Below, piece after piece: positions 1 through 64,000 of a stretch of DNA of 64,000 nt. Origin of the DNA: Hansfordia pulvinata (taxonomy: Eukaryota > Ascomycota > Sordariomycetes > Xylariales); the NCBI GenBank assembly GCA_006538405.1, contig BJKQ01000024.1, positions 62,001-126,000 of the forward strand, given 5' to 3'. The translations under genes and the position numbers were made by a program. Positions within the stretch are counted from its first letter, which is position 1; each line of letters starts with the position of its first letter. The notes beneath the pieces were generated by a model. That model was not told the origin of the DNA. It ran no database searches and saw only the letters and a program-made list of their open reading frames with translations.

Positions 1-1
1 A

Positions 2-127
2 GCGACTGAGTCCCTGGAACAGTCGAGGCTTGATGATTGCATGGACTATGCAAGGAAGGAAATACCTGATTTGAGGATTGACATCATTCGTCAGAGCTCA
101 TTGGAGTTGTTTTATAATGATACTTAA
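2..127 (+). CDS. C-terminal end of an unknown gene, cut by the window edge
   Basis: From base 2 the frame reads about 41 codons without a stop and ends in TAA at 125-127. It is acidic and helical in composition (for example DCMDYARKEIPDLRID). The 5' part lies outside the window, so family and length cannot be judged. A chance open frame is possible. Confidence 0.35.
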   Translation, partial: ATESLEQSRLDDCMDYARKEIPDLRIDIIRQSSLELFYNDT

Positions 128-419
128 ATGATCGTACACGCAACGTAACGAAAATCGCGTGCTTGCGACGGATCACCACCTTTATGTAGGCGCTGAACAT
201 GTACCATGCACAGCAATGCATCCGTCAATTTCTTACCGACATCAGCGATTGCTTCCCTAGCCTTGCCTGGACTCTGCGCGACACGCCTATTCTCCAGATG
301 CAAGAACATACGGACAGCAAGATTACAGAACCATCTGAACAGCAAAGACTCGCAAATGACTGGTCGTAATCAATTGACCGAATTCCTATATAGGTCCGAC
401 AAACGTCACATAATTTGAG

Positions 420-700
420 TGAAGCACTCTGCAGAGCATTGCAATAGTGTCCGCCCTACTTATCGACGTTGATGGCCCTGTCCAGCAGCACCTGCACAAT
501 CTTGTGGTGTGGTTTCAGTGAAGCAGCCTCGAAAGCATTGCTACAATGCACGCACTGCATATTGGTGTCATCGTTCTACTCCGTCTGCATCAAAGCAATG
601 TTGTGGTACCCTGCAAATGAAACGTAGAAACAGCCATCCGCAAGGGCGTGGGCGTCATTGTCCATGAGCATCTGCACGGATCTGGCCAGGCCACCAGAAC
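420..700 (-). pseudogene. Ankyrin-repeat gene relic
   Basis: Translated on the minus strand, this stretch contains ankyrin-like pieces in order: FYVSFAGYHNIALMQTE, then SNAFEAASLKPHHKIVQVLL, then GGHYCNALQSAS. The helix pattern and the G-x-Y-x-NALQ-x-AS turn are typical of fungal ankyrin arrays. At least two in-frame stops interrupt it, one after QTE and one after INVDK. No F-box, NACHT or other partner domain is visible beside it. It is best read as the decayed end of a larger ankyrin protein. Confidence 0.55.
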
Positions 701-1497
701 TTTCTTAATAAAATGGCTGCGCAGTGTCCGGCTACTGTCATACCAAGGGTAGGAGTGGCTTGAGATCTGCAGTTTGTGACCCTTTGAGGCATACGCCACC
801 AGGCCGAATATGCAGCCAGACGAAGTCATCACCAACATAAGCGCTAGCAAACACGCTATGAGCCGCCTGGAGGGAAAGGCGTATACGGTAGCCAATGGGC
901 CGTGGCGCCTTTCAAAAGCTGAAAGTATATCCGAAATAGCGCTGGTGGGCAGGTGTGGGGCTGCAACTGTTCGGGTCGGGGTCAATCCAAGCAATTGCGA
1001 TCCGCGTCCGCGCAGGGCTGCGGCTCAGTGCACCTGTCCCACCATTGAGGCTATCCTTATGGTTGCAATTGCTATGCCAAGTGACACTGTATCGTCTGCG
1101 ATTCACACGACCAACGGATCAATGAACACCAATGCGTACTATTATAGAACCTACGGCGTCCGATCGTGCGATAGTGACGAGTGCAGCGCAACACGTTGCC
1201 CTGTACAAGGGGCAGCATGGTAGGATTGCATAGCAGAGCCATGTAGGCGCTTGGATGCGATGACCCATGATGAAATGCAAGGTTGGCCATTGAGGGATCC
1301 TGACAGAATGCGCGTCTCCATTGGTGCAAAGTGTTTTCCTGCGAAAGGGGTATTGCCCCGGACGTCGCATACTGTCCTTTTTGATCTGTAAGAAATGTTT
1401 GAATTCCATTTTGTCGTCACACATCACTTCTTGCGAGTCATGGAGTAATCTTTCCTGTGCAAGGAAAATGAGCGTAATATCGTTGAGCTGCAAATAA
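701..1497. other. No recognisable gene
   Basis: Several overlapping open frames of 60-137 codons exist on both strands, but none shows a recognisable domain or a coherent exon chain. I see no RNA gene or clear repeat. It lies downstream of the C2H2 gene. Confidence 0.4.
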
Positions 1498-2576
1498 CTA
1501 TATATGGTGTGCATGAAATCTTCTCATGTGCCGCCTGAGGTTATCCCTCCTGGTGAAAGTAGCCCTGGGGCATTGACTGCAGTGTAAGCGCGGTAGGCGT
1601 TGGTGGGTTTCGACATGTCTCTCCATGTCACTAGCTTTCGCCATGCTGATGTGGCAGTATGGGCATGAAAGTTTCTTGATAGCAGAGCTGAAGATTCAAT
1701 CAATATTCGGCATTCACAAACCGAAAGCTTCAATGATGGCGTCGTCGATGACGTCGTCGATGAAACGAGATTGTTCGGTGATGGGACTTCAAACCCACCT
1801 GACTGAACAAGGGGCGAGAGGCTTGGAAATGAGTGAAAGTTATCTAGCGATTCATATTCAACTGAGGGAGAAGCATTCGTGCCTGGTCCGCGGCGAAGAT
1901 TGTCGTTATTTCTGGGGGGTCTAGCAGTTGCGTTTCGTGATTCATACATTTCTGATGTAGCAGCAAATGGTGTACTCTAAAGAGCATCTGGTTCCATTTG
2001 TGAAGCATCGAGACCTGTGTTGACCAAGTTGTCAAACTGACTTTCTAACGCAAGATGGGTCGGAATGGAAAACATGGCATCGCTGGGATCACCAAAACGT
2101 GAGAGTAAATTTGACGTGTGTAGTTCTGAAGTGAATTCCTGCATTTGATCATGCCATCTTGTCGAGCTGACATTGTTGCTGCCCGATATTGCGGTGCCTG
2201 AACTACCTGATGAATAAAGCTGTTCATCGATAGGAATGTAACACTCAAAGGTATCGGAGCATTCATTAACTGCGAAATATCAGTCAGTTTGTCAGTCATA
2301 CAACTTCGAGACGATCTCATTCGCTCACAATCCATGTCACCGAGTACTAAATGGAAAAAACGAGCGCAAAACGTGATGACAAAGACCAAATCACGTTGGA
2401 AAATATGATAGATTGGGCGATTGTTTAAAGCTAAATAAGATCTGGTTGCAGGTATTCGATGAGTTTCCACGCCATCCACCCCTTGAAAAATTGGCAGAGC
2501 GGAGAAATACATTCAATTTGGGCCGGCTGCAGATGAGCTGATCTGCGATGTCATACATGACGTCTATGGCTGGCAT
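1498..2576 (-). CDS. C2H2 zinc-finger protein, probably interrupted
   Basis: The last exon, ending in TAG at 1498-1500, encodes two consecutive C2H2 fingers. The first runs CPYCHISMAKASDMERHVETH-like with both Cys and both His. The second runs CSQC...RRHMRRFH. Upstream, a serine/proline-rich stretch reads continuously from about 2260 to 1710 (pieces: LLSRFGDPSDAMF, TSSTTPSLKLS). A GTGAGC intron near 2265-2325 with a CTGAC branch joins it to an upstream segment that may start at 2576. An in-frame TAG lies near 1978 in the middle exon; it could fall in a 48-nt intron or mark a pseudogene. DNA binding, probably transcriptional, is inferred from the fingers. The last exon is firm; the 5' structure is tentative. 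Confidence 0.55.
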
Positions 2577-2742
2577 GAGTCAGCGAATCAAAGTTGAGAC
2601 TATGGGTGACGAGCGCACGAATCAAATGAATTTCCCTAGAACATTTTATTTAGCAAAGTCATCGTAGGCTCCATTTTCTGTTTCATTCGATGGGATGTCG
2701 GATGATACGCCATACCCTTCGAAGAGCAAGTTTTCTTATCGG

Positions 2743-2774
2743 TCCTAGGTAAAATATGTCCTAGGTAAAATACT
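2743..2774. repeat. Tandem 16-bp repeat, two copies
   Basis: The unit tcctaggtaaaatatg is followed at once by tcctaggtaaaatact, differing only at the last two positions. It is AT-rich and non-coding. Confidence 0.8.
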
Positions 2775-2900
2775 TTTAATGTTGGGCAAGACGCTGATGT
2801 GATGATATTGCAAGCTCGATCTCATCTGTACGGTCATCTTTATGGCTGCCAGGTGTAACAGAAGCCCTGTAGATCTAGTTCATGTCGCCAGATGGAAGTG

Positions 2901-3336
2901 TCAATGCACATCTGTCTTTGTAGGTACTACGCTTAGTTCACGCACGTCATAGTTGTACGCCGCCTCAATCACGCGCAATGCTGGAAAGTACATCTCCTGT
3001 CGTGGTGAGTTTTGGTTTTGTTTGCATGATTGGTGACTGGTGGTCAATGAGAAATTCACCTTGGATTTCGAGATTCCAACGGGACAGAAACATAGTTCTG
3101 ATATGAGATGAATCAAGTGTAAAATGACCTAGATTCATTATAGGTAGTACTCCCTGCGACACATCTGGCACAATAATGTCCGAAACTAAGAATGGACGCT
3201 TCGTTTGGCGAAGGAATTGATCAATATGTAATCCAACAGGCTTGGAATTCGAAAGGGGAAAGGTGGGCATAAAATCATGACGCATAACCTCCTGTCCCTG
3301 ACAAAAGCGGTGACGAAACTGATCCACTTGCAACAT
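2901..3336 (-). CDS. Hypothetical protein fragment
   Basis: An ATG at 3336 opens a 123-codon frame with unbiased composition (starts MLQVDQFRHRFCQGQ). Near 2985 it ends, while the next frame continues sensibly as EMYFPALRVIEAAYNYDVRE to a stop at 2901. That suggests a small intron or a one-base shift. I recognise no family. It lies between the C2H2 gene and the deaminase gene on the same strand and could be a separate short gene or a 5' part of the C2H2 gene. Confidence 0.3.
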
Positions 3337-3512
3337 GGCGAAACTGGAAGACTGAACAGATCATACGCAGATTACAAATAAAATAATCATCTCATTTGAA
3401 ACACACCGGTCATAGCACAGCCCCGCCATCGGAATCAGAGTCGGAACAGTCCGACAGGCTAGCTCGATGCATTTCCTTCTTTGTTTCCAACTCAGGCGGG
3501 TGCAGCGTGGCG

Positions 3513-5147
3513 TTAGATCCTAGGTATGAGGAATAATATCCAACAAATCAGTCCTCCATGCTCAAGGTATAATGGCTGGGAGTTTGACATACCACGACAA
3601 TTGATGCTACGTTCTGTCCAACCAGTGTTCGAAGTTTCAGTGATACAAGTAAACGAGTCTGGGCGAGTGGCGCTGGGAGATGCAAGATCCTTGACTTTGT
3701 TGAATGCAGCTTGGCGGACTTCCTTTACCATTAGATTCAGGATGTCACGCTGCAAAAGCCAATGCGGATCACGATGCTTCTGTTCTACCAATGGCAAACT
3801 CCAGTTCAGGTAAATCTTATCGTGGGCCGCATGCGGAAGAACCTGCAAAGGGTGATGTTCAAAGTAAAGCCGGCAACAAAGGCACGCAGGCTTACTGCAA
3901 CCAACGCAGCGTGCCCCGAACGCAAACGTTTTGTTGTTCTTGTGAAAGTGTTCTAGTACTTGGATCTCTGCATGGATGGTGCGCGTTCTTCTCTTGGCTC
4001 GGAACTCAAGTAGGATGCCCTCTTCCAATCCAGTCGTGACACGTATCCTGTTGATGTAGTCTTGAAACTTCTGCAGGGATTCTTTCTTATCCGACCTCAG
4101 CTTTGTATTTGGGTTCGGAAACATCCTGCACATGATTCCGTCCAATGTTGTATGCGGGTCAAGTTCTGGGATGGAAGCGATAGCTGTTCTTGGCACGAGG
4201 CTCACAGTCCACCTGTGTAGCAGAACGGAAACGTAAGGGGCATCCTCAATGATTCGGATTGGGGTTCGAATGTGCAACGCCAATCTGCCAAAGTTGTGAC
4301 AGAATTTGCGAAAGCAATCTGGGTAGTCGAAGGTCACGAGACCAGTGTTTTCGTGTGTTTCTTCGCTTCGCTGTCTAAGTTGTTGAAATTCAAGTGTGTG
4401 GCGGTTTTCATATGCCATGCGACAAACGAGCAATGTATCGATATCTGGGCCAAAGATGAAGTGTTCAATCCAGGTGCGCAGTCCCGCTGTATTCATCAGC
4501 ACCTCTAAGGGTAATTTGTTGCGGCATCATATACGACTCACGATTCGAATCGGTTTTCTGCAACCATTTGGAGCACTCCGAAGCAAACGAGCTGAGAAAC
4601 CTGATTACCATGCGGCATCTTTTCTCAGCATGCCTGACACAGAACTCGATCAATTCGATTTCCTTCGCATGGTGCTTCTGATCATCGACAGCTGTGATGT
4701 CCTTAATCTTTTTTAATGCCGTATCCAGAAAAGATGCCAGGTCAGGGGAAGCCATTTCATTTGTCGCAACCCAGAAAACCACGCCAGCGTCCGTTTCCTC
4801 TACTGCAATGGATGTGGTGCTGGCCCCCCTTTCCTATGGTCGCATAAGAAAGAGAGATCGTTCAGAAACCGTTGACAGCGGCTTGTGATGGACGATGGGT
4901 CATGAGCTCTGGAAGGTCGAGGCCCTGGCTCTGTTCGAAGTAGTTTCAGCAGAATCAAAGGCTCATAAAAGCGATGGAGTAGTCTCTCATAAGGATCAAA
5001 TCTAGGGCGTTTATTACCCTTCACTTTTTCAATGCAAGTCATTGTGCCGGACATTGATGAAAATTTGCGAAAAAAGGAGTTACAAGCAATTTCTGTAGTT
5101 GGTGGCGTTGCAGAAGACTGCCTCGGAGTGAAAGAAGAGAGATGCAA
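3513..5147 (-). CDS. OTT_1508-type nucleic-acid/nucleotide deaminase-like protein
   Basis: The C-terminal half carries the deaminase signature HAEIQVLEHF (H and E near 3974-3966) and then GCSKPACLCC, a C-x2-C zinc site (near 3902-3873). This is the pattern of the fungal OTT_1508-like deaminase family. Exon 1 runs 5147 to 4542. A 55-nt intron at 4487-4541 has a GTGAGT donor, CTGAT branch and ACAG acceptor. Exon 2 runs 4486 to 3513. In exon 1 the frame breaks in a six-C run at 4824-4829 (plus strand). One extra base would give FLCDHRKGGAS followed by VVFWVATNEM, a natural continuation, and a protein of about 526 residues, a plausible full length. The break may be an assembly indel or real. Family members have an unproven role; some deaminases of this clade are thought to act as toxins or mutators. 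Family assignment is good, function is inferred. Confidence 0.75.
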
Positions 5148-5319
5148 ATTGTTTCTAGTTCAAGAGTGCATTGTGATACAGCGGGATAAAGATGGATTAA
5201 ATACGGATACTTTTATCTACGGCAATAACCCTTATCTAACGTCCAAGGCCCTCGAATTTGACACCTACAGAAATCCTAATTGTGACTGTCTTGCAGAGGC
5301 GCGCATTCCGCAGGTGTGA

Positions 5320-5532
5320 CTCTCGCACGCGCGCCTCCCGCACGCGCGCCTCTCGCATGCGCGCCTCTCGCATGCGCGCCTCTCGCATGCGCGCCTCTCG
5401 CATGCGCGCCTCTCGCATGCGCGCCTCTCGCATGCGCGCAGGTGCGTCTCCCGCATGCGCGCCTCTCGCATGCGCGCCTCCCGCAGGTGCGCCTCTCGCA
5501 TGCGCGCCTCCCGCATGCGCGCCTCTCGCAGA
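5320..5532. repeat. GC-rich minisatellite, 15-bp unit, about 14 copies
   Basis: The unit gcgcctctcgcatgc (with cac, ccc and aggt variants) repeats about 14 times. Because the unit is a multiple of three, most frames stay open and encode pentapeptides such as MREAR or RASRM. Each junction contains the palindrome GCATGC. It lies between the 5' end of the deaminase gene and the start of the ATPase gene, which are divergent. The apparent proteins across it are artefacts of the repeat. Confidence 0.9.
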
Positions 5533-5864
5533 AGATCATGCATTTACACAGTACACCCATGCTCAATCAGTCCAAGTCCTATCGGATTCTCACTCTGGTG
5601 ATGTCGCGTCATTTAGGCGTACACTGAGAAACGTAAAACTTTCTCATGTAATTGAACATAATAGAGAATGGAGAGTTTTCCTTGCCATCAGTATAGTATA
5701 TATGCGGCACATTAGAACTCTTTTTCGGCTGAATAGAGAGACTATATTTTGCATGTTAAACTTCACATTTGATTTCACATTTGATCATTTACCGTGTTTG
5801 TGAAAATCCATTTTTTTTCCTACTCTTTGAATGCACGACTTCTCAGTTGTCATCGTTGAAAGCT

Positions 5865-7513
5865 ATGGCGCCTCAAACTGCTTCCGCGACTAACGAAATC
5901 TCAATGGTCAAGTTTCGGCAACATATGAAGCTTCTCCAAAGCCCTTTGGAGAGTGAAGACATGTGCCGTGATGATATCCTAGCCAACTGTGTTATCATAT
6001 CCCCGTCCCTAATCGACTCCAGTGGGAAAAGCCAGGTGGCCAAACAGTATGGCCTCTTGGCCGGACTTTTGGATGGAGATGGGATTTGTGAAGATGATAG
6101 TCTCATCACAAAGATACAGGATCCGCGAATTTTCTTCAACACGATGGCACCATCCAGCACCTTCATCTGCGGTGCCCAAGGTTCAGGGAAAAGCCATACG
6201 CTTTCGTGCCTCCTAGAAAACTGCCTAGTTGCTTCTAGCGCTGCAGAGCTACAGAGGCCCCTCAGTGCCCTCGTTATGCACTACGATACATTCATTTCGG
6301 ATGATGGTGGCTCGCCTTGTGAAGCGGCGTTCCTGTCGTCTATACCTTCGGTCAAGGTTCGAGTGATCTGTGCTCCATCAAATGCTGCTACAATCGAGGT
6401 ATTGTTTATTGTTACCGGCTCTTCGATATGGTTTCAAAGCTGACAGAACTAGAGTACATACAGGCGCTTGGGCGTAGATGTCCAACCCCTTCAGATCAGA
6501 AGCGAAGATCTGAACAGCAAAAGGATGTTGGACCTCATGGCCTTCAACAACGAAGAAAACACAGCATCTCTTTACGTCCAGGTGATCCACCGAATTGTAC
6601 GCGACATGAGGATAGAGCAGCAGATGAAAAACAGCCGCTTCGATTATGATGTCTTCAAGCAGCGCCTTCTATCCTCTGGCTTGTCTGCAGCGCAAGCAGC
6701 TCCTTTGCAGCAAAGACTGGCCCTTCTTGAAAGCTTCATGGCCCCCATCCTGCCATCTGCTAGTAAAAAGGCCAAACATAAACGGCAAGCAGGAACGGAC
6801 TGGTGCAACGAGGTGAGGCATGCTTCAATAGGCTCCGATCGCATTGCTAATGAGATACAGCCCGGCATGTTGACGATAGTGGACCTCTCCTGCCCATGTG
6901 TCACACCCGAGACTGCCTGCCTGCTCTTCAACATATGTTTGAGTTTGTTCCTCGAGCAGGAAATCACATGCGGCCGGGTCGTCGCGCTTGATGAAGCTCA
7001 CAAGGTAGGAGTCCATCAATCATAGTGGCAGGTATTTCGAATTACTAACCATAACAGTACATGTCGACATCTCCGGAGTCCACAGTATTGACAAATACAC
7101 TCCTGTCGACTGTGCGCCTACAGCGCCATTTGGGAGCCCGCGTGGTCATTTCCACTCAAGAACCATCGATCTCTCCCGCCTTGCTTGATCTTTGCTCAAT
7201 GACAATTGTTCATAGATTCACCTCTCCCGCCTGGATGCAGATTTTGCAGAAGCATCTGGCAGGATGGTACTCTGATCCGAGTTCTTCAGAAAACGGGGGC
7301 AACGATTACATGAAAAGCAAGGAATGGCATTCGCAGCTTCTCAGAAAGATTGTCTCGTTGAGAACGGGGGAAGCATTGATTTTCTCTCCATTTGCGATAG
7401 CAAACCTAGCAAGAGATGCTCAGACTGGGAACTCGATCCAGTCCGCTTACATGTGGGTAAGAATTCGGGCGCGTCTTTCATCAGATGGTGGGAGAAGCGT
7501 ACTGGCCGAGTAG
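5865..7513 (+). CDS. HerA/FtsK-like P-loop ATPase
   Basis: A 513-residue protein from three exons: 5865-6398, 6453-7004 and 7058-7513. The introns are 54 nt (CTGAC branch) and 53 nt (GTAGGA donor, CTAAC branch, AACAG acceptor), both phase 0. Walker A is GAQGSGKSHT (about residues 106-115), preceded by FFNTMAPSS. Walker B is GRVVALDEAHK at the end of exon 2. Exon 3 continues with RLQRHLGARVVISTQEP, the HerA/FtsK-type Arg plus Gln sensor block. Members of this superfamily pump or translocate DNA, or act as motor subunits of nuclease complexes; the substrate here is unknown. The ATG at 5865 is chosen because the conserved region follows it; no in-frame ATG fits better. A decayed inverted copy lies at 50.85-52.40 kb. 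It is the first gene of the cassette. Confidence 0.8.
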
Positions 7514-7924
7514 AGATCTTCGAATCGAAAGCATACTTAAAGAATCTTCATTGGCTTGAAACATATGTCGTGATGCTGGTAATACATTTTCTTTTTACCA
7601 TCCCAAGGCACTCGAAAAAACCATCCTTGCAACATTCATCGCGTGTACTGCCACCTGCCGATATCACTTACCTTTCGAAATTCAACTGAGTATGCTGAGT
7701 AAGGTACCTACCTGCTTCCTGTCGACTACTGGACGTCTTCCGATTAAAACGCCGTGCGCTTAATTGACTATTTTTAACTACTACCACCAGTCAACGAATG
7801 TATTCAAAATATGATAGAGACCTGATAGCTCTTCAAAATGGCATTCAGGGAATATGAGAACGGCCGGCCAAAGTTGCCCTATCGATCGCCCAGTCAGTGC
7901 TTGATTGACAAGGCCTTTACTAAA
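7514..7924. other. Intergenic, convergent ends
   Basis: This stretch lies between the 3' end of the ATPase gene and the C-terminal end of the patatin relic. No gene or RNA is recognised. It is moderately AT-rich. Confidence 0.4.
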
Positions 7925-8506
7925 TGCTGGTCGCATATAGGATCATATAGGCGAAAGGAACAATTCCCAACTGACAGGCACGCATTGTCGTGTTCAATCT
8001 CTAAATAGAAGATCAATTCCAAAGATCCAGCCTCCAGCTGTACGGACTCTTTTGCGGGTTGCTGACCAATGGTGTGAAACAAATTCGCGAAATGTTGTTC
8101 GCGGCCGTCACAGCTGTATACAAGGCAGATACCAACACTTAGACGGATAACCGAACTAACAGCTATCAGGAAAGCTTACCAGCTAGGGACGAAGCTTTGA
8201 ACAGTGTGACGTTCAGCGCATTTGTGTTGGAAAGATGGCATTCCAAAGGCTTGAAGTGAGGAGCTGCGCCCCAGTCGACGAGGATAAGGGAACTTTTGAA
8301 CTTCAATATGAGGACAAACTTATCGTGCCAGATCCCCATGGTTGATCGTGGTCAGGTTTGCGATGTCTTGTGATCAATCTGTACCCTCAATGACCTGTAC
8401 AACGGACGGCTTCTCATGCCCCAGGTCGTCGATAATTCGGTAATATGGCAGAATTTTTTAACCGTAGCTCGCGAGGGCTTGCGTCAATTTGAAGTTAGGC
8501 ACTCAT
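7925..8506 (-). pseudogene. RING/patatin-like gene relic (cassette copy A)
   Basis: On the minus strand from ATG 8506, pieces match the intact gene at 58.2-60.7 kb. They include LQI near the start, RIIDDLGHEKPSVVQVI and LILVDWGAAPHFK. After a large internal deletion the C-terminal piece follows: VQLEAGSLELIFYLEIEHDN then SVGNC, near 8085-7930. The start codon is followed by a stop in place of the conserved Trp of MTPW, and further stops and shifts occur. Roughly 2 kb of the intact gene is missing. It lies between the ATPase and gene U, opposite in strand to both, as in the other two cassette copies. Confidence 0.75.
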
Positions 8507-8896
8507 GACTGCCAGAAGAAGACTCGTAGTTTGATACTATCAAGTGTCGATTCAATTGAAAACACTGGTAACGATATAAAATCTGTGCCCCACTTGACAT
8601 GTTGTGCGGGCTGTACAGTGTCCCAGAAATCATCTGGGCTTGCTCCACCAGCCCCACCGGTAGTGACTGAAAACCAAAATCTGCTGCGCTAGAGGCAGTG
8701 CAAGATCCTGAAAACGGATTCCAGGTACGACAAAACTCAACTCATCACCTGGGTGCCTCATTGAGGTTATCTATGCATATATATCTAATGCATCTGGGCA
8801 AAAGAAAGTTATTGAGAGGCTTTCGAAAAGACAAGCCCTTGACAAGAACCATAGATTCCACTCTTCAAATCGCCTTTTTTCTACCCCAACTGAACG
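8507..8896. other. Divergent promoter region of the patatin relic and gene U
   Basis: Short open frames only. It separates two divergently oriented genes and probably holds both promoters, as does the matching segment at 50.1-50.4 and 60.7-61.0 kb. No specific site is claimed. Confidence 0.35.
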
Positions 8897-10932
8897 ATGT
8901 TGCGCTCGCGTCGCAAGAACGACGAGACTGTGTTTGATAAAGATCAGTTCGAAATCTTGGAGAAGCTGAGAAAGGCGAAGAATTCTTATGATGTAGTGGA
9001 CGAAGAATACGAGGACATCCTGTCGAAAAAGAGGAATGCAGATGGAAATCTGAACAAAGAAGCTTGCAATGAAATCCTGGACTGGATCCGAAATCATTCC
9101 AAGAAAGGTAATATATCAATTAACCGTGCCTATAAGACGCTGACAACGCGACAGACAAAGAGGGTCAACGTGACCAACCGGGCCTTTCTGCAACGAAACG
9201 CAGTCGCTTAGAACGCGATCAGTCGGAAGAAGAGATACGACGAAAGCCAGCTATCAGCCGCCCCATAAAACAGCTGCGGTCGGAGGCTCCTACCCAGAAG
9301 AGGGAGCACCAGGCATCTGACCCCGGGGTCAGAATCAGAGAGGGTCCCTCCCCAGATCGCGCGAACAAAAAATCTCGCCCGGAGCCTCCTGCGTCGAAGC
9401 GAGAGCGTCAAGATTCAGATCTCGAAGTGAAGATCAGGGAGGCATCTTCGACCGACCGTCCAAGCAAGAAATCCCGTCCTGAGCTAGAAAAACAATCCAA
9501 TCAGCACACGGATGCTGCCATCCCGCAAGCGGTTACTCAGGGAGGTGGAAAACTCATGAAACCCTTTTCCAAGTTTGCCCGTGAGGAAGGTGTTTTCAGC
9601 TCTTTCAGTCACTCAGATACTCGCGGGGAGCGTGCCAGATCTCCAAGAGTCGCTATTCAGCAACAATCAGCTCACAATGACTCTGCTCCCAGGGAAGGCC
9701 AAGACAGGTCACTGGTTGATCGCAGTACGAAAGGGTATTTGCCACAAACCCGCCAAAGATTTCAATCCCATGTCGAAAGCGGCGAGGAATCGGAAGAGAC
9801 CCAGAAAAAAGTCCAAGCCCGACGCCCCCCAGGTCTCTTGTCTCGGCAGCAGTCTATTCCCAATGGGCCATCCCAGCACGAGAGAGGCATGGGGATACAA
9901 GCCGTTCAATCCCTAGTTTCGATGACCAGCTCAGGCAATTCGCAACCAAGCCTACTTGATGATCACAATCTTGAAGAAATCTTGAAGATGTTCCCAACTA
10001 GGCTTCCAACGGGAGAGGAACTACAAAATACGGTTTCGAGTCAAACCGTTGAGAAAATGCATTACTTGGATCATGTTTCCGGAAAGGAAGTCGATGCACT
10101 CATCATTGGGCTCACGCCACGTGGCCAGCTTCTAGTTGCATTCCAGGGCAGAAAAACAGAGTTTCCCGGGTATCGAGCAGGTGCATTAGTCCTTGCGTCT
10201 GAATGTCGGCAGGAAAAGGCGGCCTGGATCGCAAGTCGCGGCTCATCGCCTTTGGAATATCGGACTGCTGCTAGCTTCAGTGGAAAGAAGTTTTCTGACT
10301 TTGATCTGCTCCTTGTTGCTAGCGCTCCAGATCGAGGCAGCGAAAACAGGGCTCGGTTTAATTATCCCGTCACTGTGATTTTGGGAAAATTCCGGGACGA
10401 GCAATTCATCACAATCGTCCCGAGATCCACGTTCAATTGGGTTTATGGCCAGAGGAGAACGGAAATTATGTATGCAAGACACAGAGATCGAGAGGGCACC
10501 CCACAGCCTCAGGCGGCGATCTCGAAGGGCTTGATCCCGGATTTCGCTGGCACATTGCCGTCCGGAGCACCAGAATTACTGTCATCGACAGAAGAAACCC
10601 GGCCAGCCAAACCAGTGACCTATCAGTCAAAGACACCAAGTGCGGGACGAGGGTTCGCACGAACAGTGTCAAGATCTCCCGAACCTGATCAAGGATTGTC
10701 GGACATGGAGTCAGATTACAGCGTCGATCGGCAATCCAAAGGAGGCTTGACCCCACGTTCTGGAACTACAGCTGCCACCTCTCCATCGCAGACACCTGAG
10801 CGTACCCTTACCGCGAAAGCCTCGAAAACTCCGATGGCAGGGAGTTCTAGGCTCTCCCCCAAGAGGCCAGCCAGACATGTTCGCTACGATCTGGATGCTT
10901 CCGGTTCGGATTCAGGGGTGATTGACACATAG
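8897..10932 (+). CDS. Cassette protein U, largely disordered with a C-terminal folded domain
   Basis: Exon 1 8897-9107, a 47-nt intron 9108-9154 (GTAATA donor, CTGAC branch, GACAG acceptor), exon 2 9155-10932; 662 residues. Residues 1-70 are charged and helical (FDKDQFEILEKLRKAKNSYD). A long Ser/Arg/Lys-rich, low-complexity part follows, with two 33-residue tandem repeats. Residues of about 370-530 look folded, with alternating hydrophobic strands such as VDALIIGLTPRGQLLVAF and VTVILGKFRDEQFITIVP. An acidic/serine tail ends DASGSDSGVIDT. I recognise no family. Basic stretches (KKSRPE, KRER) suggest nuclear location, which is an inference. C-terminal relics of the same gene lie at 49.84-50.12 kb and 61.02-61.20 kb, always next to the patatin gene. 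Confidence 0.75.
9283..9480 (+). repeat. Two 99-bp tandem repeats inside gene U
   Basis: Units 9283-9381 and 9382-9480 each encode 33 residues with the shared pattern E-x-P...KRE-Q-SD...V-IRE...DR-x-KKSRP. The phase is kept, so the duplication lengthens the disordered region without breaking the frame. Confidence 0.75.
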
Positions 10933-11695
10933 AAGCGGTAAGTTCCACGTTCGAGGTTACCAATGATTGTCGCCTTCTCCCAGCACTAGCTAATCCACAT
11001 AGTGACTTATTTGCCGTTGTCATTTACCGTTCCTTTTTCCACCCGCCTTTACTTTCCGACCGTCGCGGCTGTGCTTTTCTGGTATTTTCATCGATCTGGC
11101 TCGCACTAAACTTGTGTTGGCATCCTCTTCTCATATCGAACTGTCCTTACCGCACTTTGCCGCTTTCTTTTCGTTTTTTTTTTTTTTTGCTTAGGTCCTG
11201 TCACTACCGGTAGAATTCAAACGCAATTTTTACTTTACGCGATTCGTTCACTGTGGTTGCCCACGTGAGAATGACTCTATTCTATGATAATAATGGATTA
11301 TCAAATTTAAATTGATAGTCGCAAGCTGTTGCACTGAGGCTTGTAGTTGGGCACAGGTCCCGACTTCGCACGCAACATAATTTTACCGCGTGATGATCCA
11401 ATTCTGATTTGAGCTGAGTTGTTACGTGTAGCGACGAAAGTCCGAGACACCCCGAAGGTAATAAGATTTTGGATCGCTACTTCAGACCCACTTATGTCTG
11501 GAACCTGCCGGCTCAGCCAAGTGGCCCCAGCTGGGAGCTTCTGGCCATCACGCTTGTGCTGCGGTACTGGCTTCCCAGCCGCTCGATCGATCCACCCAAC
11601 GCAGGTGGATCGCTGTACGCTCAACATCGCTGCTCTGAAGGCACCAACAGAATCCTCCATCCATCAGCCACGTTTCTCGCCATCATTAAGATATC
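10933..11695. other. Intergenic: gene U 3' side and C2H2/JmjC promoter
   Basis: Contains a 16-T run at 11174-11189. The part from about 11500 to 11695 is copied in degenerate form, on the minus strand, at 62.35-62.55 kb, joined to the start of the JmjC coding relic. The promoter thus travelled with the gene. Confidence 0.5.
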
Positions 11696-13152
11696 ATGAA
11701 TGTCCAGCAATGCCGTTTGTGTCACCAGAAATTCAGCCAGAATTCATTCCCTCGCCACCAGCGACAACCTCATGCCCGTTGCAACCGATGTCTGGTAGTT
11801 TTCTACGGGCACAAAGCTCGACGTCACAACTGCGCCCGGCAAGATTCTGGGCGCCAGTGCGCCCTCTGTAAGGCATCGTTCGTCAGAAGCAATGCCCTGG
11901 AGAAGCACGTCAAACTGGCTCATGAAGCTGTCCGATGTGGGAAAGTGATCCTTCAAAGTCAGACCAAGTCACACATTTTGAACTGTCACGTCTGCAACCA
12001 GTGGTCCAATCTCGTTCAAAAATATCGTCAGAGTGCAGAAGCAGCCATACGAACAGCGAAAAGAGATCTGGGCAGTCTGCTCGATCATGCCCCAAGCCAT
12101 TCTCGCTTGCAGAAGGAGGGCCCTACCTTCCTTGAGATTCTACAACGATGTACTGTCGGGCGCCCACTATCAGCAGCCAGCTACATGTCCAAAGACGAAT
12201 TTGCCGACGATGAGTTTGTGATCTGCTCGACCGAAGAAGCGAGAACCATACTGGAGAAATCAAGCCCAAAAGTACCACTCATGATTCCTCAGGAGCTGAA
12301 CGAAGATACTTTCTGTCTTCCTATGGATTCTTTCATCACATACTTGTCGTCCTTTCCCACCCTTGATGTCCACGACTTCCAGCAGAGATATCACAAATCG
12401 TCCCCGTTGACCACCCCGAGGTCCTTGCCATCACGAGCGGCCATCCAAAAACTGCAAGACCCTGCTTACGGTCCGATCAACATGCTGAATCTCGGTGGCT
12501 GCAAGCCCCATCCAACTCCGTCTTGCTTGACTTCGTTGCCCTCTTACTCTGTAATGGAAATCGCCAAGACAGAGAGTGGGAAGACGGATTCACCGGTCGC
12601 GATTGACCTGCTTGATTCGACGCGATTCCAACTGTGTGCCAAGAAAGGTGCGTTTTCGATGCCACACATTGATCGTCATGGCGTCATGACCACTGTGTTC
12701 ACCGACTGCGGCGAGAAGCTGTGGCCAATGTGGCATCCACGCATCCTTCCTGACTGGGCATCATCGAGCGCAATACAGCTAGGAGCTCCTATAGGGATCT
12801 ATCTGTATCCTGGATGTCTCCTCATCCAACCGTGTGCAACAGTTCACGCACCGTATTTCTTACTAACGTGGTTATGAGTGGGACTATGCATTGGGATAGC
12901 AGAGAAATTCTGCGAGTTCTACAACTGTCAAAGCTTGAGGCAGAATTCCCATTCATCACCAACGAAGATACCGCGATGGATTTCATTCCGAAAATCAGAC
13001 ATTTATTGAGACTTTGGGAGACAGGGTGTTTGCCTTGGTCATGTAGCTCTGCAACTCAAATACCTGAGTGCAAAAAAATTCTCCAGGTATGTGCCCGCTA
13101 CTATTTCTGGTCCCCATCTGACCTGGGTTAGTGGTTTGAGAATTTCAATTAG
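11696..13152 (+). CDS. C2H2 zinc-finger / JmjC-like dioxygenase protein with a frame break
   Basis: The N-terminus carries zinc-finger-like pairs (CRLCHQKF, CNRCLVVFYG) and a C2H2 finger CALCKASF...HVKLAH. The C-terminal part has the JmjC core: FSMPHIDRHGVMTT with the HxD iron ligands, GEKLWPMW, then PGCLLIQPCATVHAP with the distal His. The frame then breaks at about 12862 in a T run. One added base continues naturally as LTNVVMSGTMHWDS...TNED to a GTATGT intron at 13087-13131 (CTGAC branch) and a short last exon ending at 13152. Total about 470 residues. If translated, it could be an Fe(II)/2-oxoglutarate oxygenase acting on protein or nucleic acid; all three iron ligands are present. The shift may be a sequencing indel. 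Relics lie at 61.9-62.55 kb. Confidence 0.7.
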
Positions 13153-13517
13153 CCGGTTCCCGCTCTGTGCAACGACAGATCGTCGTTGCAGTAGACAAAG
13201 GAATTTGGTCTCTGATACCTTGCGAATTCATTTTTCCCACCTTAGTCCGCTCTTGTCATTCTCTAATGTCATGATGCCGAAGCTCGTCTCTAGTTTCGTT
13301 CTTGCTGTAAGTGATACTGCGTTGCAGGATTTGGTAACAGGTTTTGGTCAAGCTCCGTGGCCCCACCGCCAGCGGATCGGAAAACGGATTCGAGTATTGT
13401 TCTCCTGTGGGGATTTGTATTTATTTAGCGGTAGAGAAGTATTGTTTCTAGATGTCAGAATTATTTTGTTGGTCTTTTCTCTATCCTACAATCATCATTG
13501 ATTTGGCTGCCATTGCG
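13153..13517. other. Intergenic, promoter side of the transthyretin-fold gene
   Basis: Short open frames only. The last 50 bases are similar to the bases just upstream of the paralogue at 49.1 kb. No other element recognised. Confidence 0.35.
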
Positions 13518-14123
13518 ATGGATATCACTTGTCAGGTGCTTACAAAATCACAAAGGCCTGTTGTGGGCATGCGTGTCAGGCTTGCATGCTCGGCACTATC
13601 GACCTACTACGAAGGGACCACTTCTCCCAGCGGTCTTGTCGACCATTGGAATCCATTGTGCATGCCAACAGCTTCTATCCTAGACACCCACCCGGTGTGC
13701 TCCGTCGTATTCGCCGTGGCCGAATATACAGAAAACACCCCTTGGCCCACCATTCAAGTCGACCTTGCATGGACTGAACCCCTTCACCATTACGTCTTAC
13801 TTTGCTGCGATGATCAGAGCTACAGTGTGAGCACCTCCACTAATGAGCCCTCTAAGCGATTAGCGCCAACGCCAAGTCCAGCGGGTGCTCAACGAGATCG
13901 TTATGCGGTGCAGCCACCCATGTTGTCACCAATGGAAGGTGTTCAGTTTGTGAGGGATGAAGGGGTGACTTTGGAAAGACGTCCTTTCGATGGGGCGGCG
14001 GCTCGCCGACCAGGTCGCGGAAGGGGCGGACGCCAGGCCGCAGGATTGAGACGGGGCAATGAAGAGCTCGACTATGAAGCGCTCGGCGATTCTGAAGGGG
14101 GAAAACGAGTACGACGCAACTAG
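13518..14123 (+). CDS. Transthyretin/HIU-hydrolase-fold protein lacking the catalytic residues
   Basis: 201 residues from ATG 13518. The first about 120 residues align in pattern with 5-hydroxyisourate hydrolase/transthyretin: ITCQVL...RPVVGMRVRL at the N-terminus, a T-x-x-G-L-V turn, then TPWPTIQVDL and HHYVLLCCDDQSYSVSTSTN at the C-terminus. In the enzyme these ends are HVLD and the YRGS tetrapeptide. Here His becomes Gln and YRGS becomes STST, so hydrolase activity is unlikely. A basic Gly/Arg-rich tail follows (RRPGRGRGGRQ), absent from the paralogue at 48.75-49.10 kb. The start is chosen because the paralogue also begins just before this strand. Role unknown; a binding or scaffold function is inferred. 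Confidence 0.65.
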   Translation: MDITCQVLTKSQRPVVGMRVRLACSALSTYYEGTTSPSGLVDHWNPLCMPTASILDTHPVCSVVFAVAEYTENTPWPTIQVDLAWTEPLHHYVLLCCDDQSYSVSTSTNEPSKRLAPTPSPAGAQRDRYAVQPPMLSPMEGVQFVRDEGVTLERRPFDGAAARRPGRGRGGRQAAGLRRGNEELDYEALGDSEGGKRVRRN

Positions 14124-14850
14124 CGGGCGCATAACATGCATGGTGGCGCGCCTAATGATGTAACAAAGGTTCTCTTGCTCATAAGCGTCGCTTAGCTGGC
14201 TAGGCAAATCTCCACCTAGAGGAGTCCATGGGATGCGGCACGTATGCAAGTTAGACCCGACAGGCTGGTACCGAAACAATCATCTAACTAATCTTGTCAT
14301 CGGTCCGTCTTTTGTGACTGGGGTGAGGCCGCCATGCATTGATGTAGCGGATAATCTGCCACCAAGATGAGGTACCATTGGTTAGTTCACCGGACATCGA
14401 CTCCCACCATGTTGGTTTTAAAAGGCATGATGCGATATGTTGGAAGGTGGAGCGGCAATTTTCACGCTTATGCAGTGTGATTGCCTTGGCACACAACAAC
14501 CAACGCCAATAACCAACACCAACAGCCAACACGAAATGGGTTTACAGACAACTTGGCCCGCGTTAGGCTCACCCATGTCCAAATTCGCATGTACGATACA
14601 AAATGACCAACTGTCGTCTTTGCAATAGCTCAAAATCATTGCGGTTGGATTTGACTGCCATCTAAAGCTAGAACACCCAAGCCATGATAACAGCGGCCCT
14701 TCCCTCGGTCCTAGCACCAAAATCAACCATACAAGATCGTGCCTACTCGTACACCTGACATCTAGACTCATCGAAGCCTCGGCCGCTCATGTAGACAGAT
14801 CCTTGATTGGTATGACTGGCAGGGTTGCTCAATCATCGATGCGCATTCCC
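14124..14850. other. Convergent intergenic region
   Basis: Lies between the 3' ends of the transthyretin-fold and coiled-coil genes. Open frames here show no domain. It contains a run of ccaacaccaa-type motifs near 14500-14530. No gene supported. Confidence 0.4.
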
Positions 14851-15501
14851 CTAGAAGTCGGAAATGGTGTCGCTCTCGCTGTCGCTGTCAAAGTCGAAAG
14901 CACTGGCTGGATGTGGGGACCTCTCTGTGTCGCTGACGTCATGGGAGATTCCCTGATAGCCTCCCTGCTCAACCGCGCTTTGATACTCTTTGAAGGTCTG
15001 ACTAACCGTATTGGCAATCTGAGCAATCAGCTGGTCTTGCTGGCGGATCTTGTGATCGGACTGTTTGCTATGTGACTGTAGAGCTGAGAATCTGGCCTCC
15101 AATTCTAATGCCGCTTGCCCATCTGACTTTTGCGCTTGGATCTGTCTGTACAGATGACTATTCTCCCGCTCTAGTTCGTCGATCCGCGCCAACAGCTGCT
15201 CCTTGCGGGACAAGCCAGGAGATAATTTGATACGGCGTTCGGATCCTCCATGTGCAGGCGCCGGATGTTTTCGTTCCTCCTGGCTGCTGTCGCCTTCCCC
15301 GTCGCTTTCCAGTGGGCGCAGGAAAAGCTTTGTCTCGTAGGGTTTGCGTTCGAAGTTGGGTCTTTCTGAAGACCGCTCCGAGCTGGGCGGGGACCTTCGG
15401 TTCGACTCTTCCTGGGAGGAAACAGAACTGGGGGGTGAAACAAATTGCACTTGTCGGGGAGCGCCAGGTAATTTAGGGAGCGGTTTTCTGAAAGACTTCA
15501 T
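14851..15501 (-). CDS. Coiled-coil cassette protein
   Basis: 216 residues from ATG 15501 (MKSFRKPLPKLPGAP). A Ser/Pro/Glu-rich N-terminal half is followed by a coiled coil of about 65 residues (ARIDELERENSHLYRQIQAQ to IRQQDQLIAQIANTV) and an acidic tail FDFDSDSESDTISDF. Its start is supported by the relic at 47277, which begins MKLFGKPLPEV. No enzyme motif is present, so it is probably a structural or adaptor protein (inference). It is convergent with the transthyretin-fold gene and tandem with the short helical gene. Confidence 0.7.
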   Translation of the reverse strand: MKSFRKPLPKLPGAPRQVQFVSPPSSVSSQEESNRRSPPSSERSSERPNFERKPYETKLFLRPLESDGEGDSSQEERKHPAPAHGGSERRIKLSPGLSRKEQLLARIDELERENSHLYRQIQAQKSDGQAALELEARFSALQSHSKQSDHKIRQQDQLIAQIANTVSQTFKEYQSAVEQGGYQGISHDVSDTERSPHPASAFDFDSDSESDTISDF

Positions 15502-15660
15502 TGCCGCGAATTCAGGGAAGGTTGTTACGAAACAGTGAAAAAGGGGAGTCAATCAAACTACAAGATAGATGTCTTGTATGCCTTTCGATGAGGTTCCGGT
15601 CACTCGACTGTAAGGGAGCAAGCGATTCGTCTTAATATATTCTCCGGTGTCCTCCTGGCG

Positions 15661-16190
15661 TCAATCTGCACAACAGACAACAGAAAACGGAAAGCGGAAA
15701 ATGGGCACTAAATCTTGGACTAAAAGCTGTTTATGGAGCCCTTTCCGCCCCACCAGACATCCTACAGCCAATTTCACTCGCGTGACATGGTGCTTCATCC
15801 CCTGCTCTTCGTCTTGGACCGCTTTAACTTCCTCAAGTAATCCACCTTGTGGGAGCACTCTGACTAGGTCTTTTGCGAACTCTTGAAGGCCGGACAAGAT
15901 CGAACCAATTGTGTGTTCCACCCTGAGAATGATGTTCTTGATCGTGTCAAGTCGTGAAAGAATCAATATTTGTGCATAATAATATTATCATTAGCTGTTG
16001 TTGACACTCTTGATCTGGCACTCATGGCTTACGCTTGAATATCTCTATAGGCAGCCAGAGACTTGCCCGTGAATCCAGCTGGTGAAATGATGTCACGTAT
16101 CATTTGGGTAGAGCATGGCCTTTCGCGAGGACCGGGAAACTCGACGCCCTGGTCCATCCCTTGAAAAACCGATTTCAGTCCTCACTTAAC
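15661..16190 (-). pseudogene. Short helical cassette protein, broken copy
   Basis: The C-terminal part (15966-15661) reads ILSRLDTIKNIILRVEHTI then FAKDLVRVLPQGGLLEEV, clearly related to the intact copy at 46570-47030. The expected first exon, near 16190-16040, retains DDFNTLSED, but the conserved Trp that follows has become TGA and the frame shifts further on. The intron donor GTAAGC remains near 16035, but no usable acceptor joins the two parts. I therefore call it a pseudogene. Confidence 0.65.
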
Positions 16191-19164
16191 GTGTTGAAGT
16201 CATCGGGTTAGAGATTGCATCGTGCATTCTATCGGTATGACTTGGGCAGGTTGCCTTGGTGCAATGTAAATAGTCGATGCAAGTCTGTCGCCCTTTTCTG
16301 TAGAAAGACATGTTTGACATATCCCCAGTGCTGTGGATAGAACCGACGATTTCCATTGCCCGTCTTTGGATTCCTGGGGTTCCATTCTGGACCAAAAAAG
16401 ACCTGATCGTCCTTGAGGGAAAATTGAAATCATCACCCCGCATATCAGATCAGTGAGACATTTTCCCACATGAAGTTCTCCAACATCTACATGTTCATTT
16501 TAGCTGCCTTTGAGACTATGTATGTCATACCCACGTGCCCCGATGTCTGTGCGTCCGATGCCGTCTATCGCGACCCATGCCTCTCCAATATCGCTCCCTC
16601 GTGCGTCTCATCACCCTCGTGAAATTACCATACTAAATTTGCGCTAGCATCAGCAGGTTGTATCTCACTCATTGTGCTGCGAGCCTGCATGACTCCAACC
16701 CGGCATTCGTGTCTGTTACTTACGATTTTGTAGCCGGGCAGTGCCATGACTTCATCCACGCGAGTCTCCGAAATCCGATCAAGTCAACGAATGCAGAAGC
16801 ATGCGTTGTGTGGTGGGTCTCTCCAATCTCGTGTCGGCTTGGGTTTGAATCTCATGTAAAGGCAGATAGTGTGCAGGGAAGGACCACCTATCGTGCGCCA
16901 ACATGCATATCCAGCAGGGTCGGTCGGACTACAATATGTTGATGTTCAGACCTGGAATGGTAGATTCTGTTACTCGGTCTGATTTCATGCAAACAACTCT
17001 CATCACAGTCACAAGCACGGCTTGATGTGTGCAAAGCCAGATCAAGACCTCTCCGCAAGTGAGAAGTGAAACTGGCCGGTCTGCCACATCGACCGAACCG
17101 AAATCCACGTGGGTACCTTTGCCCGCCGAGACCCCCGCCTCTCACGATGCGGCCTCCTCCTCGTCGAGCGACGGAGGTTCAAATGCTTTGGGTGACACAA
17201 AATAACATTCACAAAACACCCAGTTGATACAGACCTGCACTTCTGCTTATGTTGAAGTTGGTTCGGCGTTTTTCACATCTTGGCAAACCATAGTGACCAT
17301 CACGCCAACCCTACCACTGCCCATATAAAGCGCCGAAAGTACTGCGAGCGATTCCCCTGCTGCAGCATGATCAAGTGTATCGGCTATCTATGAATGGACC
17401 AGGGGGGTACCGATGCATGTAATAACAGTGTTGGAACTGCTATAAAGTTGTGTGTTAGGTTTTCTGTCACCGAGGTGATCAGCTTCTATTTGATAATTGG
17501 TCTCACTTTCACTGCATCGGGTGCCATGTGGTTGGTTTTTCAATCTTGTTCTTCGTGGCTCACTCTCTTTACACAATATGCGTCGCTCTTTCGCACTCCC
17601 TCCTAGAACAGCGAAATTCCAGGTACGGCTCACGGTATACGATGAAGTATAAATCTGAGCTTGTCAGACCTGATGATGAGGTGGCTACATCAGAGCATTG
17701 TTGTTCTAGCAGTATATACTGGCGTCTTGGTTTTACGGAAACAAGAAAAGCCGCCGCAGGTCTACATGAAATCAGTCGATAAAAGACAATGGAAGTTCTG
17801 GAGGAAAGGTTACCCATTCGCAAACAGGAATCTGTCACCCATTCCCAGGTAATATTTCACCTCCATCATGCAATGAGTCCCGACTGCGAAATACTGCACA
17901 CACGACGCCGTCCAGAGTCCAGCAACGCCTACAGCCATATCCCTTGACATCCTCACTCCTGCTAAGCAATCCCGGCTGAATAGGTAAGCATGCTAAAGTA
18001 TGTCGCTTTTGAGTTTATCTTCAGCAGCAATATCGTCTTGGACAGTCCGGAATTTTGTTCAATATCGGTGCGACATATCCTAATTCTCAATTCAAATAGG
18101 GGGTTCGTTGCCATTTCTAAAGCAAAAGTGAACATGAGTTGTAGAAACAAGCCCATAAACTTGACGTTTTGACCACATAGTTTTGAACCCTACATAAATT
18201 TCTCTTTACTTGCATTGCTTTCTGAAGAAAGCGCGGTAGCTCAGGTCAAGGTCGGAAATATGGCCGCCAAGCCGGTATCAAATATTTGATCTGAAGTGGC
18301 ATTGAAGGCATCGCATGATGATACTTACAATTGAGAAGATCAGCGAAAAGATCATTGACCACGCCCTGCCATACGTCCACATAACCCTACCACCTTGCAT
18401 GGATGCTATCTCAGCTTTGAGAGTACTAAGAAGGGCTAAAAAGCTCGATTTGTTCCCACTTTCTTGTTCCGAGACGAACAAATCACAATAAGAGAAAGCT
18501 ATGTTTTGAGTAGGATAAGTGCTTGCGATCTAATAGCTGCGTGCATTACAAATCGGAGTGTCGCCTGGGTCTGGCAAGTAGTACGAGGGTTTTGCAGGTC
18601 GAGATTTGTGGTTTACACTAGCTGGGTCCGCGCATAGATCGCTAACAGAGATCCATAACATGCTAAAGCTACTCAACAAGCCCACTAAAATGTTGCGCCA
18701 CCGATCCCTTCCCCTCAGCCGTCAATGCATGGGCAAATGCCTTAGCCCAGCAAGCCCTACTTCCTCATCTGCCGGTCTTCAATTCGGATATTGACCACAT
18801 TTGCATATATGATGGGCGTGGGGGCTATGCTACATTGACGATGTCTTGAAAAGCTCTTGAGAAAACATGCATCCACTAACGCTAGACAAAGAATGGCCCT
18901 TGAGCAACGTTTTGAATAGCCTTTAGAGCCTCGGCGGATGTCATACTCCGCTCGAAGCACGCATCAGTCACCACAGAAGTCAGTCCCAGTCACTGCGTCC
19001 GGACGCGATTCATTGCTTTGAGCAGAGAAAGGAGTTGTTTACAACCCCAGACGGCCAATGTTTTCAAGGGTTAATTTCTTAGGGCTCGGAGAATTTATAT
19101 CAGTTTCGTAATTTTCAGGTGATGACAGGGGGTATCAGAAATTAATCATATTTCAAGGCCAGAA
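16191..19164. other. Long gene-poor stretch
   Basis: About 3 kb with only short frames on both strands (longest 94 codons). None has a recognisable domain, and no exon chain with good splice sites emerges. A hydrophobic frame at 17394-17606 might be a membrane fragment, but nothing else supports it. No tRNA, rRNA or repeat array seen. It separates cassette copy A from the kinase-like gene. Confidence 0.45.
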
Positions 19165-21516
19165 TTATCTTCTGCTAGCAATGTGCGACAGGCCGTTTCT
19201 AGAAGACATAACCCAGAAATCCGCTACCTCGTGCGTGACATCGTACAGCTCGGTTTGGAAGCGGTCCGATTTCCCAGGTCTATGGGCAGGCTTCAGGTCT
19301 TCCAAAATAAAGTTCTGCCTCTGCATGATTTGCTTCGAATCAAGTTCCCCAAGCGGCAGACGGCAGCTCTGTCCAGGCTCCTTCATGCCACTCACTTTAG
19401 ACCTCTCGAAATCAATCACCATGACTTGCCCACATCGCTCGTCATAGAGCAGGTTTCGCACTTCTGCGTCGCAATGGAGCACTCCTAGCTGGTGTATTCT
19501 TTGATAAGCAAGATTGATCTTGCACAGGATTGCCTGTTTCTCATCCTGGCTGGTGCAGTTGGGCAAAGACCGTCCGCCATGGCTGAGGAGCATAAGATGA
19601 GTGAAAACGCCATGATCGTAGTATTGAGGCAGAACCAGTTCGACCATACCTAAGAGCACGGGAACACACAGCCCTTGCAAGGGTTGAAGGCGATTATAAA
19701 CCGCAGCTTCATGTTGTAGTCGATGCGAGTCGAGACGCTCCATGCCCTTGGCGACAAAGGTGTAACCGTGCGAAGACAATCGTACTTTGAAGAGCGCTCC
19801 AAGAGCGCCAGAGAGATAAAGAGGAGCACAATCGGCATTGCGACCTCGATCATGGGCGAGTTGGCCGCGAATGAGCTGGAGGAACCTGGATAGCTTGGGG
19901 TGTTTCTTCCTGTGATCCTTCAGGTTTGGACACCTCCGGTCCATGGAGCCCCCCCGCGCAAGGCCAGAGAGACATTCCTGGGAGCAATAAGGACGGTCAT
20001 GCACTCTAGTTGTTCCAGTATTGCTCTCTCTCTGCCGCTGACTGCTGCGCTGGCCTCGAGTATGTGACGCACGAGAGGTCCTGTCCTGTTCGGAGCGAGC
20101 AAGCGGGCCCGGCGATGGGGATGGAGATGAATGGTCTCCCTCATCATCATCAGTGTCCCTCTGTTGTGAATCATCTCCATGCGGCTTGCATCGGGACCGA
20201 GTGCGAATTGGGGATCGAGAAAATCCCTTCCATCGTGAGGGAACGTAAGGAGAAGCCCGCACTGGTTTCCGCTCACTCGGTGGTATGTTCTTCAGCACGT
20301 CGTCGTACTCGACAGCCCAGATTCCAAGCTTTTCCGCTGCATCGTGCCATGCCGCTGGGGGTGGCTCGGCACGAATAGCCTGGAGAACGAAGGCGAAAAT
20401 CTGAGACACTGCAGTCCGGTGCAACTTGGCGTCGTCGTCGTCTACCACATCCTCATTGGGGATGCATATGTAATATTCGACGATGGCAGGGTCGTCCGGG
20501 ATGTGCAGAAAGACAATGACCTCCCCAGTGCATATATACCCGTACTGCACGCCTTTGCCAATCATGTACGAGAACAACTGTGTGATGACGGCGGCCGAGA
20601 GCCTCCGAGCAGCAAATTCGAAGCCTTCGCCAGATTGCTGGATGATATCCTTCTCGGGTTGGATGACGGATAACAGACCAGTGACAAGGGTGTCGCGGCT
20701 TAGCTTGTGAGGGGGCTTGTATTCGATTGCCACAGCAGGAGCCTTCTGACCAAATGCATCTTCGTAGATGCAAAACTGGTCGGCGCGATTGCCCTTGCCC
20801 CGGGCCTTCCGCCTGATCCTCGGAGCAGCTGACTGTCGAGGGCGAGCGTCAATGGACATGTCTTCCATGGAGGTGGTGAAAGACTCATCAATCTCGCCTA
20901 AGTTCGTATGGCTCTCGAACGAGAGTGTGCCATTCAAGTCCAGTGCCGATCGCAGGTGCTTATCATTGTATGTGGCATCAAACAATTTGCGGACCATGTT
21001 CTCGACTGTGTCACGCTCGAAGTCGCGGAGTCCAAGCTCGCTGCTGATAGGGCGGATAATGGTTTTGACGTAGTCAAGCTGGTTCGAAGAGGGAAACACG
21101 GAATCGGAGGGGAACGATTGACCTGTCGACAAGACGTTCCAGATAGCTTCTTGCTCGGAGGGGAAGGACTGCCAGTGGACGATCTGCCGCGGGTAGATTC
21201 GCCCTGTTGGATTTGTCGTGTCGCCCTGGGTGGTCGAAGAAGGTTCAGTGACAACTTTGATGGCGAGGCTCAGCTCATGGGAGCCTTCGAGAAAATCTTG
21301 GAGCGATTGTGGTTGTGATGACTGAGCAGCCTTTTCTGCTTCTTGTCGTCGGCGGGTTTCTTCATCTCGTTGGCGATCTGCTTCTTGTCGTTGGCGATCT
21401 GCTTCTTGTCGTCGGCGATTTTCTTCCTCTCGCTGGCGATCCGATTCCTCTCGCTGGCGCCTCGCTTCCTCGAGAAGCAGCTTGAGCCTCTGGAGCTCAT
21501 CTGCCCGATTGTCCAT
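19165..21516 (-). CDS. Coiled-coil / PD-(D/E)XK-like / protein-kinase-like fusion
   Basis: A single 783-residue open frame. Residues 1-65 form a Glu/Arg/Gln-rich coiled coil coded by short repeats (RRRQEADRQRQEADRQ). The middle domain has a restriction-nuclease-like signature, AVAIEYKPPHKL (E265, K267), followed by a helical region; this part is inferred. A low-complexity Ser/Asp linker (420-500) leads to a small Cys motif YCSQECLSGLARGG. A kinase-like domain follows with GYTFVAKG (K590), QHEAAVY (E603), HCDAEVRN (D683, N688) and IDFER (D702). Lys, Glu, Asp, Asn and the second Asp are all kept, so phosphotransfer is possible, though DFG is DFE. Similar fusions are common in ascomycetes; nuclease-kinase pairs also occur in Crinkler-type effectors. 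Neighbours do not suggest a pathway. Confidence 0.75.
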   Translation of the reverse strand: MDNRADELQRLKLLLEEARRQREESDRQREEENRRRQEADRQRQEADRQRDEETRRRQEAEKAAQSSQPQSLQDFLEGSHELSLAIKVVTEPSSTTQGDTTNPTGRIYPRQIVHWQSFPSEQEAIWNVLSTGQSFPSDSVFPSSNQLDYVKTIIRPISSELGLRDFERDTVENMVRKLFDATYNDKHLRSALDLNGTLSFESHTNLGEIDESFTTSMEDMSIDARPRQSAAPRIRRKARGKGNRADQFCIYEDAFGQKAPAVAIEYKPPHKLSRDTLVTGLLSVIQPEKDIIQQSGEGFEFAARRLSAAVITQLFSYMIGKGVQYGYICTGEVIVFLHIPDDPAIVEYYICIPNEDVVDDDDAKLHRTAVSQIFAFVLQAIRAEPPPAAWHDAAEKLGIWAVEYDDVLKNIPPSERKPVRASPYVPSRWKGFSRSPIRTRSRCKPHGDDSQQRDTDDDEGDHSSPSPSPGPLARSEQDRTSRASHTRGQRSSQRQRESNTGTTRVHDRPYCSQECLSGLARGGSMDRRCPNLKDHRKKHPKLSRFLQLIRGQLAHDRGRNADCAPLYLSGALGALFKVRLSSHGYTFVAKGMERLDSHRLQHEAAVYNRLQPLQGLCVPVLLGMVELVLPQYYDHGVFTHLMLLSHGGRSLPNCTSQDEKQAILCKINLAYQRIHQLGVLHCDAEVRNLLYDERCGQVMVIDFERSKVSGMKEPGQSCRLPLGELDSKQIMQRQNFILEDLKPAHRPGKSDRFQTELYDVTHEVADFWVMSSRNGLSHIASRR

Positions 21517-22219
21517 GGCGACTGGTGTTGATAGATGGATGATGAATTGCGTAGTGACGCGATGCGAGTCGCGTTGTTTACATTCAGTCCCAGTCCGGAA
21601 ATTGGAGACCGTTTGTCCGTGATGGGCTTAGCGTAGCTAAGTGCTTTAGAGCATGAGTTCCATTGGCCCGCTTAAATAAGTATCCCAAACAGTGTTGTTA
21701 GCGTGCACTCACCTAACCCACTGGCCAGATTAGCAGGGTAGCAGCGAGTGAAATGATCGAAATGTCAACAAACGACGCACCTTGCAATTTGTGCACGAAG
21801 ACGTTCCCCTAAAGGTTCTTATAAGTTTTAAAGGAGCACTTTAAAGCAGGGAAGAAAGTGCACAGCCTGTAAACAATTACTGATTGCGAGGGAATGAAGA
21901 AGTCATTGCTGGAATAAAAACCTGTAAGGTCAAAAATATGATTCTCGAGGTGACTTTGATGTCAAGAGCTTGCTTCTCTACTAGCCTGCGCAGAATAAGG
22001 AAAGCGCCCTGTCAATCATTGCAATAGAGATTCTCCAATACTGATCTGGTTTGTAAAAAGGCGTTACCGGAGAGGTCTTCCCATTATCAAGATTCGGTCT
22101 TCTAGGAAGAAAATCGGAGTCAAATCTGAGCTGTTCATCCCCTTGGTAGTTCTGACCCAGTAGCTAGTCATCTGTTTGCTACCGCCGCATACCTATTCCC
22201 CGAGTCTCCTGGAGCGCAC
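21517..22219. other. Promoter region of the kinase-like gene; otherwise empty
   Basis: About 700 bases upstream of the kinase-like start and next to an ankyrin relic. Short frames only; no repeat or RNA gene seen. Confidence 0.4.
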
Positions 22220-22835
22220 TTAGGCTACTAAATTTCTCCCCTCGTTCAAAGCAAGTCCATCATTTTTACATGTTCTTCTCCTGCAGCCTCGTGAAGAACG
22301 GTCGTAGAACAAGTCATGCACGTTGACTTTCGCTCCTGCTTGAAGAAGGGCGAGGACAACCTCCAAATATCCAACGCAGGACACAGTTCTCAGGGCAATT
22401 CCGTGGTATGCAGCAGGTAGGTTGGCCTCCGCACCGCCTTGAAGATGCCCGTTTGCAAAATCTAGGTTTTTTCCTCGCGATGCATTGGTAAGAGCATTGA
22501 TGTATCTGTCGTGTTTTGTTGATTCCGTCGCACCATGCTGTAATAGCGCTTTCACAACGCTTCCACGGCCATGACATGATGACTGGTTCAATGCTGTCCG
22601 ACCCAGCCTATTTCTGAGGTCGATTACGGCCCCGCTGCAGAGAAAAATTTAGATAACTTCAAAATGTCTCTTGCCTAGGGCAAAATGCAATGGAGACCAT
22701 CCCATGTTATTTCGGCAGTTCATATTCGTGCCTAAATTAATCAAGGTTCCTACAGCAGTTGATCTTCCTTCTGTGGACGCAGCGTGAAGAGCACTGACGC
22801 CCAAATCGCCTTTTTCGGCACCGCTTGGCGCCGCA
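22220..22835 (-). pseudogene. Ankyrin-repeat gene relic with in-frame stop
   Basis: One minus-strand frame reads about five ankyrin repeats: SALHAASTEGRSTAVGTL, then NMNCRNNMGWSPLHFALGK, then IDLRNRLGRTAL, VVKALLQHGATES and YLEVVLALLQAGAKVNV. A TAA interrupts it after HFEVI near 22651. The 3' end loses the repeat pattern. No upstream domain remains. This is a decayed C-terminal part of an ankyrin protein. Confidence 0.7.
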
Positions 22836-24401
22836 CATGTCGCAGCCGAGAGTTATGTCTAATCAACGCTCAGTCTGCTCGCAGCGGCAGGTTTGACTCT
22901 AATACCTAACAAGGTGTGCGTCGAGCAACCTCGCTACCGATGAAGCCTGACCTCAAGGCCGCCCCGGGAAGGGCGTCCCGGTCTCAGTCCCGGTCTCATG
23001 ATGGGCGCGTATGAAAAAGATGGCAAGCCTGGGGTCTTCAAAGATCCACCTTTTGTATTAATCCGTGTGGAGTGACCATACACGCCCACCGAAAGATGGA
23101 GCATCGGATAGTCAGAATCGATTTGTGTCTTGCCGAAGGCAACAAAGGCGTCATATCCGGGCGAGGATACCGGAGTTCCTTAGCACCATAACCCATCTTA
23201 ACAATTTGAATATCTTCTCCTAGTCACGACTGATCACTACGCAGATCTGTGGTATTTCATGCAATCAAGCTGTTTCGCATGATGCGCCTAAGGGACCTCG
23301 TCCGCTTTCTGGCAAAATATTCACAATTACACTACAAGAAATAACAGAAATCCACAAGATACTTACTCATATATGTTCTTCCTTTTTTATGAATGTGTGC
23401 TCTTCTTTTCATGAACGAGCCACGAAGCTTGATTTTGATGTTGCTCCTTTCAATGCCTTGGACTAATCTACATGAATTTAACGAATCACTGCCTCGACTG
23501 GTTTTGGACGAGGACCGGCATATAGTCTATGTGCTATGTGACATTCCAAATGCTGAAATCAATCGTAGAATACCCTTCTCAAGCCTCAAATTCTAGAGTT
23601 TCCGTGCTTACCACCCCCTTCAGGCATGACCCATTCTCACCGAAGGCGCTGGTCGATTTGCGACAATGTGGTTTGCAGATTCATCAACGATGGTATCAAG
23701 AACAATCCGGTAATACTTGTCATGACCTCGCATTATATTCGGCCCATGAAATTCTGCAAATATATCGAACGGTTCAGGGGAGTACTTTCGATCTTGATTC
23801 CGGGCGGAAGCCTTCCGCAAGGCATGAACCAGCTTGGTCGCAAGAAAGTTCTGATCTCTCCGATTTCTGCCCCTTTGGGCATGTCTCGCGATCTGTGGAT
23901 CATGAACTGGTTCCGTTCCGTACTTCATTGTGGCCAGTCAATCACTCGCTGATGATTCTGGAGGCGATTGAAACTAGACGTGCTGCTGACCGAGTGGGTC
24001 GGTATCCGTTGTAGAAACCAATGGTGCTGAAATTACCGATGTGACCGCCGACGAAATATCGAGGCGATCCCCGTTTGGTGGTTTTCTCACGCATCTATGC
24101 CTGTTAGCAGCCATTCAGGGCTTCTTTACCAGCGAAGGTGAACGCACTCGTCACTCTGAAATTGCCAGCGAACGGCTAGAACAAAGACATCGTAGATGTC
24201 TTGAATCCATAACAGTGCGAAAGAATGATGTAAACCACTGCAGCAAGGAACGTACTCAGCAGCGAGCTGGTAGAAACAGTTGGAGGTGTTTGGTAATCGG
24301 AACCGGGTGACGGCGATTTCGGCTGGAGCCACGTGGTGACAGTCACGAATACGAAAAGTGAACCGAGTGATGCTTGCATCGAACAGGCCAAAGACAAATA
24401 T
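22836..24401. other. Gene-poor stretch
   Basis: Overlapping frames at 23393-24014 (up to 161 codons) show no recognisable domain and compete on three frames, so I do not call a gene. No clear repeat or RNA. The left end may hold more decayed ankyrin sequence. Confidence 0.4.
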
Positions 24402-25010
24402 CTATATCCATGTCTGCTTGGCTTCGGTGCCTCCGTGATGGCCCTGTGTCAAAGCGCTCCCTGGCTTTCGCAAAGAATCCATCCCATTGGTTGAGGGTTT
24501 CCATGTTCCTGTCCTTTCCAAAGCAAACCTGGCGCGACTTGCCCCATCGTCGGCATCAATATTTGGGGAAAGCCGCGGTTGGGCGACCTTCTGTGGCCTT
24601 GAGATCTCCAAAGCGCCGCTGGCTGCTAACGGATCAGTGGATGTTGTGGGCATCTTCATCCTGTGATCAACTGGATGGGGCGAGAAGGGTCTGTCGCAAC
24701 CCGAATTCTTTGCAGGTGCATTTTTCTGGTCTGCACCCGACGCTGCAATGTCATTCTGTTTCTCGAGCGAGCTACAGTCCGTACCTCGGAAATATCGGGT
24801 TCCGTGCAATTCGTGGCCAGGTTTTCTGTGCTTGTAAGCTGTGGCAACGCCTGGAAAGTCCCAGGAATCGAGTAACAAGTTTTCCCTATGCTCAAAGTCG
24901 AAGTAGTCAACAAGTGGCATGCCGCCCGTGTTGCCAGTTGCGTCCCGAGGCGAGCAATGCCGCCTGTTCGCTCGTGACTTTCCTCCTAAGAAGCGGTACA
25001 ACTCTGGCAA
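24402..25010 (-). CDS. Hypothetical Pro/Ser/Arg-rich ORF, duplicated as a relic at 53.3 kb
   Basis: A 202-codon frame from ATG 25010, immediately downstream of and on the same strand as the membrane-protein gene. It contains PLVDYFDFEHRENLL and later KMPTTSTDPLAASGALEIS; composition is that of a disordered, cytosolic tail. About 480 bp match a degenerate segment at 53.29-53.78 kb in both nucleotide and frame (DDYSDFEH there). It may be an independent gene or the tail of the membrane protein if the last splice is different. Function unknown. Confidence 0.4.
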   Translation of the reverse strand: MPELYRFLGGKSRANRRHCSPRDATGNTGGMPLVDYFDFEHRENLLLDSWDFPGVATAYKHRKPGHELHGTRYFRGTDCSSLEKQNDIAASGADQKNAPAKNSGCDRPFSPHPVDHRMKMPTTSTDPLAASGALEISRPQKVAQPRLSPNIDADDGASRARFALERTGTWKPSTNGMDSLRKPGSALTQGHHGGTEAKQTWI

Positions 25011-25017
25011 GAAACAT

Positions 25018-25826
25018 CTAGCCAGAAGAACGGCGAGAACAGATGCGCAGGAAAGCTTGAAGTGTTAGAAAATGGGCGCCATCTCATGATAATGGACTTA
25101 CCGATAACCCAATTATTACTATTCCAAATACCAAAAGAACCAAAGAGACGGTAGCGAGAATAATGCCGAGCCCATCCAATCCAATCAGCAACTGTAATGT
25201 TTTGCGTGTCTCCTCCGGATGTGAAATTCTCAGACATCAATCTCATGGACATGGCCAGCATACAGAGAAGAATGGGGTTGATTCCTGCGAGCCACTGGAG
25301 CGCTCGTCCTCGCTGAGTTAGGTCCACCATCGAAATGGCCAACTGAGGAAGGCAAACCAGAAGGGCAACACAACGATAGGCTTGATAAGCCATTGGAAAT
25401 GTTGTAGATCCCGGAAATGCACCAAGAAACGCTTGATCAAGCTCATGAACCTCGTTCACGTTAGCCAGAACTTGATTTGGGGGATCAACGCTCACTTACT
25501 ACCACTAGAAGAAGGCCAACGCCAGCTAGCTTCAAGGAGATGTATGCGAAAGTATCCGCACTGGTGGAAAGAAATATGACAAATAATACAAAGCTGATCG
25601 ACTGAAATGTAAGGGAGAGCGCGATGACCGTTTCCGCGAAGCCAGGACCGCGACAACTCCAGCCGTTTAGTGACGGGACATGGAAGAAATTATCGCCCAC
25701 GTTATGGGCGCTGGCATTTTTAGCAGATGCAGAGGTTTTCATATAACAACGTCGGAAGAGAAGAACATTCAGAATCACTGTTGTGAAAATGACTAAAGAT
25801 GTAGGTAAGGTCACTGTCAGCTCCAT
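25018..25826 (-). CDS. Multi-pass membrane protein of unknown function
   Basis: Exons 25826-25500, 25450-25102 and 25055-25018. Intron 1 (49 nt) has GTAAGT, branch GCTAACG and acceptor AACGAG. Intron 2 (46 nt) has GTAAGT, branch TCTAACA and acceptor TTCAAG. The protein is about 238 residues with five hydrophobic segments: SLVIFTTVILNVLLF, ETVIALSLTF...VLFVIFL, LKLAGVGLLLVVV, YRCVALLVCLPQLAI and INPILLCMLAMSM. One potential N-glycosylation site (NFT) lies in a loop. I do not recognise the family. Confidence 0.6.
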
Positions 25827-27325
25827 GGCTGGCTGAAATAAATGGTTTTATTGAGGGCGGAATGGGAGATGAGGATTGAAGATGCGCGCAAAACATGACA
25901 GTTCTCCGAAATCGAAGGAGTATCATATATCTTCAACATTCCCAGTCTATAGATCCTTTAAAACAAAATACACAAGCCCTGTCCATTCTGGGTACTCTTC
26001 GCCATGAGAGGCCCGATTATCCACACAAACGCCATGGCTGCGTAGCTCCTGTATTCCATTACCGATCTCAGCTAACGTTGTAAACGTACACATGTTTAGA
26101 TCCCTGCAAGTCAACCCAGCCGGTTTTTCCACTTCGCTCTCGAGGCCCGGTAGATGCAGGCACCATGTCAAGGGCCAGAAGGACCCATCTTTCTTTCGAA
26201 CCATTTCTCGCAGGGCCACGGGACAGCCCCCATCCGTGTCTTTCTGCTTGGCACTCCAAAATTGCAATCAGCCAGTCCTCGCTAGTGTAGCAGCGGCGAT
26301 ATTCGGAGCACCAACGTGGTTACGTAGACTTGAGCGGCATGGGGGTTTGCAAGCAAACGCGGGTCCGTCCCGTATTTCCTTTGGCCCATTACTCACATCC
26401 GGGGAACGATCCCAGTGGTGGCTTTTGTACAAGAGAAGCCACCACTTGTCCGTTCTGGCCATGTCTACGGCTTGAAACTGCAAAGTCTATACCAACAGCG
26501 TGATCTCGGACCCCCGATGTGAGGGCCCTTGCAGCCGACATTCCAGCCGGCCACCAGCAAGATTTCTTTTGTCTGAGATGGGCGATAAGATCCTTGTCCT
26601 TGGGCGAGTCTCGCCCTCCGGCAAGTCCGGCAAGTCCGCGTCCTCTCCTGACCCATATGCGATTACATCCTGAATATGGAGATAGTACGTAGCTCAACCA
26701 TGTCAATTGCCATGGCTGAGAATTAACAGGGGTGCCACTGAATTTAGCTCCAGTGTTACCATCCCTCTATCACGTCGCACCGCTGTTGGATCGTCCTGAG
26801 AAGTTCTACTCACGATGCATGGTCTATGCTACCTCATACGAGTCATCACTGGCGTAGTTGTATAGGGGACGAGGTACCCTTATTCAAGCATGATGGAAGC
26901 CATCTCACGGGTTGAGCCCGAAGATGGCAGTCTGGCAGCGGTACCTCAGCATGTACGCAGTCCGAGTCGCTAAGCCATCTTCCTAGGCGAGTACGCCAAT
27001 TACCCACGAGACCAATGCAAGAAATGGGTAGCTATCGATGTGTCTAGGGGAGGTTGATAGAATCTAGATCTTTCACGTTCGACTTGTCGGCCCACTTATT
27101 CCTTTTGGAATATTTCCGTCCTAGTCGACGTCCCTGTGCACCTACATTCGCGTTTTATTGAACCTGGAAACGTGTAATTCTTCTTCATTTGGTCCACACG
27201 AGAACCCAGATCTATCTAGACATCCGTACTTTTAAAGCTGGCTGGCGCCAATGTCCAAGGTTGACACAAAACCCATGTTCTTCTACTTCTTCACAGCCGC
27301 GTCCAATTATTTTCCATCAGAAAGA
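25827..27325. other. Intergenic; possible degraded HET-like fragment on the minus strand
   Basis: Around 26340-26150 on the minus strand the frames read SEDWLIAILECQA and then, shifted by one base, CPVALREMVRKKDGSFWPL. This faintly resembles the C-terminal region of fungal HET-domain proteins. Support is weak and no HET motif is visible. The rest is empty, up to the promoter of the F-box/ankyrin gene. Confidence 0.25.
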
Positions 27326-29496
27326 ATGCCACTGAATATCATTGAAATCCCCCTCGAGCTAATATTTATGATATTCAGACGTCTCAATCGTCAGAAAAAA
27401 GCTGGCTTCGTTCGGTCCTGTCGGCACTTCTACCGCCTACTCAATTCTGAGCTCTATCGTGTCCATGCAGCAGATGCCCACTCCATCGCCTGGGCTATTC
27501 ACAAGAACAGGATTGGTTTATTTCGCCGTTTCGCCGATCTTGGAGCCGCACCAGAATGTTTCGCGGACGGAAAATTCACAGCATTTGAGCTTGCAATCAA
27601 ACTGGGTCGCGAGGCGATGGTCTCTGAGATGGCAACGGACAATGTCCTCCTCCACCACCTTGATCGTCACCCTTCACCCTTCTATCTGGCAGTGATTCAC
27701 AATCACTGTCCCTTGTTACGACTCTTGGCTAAACCAGAATGGCTGAACCAAGTCCTTTGGGGTGATTCTCCCTTGACATTCGCCATCTATCGACGCAAGT
27801 TCTCTGTTGCAAATGCGTTGATCGCATTACCAGGAGTCGACACCAATTTTTCCAACCGCAAAAACCAGACTCCCCTCGGGCTTGCTGTAAGGGAAGGAAA
27901 CAAAAAGACCGTCCAACGGTTGCTGGAAATGGGTGCTGATGTTAACTTGCCTGCGCGTGAAGGCACACCTCTTACCATTGCAATCTCCGGCCGGCATCCA
28001 GTTTTGGCCATGATGCTTTTGAAGGACCCAAAGATTCGGCTTCAAGGTGTGGATTCAGAAGGAAAATCCGCATTGCAACTCGCGGTAACTCAAGGATACA
28101 ATCACATTGTCCGAAGGCTACTCCGATCTGAAGTCGATGTCAACTATCAAGGCCAGGATCACCAGTCGGCGCTGGAGCTTGCTGTTCTGCACAAAAACCT
28201 ATCAGCTCTGATCCAACTTCTTCGCACCCTGCCATCAACGTCAATATCCGAGGGCGAACGCTCCAGACCCCACTGCACACTGCCGCGCGCACAGGATTCC
28301 ATGAAGGACTCTGCGAACTTCTTGAGCGGTCCGATATTGATGTCAATCTCCCCGATGAGAATCTTTGTACGCCACTGTCAGAAGCTGCTCGATCCGGATC
28401 GGTACAATCCGTCATACGTCTTTTGCATTTCCCGGGGATTGACCTCCACTGGTCGAACCGATCGCAGCAAACGGCACTCATGATGGCCATAAAAGCCAGG
28501 AGAGAAGACATTGCAAAACTTCTCATTGGTCATCCCGGGATCCCCCTTCATGTTCCAGACATACATTGGGAAACGCCAATATCCATGGCGGTAGCTTCAG
28601 GCATGACAGGCGTTGCATTTTCGCTGCTGAGCATTCATGCTGATGAGAATGGGCCTGTCGACAGCTGCATGCTGATCAACTCAAGCCATACGGTTGGGAC
28701 ATTGGCCGCGACCATGGGACACATTGCAATTTTGTGCGGCTTGGCCAACTTTCCAAATTTCGACTGGAACGCCACCAACGCAGATGGAAGTACTGCCCTT
28801 ATCTGTGCAGCCACTCATGGCCATGATGCTGTGGTCGACTTCCTTCTTCAACAGTCAGCTGATACCAAGATACAGAACTACTCAGGTATCATCGCATTGA
28901 CAGCGGCAGCAATTCGGTGTATGGCTTCAACGATTTCGAAACTCCTTGTTGCAGCAGATGAACATGGCTGGCTAGAGAGTTCTCATCTACTTCGAGCTTT
29001 ATACGTCGCATCTTGGTATGGAAACTTGGGTGCGGTTCGATTTCTGCTGCATTGTGGCATAGACGTCAATTCAGAAATCCATCCAGGAGAGTCAGCGCTG
29101 GCGTTGGCAGCCCAGAATAAGCATGATCAGCTCGTTTCAATGCTACTTCAGATGGGAACTGATCCAAATCGACGAGACGCCACCGGGAGGACTCCAGTAT
29201 TTCGAGCTATTGGAGGACGTCATTGGAACAGACAAGCGTCACTCAACACACTCAGGGCTCTTTTGAGTTCTGACAAGCTTCTCATCGACGTTCAAGATGT
29301 TAATAAGGATACCCCACTCCACGAGGCCGTTAAGTGGAATTGGTGGGCCATTAGCGCCATAGTGGCTGCAAGGCCCCATGTGCAACTTTTGCCCAACAAG
29401 GACGGGGCCACACCCGTTGATACCGCTTCGCCCTCATCGAGGGAGGCGCTCGAAATAGCTCTCAGTCATAGAACCAGAGATGTGTCAAAGATTTGA
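27326..29496 (+). CDS. F-box / ankyrin-repeat protein with one frame break
   Basis: The start is F-box-like: MPLNIIEIPLELIFMIFRRL then RSCRHFYRLLNSELYRV; an upstream ATG at 27251 is possible. About fifteen ankyrin repeats follow, among them TPLGLAVREGNKKTVQRLLE and SALQLAVTQGYNHIVRRLL. At about 28224 the frame shifts by one base (ctt-ctt-cg before caccct). The next frame continues with repeats (TPLHTAARTGFHEGLCELL, then TALMMAIKARREDIAKLL) to a stop at 29496. With one base restored the product is about 720 residues. F-box/ankyrin proteins usually recruit targets to SCF ubiquitin ligases, so that role is inferred. The break is either a recent mutation or an indel error. Confidence 0.75.
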
Positions 29497-30657
29497 CGGT
29501 AAAATAATCAAGTACGCCCGATGTAGAACACCTGATTTGTACACTTTTCAGAATCGTCGCTGTATTTCGTTAGTTTTACCCCGCGTTCATTCTTTCGATG
29601 GTATCCATGGGAGTTTGTAGCTCCCAGAGCAACTCCAAGCGTCCAGCAGACATTTGACATAGCCAGCAATCCGCAATGTGGCATCACTGAGAGACCATGG
29701 GTCTGATCTAGAAACCAATCGGCGTAGAGCTTTTTGCACCTCTAAGCTCCATGGAAGAGCCTACCTCTTAGACCTCAGTTTCCATCTCGTACTGAGACGC
29801 TAGCATCGATCGCGTTAAATCTTCTCCAGTGGGAGATTTAACGCAGTGGGCTCTAGCGTACGCAGGATCACATGTCAACTCTCGTTGCTAGTGTCCTTGA
29901 CCTGCTATGAGCGGGAATCCAGCTCCCGCTCCCCTGTCGTACTAGCGAAGTCGTGAGCATGCAACTGCCATACTGATGTGGATGATTTGGCATCTATGTT
30001 TGCGATTTTTTCACGGAACTCTCTGCAGATGTGCCTCGGCGCATTCTCAGTCGTTGCTGAAAAGTCTATGTACACTCGTGCAGCGCAAGGGTATATATAT
30101 ATACGTTGGCCCACATCAATCATCCCACCCCGCCAGCCGCAGGGATGCGGGTCTCTGGGGTCGTCAGCTGATTTGGTGGCAGTTGCGGACATGGACCAAA
30201 GCGGAAGAGCCCATATTGTTGGCCGGGGCAGGCAGCATAGGAATAAGATGTAGAGTACCAGCAAAGCCAACATGTTCAGAACATGCCTGCGACATGCGGA
30301 ATTTACACTCGTTCAGAGAGTGAAATGGGCAAGAGTAGCAGAGCATGTGCCAATCTGGCTGCCGAACTCTCTCATCGCGAATAGCTCGACATCAGTCGGG
30401 AGTCACGCCAAGAGCTGAACAGCTCGAGGCAAATCTCTAAGGAGAACGTTTCAATTCTGCAACCACATTTCCATAACTGCAGCCGTGTTATTCAGTTTCT
30501 AAAGAAGTGAGTGCAACACCCCATGAGGCATTTCGACCATTAGGTTTCACAACAAACACTCTGTAAACATATCTCTATGGTCCTCCATGGGAAGACAGCA
30601 GACATAGATATGCGCACTATTTAACGACATTACTTTCTTTGCTTTCCTGAATTCGTA
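29497..30657. other. Intergenic, contains a small perfect inverted repeat
   Basis: No gene supported. It holds the hairpin at 29812-29844 and a short tatatatata run near 30092-30103. The frames at 29905-30273 look random. Confidence 0.4.
29812..29844. repeat. Inverted repeat, 11-bp perfect arms
   Basis: The arms gcgttaaatct and agatttaacgc are exact reverse complements separated by 11 bases (tctccagtggg). The inner bases can extend pairing slightly. It lies about 320 bp after the F-box/ankyrin stop codon. It could be a hairpin, a protein-binding palindrome or a remnant of a small element. Confidence 0.7.
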
Positions 30658-31020
30658 CTACTCTTCCAAAGAGTTTCTCACAGAATATATCTTGAGTGGG
30701 TTTGCAATCCCACCAGCGTGTGATGAGGAGCCATCAATGAGCCCATAAAATTCGCATTTGGCGACGAAATCCGGATGAATCGCGGTGGCCAGTGCTACCA
30801 TGTATTGGTCCAGTGAATTGCTGAGCTCTTGGAACTGTACGACTGTCTCTTGACCTACCCTCATGGTGTAACTAGCGACACCCTGGAATGCGATTGCTTG
30901 AACATGTTTTCCCCATTTTGACCTAGCGAATTCGTCACATTGCTCTCTCGTTGCGGACGTTATGAAGTCGGAAAAAAACATGGAGATTGCGCTGTTGGGC
31001 TCATAGCTTCGATGAGGCAT
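30658..31020 (-). pseudogene. N-terminal fragment of a fungal phosphotransferase/APH-like gene
   Basis: From ATG 31020 (MPHRSYEPNSAISMFFSDF) the frame reads 120 codons: ITSATREQCDEFARSKWG, then GVASYTMRVGQETVVQFQE and LATAIHPDFVAKCEFYG. This resembles the N-terminal lobe of fungal aminoglycoside-phosphotransferase-like kinases. It stops after YSVRNSLEE, before the catalytic loop (H-x-D and the metal-binding Asp). No continuation was found downstream, so it is a truncated relic or a very short derivative. Confidence 0.5.
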
Positions 31021-31855
31021 GCCGCGGGTATCGCGGGGTCGGGATAACAAGTCCCAGCACGGACTTTGGCAGCTGGGAGTAATGTCAATATAAGAATTTC
31101 TATGTCCAGCGTCCCCTTCAGTGTGCTTTTCCTTGCTCTTCCCCTGCAGGATTTTGTGCTCGAGTTTGCAAAGGAAGCACAATAAAACACGGTGCACTGC
31201 CAATCCAGTTAGAAATCGTATATAGCGAGCGAATAGATGCAATTGATGACAAAACGTAGCATCTCACTTCCATTTTCGTAGGCACGTAAGGCCGGGTGTC
31301 GACGCAGACGAGCACAATAAGGACGACTACATGAATCTTCTACCGTCTCGACAGTCGCCCCCACAACATGTACGTTCTTGTCTCTTATTTGGCTTGTAGG
31401 CCTCCTGATATTTTCTTACCGCTTTGGCTTCCCAGGATACAGGCCCGCTTGGCGGATGTAAGGATGTGGCTCCTCATCACGCCGCATCTGGACACCCCTG
31501 GATACACAAAACACCCCAAAGTAGCCGATGGTTGGTCCAATAAGTCTTGGCGCGTTTCGCCCGACTGGCGATTTGATGATCTAGTACATATCAGGCTAAA
31601 TTCTCTTGACCGGACGATTTAACTCTTTTGGGACCTAGCGTACTATGGATCAATCCTTAAAAGAACACGTAAGTCTCACGCAGGCATCCGCTCCATTGCT
31701 AGCTCTATCCCTCGGTATCGACATTGAGACGGAAAATGTCCTGTATTTGTGAGAAATTGCGACAGCATAGATATGACGACATTACGCCGGACGATGTAAT
31801 CTGTTCTTCCTTAACCTTCAATATCATCGCTGACGCGCTCGAATAGATCCACCTC
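31021..31855. other. Intergenic
   Basis: Frames up to 84 codons with no recognised content. No repeat or RNA seen. It separates two divergent genes. Confidence 0.4.
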
Positions 31856-32657
31856 TTGACTACCGCGCGATATCACGCCCCTCACCTATTTGGCAACGGC
31901 GATATCAACAGTCGAAAACGATTGAGCTCCAGCCCGCTAGCTTCGACATCAACTGGGTCATCAGGCAGTTCCAAGGCACTCGAAGCTACGTTCGATGGCT
32001 CAGCGGCAAATGTCAAGTCTTTGAGCCTCCCCTGGCACTCTCCGGTACACGTGGATGCCACGATCCGCGCGTACTTGACAGTGGAGCAACTCGATAGAAC
32101 AAGTGAAACAGCGCAAATACTTAAGCGAATTTTTTGTTGCGCCTTGGCGGAGCTGCATCCAACAAACCAAAGTACCGATTTGATTTTCGAAAAGTTTAAA
32201 TCTGCTTTCAACGACATCAAAGCGGCCAAACGAAAGATGTACAAAATGCTATTCAATGGCAGGCGGTGGACGAGAATTGCACAGTACCTTGACATTATTG
32301 CTCAAAGCGAAAGAGAGAGGATTCCCTGCCTTGGTGTACTGTGTGTTCTTACTAAGGGATCACTGTTAGTCCAACCACGCCATTTTCAGCTGACGCCACT
32401 GACAGCGCTGCAGATGGGAAAATGCCTCTATGCAAACGGTGCAGGAAGCCGTCTGGAATTTGCATTCCCACGGGGGTCTTGGTTTCGCGAGTCGAGCAAG
32501 AGCGCATACACATCTGGTAGAGGAGGTCTTGGAGAGTTTCCGCAGTAGGTTGACTACTCCGTTCCTAAATGGGCCAACTTATAATAACACTTCTCCAATC
32601 AGGCATCAACCAAGTCGGGTCGAATCAAGCGACTCCCATGCTGCCCAGCCTGCCTCC
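31856..32657 (+). CDS. Hypothetical helical protein, exon structure uncertain
   Basis: A long frame at 31856-32548 has no early ATG and includes Ser-rich then helical sequence: AYLTVEQLDRTSETAQILKR, then FKSAFNDIKAAKRKMYKML. A second frame, 32430-32657, reads plausibly as protein (QTVQEAVWNLHSHGGLGFAS). An intron from about 32334 (GTGTAC donor) to 32412 (CTGCAG acceptor) would join them. It may be a separate gene or the N-terminal part of the following repeat protein. No family recognised. Confidence 0.35.
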
Positions 32658-34274
32658 TAGAGCCAGGCCGGAGGTCTCATCAGCGACAGTCAAAGCCGTC
32701 AATCATCGAGTTGACGGGATGCCTTCGACGGCTCGCACCGGGTCAGATTTGCTGGCAATACTTCTTTCTTTTCTTGGCGAAGCGAAAATTTCCACGGAGC
32801 TATTGTGCAACGGGGCAAGACCACGCAAGCGATGGTCATCAGAAGGTGGAATGGTCGACTCGCAGCCTCCTCGACTCCTACCCGAGTTGGAATCGCTGTT
32901 GAGCCAGCCCGGACTTGTGGACGATGCTTTGAGCGGTCTCCACGCGTCCAGTACTATATCTCGGCTTCCAGACTCCACGTTTGTACTGGATCCTGCCAAG
33001 AGAGTCGAGATATTACAAGGTATCGGCGAAGAGGATACAGTGTGGCGGTGGCAGGCTCTAGCAATCACCTACCGAGCGATCTCGTGGAAGTACCTGGAGC
33101 AAAGGTGAGTTTCTTGGCATGAATCAGCTCGGCATGACATTGACACGAATAGGAACCCCGATCTAGAGGCTCAGATCAAGCCACATCTACAGCATACGTT
33201 CGAAGCTTTCCTCCGCCACGACTCCAAAGCTCTGGATGCTCTACCTCTTGATATTCGGGGGACTTGGCACTCAGCCTCTTAGAAGCTAGCCGATTTCCCA
33301 ACCACAGGTGGAAAGATCAAGCCATCTCCTATGCAGGACAAGTTATCGCGGGGACTTCGAGCCAACTGCTTCGTCTCCACTATGCGCAACGACAGATACT
33401 TTTAGGTCGCCTTGTCGGTATATCATCGAAAATTCCCCAAGAGTCTCCAGATCATGATCTCAGACATCCGAAAAACAATCAAGAGAATGCTGCTTGCGGC
33501 CTATTCATCTATCAGAAAGCATTAGATCTGTTTCAGAACGAGAATCTGAGTGCTTCGATCCAGGTCCTTTCTTCGTGGCGGTCGGGAAGGTCGTCTGCGG
33601 AGAATGTGGTTCTTCACAGGGCCAACATACTTCGTGGGAAAATACTTCGATACCAAGGTAATTATCAGCAGGCCTTGATTAGCTTGAACGAGAGCAAGTG
33701 CATTCAAGACCGGTGTGGCTACTTCTTCTTCGACGAGGACAATGTGGATCTTTCTTGCGAGATCGCAGATGCTTTGAGAGAGCTCGGTGATGCTGTGGAA
33801 GGTGAAAAGCTCCTGCGTCAACAACTGATGACTGGTACTGGACCGCCCAAAAGCCCAATCAAGATATCATTGGCAGAATGTCTATTCGCCCAAGGTCGGT
33901 TTGAAGATGCACATTCTATTTGCCGCAGCCTGGAAAATGTATCACCGATGGCAAAGATGTCACGCCTACGACTGAATATTACTATGGGCAAGCTGGAGCA
34001 GATACGACAGAATTGGGACGAGGCCCTTGAGTGGTGGACCAAAGCATTGGGAATTCTGAATCAATTCCCTCCAACAAGCGGCCATGCTACTCGAGTTATT
34101 CACATCTCTATTCGAGCTATTCTGCGAGAAAGGGGCGACTCCGAATTGGCAGCACAATCGCTTACACAAATATCAGAGCTCCAGCGGGTCTCGGCACATG
34201 CGGAGGCTATATTTTGGATTCCAGGGCTGGATGCGTGGCACCGGCAGATCAAGTCTTCTCAAGGATTCGAGTAA
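32640..34274 (+). CDS. C-terminal half of a STAND/NLR-like protein with TPR-type repeats, frame broken
   Basis: The segment LLAILLSFLGEAKISTELL, then RPRKRWSSEGG and LPELESLLSQPGLVDDALSG, resembles the winged-helix/helical part that follows the NTPase in fungal NACHT/NB-ARC proteins. VWRWQALAITYRAISWKYLE closes it. A GTGAGT intron at 33105-33152 follows. The frame breaks in a five-G run at 33257-33261; one more G continues as GDLALSLLEASRFPN. TPR-like helices follow (RGKILRYQGNYQQALISLNE, then ECLFAQGRFEDAHSICRSL) to 34274. No Walker motifs are found upstream, so the NTPase domain is absent. Such proteins act in fungal non-self recognition; here only the repeat half is left. Start position is uncertain. 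Confidence 0.55.
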
Positions 34275-35126
34275 ATACTTTGGATTTAGCATGTGCGTCG
34301 TCAGGTGTGTTTTGCTGCTTCTGAACCAATCAAACTGTCCCATGATTAGCCTCTGTTTGTTTTACGACACTTCTTTCATGACTGCTGAAGCCTTCAAGCG
34401 CCACTTTGAGGCAGCACATCGGATGGAAAAGCCCCTTTTATTGCACTCTTCCCTTATCCTGTTTGTCGAGGCCGCCCCGAAGTTGCCCCCTTCATGCTGA
34501 GTTAATTGTTGGCGAAATCACTTACGAGGTACTCATGAGCTAGACTAGAACTGACCCGATAGCGGCTTTGCAGACCTTTTTGAGCCATGAAACCTTCGTC
34601 ATTAATGAGTTACAAAGTGTACAAGAAAATTGCTGAATAATCATACCGATGTTCGCGAGAGTTCAACTAGCATATACGGTCGCAAGTCCGTCCAGTCTGC
34701 GTGATAAGAACAGCAGGCTTCACTTCACAGCAACATAGCTTCAGGAGCAACGTATGAATAGGCTTGCATCATAGCATCAGCTATCCTCTTACAAGCTCAG
34801 GAGAACAGACCGTCACAGTGCAAATCTGACAATGTTTCTCGCGAATATCTAAACCTGATTCCAGTTTCCAGTCCTGAAGCCGGCCAGAAGCGCGCGGCTA
34901 ATATGCTGCGAGAAGTTGCGCTAACACCAGACCCAGTTCGATGGCGATTGGCTGGCACTCGTGGTGGAGCCACACCTACCAAGTATCTTAATTTAGGCCA
35001 GACCTGCCCAGTAGGCATTTAAGCACTCCACCCCAACACGGTTTCCAACGACCAGAGTACACCAGCACCTTTGCGCATCGACACTTCTTGATCAAACATC
35101 TGCGTTATTTCACTGCTGAATCCAAT
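34275..35126. other. Intergenic
   Basis: No gene supported. Short frames only; promoter of the MADS-like gene presumably lies at the right end. Confidence 0.4.
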
Positions 35127-36020
35127 ATGGGCCGAGAACGAGATTCGAAAACTCGCCGCTATGGCCTGGCTAAGAAAGCCAACACATACCACAAGAAATT
35201 CAGTGCCAAGACTGCGGTGATTTTCTTCGACCAAGGACAACGGTACTCATACTCTTCACATCCCGAGTTTCTCGCTGAATTCCAGAGCTCAAAGGGAGTC
35301 CCAAACGACAATTCCATGTGTCCTGATGACTTTGAAACCATATCCGAAAGAAGATCGCCACAGAAATCTCTTTTCACGCGATCAAGTTCGCACTCTTCCT
35401 CGTCAGACGGCGAAGACTCGTCAAACAGTGACAGGCCTCGCGAAGGAGGATTGAATGCAGCTGCTTCATATACACCCAAGCCCTGTGCTCCATTCCAGCT
35501 CATGGATGAGTCTTCTTTGTTCGGATCCCCGATGTCAACTCAGTCCGGGAATAAAGCTCTTTCCGACACTTCCATGACACCAATACCTCCCACACCTTCA
35601 AAGCCCTTCTCGCCTATTCAATCATTTGATGAGGACTTTTTTCTGGCAGAATCTCTCGCTGCCGGGGAGTCTCATTCATCTACTTTGCCTACGGAGCTCG
35701 GCGCGATATTCGCCATGAAACAGAGGGTGCCCTCGCCTACTTTGAGGGCTTTGGGAGATCCCACTGTGGCAGGACTTGTGGAGGAACTCGGCAATTTTGA
35801 AGATTCTTGTCTTCCCAGCATTGAAGATCATACTCACCGAAGTGTGGCGCTACCGGCGTACCATAGAATCCGTTCTGGGAAAAATCAACTTGGAAGATGT
35901 TTTCGCGTGGACAAGAGGCGAGAAGCTGACCGGAAAACGGTTGGAACCCGCAGACTTGTAGGCTCAAAGATACGGCTGAGTGATGAGGAGCGATTGATCA
36001 AGATGGATTACTTCATGTAA
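35127..36020 (+). CDS. Divergent MADS-like (SRF-type) protein
   Basis: 297 residues from ATG 35127. The first 60 residues resemble a MADS box: RERDSKTRRYGLAKKANTYH then AKTAVIFFDQGQRYSYSS, which parallels the basic helix (GLxKKA) and the beta strand ending in YSS. The usual RQVTFxKR start is shortened. A Ser/Pro-rich middle (PCAPFQLMDESSLFG, PIPPTPSKPFSPI) and a basic C-terminus (IRSGKNQLGRCFRVDKRREA) follow. The middle and C-terminal blocks also occur in the gene at 63.4-64.0 kb, and the MADS strand in a relic at 39.25 kb. DNA binding is inferred from the fold. An earlier in-frame ATG (35088) adds residues unlike the family. Confidence 0.65.
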   Translation: MGRERDSKTRRYGLAKKANTYHKKFSAKTAVIFFDQGQRYSYSSHPEFLAEFQSSKGVPNDNSMCPDDFETISERRSPQKSLFTRSSSHSSSSDGEDSSNSDRPREGGLNAAASYTPKPCAPFQLMDESSLFGSPMSTQSGNKALSDTSMTPIPPTPSKPFSPIQSFDEDFFLAESLAAGESHSSTLPTELGAIFAMKQRVPSPTLRALGDPTVAGLVEELGNFEDSCLPSIEDHTHRSVALPAYHRIRSGKNQLGRCFRVDKRREADRKTVGTRRLVGSKIRLSDEERLIKMDYFM

Positions 36021-37396
36021 CAACGCAGTCAGACGGGCAATCCCATGCAGAGAGGCAACGGAACGAGAATTCAAATCATCGCAATTGACTGGGCCATTTT
36101 GGAGTATTTAGCATCCCAAGAGCTTTCGCAGCAGGTCATTCGGGCGTACTTCAGTTTGTTTGCAAATTTGGAAAATTGCATGGCGTATGCTCGTATCGAC
36201 TAGCCTCGGCTGGCCGCCTGCGACTCGGACGATCGCTGACGTGCTGAAGTCAAGGGCAACACCGAAACACACAGAACGGCGGCACCTGGCGTCCTGAGAA
36301 AAGTAAAGATGGCCTTGAATGACCTGTTTTTCTATGAAAAAGATGTAAGGCACTGCGTCGCCTGCTTCCATGCCATAGCCTATTTCAGGGCTTGTGTTGT
36401 ACGCCGGCTGATAAGACTCGCCGCTACCTTGCGCAAGTGGTGGGCAGGCTAGTGGCTGAGTACCTGGCTAATCCTTAACCCTAGACAGCGTGAGGTATGC
36501 ATATTCAATGTTGGCAAGTCTGTGTTGGTAGTCAACGAATCCGGCTTACGACAGCGTGACATGACATTTGCGCTGGCCAGATTCGATCCTGTTGGTGCTA
36601 GCCGCAGGGGTCATGGAATGTGTCGACCAACGATCGCACGTCCGCCAATGACAAAAAACAGATATCCCACCCGTCATTACTTAGCGCCAACGTCACCCGC
36701 CATCCTGATCGTTTGCTCCGGATGTACTCACATTTCTACACCCCGGAAAATATGATTGATCCCTAGCGTCAACGACCACATTCCCCGGAAAAGATGATGC
36801 AAATTTCTAAAATCGATGTTGATGCTAATAAGGTTCTAAATGCCTATAGCGTATATGAGCTAGGTAGCTAATAGCTGATTGCACTTTGTGCCGGAACCTG
36901 CTCTGCGAGGCTCCGCACTGCCAAGATGTGACGGTATGCATCCACCCGCATGATGGAACCATACAATCAGCAAGGTGGCTGCGGAAAACCTAGGTTGGCG
37001 ACGCCACTTAGGCGCCATCGCCCCCTTTACCTGACTCGGTCCGCAAATTAATCCGTTTGCAACATGACCTGCAAACATCGGATCAGGCGTTGGCAGGGGC
37101 TGTGCGCCTGACTGTGTGCGCCTCCAACGCCAGCAAACGCAAAGGCAAATATCTGTTGCGACGGCACTGATGTCGCTAACGACCCGTCTGATCTGATGCC
37201 CCATGCGTTGGCTTCCACAATATCCTTGCTTGCCTAAATTCGGCCTGGTGCGTACGGCAACCAGGTCAAGGGTTGTTCTCAAAGCGCCACGCAACCGGCG
37301 GTGTCGAGATGATTTACTTATTAAAACCTTGAATCATGCCCCCAGTGGACAGCCAAAGTGACTATTTCGCGATATAGCCTCGATTCATCACTATTC
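36021..37396. other. Intergenic, one plausible fragment on the minus strand
   Basis: A minus-strand frame at 36108-36371 (GDAVPYIFFIEKQVIQGHLY, later TSIRHAIFQICKQ) has protein-like composition but no recognised family. The remainder up to the Zn2Cys6 gene shows no gene. Confidence 0.35.
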
Positions 37397-38356
37397 ATGC
37401 CATTCCAACACAAGATGGTCAATCTCAAACGGCCTCTTCGACCGAAAGCTCTAGGAGGCCTCGTTGTCGTTCCAGAAAATCGGGCTGCGCCTCCCAAACG
37501 TACATCGATAATACAGGCCTGCCACGCATGTAGGTCGTCAAAGGCAAAGGTTCGTGACATTTCCCTTCCCCGTTCGTTTCTGACACTTGATAGTGCAGTG
37601 GACAACGTCCAAAATGTGCTAGATGTAAAGCCAAGAACCTCGGCTGCGGTTACAGAGGGAAAGATGGCCAGTCAATCCAAGAAGCTATGAGATGCCGCTT
37701 GCGCGACCTGGAGACGCGTCTTGCCAGTAGAGAGATGACACCGTTACAGCAAGTTGAAATGTGCCCCACATCTGCACCAAATGACGCAAATGCCATATCT
37801 AAGTCCAGGTCAATTTCGCATATTTCCACTTTCGACTTTCCAGATCGGGATTGCACAGAAAAAGCCGTTTCTGCGTTTTATCAGAGTTTCCCCTATAGCT
37901 ATCAACATCTCCCCGCGAAAGAGGCTCAAAAGCACATACAAGACATTTATTGCGGGCCTGAAACACAAGCGGACGTCAGTGGCGCGCATGCTTCTTATAT
38001 CGCGGCCATTGCGGCTGTTGGGGCAAGCATGCTGGAAATGGACCATGGAGGCTCTTTAGCCAGGACATTCTATTCCATCGCGTCTCGCAACTTCCAGTCT
38101 CTGCTTGAGCATCATCCGACATCTGCACTCGCGACATGCATCCTCTTAAGCCACTTCAACAATCCACAAAAGCCTTGTGTGGTTCTTATGTGATCAGGTA
38201 AGTTACTAGTCGCAACTCGCTGTAAATTTAGCCTAACAAAGACAGATATCGGCAAAGGAATCGCCGAGCGACTGCTGGGAAACAGCTTTGTTACATCTCC
38301 ACCGGGAGGCTGACTCACCAGTCCTCGTGCTGAAAAAGCCGTTCATGTTGGCTTGA
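37397..38356 (+). pseudogene. Zn2Cys6 transcription factor, truncated and shifted
   Basis: Exon 1 from ATG 37397 (or 37415) ends CHACRSSKAK at 37549. A 44-nt intron 37550-37593 (CTGAC branch) leads to CSGQRPKCARCKAKNLGCGY, completing the C-x2-C-x6-C-x5-C-x2-C-x6-C binuclear cluster. The middle region follows (AVSAFYQSFPYSYQ, YIAAIAAVGASMLEMDHGG). The main frame stops at 38193. A one-base shift near 38155 gives STIHKSLVWFLC, a GTAAGT intron ending AGACAG near 38245, and WETALLHLHREADSP to 38356. The protein would be about 280 residues, short for this class, and the expected regulatory domain is missing. DNA binding by the cluster may persist if translated to 38193. Confidence 0.65.
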
Positions 38357-39250
38357 TGCATCTGATTTACTCGACATCATTATGAGCCGCCTCATCTTCG
38401 TGAGCTCTTCTGGGTCAAAACGGCTGCTTCTGATAGGCTCATGATTGACAGGCAAACTACCTGAAGAAACTTCATGGCTACGCCGGCATTGAGACGTGAC
38501 TATTTGGTGCACCTGTTTCTATGTTCGTTTGGGGTCATTTTACTGTTATTCAATCTCTTCGCTGCGTTGTTCTCCCAACGACAACATTATAAGGAGCGGG
38601 TAATCTCACATTTGGAGGACAGGAGATTGCAGCTTGAAAGATGATTTTTTCAAATATAAATAGGTACTTTTTTTGCACTCGTGATTACACAACCGCAGAA
38701 TATCCTCCTTATCGCTAACCAAGAATTTGATAAGACAAAGGACTGAAGAAAGCCAAGCCAAACTTTCGTGGTAACCTGCCCTCGTGCATGCAAATCCATA
38801 CTTCCACTCGTCATGTAACGAGGGCTGGGGGTTTGCTTCATCTCTGCATCCAGCCAAGTTCGAGTTCAAACTCAATCGTGGCTCGGGAAATGAAGGGGAA
38901 AACACCAACGCACAATTGCTCACTTCTCCCCTCTATGTAGTTGTCGATGTAATTCTGTACAGTAAAGTTTATCACAATTGATCACCAAATCTAATTACAG
39001 TTTGGGTTTCGGAGTCGGCTTCAAGGACGCGATCATCACCCCAAGCGGGTGGGCCAGCAATAGACCCATTGGTAATGAGAGATTAGCTGAAGCAGAAGAA
39101 ACTCGGCGTGCCAGTTTTCTGTATTGAGGCCAGACCTGTTGCGTCTTATTCAGATCTGCTCTGCGGACTGAGTATTCAGCTAGAAATATGTTTCAATAGC
39201 CCTTTTGGAATCCTCCACTCAGTCAGGTGTCTGCATTCCGTACCTAGGCC
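38357..39250. other. Intergenic
   Basis: No supported gene; small frames only. The right end leads into the MADS-like relic. Confidence 0.4.
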
Positions 39251-39364
39251 CAAGGAATTGGTGCCAAGACTATCGTGATCATCTTATACCAGGACCGACG
39301 GGACATCTCTCATCAACAACCAGAATTTCTCGTTCAATTGCAGTCACCACGGGAATTTGTTTGA
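39251..39364 (+). pseudogene. MADS-like gene relic
   Basis: One frame reads GAKTIVIILYQDRRDISHQQ then PEFLVQLQSPREF, matching AKTAVIFFDQGQRYSYSSHP and EFLAEFQS of the gene at 35127. The upstream basic helix is missing and a stop follows directly. Confidence 0.6.
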
Positions 39365-39847
39365 AGCGATTCGCTTCTAGAGTTTCTACGAGATGTTTAA
39401 TGCTCCTTGAGTTGTGGTTGTAGAAAGTCCGACTAAGGGGGCATCATTGCAGCTTCCTTAGATCTTATCACCGTTTCCCCTACGTGCTTCACGAACCACT
39501 TTTGGTCCATTCCCTGAAACCGGTTGAGTGTACCGAGTACGACTTTCTCTCACACTCTAACTGAATGATACACGTTCACAATCTTATATGAAACACATGC
39601 TCCGGGGGTACTTTTCGAAATAGAACGATTCGACCCTAAATTCACGATGCATGCATGATGTACAATACAAAAGGAAATAAGTATATATCACAATTCTCGT
39701 GACACATTGACCGTCGTGTCCTGTCATTCAGGTCTAGCTGTTAAGACATCCAATCATGCTTGGTAGTATATTCCACTTTATTGACAATATTACGACGACG
39801 GCTCGCCGTAGAGCTTTAAAAATATTTCAACTTGTTATCAAAGATCT
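39365..39847. other. Intergenic
   Basis: Nothing recognised. Probable 3' flank of the broken membrane protein gene. Confidence 0.4.
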
Positions 39848-41452
39848 TCAAGGATCGCACCCTGGACTGTGAGCTACAAGAAGCCACAGTACTTCAATGG
39901 AAGACATGATGAAGTTGGGCAAGAACAAAACGCATTGAAGGAGATACAAGAGGAATCGTGCCAATGTTTGATAAGTCATTTTCGCCACGTTCAGAACAAA
40001 GTCCAGCCGTTCTGCGAATTTCAGCTCCGTCCAGGGCAAAAGCGACCCCTCTACCGCCTCAGTGGAAATGGTCGACTCGCTCGTCCTTGGCAAGCTATGG
40101 GTGACGCGCGCGTCTTCAGAGAGTAGACGCGACGTGTTCTTAGTACTCGGACAGCCAACCAAGATCTTTCGGGTCTCATCTTCCAGAAGAGACCCGACGT
40201 GAGCGGTGTTTTGCGCATCTTTACACGCCATGTCATCGATGAGCTCTTTCTGCTTCTCATCCAGGATTTTACGTTGACGAAGAATTGCGACAAGCCCATT
40301 AACCACCTCCCTTTCAAGCGCGACCTTCTTGACTTCCATGTCCTTCAATTGCGTCTTCAGCTCTCGAGTGATATCACGGATTTTAGAAGCCCTGGTTGTG
40401 TCTCCAAGTGCGGATGCGAGGTCAAATCCATGCTGGCAGAGATCTTGGACCCTCGACATTGGTAGTCTTAGTCGGTGAACCGCTGTGTGTCTAATTGGGA
40501 TTGCCGCCGAAAAGATGTCGTGAATTCGGGTAGGATCGACAGAGAAAAGTTCTGGCTGAAAATGACGTTTCTCGCGAGAGAAGAAATCCAACCATGTGGT
40601 CAGCTCCGCAGGGGCAGGACACTCCCATTTCTTTTCTCGAAGCAGAGGGGCCGCCCATTTGAGAGTAAACTTGAAGCAAGCTTCTTCCAATATTCTCTGT
40701 ATCTCACAAAGAATCAAATGTTGTGTCGAGTGCGGCAAGTATATGGGATGGAGCAAAGGGAGGTCAAAGAGGACTCTTGGATCGTCTAGACACTTTGTCA
40801 GATAATTCGGGGCCGAATAATTCATAAATAGATATCCCGCCGCAGAAGAACTCGCCTATTATCACTGGTGCACAAGGAGGATTTCTCTCGGTGTTGGAAG
40901 CATCCGATTTCTCGCAATGAATTTGTTGTTCGTTCGAGTCATCAATTAGTCCTGATTGTGTGTTTGAAGAATGCTTGATCTGCTCGTCGAGGGAGAGAGC
41001 TGGAATGATTTTTGTTGTCGATCTGACTTCTGCGAGTTTCGTTTTGCTGGTCGAATCCCGAGGGACTTTGGGAGCAAATAGCTCTGGAAACATGCATCTT
41101 GCCAAATCCTCTGATTCGAAAACTCTTCTCCAAGTAGCTCTTGGCTGGTCTCAACAACATTTTTCATTCCCATGGCTTCGGTCAACTGGCTGATATATTT
41201 TGAGTGGATCTGAAGTTCACGAAGGACACCTTTTCTCTTCCGTAGCTGTGCTTTCGGGCCGGAAAATATTTCTCGGCAACCGACATAAGTCTGGCTTTTC
41301 TGGGGTGGCTGAACGTCATCGTTGGACTTGTATATGTCAGTGGAGTAGTAGGGGAGGACACTGAGGTGGTAAACAATGACGAATGTCATACAAACATGGA
41401 ATCCAACGATGTTGAGCTGTAGAAGTATACTCTGAAACGATTCAAGTGACAT
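39848..41452 (-). pseudogene. Broken gene for a protein with terminal membrane segments and central coiled coil
   Basis: Three minus-strand frames form one protein if two shifts are allowed. Part 1 (41452 to about 41118) begins MSLESFQSILLQLNIVGFHV and has one membrane segment. One missing base near 41118 leads to SEDLARCMFPELFAPKVPRD (part 2, to about 40860). A second shift leads to SSSAAGYLFMNYSAPNYLTK (part 3, to 39848). Part 3 has a folded region, a coiled coil (ITRELKTQLKDMEVKKVALE) and a C-terminal hydrophobic stretch (LARFLLYLLQCVLFLPNFIM). Total about 530 residues. I do not recognise the family. No introns with good sites explain the shifts. Confidence 0.5.
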
Positions 41453-42806
41453 TTAGTAGGTCATCTTATTTTGGGCACTGTGTTTCCACTCGAGAGGGAT
41501 TCTCGGGTCGGTCTCTCATGTTCATAATTCGAATTTACGATGGGATAAATAGAATTTGATTGAAGCGTTCGAGCCCAATGCGTTGGGCATCAATAGAGCG
41601 GTGAACAACAATAGTAGAAATGGGAGAAATTTACACGAAAATTGTTGCGATATCCCCGCGCCAGGGAGTGTATTAGGATAGCAAACAACACTACCAAAAA
41701 GCCCTATTCACCGGTTTTAAGTGATTGGCTTGAAGGAGGTCAGTCTAGGCGCCGGACATGAATGTCCGTGCCGCACTTGCATATGCATCAACACCAACAA
41801 TATTTTTGTGGAAGTCAGAGATTGGCCAATAAAAGTTTTCATTCAATCATCTATTTTAAGTTGTAATTGGCATGTTCGTCGAGCCGTGATCTATGATACC
41901 CGTGTGATTTGTTGATGCAAAGGCAACTAGTATTCCTCGTGATCTGCATTTTGAGCTTCTAGAGTAATGATGAGACATCTTACTGGCAAAAGGCCTGATT
42001 GTCCCCTCGTCAACCATCCATAAACTATAATTATCTATACATAGATATATGTATAGGTGCAAAAGCCTTTTGGGGTCCGTGGCCGTGGTACGAAATGATG
42101 GGAAGCCATTGTCATTACGTATCATTCGAGTATTCATTCTCTTATTTGCGGTAATCTAGTGGGCTTAAATCCTATTCCCGGATCTTAAAAAAGCATAGAA
42201 TACCTCGACGTTTAGCCTTGATGTTTAGTGTCGGTTGATGTAAATTGGTCATTTATCACGACATATGTGCGATGTCTTCAAAAGACTTACTGCAGACTTG
42301 AGATTCGAAGCGAAATGGCCCATTCATACCGTTAAGTAACCAATATGCCTAGGGTACTTTGTTTCTAAATTATTTCAAGCAAAAGTCTGGAAACTCATCG
42401 TGTCAGTCTTTTTTTTTCATTCAACCTCGCAGCACATTTCCTTCGTCGAGATGTGACAAAATCCTGATCACCAGTCACCAGATTTACCTACCTGTCAAAG
42501 CTTGCAACGACTAATTTGCAGTATCAATCCTCTGGAAAGTAATATATGACATCAAGGACTGAATTGAGAGAAGTCTCCCCCAAAACATGTGTTAAATGAT
42601 TATATACATATTTATCAATTCAATTGTGTCTGAGACGCCGCTTTCTCGGTGTAATAGAAGCCAACTCGAAGGGGAAATCATGCGACAATGACTGTAAACA
42701 GTATAAGCAGTGGTGTTCTACTGGAAATTACTGTTCCAGTGTCTCGCAGGGGTGGGTTTTGGCAAGCTGCCAGGGTTTTTTCATTGCTAATGAGCCTGAG
42801 TGTGGC
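41453..42806. other. Intergenic
   Basis: No gene supported. AT-rich in places; a tatatacatat-type stretch lies near 42600. The frame at 42688-43335 on the plus strand is antisense to the reductase gene. Confidence 0.45.
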
Positions 42807-44541
42807 TCACAATGCAGAGGATTCTGTCATCTCCGACCCTTCTGAGAATGGTCTATACTCAACTTCCGCAAAGTGCAAGTCTGGCTTGGAGATCGCTTCT
42901 TCTCGTATCTTTCCCGCAAAAGCAGCATCCCCGCAAGCTGTAAATGTGTCAGCGAGAAAAAACGGACAAGAATGGGGTATGACTTGGATTGCACGTACTG
43001 ACGACGATACTCCTCCCTGGCGAAGTCACTCCAGCGCTGATTTCCCTATAGATGCCCGAGTGATGAATTTCAGAGCCCCTTGTAGGATAAAGGGGCCGCC
43101 AGTATGCATTAGGCCTGAAGGGAGGACCGCGCCGCTGAGGAGATGGATAAATGCACCAAAAACAGAGAAGTTTCTAGATGGGTTAACAATGACTTCAATC
43201 CAGGCGGCAGGTTGTGTACGAACATTGGCCGGATCGAGACTTTGTAAACTTCGCAGCTCATTCCGAAGCCACTTCTCTTGCGAGTTCCGTTCTAGTTCCC
43301 AGAATAGGTCGACCTTGCGCGTTTTGTCCCGGTAAAGATGGCGAGATGACGGTAAACCATGCTTATTTCCTTGATTTCGAAGTTCAGTATCATGAAGCCG
43401 CCGTCGGGCGAGGTCTAGTGCATATGGTAGAACACCTGATATCCCAATGCCTTTTGCAGCAAGAATGACGTTTTCAAAGCTGTGAAGCATCAGATTGTGA
43501 CCGTAGGGTCCGTCAAGAATTGCGCTTCGAAGACCGTCCGGCTTGCTCGCGAGGACATTCACTGCACCTTGCCTCTTCATAAGGAATACCAGACTTGAAC
43601 GGGGGGTTGTGACGCTCGTCGGATCCCACCAAGCGACACTCATCGGTAAGCCTCGAAATCGATGTGGGAAAGGACCATGGTGGAAATAAACATAGAAATA
43701 ACAGCCTGGATATATGTTCAAGCCGCGTTCAAGCTTCAAACGGGCGCGGATAAGGTCATCGCTACTTTTTGCGTCAACCCTGGCACAGCCAAAGTATAGG
43801 CAGCGGACGAGGCGAAAGAGGGTAGTTGCTGCCCAGAACCCACAAGCACAACTCGCAAGCGCCTTGGGCAGGAGGCTTTGAAGTATGTAAACATGCCACA
43901 TGATACAGGCAAGGCCAGTCAAACAAAATATATAGTGAGTCCTCCGGAACATGTCATGATGCATGCGGCGAAAAATGCATAATGATCCTATCCCGATGAC
44001 CAAGAACAAAGAGGCGGCCTTGGAGCCTTGTCAGCACCCGTATAAGCCAATCAACTGGTGATAGACTCACACAACACCCGGAAGTGATCAAAAGGTGACT
44101 AGGTTGTGGAGGTAGGAGAGATATACAAGCGTGGATGGAAGCCTCGATGATGGCTACTCTTCCAAACCAATGATGTGCATAATGGTAAAGTGGTAATGGG
44201 ATCCCAATGAAATTCATCAATGGATTCGTCCTCCCTCCAAAACACAAAGGGACGATATTAACAAGAGAAGCTAGAGCAGTCCGTCGTGAAAGATCAGACC
44301 GACCTCGAATCGAGTAGCCAATAACGACCCCATTAACGGCTAGGTAAATGACGAGATAGATTGCTTCAAGACGACTGACACTGCCTGTATATCGGTTGCG
44401 TGTAACAAGAAGAGGGTACTGGATGTGTTTTTTGTAGCTGTGACCGAATACGGCGCCCAAACAAAGAGCAATTGGCCCAAGTGTGAACAAGAAGATTACA
44501 AATGCCAAACTTAATCCGTATATGAGAAAAAGTTCCATCAT
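42807..44541 (-). CDS. Ferric/cupric reductase-like transmembrane protein with a premature stop
   Basis: Exon 1 from ATG 44541 to 44071, a 52-nt intron 44019-44070 (GTGAGT, CTGAC branch, CCAAG), exon 2 from 44018. Exon 1 has several membrane helices and the conserved TNPLMNFIGIPL then YHYAHHWFGRVAIIEASIHA, carrying heme-ligand-type His residues. Exon 2 has more helices and THYIFCLTGLACIMWHVYIL. The cytosolic half has PMSVAWW (FAD region), SAILDGPYGHNLMLHSFENV and LAAKGIGISGVLPYALDL (NADPH region). A TGA at 43026-43028 interrupts the frame. The same frame then continues as PHSCPFFLADTFTACGDAAF and ends LHFAEVEYRPF to a stop at 42807, the usual C-terminal Cys-Gly block. Without readthrough the last 73 residues, including that NADPH-binding Cys, are lost. 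The TGA may be a C-to-T or G-to-A mutation. Confidence 0.75.
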
Positions 44542-44586
44542 GGCAAATACCGGATGAGAGAAAAGGCTCTGAGGCAATGTCAAATT

Positions 44587-44622
44587 CGCTGACTTTCATG
44601 GAATCGCTGACTTTCATGGAAT
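44587..44622. repeat. Perfect 18-bp tandem duplication
   Basis: cgctgactttcatggaat occurs twice in direct succession, 46 bp upstream of the reductase ATG on its promoter side. It doubles any site it contains. Confidence 0.85.
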
Positions 44623-46569
44623 ATCGGCTCGATTTTATGACCTGGAGCACTCAGATTCACACTATGGGGTTCACGACGTGTTAAATGAGGCTGACCAAAA
44701 TAATCATGAAGTCGTGAATACCGTTTTCTGTTTCGGTTTCTGTTGGTCGTTGTTACGCGCTAGTGACGAACAGGATTCCCGGATTTGGATGTAGTGGTCT
44801 GACCATGGTCATGAATCCTTCTGCGATGAGTGATCCTTTTCCTATTTCGGAGTGAATTTTACTGGTGAGTGGGCCTCATGGGAGATTGTGTATCGTTTCA
44901 ATGAAAAGCGATCCCTAGACCAAACCACCAAAATAGGAGAAGCATTACCCTTCACCATCGCTTCTGGGCCAATTCAGAATGGGCAATGATCGAGGGACTC
45001 TTGATGGTGACAGTTTCGCTGGGAAAGATGAATGACCAGCTGAATCACATTGAATCCAGATCCAATTCAATGGTACGAGCAACTGCATGAGGGATTGGTG
45101 GATGGGATTCCAACACCTTACTTCCCTTCTTTCATCAAAGCAGAGCGCATGGCGTCGGACTCTTGGTAGTGTTCTGTATCAGACCTATATCGCAATGTGA
45201 TGCCGACCAAAAGAATTTCCACTGTGTGGCGCCTTCAGTTATAGAATCCAAACTTTGTACCTATTTGAACAACCTAGTAGTGTATCGAGACTAGGTGAAA
45301 GCCCAACGTAATGTCTGGATATCAGTGCCATGATGCTGGGCTTTGGCCTACCAGTAAAAATATCTGAAATTTGTCAATACACTTTTTGTGCGCATGAGAT
45401 CACATAATACATTGGCAGCGCAATTTATGAAATAGGACATTGATTGAGGATTCTGGAGAGCTAATGACTTGGTTAGGCATGATCCTGGCTGGACAAAACG
45501 TCACGAGAGCTTTGATGCTGTAATTTCAGCTGTAATATCGATAATGGGTGGCTTCATATTTTTGAATCGTCAACTGGGCGGCCCTTCTCCTCCCTCCTCT
45601 GAATAGCTCTAAACTTTACTTATGGTGATGAGCTCAGTAGTCGTCCCTCCCTGGGTAGTGCATTTGGCACTCTGGCCCAATGTCCGCATTGGGGGCCGTC
45701 TACGTGTCCATGATGAGTCTCAGCAGAGGTCTTTCTAGGTGTAATAAAAGCCTAACTGGACACTCAGCTACACATGAGGGCGCTCGCTTTTGCCGACCGA
45801 TGCTTTCTCAGCTACTACCCCAGTGTGCCCAACCAAATCAAAATCTTCGTGCATCATAGCAGGCCCTGCCCTAAGCCAAATGTATTGATTCAATGGCTAT
45901 CTTAAGAAACAGGGAGTATCTACAGGGGGTTCATGATGCAGTGTGTATTCCACACCTACGAGGGATGATTGCGGACGATAAATTATCATGAGCGTAGACT
46001 CCACGTGTTTAACGTGAAAGAGGAGAAAAACACGATGAAAGCTAGAAATAAGGAACGGAAAGTTACAAGGATATGATAAGCATTGCACATGGTGAAGGAG
46101 AGAAAAGCCTGGTAGAAATTGATTTTTCCTGTCAGAGTACACGTAAATCAAGGAAGTATGAAAAAGCTAGGCGCCGAGGGAGCGTAGTTTGATACATGGA
46201 TCTGGTTTGAGAAATGTTGTAGTATGTGCCTCTAATTTCGCATCTGAAAAAGCGCCGATTGTGATGATGCAGGTTTCTGATTCGGGAAACTGTTAGCGGT
46301 AGAACAGGACTACAGCGCCCTGTCGATGTGTTGGCGCTAAAGCCGACATACGTAGGCCTATCCGGATGCGGGTTATCAATCAAGAAGTCAGCTATGAGGC
46401 GTGGAGAGGGCGGCTTTCTCTGAAGGAATGAGGGGGTTCAAGTCAACAGGCCCCTCCGAGTATAAAATCCAAGAAGCATCTACAGGAAACGGGGACATGG
46501 CAGACTGCGAGATTTCCCCCCAGAATGACGCCTCTATACCAAACCCAAGACTACGAGCATAATACCATC
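44623..46569. other. Gene-poor stretch of about 1.9 kb
   Basis: Frames here are short (84 codons at most) and show no domain. No RNA gene, tandem array or element end recognised. It separates the reductase promoter from cassette copy B. Confidence 0.45.
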
Positions 46570-47030
46570 ATGGAGAACAATAACTTCAAATTGAATGACT
46601 TCAATATGTCCACAGAGGACTGGCTTCAATACCTTGAAGGGGCCGGCTCGGGAGTCGGACTTTACGGGTCGCAAGGGAGAATTCCTACGCCCCCTCTGAT
46701 ATCCGACACGGATTTCTTTTTCGGAACACCTTCAAACACTAATCCTCCTGCGAATGGAGAGATGCAAGCGTGAGTGACTCTTGTGCCGCGTCGCTTTTCG
46801 CCATGACTGACACCAAGGCACAAAGACACATGGCGGTGATTCTCGCTCGGCTCCAGACAATCGAGGCGATTCTTGTCCGGATGGAAAACAAAATCGATTC
46901 TGTTAAAGGGGGCCTTTGTCAATTTGCCAAAGACCTAGTCGGAGTCCTCCGACGTGTCGGCTTGCTGGAGGATCCGGAGATCGTCCATGACGAGGAGCAG
47001 GGGTGTCGCCACGAGTCACGTGAGGGATAA
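46570..47030 (+). CDS. Short helical cassette protein, intact copy
   Basis: Exon 1 46570-46769, intron 46770-46825 (GTGAGT donor, CTGAC branch, AAAG acceptor), exon 2 46826-47030; 134 residues. Exon 1 encodes a polar, acidic N-terminus (FNMSTEDWLQYLEG, then PPLISDTDFFFGTPS). Exon 2 encodes an amphipathic helix (VILARLQTIEAILVRMENKI) and FAKDLVGVLRRVGLLEDPEI. No enzyme motif is visible. The broken paralogue at 15.66-16.19 kb shares both exons. It is tandem with the coiled-coil relic. The heptad-like Leu/Ile spacing suggests an interaction helix (inference). Confidence 0.6.
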
Positions 47031-47276
47031 TGAACGCGGGCACTTTGTGGATCGCATGAGCTCCACAGGCCCGCCCATTCTTGACAGCCCAGTTTGCGTC
47101 TTCCGCTTTTTGCTGGACACGGAGCAGACGCCGTCTGGCTGCCACTACTACAAGATTGGCCACCCAGATTATATGCAGTAGTATAAGCCAGCTCCACTGA
47201 AGATATCCGCTTCAGTCCTCTTGAAACCTCGAGAAAATCCACTCTTTTCTAACCCGCATTACCTGCATCTATGATC

Positions 47277-47789
47277 ATGAAGTTATTCGGAAAGCCACTT
47301 CCGGAAGTGCTGCGCAAATCACTGCCATTTGCAGTCCGTGTTCCTCCAAGCTCGGTTTGCTCTTGTGAGGAGCCATTTTAGGTTCATGTCCCAGCCTCAA
47401 CCGCCTACAGCAAGGTCACTTTGGAGACAAACCGTATGAAACAAGGTTTTTTTTGCCCCCCGGCGATGGGAACGACAGCAGCAGCCAAGGTGGATGCGCG
47501 CGTTTAGCTTCCGAGCGTTGACGCTAAAGCCAACCCGCGCTTATCTCACCGAGAACGCTTGGCAGAGAAGCGAGCCAACCACCTCGAGTTAGAGAACTAG
47601 GAGACGCATAGACGCCCCCAGGAGCGAGAGTCGCGATCGCGAGCAGTCGCCGGCCTGAAAAACAAAGTCGTCGCTGTACAGGCAGTAAATGAGCAGTCCG
47701 AGTATAAGATGTGTCAACAAGACCAATTGATAGCGAAGATTGCCAACACAGTCCAGCCAGGCCTTCGAAGACCACGAGAGGACCGTTGA
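47277..47789 (+). pseudogene. Coiled-coil cassette gene relic
   Basis: Begins MKLFGKPLPEV then VPPSSVCSCEEP, matching the start of the gene at 15501-14851, and hits a stop. Further on it reads RERLAEKRANHLELEN, stop, and later YKMCQQDQLIAKIANTV, matching the coiled-coil block IRQQDQLIAQIANTV. Several stops and shifts lie between. Confidence 0.7.
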
Positions 47790-48747
47790 GAATGGGGCTC
47801 ACCGAAAAGGACATCGGGGAGGGGGGCATCAGGCAGAACAACACAGACGCATCTAGGTCGCATACGATACACCACATCACCCGAGCCAAGCAAGTGGATT
47901 GTATACGGATAGCGATACCGATACGTCTTCGACTTCTAGATATGGGCCAAGTACGGGCCAAGCGGGCTGGCTGATAACAAGAGTGCAGGACGTGGGAAAG
48001 CCCTTGTTGGCGTTGGATGCAGGCATAGTCCTGGCCTGATGGTCCCTTCAGACCACTTTGCGTTGAAGCAACATATCACAAGACAACCTGCTATCTGTGG
48101 AAAAAGTCTTTCCATCTGTTCACTCCCAGATCATTGGGCCATCGGCGAAGAACCTTGCTACGGCAGATTTAATTGATGTCATTCACTTGCCGTGCAGACT
48201 GCTATTAATTCTATCATTAAGCCTCGCGTGCGGAATCATTGATTGCTTTCTGTTTTTGAGGAACGCAATCACATTGCATTAGTGTGGTGGCATCATTCTA
48301 CCCCACTTTCTTAGACCATGTGGTTCACAATCACACAGCAGTAATGTCGCATCTTGTAGGGCCAACAAGTGCTTGAATACGAGAACTGGAAACCGGTCAG
48401 ATCTACGTTCGTGCAGTTTCCGCCTTCTTCAAACGGTATGGCTGAAAACAGAATGGGCCCAGATTCGGTCGGTACCGTACTCTCGGGTCGTACGCGTAAT
48501 CCATCTAGTCAAAGCGCTCCAACAGACGCACCTGATGTAGCTACTTGCAGCCCGTAGACTGACCACACTAGCTAGTTGCGCCGGACCCGTTTCCCCGCTG
48601 CATCCTCCCCATGTCCTCCATCATCCCCCATGGTGCCCCGGCTACTTCACTAAAGTCACGACAGCCTGAAGGCGTCATTGCCGACTCCATAAATTGAATA
48701 TCCCATATGGGCGATAGCATGGGCATTCGCGCGAGACCATCTGCCCA
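47790..48747. other. Convergent intergenic region of copy B
   Basis: Corresponds in position to 14.1-14.85 kb in copy A. No gene recognised; short frames only. Confidence 0.4.
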
Positions 48748-49104
48748 TTACGACCCGGCAGGCTTGGGCGCTTGTATTACCGGTACCAGATATTCATTGG
48801 TTGAAGTGCTAACGCTGTAGCTCTGGCCGTCGCAACAGAGTAGAACGTAGTGGTGGAGATGCCAGGCCCAAGCGAGGTCAATTTGGATGATGGGCCAAGG
48901 GGTATCACCTGCGTATTCGGCAACAGCGAACATGACGGAGCATGCTGGATTCGCAACCAGTTGAGAGGTCGTAGGTAGTCCAATGGACTTCCAATTGGCG
49001 ACAAGACCGCTGGGAGAGGCCATCCCTTCCTGAAAGGTGAGTCGGACGCGCATCCCGACGACGGGCTGCTGCGCATTGGTCAGGACCTGACAAGTGACGT
49101 TCAT
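48748..49104 (-). CDS. Transthyretin/HIU-hydrolase-fold protein, second copy
   Basis: 118 residues from ATG 49104 (upstream ATG 49122 also possible). It matches the gene at 13518: VTCQVL...QPVVGMRVRL, TPWPIIQIDLAWAW, HHYVLLCCDGQSYSVSTSTN. The same catalytic positions are lost (Gln for the first His; STST for YRGS). The Gly/Arg-rich tail is absent and the protein ends PVIQAPKPAGS. The open frame has survived in a copy where most neighbours have decayed, which hints at selection or recency. Confidence 0.65.
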   Translation of the reverse strand: MNVTCQVLTNAQQPVVGMRVRLTFQEGMASPSGLVANWKSIGLPTTSQLVANPACSVMFAVAEYAGDTPWPIIQIDLAWAWHLHHYVLLCCDGQSYSVSTSTNEYLVPVIQAPKPAGS

Positions 49105-49839
49105 AGCAGCGTAACTAACCATGATATGATTTGCAAAATGAAAGCACGCTCCTTACTTCTGAGCCATGGAGCAAGGTGGCGGTACGGGTCGTCAAGATTA
49201 GGCACCCTCAGTGCTAGACGACTCGAAACTGTTTCCTGACACTGCGAAGGCTTGTGAGGCATAGGGCGCTTAGCTGGAAACTACAATCCTGCTTCCGGGA
49301 CGGCGGGGCTGACTGTGAATCGTAGCAGATTGAAATGGCTGGTACGGCGGGTCGGGACATGGACCCCTAAACCCAGTGACCCCGCTCGGCTTTAGCACCG
49401 CCATGGCCACAGGACGTCTCCTCGCGTTGCTCATAGCCCTGTAACTATCGCCTGCCGCTTCAACCGCTTGCCACTGGGCACATTTTCCCAGATTTGACAC
49501 GGCGCAGCCTTTACGCGGCTTACAGGGCGCCCAAGAACAGCTATAGTGATCCAGCGGCGTAGCGTGCATAGAAGCTTCATCACCCTGGAAAAGTCACCTA
49601 CTTGCCTGTATGACACGAATGCGCGGTTGATAATATTCTCATATTTAGCGTTCGCAAAAGCACATTGACGACGTGAGAAAACTCGAGGATAAAATCAAGA
49701 GTGACGACATAGCCGCGGCAATGACAGTTATGGGCAGCAAGAAAAAGCCAGAGCAAAATATTACAACTGGATCAAGGAACGGCATCTGACCAGCTTAAGA
49801 AAAAAAACCTCTTATAAAATCAGACATGACCTGCTAGCC
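49105..49839. other. Intergenic part of copy B, shared with copy C
   Basis: The stretch near 49.30-49.62 kb matches, on the opposite strand, parts of 61.42-61.70 kb (for example ttcgtgt-acaggcaag and gcggggtc). It corresponds to the U/JmjC intergenic side of the cassette. No JmjC coding sequence recognised. Confidence 0.45.
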
Positions 49840-50125
49840 CTGAAACTATGATTTCGGCTGCTGAAGACCGTTCGTTGGCCCGCCGGCCCCAATCTGGAAA
49901 CCGCCGACCGTGAGACCCTCTTGGTTGTGAGGCGTTGATGACGATGGATTATGCCCTCATTCAGACTCTCCATTAGAACTTGACATGAATGCCCCATTCG
50001 ACACCCCCCCATCCGACTCCGTCGATCAAGACACTGTTCGCGCGAAACCGCGACCCGCATACGGCGTCGTCGACCTTTGGCTCTGCGATCCAATCGACTA
50101 TTTAGAGAATCTTTCATGTTTGACA
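49840..50125 (-). pseudogene. Gene U C-terminal relic (copy B)
   Basis: On the minus strand the frame reads PYAGRGFARTVSRSTESDGG, matching PSAGRGFARTVSRSPEPDQG of gene U. After a stop it continues with a Ser/Pro/Gly-rich remnant. Only the C-terminal portion is present. A similar relic in the opposite orientation lies at 61.02-61.20 kb. Confidence 0.65.
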
Positions 50126-50379
50126 GAAGGCCCTTAAAGTAACCCCCCGGGACATCGTACGATTTTTCAGCTCCTCAGCTTCTCCGGCAGGTCGAACTGG
50201 CCCGTATTGAGCACGGGGCATTTGTCTCCGCGACGTGTGCTCGGAACTGTGTAGCTTGGACGCGAAGGCCGGCCGGTAGCGAAGCGAACAATATACTCTC
50301 TGCTCTCCATTTGTTCCATGCGCCGCGATGCATCTTTATAAAATCCTTCACCACTAGACTGGGTACTATCCAGTCCACT

Positions 50380-50841
50380 GGATTAGCACATGTAGTAGCT
50401 GAAAACGGATTTCTGATCTCGGTCCATTTTCAACGTAGGTTTTCCGCTATCAGCTGCGTGATATGCCATTAGGGATATAAATGTACAAAGGTGTTTGTCT
50501 AAGCTACAATGCATTGTCACGTGCCACCTGCCAAAGCCCGTCGCATTCGGCTGGTTGTTCTCATGACCCTCTGGCTTCATGTCTTCCCCAGCCCGCGGAA
50601 GCTTACCCTTCAAGAATTTTACACCGCCCACCGAGTTTCCAACGATCTTGGAGACGGGGCCTCCTGCGTGATTCGGGTCTTGGGATGTGAGAATCGATCT
50701 CGCGACATTGCAGCTCCCCACACGCTGGGGCCTAACCCTTCTGTCGCGGTCTGCCTGCCAGATACCATGATTCTCAGCATAAGTGGATATTTTCTGGTGC
50801 ATAGGTTCTATCTTGGACCTCTCCTGGGGTCTCGCAGGTGA
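50380..50841 (+). pseudogene. RING/patatin-like gene, 5' fragment (copy B)
   Basis: From ATG 50563 the frame reads MTLWLHVFPSPRKLTLQEF then GDGASCVIRVLGCENRSRDI, matching MTPWLQIFSSPQRLILQES of the intact gene. Homology stops near 50760 and the frame runs into unrelated sequence. The 180 bp upstream also match the promoter of the intact gene (60.70-60.92 kb, opposite strand). Confidence 0.7.
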
Positions 50842-50851
50842 TTCTTGCCCA

Positions 50852-52402
50852 TTAGTCCTCCATCACGCATCTCCCGTCATCAAATGAGATATATGGCCGA
50901 CTTCTGATGCATAGGTATGTGGAGCCAGCAAAGTCACCCAAGCCGGCATCTTTTACAAGATTGCCTATTTCAAAGGGAGAGAACATTAAAGCCTCCCCAG
51001 TTCTCGGCAAAACATACTTCCTCAAGATTAGCGGATGCCACTTCAAGTTGCTGGTTTTATATCGCTCGATACTTCTGGTGACCTCGTGTTCATACCCCAC
51101 CCTGCAAGATGCCCACGCAACACTTGCGCTCACGCAGAATATGTAAGACTGAGCACGATTGTCATCGAGCAACATTGATCAGAGCGGAGGAAACCGACGT
51201 TTCCTGGATCGATCTGAAGCTACGTGCTCCAGGAGTCATTGTAGTCGCACAGTCGAAAGTAAGCTGGCTGTTTATTGGTCAAGACCACTGATTAGGGGGA
51301 CGTGGACGTGTAATGAAGATTTCAGTACAAAGTCCGGGTGTCATTGTCCTTTAGTGGTTCTGATTTGGGATCCTCATCAAGCGCCACAACCTGGCCGCAA
51401 GTTGTTTCTTGCTCAAGAAACAAACTCGAACAAATGCTGAGCAGCAAGCAGGCAACCTATGCTTAGCACAGAGGCATGAGAGGTCCACTCTAGTTAATAA
51501 ATCGGGGCATGGTTGTCAGCTCAGCATGAAAGTCTTGAGAGAGCGAAACGTACATCGTTTTACCATTTGGTTACTGCACGAGGCCGACGTTCAGACTTGC
51601 CTGCACTTCTTGTTGGGAAATCCTTCATTATAAGATTCTTAAGAATCATTAGTCTCTGCTGTAAAAGAACCACCTGTGTTGCTGATAGACCGAGAGATAA
51701 GAGTTGTTGGTTGAAATCGGAGTAGTTGAAGAAGCCTTCTACGCTCTGCTGCCACACTCGTGTTTCGCGAAGAGTTTGATGCAGCACCTGCACGTAAAGA
51801 GGTGAAGTATTTTCCTCGTTGCTAAAAGTCATGAGACCCAGCATTTTTTTGCTGTTCAGATCGGCGCTCTTCATCTGGCTGGCGAGCTTGGACCTCGACG
51901 TTCACGTTTTTGTATGTTTTCTGTTCTGTTCAGTTGCCGTGATACCTTGATTAAATTCGGGACATTACCTTGATAGTGTCAATTTGAACATCGTACGGAT
52001 GGCTCGAACTTTGATATTAGGGATAGATGACTGAACTGCTGCTTCACATGGCGATCCTCCGTCATCAGACATGAATGTATCATAGTGCACGACAATAACA
52101 CTTTAGGGACTGGGAAGATTTGCAGCATCTGACTCAACCAAACAGTCTTCCAGAATGCATGACAACGTGTGGCTATTTCCGAAGCCTCTTGCACTGCATA
52201 TGGAAGTGCTGGACGGAGCCATCGTGTTGACAAGGATCCGCGGATCGTATTGCTGCCTACGTGAGTGGAATGGACCTTCTTCTGAAGCCTCTGTGTCATA
52301 CAGAAGGCTTGCCAAGAGCCCGTACGGACTTGGAGCTGACGTATGGCCCTCGTAGTAAATCCAAATTCGAGGGCGAAAGCACACAATTGGCATGGGCATC
52401 AT
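50852..52402 (-). pseudogene. HerA/FtsK-like ATPase relic (copy B)
   Basis: Three pieces follow the exon order of the gene at 5865. They are NTMAPSSTSICSARGFGNSH (Walker A lost: Gly and Lys replaced), then SADLNSKKMLGLMTFSNEEN and LLSLGLSATQVVLLQQRL, then LPRTGEALMFSPFEIGNLV at the C-terminus, stopping at 50852. Stops and shifts separate them, and the Walker B segment is unreadable. It is tandem in strand with the U and transthyretin-fold copies. Confidence 0.8.
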
Positions 52403-52729
52403 TATGTGCTCTGTTTTTATCTTCCAAAGGGTCTTTGAGAAGTCTCATGTGATTTTTGGAGCTGTTCTTTCCGGAAAATGATCATCAATGATTCGACAGG
52501 AGGCATCATTATGGCGAGGAACAAGAAGTAAGCAAAGTGCGCGGTTAAATTTGATATACGGATAGAAAATAGCTGGGTTTCGGCAAAACATTGATGATTA
52601 GAATAATGGTGCCGCACAAGAAAAAGGGCACAAGAAGGTCACATATGATTTGAGAGTGAGGCTGGAGACGGGTTAAAGCATGTACCGCCACGAGATACCG
52701 CTCAGTACTCCATGTGTAGATATCCTGGT

Positions 52730-53086
52730 GAACTGTTACGACAAGGCCATCAATCACGCCGAGTTCATCATCAAGACTGAGCGGGAAGACACTCCCTACA
52801 CCCTTAACCACTATTTCAGCGAGAAGTGCTTAAGTCCCAAAATACTAGCCTGGCCAAGCTCGTTCAAGCTGCAGTCGTTTGCCAGCAGGTCGTGGATTAC
52901 ATGCTTCTGGACAGCCAAGACGGACCACTCCATGTATTCAGCTCTAAATTTGTTCGGAAGTTTAGCGACGAAAACTTGGAAGACACTGCTGGAGAAGATG
53001 TTGCAACGAAAAGTCAGCGGCTGAAGCTTGATGGAAAAATCGCGAGATACGAGGTGGCATGGAGGATTTTGAAAGGACATGCTTGA
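52730..53086 (+). pseudogene. Dynamin GED-like fragment with internal deletion
   Basis: Matches the copy at 57425-57986: HAEFIIKTEREDTPYTLNHY, then KSQNTSLAKLVQAA joined directly to VVCQQVVDYMLLDSQDGPLH. A 204-nt (68-codon) segment present in the other copy (57570-57773) is missing, and one base is lost upstream near the SEK codons. Homology ends about 20 bp after the stop codon. Confidence 0.7.
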
Positions 53087-53230
53087 AAGACTGATCTTGT
53101 AACACCATAGCGAGGCCGGCAGCATCGCTCCATGCTCGCCAGCATGAATAACCTTACTATTATTCTCGACAGCCAGGGATCTTGCGAGAAGCAGAGTAGA
53201 TGCATCCGAAACGTTGGCATTGGGGTGTGC

Positions 53231-53252
53231 GGGGGGGGGGGGGGGGGGGGGG
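53231..53252. repeat. Uninterrupted run of 22 G
   Basis: Twenty-two consecutive G on the plus strand at the left end of the relic that resembles 24.4-25.0 kb. Such runs can form G-quadruplexes and are prone to length error. Confidence 0.9.
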
Positions 53253-53289
53253 CACAGGGCCAAGTTCGTCCCTCCACGTCCACTATCAT

Positions 53290-53775
53290 AGCGAAGCAAA
53301 CTTAGCTCGATTTTCCCCATCGTCAGCATCAATTCTTGGCAAGAGCCGCACTCGGGCCACTTTCTGTGGCGTTGAAATCTTTAGAGCACCGCTGATCCAA
53401 GAGGGGCCAGTAGAAGTCGTGCGCATTTTTATCCTGCAGCCAAGCGGATGGCGCGAGTTGGGTAGGACACAAGCCATTTCTTCTTTGCGGTAGCATTTTT
53501 CTGGTCTGTACCTCACGCTGCAAGACTGTCCTATTTCTTGAGCGAGTTGAAGTCCGGATCTGCAAAATATCCGGTTTCGTGCAATTTATGACCAGGGACT
53601 CTGTGCTTGTGAGCTATAGCAATGCCTGAGATCTCCTGCAAATTGAGTCACATGTTTCCTCCATGCTCAAAGTCAGAGTAGTCGTCAAGTGACATGCAGC
53701 CCGCTTCACCACTTGCGTCGTGAGTCGAGCAATTCTGTCCGCTCACTGGCTGGCGGGTTTCCTCCTGAGAATCGA
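53290..53775 (-). pseudogene. Relic of the ORF at 24.4-25.0 kb
   Basis: Nucleotide and partial frame match over about 480 bp: PELHRFSGG, DDYSDFEHGG and the segment around the TSTG/STDP block. Stops and shifts are frequent. The match ends at the ccagagttg sequence on the 5' side, just where the parental ORF begins, so the membrane-protein exons were not copied. Confidence 0.6.
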
Positions 53776-53789
53776 TGCAACTCTGGAGG

Positions 53790-54140
53790 GAATTATCCAC
53801 TACTTTTCAGCACGAGGACTCCAAGAACCTCTGCAGCTCCTGCGGCTGTGGATGCTTGTTTTGCACCCGCCCGGGCAACCGAGCGACAGGCCGCCTCCCG
53901 CCGAGAAAGAGCAGCACGGTGGCGCCGATTCAGGCGCCCCAGCTGCGGAGAGGGAGAGTCTCCTCGACACGTCTTTTTCTGCAGAAGAATGCGAGGTGAC
54001 AGGCTGCTTCCGAGGCATCGACTCGGACAGGGTTTATTCACTTATCAGGGGAGAGTAATGTGGAGTGGGCCAAGTTTGTGGAAAGCAGCGGCTTCTTCAC
54101 GAGCATTTGCCCGAGATTGCCAACGGGGCATTAAGGTTTA
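53790..54140 (+). mobile_element. LINE-like retroelement 3' end (C-terminal RT zinc region), degraded
   Basis: Frames read TTFQHEDSKNLCSSCG, then SPRHVFFCRRMRGDRLL, then EWAKFVESSGFFTSICPRL. This is the arrangement at the C-terminus of fungal Tad-like LINE reverse transcriptases (His/Cys block, H-x-x-x-C, terminal helix). Frames change between the pieces. A related fragment lies at 55.48-55.86 kb on the other strand. Confidence 0.6.
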
Positions 54141-54805
54141 AAAGCTGGATGGCCACATCCAGACGGTCGCAATAACGGGGGTGGGCACGTTCGCGACGCA
54201 TAGAATGTACTTACCAACTCCTCCACAGCCCTGCGAAGTACGGCTCTGGGAGGCTTGGCAGGCACTTTTGGGGATGAAAACTCACGTTAAACTCAATCAA
54301 TAATAAAGAATAATCATCATCTTCATCTTCATATGTGGCGGCGATCATCTTTACTTTTTGTCCCGACTGAATCCGGCCATTCGGGGTCTGAAGGATACGA
54401 GCTCCACGATTCAGTGGCTGACTCGACATCGTTTCCGAATGCAGAAATATGCAGAGCTAGAACTTATAGATGAGTCTGTGTTATATGGTTTGACTCTTGA
54501 CGTCATTTAAGAAGCTTTATGCCTAATTCATGTGCTTTCTGTTCATCCATAAATGTCATGACTTGAATCATTTGTCAAAAGCTACTTTAGAATTCTTTGG
54601 CCTTGAAAATACTTTCCGCTGAGTTTCCATTCATGAAAGGAATTTTCACTAGCCAACAACTTTTTCATCATGTCTCACCACATATGTACCCTTCCGCTTT
54701 GATCACCCCATGTCGGATTTTTTTCATCTTCAGCGATTTATTGTAACAAGAGATCCTCTGACTACTTTCATAAACTGGTCGATTCTAAAATTTCCGCACC
54801 CAGAC
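54141..54805. other. Intergenic between a LINE end and the RNase III-like gene
   Basis: No other gene supported. A minus-strand frame at 54211-54429 has no recognised domain. Confidence 0.4.
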
Positions 54806-55294
54806 ATGGCTTCAAAAACTTTCATCGAGAAGCAGACTGACTACAAGTTTCGAGACAGGAAGCTTCTCCATGAATCCAGCATCGCTGCGGGATCACCCGC
54901 TTGCCACAACACATGTGACACGTCTGGAAACAAGAGACTGGCGCTTTTAGGCGACAAGGTCATAGCTCTCTTGATTGTTGATCAGCAGCATGAGAAAGGT
55001 TCCACAACACGTACGTAAAAACCGTTATGATACAAATTCTTGAGATTGACCTACAAATTAGGCCGCACCACCAAAGTTGTGTCAAAAGACGCCTCCAACC
55101 AAGAGCTCCAGCGACTTGGTCATCGGGCCCACTTGGAAGGCTCCATTCAGAAAAACCCGAGCCAGAAAGAACGGGTTCCCCGAACGACGATGGCCTCGAC
55201 AGTAGAAGCAATCATCGGCGCTGTCTGGCTTGACAGCGGGAAAGATATTGCAGTGACTAGGAACAGCGCCCGGAAACTTGGTGTCATAGATTGA
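54806..55294 (+). CDS. Stand-alone RNase III-like domain with altered active site
   Basis: Exon 1 54806-55010, intron 55011-55061 (GTACGT donor, TTAG acceptor), exon 2 55062-55294; 145 residues. The signature segment reads NKRLALLGDKVIALLI where active RNase III has ERLEFLGD. The second reads STVEAIIGAVWLDSGKD. Of the four acidic catalytic positions, the first Glu is Lys and the Asp before VEA is Ser; the Asp of LLGD and the Glu of VEAI remain. Cleavage is therefore doubtful. No double-stranded RNA-binding domain or helicase follows. The gene is flanked by LINE 3' ends in opposite orientations. It could be a dead or regulatory homologue of fungal small-RNA RNase III proteins. Confidence 0.7.
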
Positions 55295-55482
55295 TTGGTT
55301 ACTTGAACGATTTGACTGTGGGTCATATCCTTCTTGGTTGGGACCAGGCAGGGCTCCCATTGCCATATATCACAGAGTTCTGGAGGGATCGCTACGAATA
55401 CATTCCTGGCCGCGCACATGCCCATACACGTTATTGTTGGTCTTACCTCTGGCTGCTTGTTTACATGAATGCTTCTCATGTC

Positions 55483-55857
55483 TTATTTAGGGCATATCCC
55501 TGCGAAGAAACCGCTCCGTTCCACAAAGGTGGCCCACTCCACACTATCATCCCCTAGATATTTCGCAAAGGCTGCACGAGGCGCCAGGGTCCGCAGCAGC
55601 TTGTTGCCTCGCAGTCTTCGAGATACGAAGATATGTTGGAGTGGTCTCAGCGCAACGCAACTACAGTGATTCCTGGGGTCTGTGTGCTGGAAGCGTTCGT
55701 GGTACTGGGCAAAATCGCCATGCCAGCTCCTTGCTGCCAGGAGCCTATAGGGAGTGTCTCGTTGGAAGCCAATCAGCTGTTTTGAGGTAGCTGCATGCCA
55801 GGTTTTGTCCTGGTATCTTGAATTTCTTTGTTTCTCCCACCACCGCCTGAAATTCAA
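55483..55857 (-). mobile_element. LINE-like retroelement 3' end, second copy
   Basis: A 124-codon frame reads RLLAARSWHGDFAQYHERFQ, then RNHCSCVALRPLQHIFVSRR and EWATFVERSGFFAGICP. It matches the plus-strand fragment at 53.79-54.14 kb and the known C-terminal pattern of fungal LINEs. No reverse-transcriptase core or endonuclease remains upstream. Confidence 0.65.
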
Positions 55858-57424
55858 TCTTTCCTGTTTGAAATGTCTTTCAACCCAGTGGAGCAGCTCT
55901 TATAGTTGTAACGTTTTATTACTCGCCATGTATCATCTTATTTACTAAAAACGATTTCGGTTCCAACCATACTTTGAGGCGTGCTCAGGGTGCAAGATGA
56001 AGGCTGGAACGGAGCGCGAACAAAAAACCCAGGGTGACGGGAGTTTTTCCTTTGGGCCTGCGCGGTATCTGGTCTTCAAAATGCTATAGAACTCATCAAC
56101 GTCAAACAACGCGCTCGAATATCCCTTCTGCTCCCTTCATACAGTTGAGATTATGAAGGACGTGACGCTGTAACAATGAGCTTCTGTCACTGGCAAGGAG
56201 AGACCAGAGCTTAGACTTCACTTTGTGAGGGAAGGTTTTCGGCACTACTGAAAGCTTCAGACCCACTTTGGAGGTTTGCAGCCACTTTGACTGCTTCGCA
56301 CAGTCCGCCACTTTGAGGGGTTTTGAACTACGAGTGCTAGCACCCATGTGATTCTGAGAAATGGCCGACGTAATGACCAAAGATGCGCGCCTAAGGTGCC
56401 CCGGCGTAGGGTATCGTTGCTACGGAACATACGAATGATTTACGCCCGCTCCCCTAGAACTTGTTATTCTTGAAAGCGTTGAACTCATATTTATAATAAC
56501 TTCAAGTACACTATACTGTGCTATGTTCGTAAGAATATGAACCTTTGAGCCGGCCTAGACAGCTCCACCGAGCCGTTCCTCAACCAGCGGCACTCACCCC
56601 ATTCACGTTGGACAACCACTCACTCGACCAGCGAGACGCCCCCCCCCCTCCCCCCCCCCACCCAAAACGTCAAAAATGTGGCGACCAGCTGCTCACCTCG
56701 CATGGATTTATTTCCTTGCATCATGTGCACTCTAAGTGTCAGCTATTCAGTCTCCGGGGGCTTTGCTGGGCCAGGGCGGCCTTCGCTTTTTGGAAATAGC
56801 GCCAAGTACCGAGCCCTGCGTCGATCGACAAATGATCTAACACTTCAATGTATCCTCGTCCACACATTATCAATCTCGCTGCTTACGCATTTTCCAAATT
56901 CCAACCACCCGCTTCTATCGGTACACTGATGCAAACTGCATGCACAAACTAGCAAATTAGGTAAGCAACTTGCAACGTCAAAGAACACCGTGGGAACGCT
57001 GCGAAATACTATCATCAGGAGGCGAAAACAAATTAAATGGTTAGATGCAGGAGAATGACATGCTTGTGAGCGGAATTACAAACGTGTCTAATAGAGACCA
57101 GCCGTTTCGATGAGACCAAGGCACATTGGTACTAACCCATGTGGCGTGATCAGCTTGGATATCGCGTGCATTCACGCAAATGGTTCGTATTCTGCACCCA
57201 TACGGAGCCTGTGCCCCAGCCGCGTTGGCTGTGTAAATGACTGCGACATGATGCCAGTCTCACTCTTGCCTGGCATGATCTCAGCCAAACCAGGCGCAAG
57301 CAGCGAGTAGGGAACGCCTCACATTTTTATTGGCTTTCAGACATCCTGTCGGCTCTTTTTCAATATTCTTTCACGAAGATGCGCCATCTGGAATGGGGCC
57401 TCGCCGGATACTGCACCCCACCCC
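55858..57424. other. Intergenic with C-rich tract
   Basis: C-rich low complexity at 56639-56663 (two runs of ten C split by one T). Three ccactttg-type words recur near 56260-56315. No gene supported. Confidence 0.4.
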
Positions 57425-57986
57425 GAACTGTTACGACAAGACAATCTATCACGCCGAGTTCAGCATCAAGACTGAGCGGGAAGACACTCCGTACACCATT
57501 TACCGCTACTTCAGCGAGAACTTGCAAAAGTCCCAAAATACTCGCCTGGCCAAGCTCGTCCAAGCTGCAGGGGTAACTGCCACCTATAACACCGCGATTC
57601 GCAGGAAGAAAGGCTTTGGAGATAGTGACGAGCATCTAGAGGATGGGGTCTTTGTTTCCACGGAGAAGCTTCTAAACCTATTAGTATCCAAATCGAATTC
57701 CGAGCTGACAATGGATCAGGTGCACGACGTCCGCAAGAGCTACTACAAAATTTCTAGAAAATGGCTCGCTGACGTCGTTTGCCAGCAGGTCGTGAACTAC
57801 ATGCTTCTGGATAGCCAAGACGGACCACTTCATCTAGTCGGCTCTAAATTTATTCGAAAACTGAGCGACGAAAACTTGGAAGACATTGCTGAAGAAGACG
57901 TCGCAACGAAAAGTCAGCGGTTGAAGCTTGACGGAAAAATCGCGAGATACGAGGAGGCATGGAAGATTTTGAAAGGACATGTTTGA
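57425..57986 (+). pseudogene. Dynamin GTPase-effector-domain (GED) fragment
   Basis: An open frame of about 187 codons from NCYDKTIYHAEFSIKTERED to WKILKGHV and stop. It contains YYKISRKWLADVVCQQVVNY, then LIKL-type helix sequence FIRKLSDENLEDIAEEDVAT. This is the GED pattern at the C-terminus of dynamin/Mx-type large GTPases. No GTPase domain (GxxxxGKS) or stalk is present upstream. The ORF's first 30 codons before homology with the 52.7-kb copy look unrelated. A fragment of a lost dynamin-like gene, though the frame is still open. Confidence 0.6.
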
Positions 57987-58213
57987 AGGAGTGATCTTGT
58001 AACGCCATAGTGATCTCGAACCTTTTATCAGTGTTGCCAATGAGAATCGTTAGGGGTATCGTGATGGCCACATCGAAACTCATGTACCAGAGTCTGTTGA
58101 TTGCAAAACCAGTATACCGGATGGTATGCGTGTCCGGTAACTTAGTCAAAATAGTCATACATCACCATTTAATTGATAGAGTGGCTTCCTTGGAGAACCT
58201 TTGCGGGTGATGA

Positions 58214-60694
58214 TTATTTGGGTGCTGCACACCAGGGGTTGGAAAATGCATCCAAAGTACGATACAGCACGGACAGCTCAGTCTCTAAATTGAACGTTGG
58301 CTTGTGCTGAGGTTGCACAAGATTTCGGCTTCCATCTGTGTCATTCAGGTTTTCTCGCCATGGAACTTCCAGCCCTTGGGCTTCAATGAGCCCTCGCACC
58401 TGATGTGGACAATTACCAATCGGAAATCTTGCACCATCAAATTCGATTTCAAAAACAAGCATAGAGGATAGGGAATTGGCCTCCAGATCCAACGACCGCA
58501 CCATGGAGGTGTTTCCAGTATTCTGGAACAAGGGCGCAGCGTTTTCGTTGCGATTGTCGCAAAAGTATACCAAATTCGCAGATTGGAGTTTTCTCTGTAA
58601 GCTTGCGAGTGCCGGCCCCCAAGGCAGCCGACATAAGACCCGCAGTTTACAAGTTTCCCGACCAGAATAGAATCGCGGAGTCTCGGCAAGTTCAATATAG
58701 AACAAGCATCCGAGTAAGCGGTGGGCCAGGGATGCCAGGTATTGATCATCGAATATGCCGCCGCGATATCTGACTTCAAAATGTCGCGCATTCTTCCTGC
58801 CATCCCTGTATCTATAGATGTTAGCTGCGTTCTCATAATGAAAAGTTTCCAGCAATGCGACAACTGGGTTTTGCACTTCGTACCCTATTTTTTGCCGTTC
58901 CCCAGCGTTGTTCGAGATGGTCTTTCCTGAATGTTGAACACGAAGAGACGGACCATTCAGACACTGAATGTCATCCAAACTCCATTTATGATCGCCACCA
59001 AAGCTGATGTATCTCCGCTTTGAGAATGGTGTCTGTTTGACTTTGATCCCACGAACGGAATGGAGCTCTTGAGAAGCCCTAGAGACAGTCCAGTGTTGGC
59101 AGCATAACGCCAGAGCAAAATATGATCCCACACCACTGCAGTGAACAACATCAAAATGGTCTCGGAGAGACATATCACCCAACATCAGCTTCGATTGTAG
59201 GCCCTTCAAAAAGTCCGCTGTGAGGTATTTTCGATGCAATGGGACATCCAGACGTAACACCCTCACAGATGCAGTGGGTGGCCGTGGAATCAATATCTGG
59301 CTGTTTTTGCTCTCACAGAATGGGCAGATCGGTATGGTAAATTCTCCATTCTGCGAGATTGAAGCGTTACCGAAGGATCGTATACATGGGCCGCAAAGTC
59401 CGTGGCCGCAGTCGAGGGAGGTTTCAGGGGGTGACAGGAGGCAGGCTAGGCAAGTAGTCTTGCTGAAAGTGCCCCGCAGGAAAGCCTGCGAAGATCTAAG
59501 CACGCCCACATGGTATTCCGAGGCTGACAGGTTGGACTCGCGTGCTTTGTAGGCTATTTTGCAAAACTTGACTTTCACAGCCAACGCAGGAAGGCTGCTT
59601 CGACAAGCTTGTAGGGTTTCTTCGATTACACGGCTGTACATGGCTTTGTACATGTCATCTGCGAAGAACGCTGTGCTTCATTAGCAAGGTTCTCCCTCAG
59701 TTTGAAAATACTGACAATGTCCCCCTGCAGGGTAAGCATTCATATGGAGTGCTGACGCGATGAAGTAGCTCAAAAGGTCGTTGTTTTGCTTTGAAGTCAT
59801 GCGTAAAAGACATCCGATGTGATGTGCAAGATTTTCAGGCTTGAAAGATGACTTTCGCAAAGCCCATACGAAATCAAAGTTTCCACTCATTGCAGTAGAA
59901 TAATGGACCAAGGCGTCGTGGAAGATCCGACGCAAATGAATGGCAGAGAATGCCCACCTCGAAGCGTGTCGACGACTGAACATGGCATCCGCTTGCGACA
60001 GAACATATGCACTGACTTGCCGCGATGTGGGGAGCAGATGCAAGCTCTCAAAGCTGTCCCAGAACATCTTCTCAATATCTTGGTGCTTATAAAGCTGTGT
60101 AGGATCCGCCATCTGTTGAACCCTCAACATGTATCTCCACATCCTCTGTTTGAAATCTTCAGATGTAGATTCGGAAAAGGTTTTGCTCACGAGGATTAGT
60201 CGGGGCTTCGATCTGATGTCGTACTGTCGAAGGCGAATCCATGATGCAAGAAGCTCCTGAACACCAGAAAGTCCCATATTATCGTCCATGAAGATGACGA
60301 CTGTTTGACAAAGGCCTGCAACAAGGCGAGAAAACATGCTGACAGCTGCAGGGAAGATCGATGACCCCGGGATTAAACCTTGAATAGTGTAGCACCCGGG
60401 ACGGCCATGTTGATCGAGTGGTGCCCTCACTGTCTTGAAGCGAAGAGCTGCCCCACTGTCAACCAGGAGAATTGGTCTTTTTGGCCCAGGGAAGGAGTGG
60501 AGGGATATCGCGTCCGATGGGGTAGGCTTCAGCCTGCGGGGAGCTGCGATGTCACGAGATCGATTCTCCCCTCCAATGACCTGAATCACGCAGGGGGCCT
60601 CGTCTCCAAGATCATCGAAAACCCGGTAGGCGCTGTAGGATTCTTGGAGAATGAGCCTCTGCGGGCTGGAGAATATCTGGAGCCAAGGGGTCAT
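58214..60694 (-). CDS. RING-like / patatin-like protein with degenerate active site
   Basis: Exon 1 60694-59716, a 57-nt intron 59659-59715 (GTCAGT donor, CTAAT branch, CGCAG acceptor), exon 2 59658-58214; 807 residues. The ATG at 60694 is supported by the fragment in copy B. The N-terminal half has RPILLVDSGAALRF and a folded region with VVIFMDDNMGL. A RING-like cluster follows at about residues 396-441: CLACLL, CGHGLCGPC, CPFC. A patatin fold then starts (ASVRVLRLDVPLHRK, HFDVVHCSGVGSYFALAL). In active patatins these are DGGGxRG and GxSxG; here the glycine loop is gone, and only one Ser remains in a changed context. The later catalytic Asp region reads SNNAGERQ instead of DGG/A-type. Lipase activity is unlikely. 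It is the only full copy of this cassette member. Confidence 0.75.
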
Positions 60695-61018
60695 GATGAA
60701 AATTAGTCGAATGCGACGTGCCCAGGCAAGGTGACGATGCACAGTAGTTTAGACAAAGAGCTTCTGTGCGTAATTGAATTCGCGCACGCCTTCGTGCTCG
60801 ACTCATAGCACATTTACATCCCTGGTGGCCAACCACGAAGCTGAAAGCGGAAACCTACGTTAAAAGTGGACCGAGATCAGAAACCCGATTTCAGCTACTG
60901 CATGTGCTAATTCATTGACTGGAAAGTGCCCGGTCTAGTGATGAGCAACGATAAAGAAGCATCACGACGAAGGAATTCGAATGCAGGATTCGGATAGCGA
61001 GATGTCGAACGGCTATGC
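60695..61018. other. Divergent promoter region of the patatin-like gene
   Basis: About 320 bases, of which the left 230 match 50.38-50.56 kb in the reverse direction. This conserved upstream sequence probably holds the patatin-like promoter. Confidence 0.45.
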
Positions 61019-61200
61019 ATGTCGGACTCTTACGGAGAGTCTGAATCAGGGTAAGCCCATCGCGAACCGAGAAAACCTCATCGCTGCGGACGCCTAAGAG
61101 AGCCAAGGGAGTCCTATGGTCAGCGGTTCCAAGGTCGGGGCCGGCCGGCCCATAGAATGATCTCAAGCAGCTGAAATCAGAATTCCAGTGCTAGCAGGTC
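61019..61200 (+). pseudogene. Gene U C-terminal relic (copy C)
   Basis: Aligns at nucleotide level with the U relic of copy B (both contain gagagtctgaat, then ggggccggc, then tagcaggtcat). Stops interrupt all frames. The strand is the same relative to patatin as in copies A and B. Confidence 0.55.
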
Positions 61201-61888
61201 ATATGTGTCTTTATGCGAGTTAGTTTTTTCTGTTGTCATATGCTGGTCAGATTTAATGCATTTGTTTGTTCAGGCGCAAGATATTGCTCCTGCTTTCGCT
61301 TGCCGCCTCCCTTTCGTTGCCATCGCTCTGTCGTCGCTGTTGACATTACCCTCATGTCTCCTCATGTTGCGAATGTGCTTTCGTAAACGCTACACGTAGG
61401 GATTCTGCCAACCACGCATTCGTGTCGTACAGGCAAGGTACATGGCTGGTCGCGATCACAAAGGATGATGTAGTTTCTGTGCGAGTCGCGCAGCTAGATC
61501 GCCATGATTGTTCTTAGATGCCCTGGAAGCCATGTAAAGATCGCGCGGCGTGGAGCCTGAGACGATGTACTCAGTGGTAAGCGCTGAAACTGCAGGCCAT
61601 ATCTAGGGGTTGTGGGCTGCGCAGCAAAACAGCCTCCGGGCGTAACGGGTGCTAGAGCAGAGCGGGGTCGCTATGCTTAGGGGTACTTGACGTCCAGAGA
61701 TCTGGAGTGCCAAGTTCCGACCCGCGTCTCAGCCAATCCAATCTACTACATGCGGGTCAATCAAATCCCAGGCTAGCTTGGCCGACCCGCGCATGGATCG
61801 TTATAAAGCTACGTAAGCCAACTATGAGATATCCGTGAACTCCCTGAACCTTGGTCTACGCAGCCATCTCCACACCCTGGTTGCTACA
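61201..61888. other. Intergenic of copy C
   Basis: Contains segments shared with 49.30-49.62 kb. Lies between the U relic and the JmjC relic, as does 10.9-11.7 kb in copy A. A hydrophobic 64-codon frame at 61205-61399 is not conserved. Confidence 0.4.
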
Positions 61889-62125
61889 ACATTGCCCGAC
61901 AATGCCCCACTTGTGGGCGGGATTTCCGCCTTGATTCCATCCGTCTGCCGACATCAACGACAGCTGCATAAACGCTGCAAGCATTGCTCGGAGGTCATAT
62001 ACGGGAGAAGATGTGGCCGATCGAATTATGGACGCCAGTGCCATCTTTGCCAGGTCTCATCCGCCAGAAACATCAAGCTGCCGCACGGACAAGCTCACTG
62101 TGGAGAAGTTACCCTGTGCAATCGG
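61889..62125 (+). pseudogene. C2H2/JmjC gene N-terminal relic, plus copy
   Basis: Reads QCPTCGRDFRLDSI, then after a shift RHQRQLHKRCKHCSEVIYGR and YGRQCHLCQVSSARN. These match QCRLCHQKF, RHQRQPHARCNRCLVVFYG and SGRQCALCKASFVRSN of the gene at 11696. Truncated after the finger region. Confidence 0.65.
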
Positions 62126-62129
62126 GCGC

Positions 62130-62550
62130 ATTGCTTTTGACAAACGATGCCTGGTAGAGGGCGCGTTGGCGCCCGGAATCCTGCGGGGCTCAGTTCTGGC
62201 GTCGTGCTTTGGCCCCATAGAAAAACACCAGACATCGGCTGCAGCGGGCATGAGGTTGTCGCTAAAGGCGAGGGAAGGCAATCTGGCTGAATTTCTGGAG
62301 GCACAAACTGCGTTTTTTGGACTCATGGTGGTGTACCGGGGATGGTGAGGAACTTGGACGACGAGGTGGGGGAATCTTTTGATGCCTTCAGGGCAGCGGT
62401 GCTTGCTTTATAGTGATCCATTTGCGTCAGGTTGGTCTATTTGCATGGCTGGCAAGGCAGGACCGCCACAGGAGAGCGCTACCGCCAACAGCTCGCAGCT
62501 ACTTGAAATTGAAATTGGGACAGATTCTGGGAAAAAATGGGTCTAAGTAG
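62130..62550 (-). pseudogene. C2H2/JmjC promoter and N-terminal relic, minus copy
   Basis: The reverse complement matches 11.50-11.93 kb: about 200 bp of promoter, then the finger-coding part. The zinc-finger frame reads SLCLQKFSQIAFPRL, stop, RQPHARCSRCLVFFYGAKAR, so CAG-type codons have become stops. It meets the plus-strand relic tail-to-tail at about 62127. Confidence 0.65.
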
Positions 62551-63442
62551 CAACCACCGATCTCACTACATTTTGGGTGTCTGCGACCTTCGTCGCTACT
62601 TTAAGTAGCTCGACCCATATATTTGCACAGCCCTGCGTCGGGCCGTGTCTACGTGAGAAGCTGGGATCCATGTCGAGCTTCTACCTTCATGCAAAGATTT
62701 GCAATTGTCTATCCAATTTTGATGTATTGGAGACTAGCAAGGATTAGAGCCGCTATGCTGATTGTTTGCGTTCAGTAAAGATGGTATTTGAATTGAACGG
62801 GTAGCGACAGTAAACAGACAAAAATGAAAAGAAACATCAAAGTACGGTAATGACGGGCGAGTAGGAGAGGAATACACAAACACGCTTACACAACCAGTGA
62901 GAATCAGCTGCCTGTGAGTGAAATTCAAATACAACAGTGACTTACCAGAAACATGGGCGCATAGATCAGAGGAAGACAGGCATCATCGGTAAATGAGACA
63001 AAAATTGTGACTATCTGGGTTTGAAGCTGTCGCTCTTCCATTGGCGGTCTCATTTCGCCTGGTACCATACAAGAATGATCACTCCATTGATGTCTAAGAA
63101 TCTGCGCTTGTTCCACGGCGTACAATGTTAACACAATTGCACTGTTTTCACAATATTCGCCAATTTGAGTTCACTCTGAACCTGGAATACACATGTTTTC
63201 GTGACTCTTATGCCCAATTTAGATGGGAGAAACTTTGGCGCAGAGAAACGCTTGTGAAGACTCAAATCATTTAAAAATGCGACAGCCTAGAGATTGATCA
63301 GTTGTTAATTTATAGATGTCAGATTTGCTTCGATACAATGTAAACACTCAGACACATCAAAAAACAAATAGTACACATCATTGAATGGCCAGTATTCCAC
63401 CTCGGTCACCTGTTTGGATCCTATGCAAATAGCCATTAATCG
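62551..63442. other. Intergenic
   Basis: No gene supported; short minus-strand frames at 62734-63134 show no domain. Fairly AT-rich. Confidence 0.4.
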
Positions 63443-64000
63443 TCAAAAGTGGCACGTGAAATGAGTTGAACTCATCAACCACTCTTCAGCTCGCTTTCGG
63501 GTCTTCTTATTGATTCGAACGCCCGTGGTTCCCTCGATCACATCCCGACCCTCTCGTCGTCGGTCGGCCTGGAAACACCTCCCTAGCTGGCCCTTTCCAG
63601 ATCGAAGTCGAGTTTGGACGAGTGTATTGCAGCTCTCAGTGTCAAAACTCTGTGTGCTGGGTAGAAAGTGGTCCTCAAGTACGTCTAACCCTCTTTTGTA
63701 TCTTGCCCAATCTGGGATTTGAAGGAGTTGGGAGAATGAAGCTGCTGAGGAACTTTCGAACGTAGTTATCGGGAGTTCTTCGATCTGAGCTGACCTGCTA
63801 GAGCACTTCGGTGACTCTGTCACAAGACCATCTCCAAGCAAGGTCATTTCATTTAGGGATTTGATTGGCGAAAGCGGGACGAAATGTGGCGTGGCGGGAA
63901 TCGGTGGCGGAAATGCTTCCATAGATGCTTTCTCATTGGACTCGACTGATGCAGGAGACCTACACAGAGAGGGCCCATCGATAAGAAATGGTGCGCAGGG
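63443..64000 (-). CDS. MADS-like family protein, C-terminal part (runs off the window)
   Basis: The minus-strand frame is open from the window edge to the stop at 63443, 185 codons. It matches the gene at 35127-36020 block by block: PCAPFLIDGPSLCRSP for PCAPFQLMDESSLFG, PIPATPHFVPLSPIKS for PIPPTPSKPFSPIQS, and RLRSGKGQLGRCFQADRRRE for RIRSGKNQLGRCFRVDKRRE. The MADS-like N-terminus would lie beyond 64000. A nuclear DNA-binding role is inferred from the paralogue. Confidence 0.65.
   Translation of the reverse strand, partial: PCAPFLIDGPSLCRSPASVESNEKASMEAFPPPIPATPHFVPLSPIKSLNEMTLLGDGLVTESPKCSSRSAQIEELPITTFESSSAASFSQLLQIPDWARYKRGLDVLEDHFLPSTQSFDTESCNTLVQTRLRSGKGQLGRCFQADRRREGRDVIEGTTGVRINKKTRKRAEEWLMSSTHFTCHF

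Follow-up and report, generated by a model that had tools for sequence, protein, structure and literature searches.

The means by which fungal accessory chromosomes are maintained, multiply and pass from strain to strain are an open question. The window analyzed here, a 64-kb stretch of contig C24 (BJKQ01000024.1; C24:62001-126000), carries one group of genes in three places, A, B and C, and asks whether such a group is a discrete mobile element, a passenger of ordinary duplication or a gene set belonging to the DNA in which it lies. We favor the last of these, with a probability of roughly 60%: the set was detected only in a presumably accessory, mini-chromosome-like compartment and would be a gene module proper to it. 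A defined gene set that appears to be under selection and was detected in such DNA only provides candidates for the processes in question, namely a predicted chromatin eraser and a predicted DNA translocase.

Three copies in the 64-kb window

Self-BLAST of the window placed copy A and copy B in collinear, inverted matches (best blastn E = 1.9e-41), pairing A 6120-7513 with B 52246-50852, 10624-10767 with 50076-49933, 13527-14144 with 49095-48551, and 15004-15966 with 47753-46836. Copy B matched copy C twice (50321-50756 to 60969-60501, E = 3e-70; 49363-49924 to 61684-61103, E = 1e-50), and A matched C once (11428-11895 to 62599-62128, E = 1e-62). These matches take in stretches beyond the coding frames, in agreement with the claim of the initial annotation that intergenic and promoter pieces are common to the copies. 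As codon bias was weak, gene models were made by hand from the copies, L and R denoting those at the left and right of a contig. The features are as follows.

1307..21805, plus: copy A, gapped extent of its alignment to young copies, from the outer end to the kinase-like gene (blastn, C29R/C29L against C24)
3516..4526, minus: OTT_1508-like deaminase, A (Pfam PF14441, E = 1.4e-17), common to the C29 and C48 copies
5865..7513, plus: HerA-type ATPase, A; exons 5865-6398, 6453-7004 and 7058-7513; 513 aa, intact in the splice model
7960..8442, minus: RING/patatin-like (PLP) remnant, A (tblastn with ORFs of copy C as queries, E = 4e-8 and 8e-9)
8897..10932, plus: U, A, 662 aa; exons 8897-9107 and 9155-10932; open model, basic and low-complexity by eye
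11696..13092, plus: C2H2-JmjC gene, A, its frame interrupted near 12,860 (tblastn, query the intact copy at the left end of C24)
13518..14123, plus: transthyretin-like (TTR) gene, A, 201 aa (Pfam PF00576, E = 0.0032, under cut-off)
14851..15501, minus: coiled-coil (CC) gene, A; 13 genome matches at 10 loci on C23, C24 and C29
15664..15984, minus: short helical gene, A (tblastn matches in B and at C24:30209-30421)
19165..21516, minus: kinase-like gene, inner part of A (Pfam Pkinase, E = 2.3e-4, under cut-off; Kdo, E = 1.2e-4)
43668..44538, minus: ferric-reductase-like gene, inner side of B (tblastn with the C24 left copy, E = 1e-67 and 3e-43)
46836..47012, plus: short helical gene fragment, B (tblastn, E = 5e-14)
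47526..47753, plus: CC fragment, B (tblastn, E = 7e-10)
48688..49125, minus: TTR gene, B (tblastn, E = 2e-47)
49933..50076, minus: U remnant, B, 48 aa (tblastn, E = 6e-6; tblastx)
50506..50757, plus: PLP fragment, B (tblastn, E = 8e-26)
50855..52457, minus: HerA remnant in several frames, B (tblastn)
58217..60748, minus: two ORFs of a RING/patatin-like gene, C (RING, E = 6e-4, under cut-off)
61103..62128, plus: U-region DNA (61103-61684, 68% to B) and a weak JmjC fragment (61949-62128), C
62127..63000, minus: inverted JmjC 5' fragment with upstream DNA, C (sequence L022 4628-5509 against 63000-62128)

The blocks common to A, B and C are only 68 to 76% alike, and the three had been described as a seven-gene unit with order and relative strand kept in A and B and, for three members, in C. 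Collinearity of A with inverted B holds; gene content is reduced, in that no JmjC gene was detectable in B (best tblastn E within 48601-50900, 5.6) and U and HerA persist there as remnants. Hence six of the seven named genes are recognizable in B, some as fragments only. In C, the PLP gene, the U-region stretch and the weak JmjC fragment lie on the relative strand seen in A, whereas the second JmjC fragment (62127-62276), together with its upstream DNA, is inverted with respect to the rest, making C a composite of two opposed fragments. No patatin match was returned by Pfam for the RING/patatin-like ORFs of C. The unit is also bigger than seven genes, as the deaminase and kinase-like genes of A and the ferric-reductase gene beside B, which matched Pfam NAD_binding_6 at 43029-44030 (E = 1.3e-4), are common to other copies. 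Alignment of C29R and C29L to C24 gave blocks at C24:63307-68599, 65870-69715, 70154-73084, 73502-76981 and 81223-83805 (77 to 87%), and the kinase-like region is 86 to 90% common to C29L and the C24 left copy.

Gene order and probable selection across one genome

At E ≤ 0.001, all 65 JmjC, 55 U and 13 CC matches in this one genome fell on nine contigs (C23, C24, C29, C32, C40, C43, C47, C48 and C60) that total 1,008,881 of 46,805,188 bp, or about 1/50; absence from the core is valid at the sensitivity of a search that scores best candidates only. GC content was ~0.49 to 0.51 in the parts of C24, C29 and C48 that were read, as against 0.56 to 0.62 in twelve 10-kb stretches of C1-C10, with 300 bases seen of each of the other six module contigs. 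Grouped by hand, the matches correspond to about 30 JmjC, 21 U, 10 CC and 11 HerA loci, the HerA figure excluding core matches on C13 and C3. U was followed within 3 kb by a same-strand JmjC gene in 21/21 loci (mean 1.0 and maximum 7 in 10,000 random placements), CC lay downstream of JmjC on the opposite strand in nine of ten (random mean 1.0, maximum 6), and HerA preceded U in 10 of the 11 HerA loci; these counts are not independent, since the copies descend from one another. The eight old U loci had no HerA before them. The core of the module, in order, is U, C2H2-JmjC and TTR, then CC on the other strand, to which the younger lineage adds HerA, a PLP gene and the deaminase before and the ferric reductase and kinase-like genes after. 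Old copies keep this gene order though their matched pieces are 34 to 68% identical in protein; internally they occur in both orientations, and no age gradient was seen among them. JmjC matched the whole query in a single open frame in 5 of 12 young copies, and the HerA frame is broken in young copies of the C29 type.

Pairwise dN/dS between A and young copies was 0.15 to 0.20 for JmjC, 0.17 for TTR, 0.23 for U, 0.31 for the deaminase, and 0.17, 0.21 and 0.34 (66 codons) for pieces of HerA. These values exclude the C24L/C29L JmjC pair (0.675), in which the C29L frame is shifted, and the A/B TTR pair, which is too distant. With pairwise values of 0.15 to 0.34, these five genes have probably been under selection. 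The earlier proposal that the unit duplicates together stands. With the exception of HerA, its genes had detectable relatives in a single compartment of the genome, and several look selected. Synonymous divergence along A was uneven (dS of 0.06 to 0.22 in HerA, 0.40 in the deaminase and 0.48 to 0.56 in U, JmjC and TTR), the pattern that mosaic exchange would give. RIP was considered as the source of divergence and set aside. Among 507, 234 and 121 classified changes in three pairs, C-to-T changes before A numbered 76, 53 and 36, respectively, uncorrected for base composition; in the last and youngest of these pairs (C24R/C24L) this class was the largest of four, but only slightly.

Contig ends, borders and competing explanations

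None of the twelve young copies is more than 33 kb from a contig end. Most of these ends are assembly breaks in the repeat, not chromosome ends. C23, C24 and C29 each carry two young copies in inverted orientation. On C24, the right copy is 97.8% identical to the left over 11.6 kb. Telomere repeats were present at the right end of C29 and the left end of C43, with HerA as the telomere-side gene in both. No such repeats occurred at either end of C24, at the left ends of C23, C29, C32, C47 and C60, or in the terminal sequence examined of C40 and C48. Since C23 and C24 both break off within module sequence, a telomeric link is presumed for them from C29 and C43. A telomere-junction word occurred on 24 contigs, only one of which, C43, carries the module; the word misses some telomeres, such as those of C1, C2, C10, C13 and C29, and among these five JmjC is found on C29 alone. 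With 23 of the 24 contigs lacking it, the module is not a feature of chromosome ends in general.

New copies would arise from long-tract copying between the end regions of small chromosomes, through ectopic recombination, gene conversion or break-induced replication, and recombination of this type is, on balance, the probable mechanism. Copying between end regions would leave inverted, near-identical pairs on one contig, with older copies decaying inside. The same exchange might multiply any resident gene without benefit to the chromosome, so that the module would be a passenger of ordinary subtelomeric segmental duplications, a reading we consider possible but on the whole unlikely. Blocks in common do reach past the module on both sides, through 3 kb of outer flank (93 to 100% common to C48, C47, C32 and C40) and an inner block of 13.6 kb, and the subtelomeric repeats of Colletotrichum higginsianum are tied to segmental duplications, with conserved near-end blocks in one orientation to the telomere (PMC5576322). 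Those repeats, however, belong to transposon families and occur at every one of the 24 subtelomeres, unlike the multi-gene, apparently selected module, and the low dN/dS of five genes and the order kept in old copies argue for retained function. Weighing against the favored reading, a 2.7-kb piece of the outer flank also lies inside C23 (74.1-76.7 kb, 95%).

The initial annotation had suggested a large mobile element, which the borders do not support. In comparisons covering copy A and a set of young copies, outer alignment ends differed between copies, and one pair stayed alike beyond the apparent inner end. An apparent common inner end (C29L 19460) proved to be a CA microsatellite interruption in C29, A and the C24 left copy remaining alike to C24:84196 and 14796, and the outer end at window position 1307 falls, in C29R, at a 500-base repeat that recurs on several of the module contigs. 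At the borders of A, the longest common terminal or target-site repeat was 8 bases, random 400 x 400 pairs mostly giving 8 to 9. As no shared border, terminal repeat or target-site duplication was found, a discrete transposon is not supported. This also weighs against a giant Starship-like element that would insert near ends and whose cargo would include HerA, JmjC, the ferric reductase and PLP; such an element seems improbable. The many copies in both orientations would suit such an element, and ferric reductase and patatin-like genes are among the prevalent or notable genes of the multi-gene Starships (PMC12134995), but a search without positive control gave no DUF3435 captain match in the genome. 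That the copies reflect duplicated haplotigs or misjoined repeats is very improbable: contigs do break inside the repeat (the left 10 kb of C24 matches ten other places at 96 to 100%, 7/10 matches reaching a contig end), yet C24 by itself holds eight or more copies and fragments that span many levels of divergence (~65 to 98%), and the blocks common to A, B and C are only 68 to 76% alike. Given that HerA/FtsK ATPases occur in viruses, the ATPase might be the packaging enzyme of an integrated large DNA virus; this is scarcely credible, as introns are present, the named HerA relatives among those listed are fungal, and the proteins scanned, from part of the window ORFs, included no capsid or polymerase.

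Predicted proteins of the module

The C2H2-JmjC protein is KDM2/KDM7-like in profile and model comparisons and a predicted demethylase with metal ligands kept. The HxD...H iron ligands (H340, D342 and H403) were invariant in the C24 copy and in 14/14 aligned relatives, out of 16 found; the profile match to KDM2A had E = 2e-4, and the top 29 Foldseek rows for the relative P0127 (pLDDT 76.2) were KDM7, KDM2A, PHF8 and PHF2 (TM 0.37 to 0.45 by query). Pfam JmjC gave no score. Two of the 16 relatives, P0121 (from its Pfam label) and P0126 (by eye), are gene models in which a ferric reductase is fused to JmjC, so that the two genes may be neighbors in Apiospora as well. TTR scored 18.5 bits against PF00576 (cut-off 25.3; residues 3-104 on profile positions 1-106 of 109), with no PDB transthyretin matched by sequence, and U residues 335-560 had no relative at E ≤ 1 among 5.8 billion proteins.

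Such a zinc-finger KDM2/7-type dioxygenase would strip repressive histone methylation, and a HerA pump would act on DNA. Self-maintenance by anti-silencing and DNA pumping is a plausible hypothesis for the module. That it is kept because this predicted eraser and pump are useful to the accessory chromosome itself is a tentative and somewhat doubtful proposal. More speculative, and decidedly unlikely, is a complete self-maintenance kit of parasitic mini-chromosomes, in which the demethylase, guided by its zinc finger, would keep the chromosome out of host heterochromatin, the HerA pump with U, TTR and CC would serve segregation, amplification or transfer, and end-to-end copying would keep a working copy per end. 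Fungal TET/JBP-encoding DNA transposons similarly join selfish DNA to a dioxygenase thought to aid escape from silencing (PMC12730594); here the enzyme is a JmjC protein resembling histone demethylases, and no transposase was among the proteins scanned. The JmjC anti-silencing factor Epe1 of fission yeast likewise acts against heterochromatin, but is host-encoded, with a nonenzymatic function reported (PMC7192584).

The ATPase of copy A has a predicted HerA/FtsK P-loop fold. It matched the C-terminal part of PDB HerA 8xau by profile (E = 1.2e-5) and Pfam HerA and FtsK under cut-off, and the 50 Foldseek rows listed for the relative P0001 (pLDDT 68.5) comprised 36 HerA, six TdpAB, five of "a bacterial protein" and three of an anti-phage complex. 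By our own reading of the P0001 model, four helices (200-207, 218-237, 243-252 and 257-272) between strands 187-190 and 290-295 form the predicted four-helix insert of clade-6 HerA; residues 18-94, where an N-terminal winged-helix extension would lie, had pLDDT < 50. The C-terminal motif hxhxxRxRhsxDsGx[ST], with residue classes h and s of our choosing, was present in copy A (MWVRIRARLSSDGGRS) and in 115 of the 120 listed relatives. Eukaryotic clade-6 HerA, characterized by this motif, the insert and a winged-helix extension, are termed "novel genomic elements" of fungi in the clade-6 section of PMC10853773, a likeness that here extends to the fold, the insert (in the relative's model) and the motif. 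Partners such as JmjC, TTR or U, an accessory-chromosome setting and terminal copies are not mentioned in that section. The module gives a genomic setting to these unexplained elements.

HerA-type ATPases numbered 1360 in Pezizomycotina at E ≤ 0.001 (the best 120 listed), and one lies on core contig C13; HerA alone is therefore not module-specific. A tree of 45 rows, comprising 42 of the 120 listed relatives and with the core copy joined from exon pieces, suggests that accessory and core HerA are separate lineages, as either transfer or old paralogy would give. The C13 copy fell in a Sordariomycetes, Leotiomycetes and Eurotiomycetes clade (support 100; nearest sister 77) without accessory HerA. 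Also outside that clade was a group (98) made up of Apiospora, Dothideomycetes and one species of Xylariales; the joining of the accessory HerA to this group depends on midpoint rooting.

Three related gene groups and their gene order

Self-comparison of the window confirmed three related gene groups (A, B, and C) on this contig (C24; 247,259 bases in a genome of 46.8 Mb), of which the window spans positions 62001-126000.

Copy A, window 5.9-16.2 kb: HerA ATPase (HerA, +), RING/patatin-like remnant (PLP, -), basic low-complexity protein (U, +), C2H2-JmjC (JmjC, +, frame broken), transthyretin-like (TTR, +), coiled-coil (CC, -), short gene (-)
Copy B, window 52.5-46.8 kb: inverted repeat of the A order; U and HerA as remnants
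Copy C, window 58.2-63.0 kb: composite; two JmjC fragments in opposition

The initial annotation had treated these groups as copies of one seven-gene cassette. Homology searches supported copy B as an inverted copy of the A order, except that no JmjC gene was detectable in it and only remnants of U and HerA persist, while copy C is related to A and B but is not a single collinear copy. The unit extends beyond the seven genes, also taking in genes for a deaminase, a ferric reductase, and a kinase-like protein, which are common to other copies. Further copies on C24 lie at the left end, 133.7-141.1 kb, approximately 204.6-209.8 kb, the right end, and 28.2-34.7 kb, the last being decayed and collinear. 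Only nine contigs carry the conserved, apparently selected multigene module that these genes form together, and it has been copied near the ends of those contigs.

Gene order was retained in young (near-identical, near contig ends) and old (decayed, internal) copies. U was followed by JmjC at 21 of 21 U loci, including all eight old ones; CC followed JmjC at 9 of 10 CC loci, and HerA preceded U at 10 of 11 accessory HerA loci, copy B being the exception in both cases. Random placement of loci on the same contigs predicts approximately one link, although the observed linkages are not independent events because the loci share descent.

Confinement to nine contigs and position near contig ends

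All JmjC matches in the genome (at least 65) fell on C23, C24, C29, C32, C40, C43, C47, C48, and C60, totaling 1,008,881 bases, as did all U (at least 55) and CC (at least 13) matches, these counts being lower bounds because only the best candidates are scored. HerA had at least 38 matches, with five exon matches on C13 and one weak match on C3 lying outside the nine contigs. Grouped by hand, the matches comprised 30 JmjC, 21 U, 10 CC, and 11 accessory HerA loci. The C13 locus (C13:833000-840000) is a core-genome HerA gene carrying the same C-terminal motif as accessory HerA; no U, JmjC, TTR, or CC match was found in this 7-kb stretch.

Twelve young JmjC copies were distributed over the nine contigs: C23, C24, and C29 each carry a pair in opposite orientation, and the other six carry one copy each. 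All 12 lie <33 kb from a contig end and 11 lie <12 kb. These ends are mostly assembly breaks, since the first 10 kb of C24 recurs at ten other places (96-100% identity), seven of which reach a contig end. Telomere repeats were found at the right end of C29, 24.5 kb past the right HerA gene, and at the start of C43, 52 kb ahead of HerA; HerA is the telomere-side gene on both. No further telomeres were found at the other module contig ends read (both ends of C24, the left end of C29, and ends of C23, C32, C40, C47, C48, and C60, those of C23, C32, C47, and C60 being left ends). A telomere-junction word occurred on 24 contigs, one of which (C43) carries the module. Over 3 kb of outer flank compared with C48, C47 was 100% and C32 and C40 were 93% identical, and a 2.7-kb part recurs inside C23 (95%).

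Mode of copying

The discrete mobile element initially proposed was not borne out: borders vary between copies, and no terminal or target repeats beyond chance were found at the edges of copy A. Identity to A is also uneven along the unit (HerA, 87%; U-JmjC-TTR, 76-77%; kinase, 86-90%). This pattern is a better fit to long-tract copying and exchange than to a fixed unit that transposes, and copying may proceed by recombination between chromosome ends. No clear RIP pattern was seen in the divergence between copies.

The right copy on C24 has an insertion of approximately 4 kb (C24:241068-245001) between HerA and U that is missing from the C29 left copy; judged from match starts, it is seemingly present in C43, C47, C32, and C60, and not in C23 right, C48, or C40. 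A relative (72-83%) lies directly upstream of copy A (C24:58851-62097). Directly upstream of the HerA gene, window 5300-5540 holds an array of short GC-rich units with matches in the C29 and C48 copies.

Encoded proteins and other window features

Assignment of the ATPase as HerA-type rests on a partial sequence-profile match, a structure model and fold search of a relative (P0001), and a C-terminal motif, the latter as published (PMC10853773). The JmjC family is narrow (16 database proteins; four of the nine species-named are Apiospora), matches KDM2/KDM7 by profile and fold, and has invariant iron ligands. TTR gave a weak, almost full-length match to transthyretin/HIUase, under the Pfam cut-off. 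A protein database search with residues 335-560 of U found no relatives at E 1 or below, and neither U nor CC matched a named family above cut-off. In PLP, only the RING part scored, under cut-off; the "patatin" label follows the initial annotation and is presumptive.

Pairwise dN/dS point estimates for copy A versus young copies were 0.17, 0.21, and 0.34 (three pieces of HerA), 0.15-0.20 (JmjC), 0.17 (TTR), 0.23 (U), and 0.31 (deaminase). From these values, the proteins probably remained functional during divergence of the copies; JmjC of copy A and some HerA copies are broken at present. The module may serve its carrier chromosome, whereby HerA would move DNA and the putative zinc-finger JmjC enzyme would oppose silencing. 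Fungal transposons offer a precedent for selfish DNA with a dioxygenase (PMC12730594). Among the best-matching titles and abstract openings, from a search with subscription journals mostly outside its scope, no description of a HerA-JmjC-TTR module on accessory chromosomes was found; the nearest account among them is a short treatment of fungal clade-6 HerA elements (PMC10853773).

Elsewhere in the window, an ORF at 27236-28480 encodes ankyrin repeats and weakly matches the F-box. ORFs at 34992-36017 and 63446-64000 match each other by tblastx; the former had no Pfam match and sits in a second block common to C24:24434-28206 and C24:96584-100429. A 0.5-kb repeat outside the cassette (24521-25007 and 53294-53786) is 73% alike. 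A different repeated stretch (57279-57983 and 52677-53113) is 89-90% alike in DNA, and its longer ORF matches PF02212 (dynamin GTPase effector domain; E 5.5e-6).
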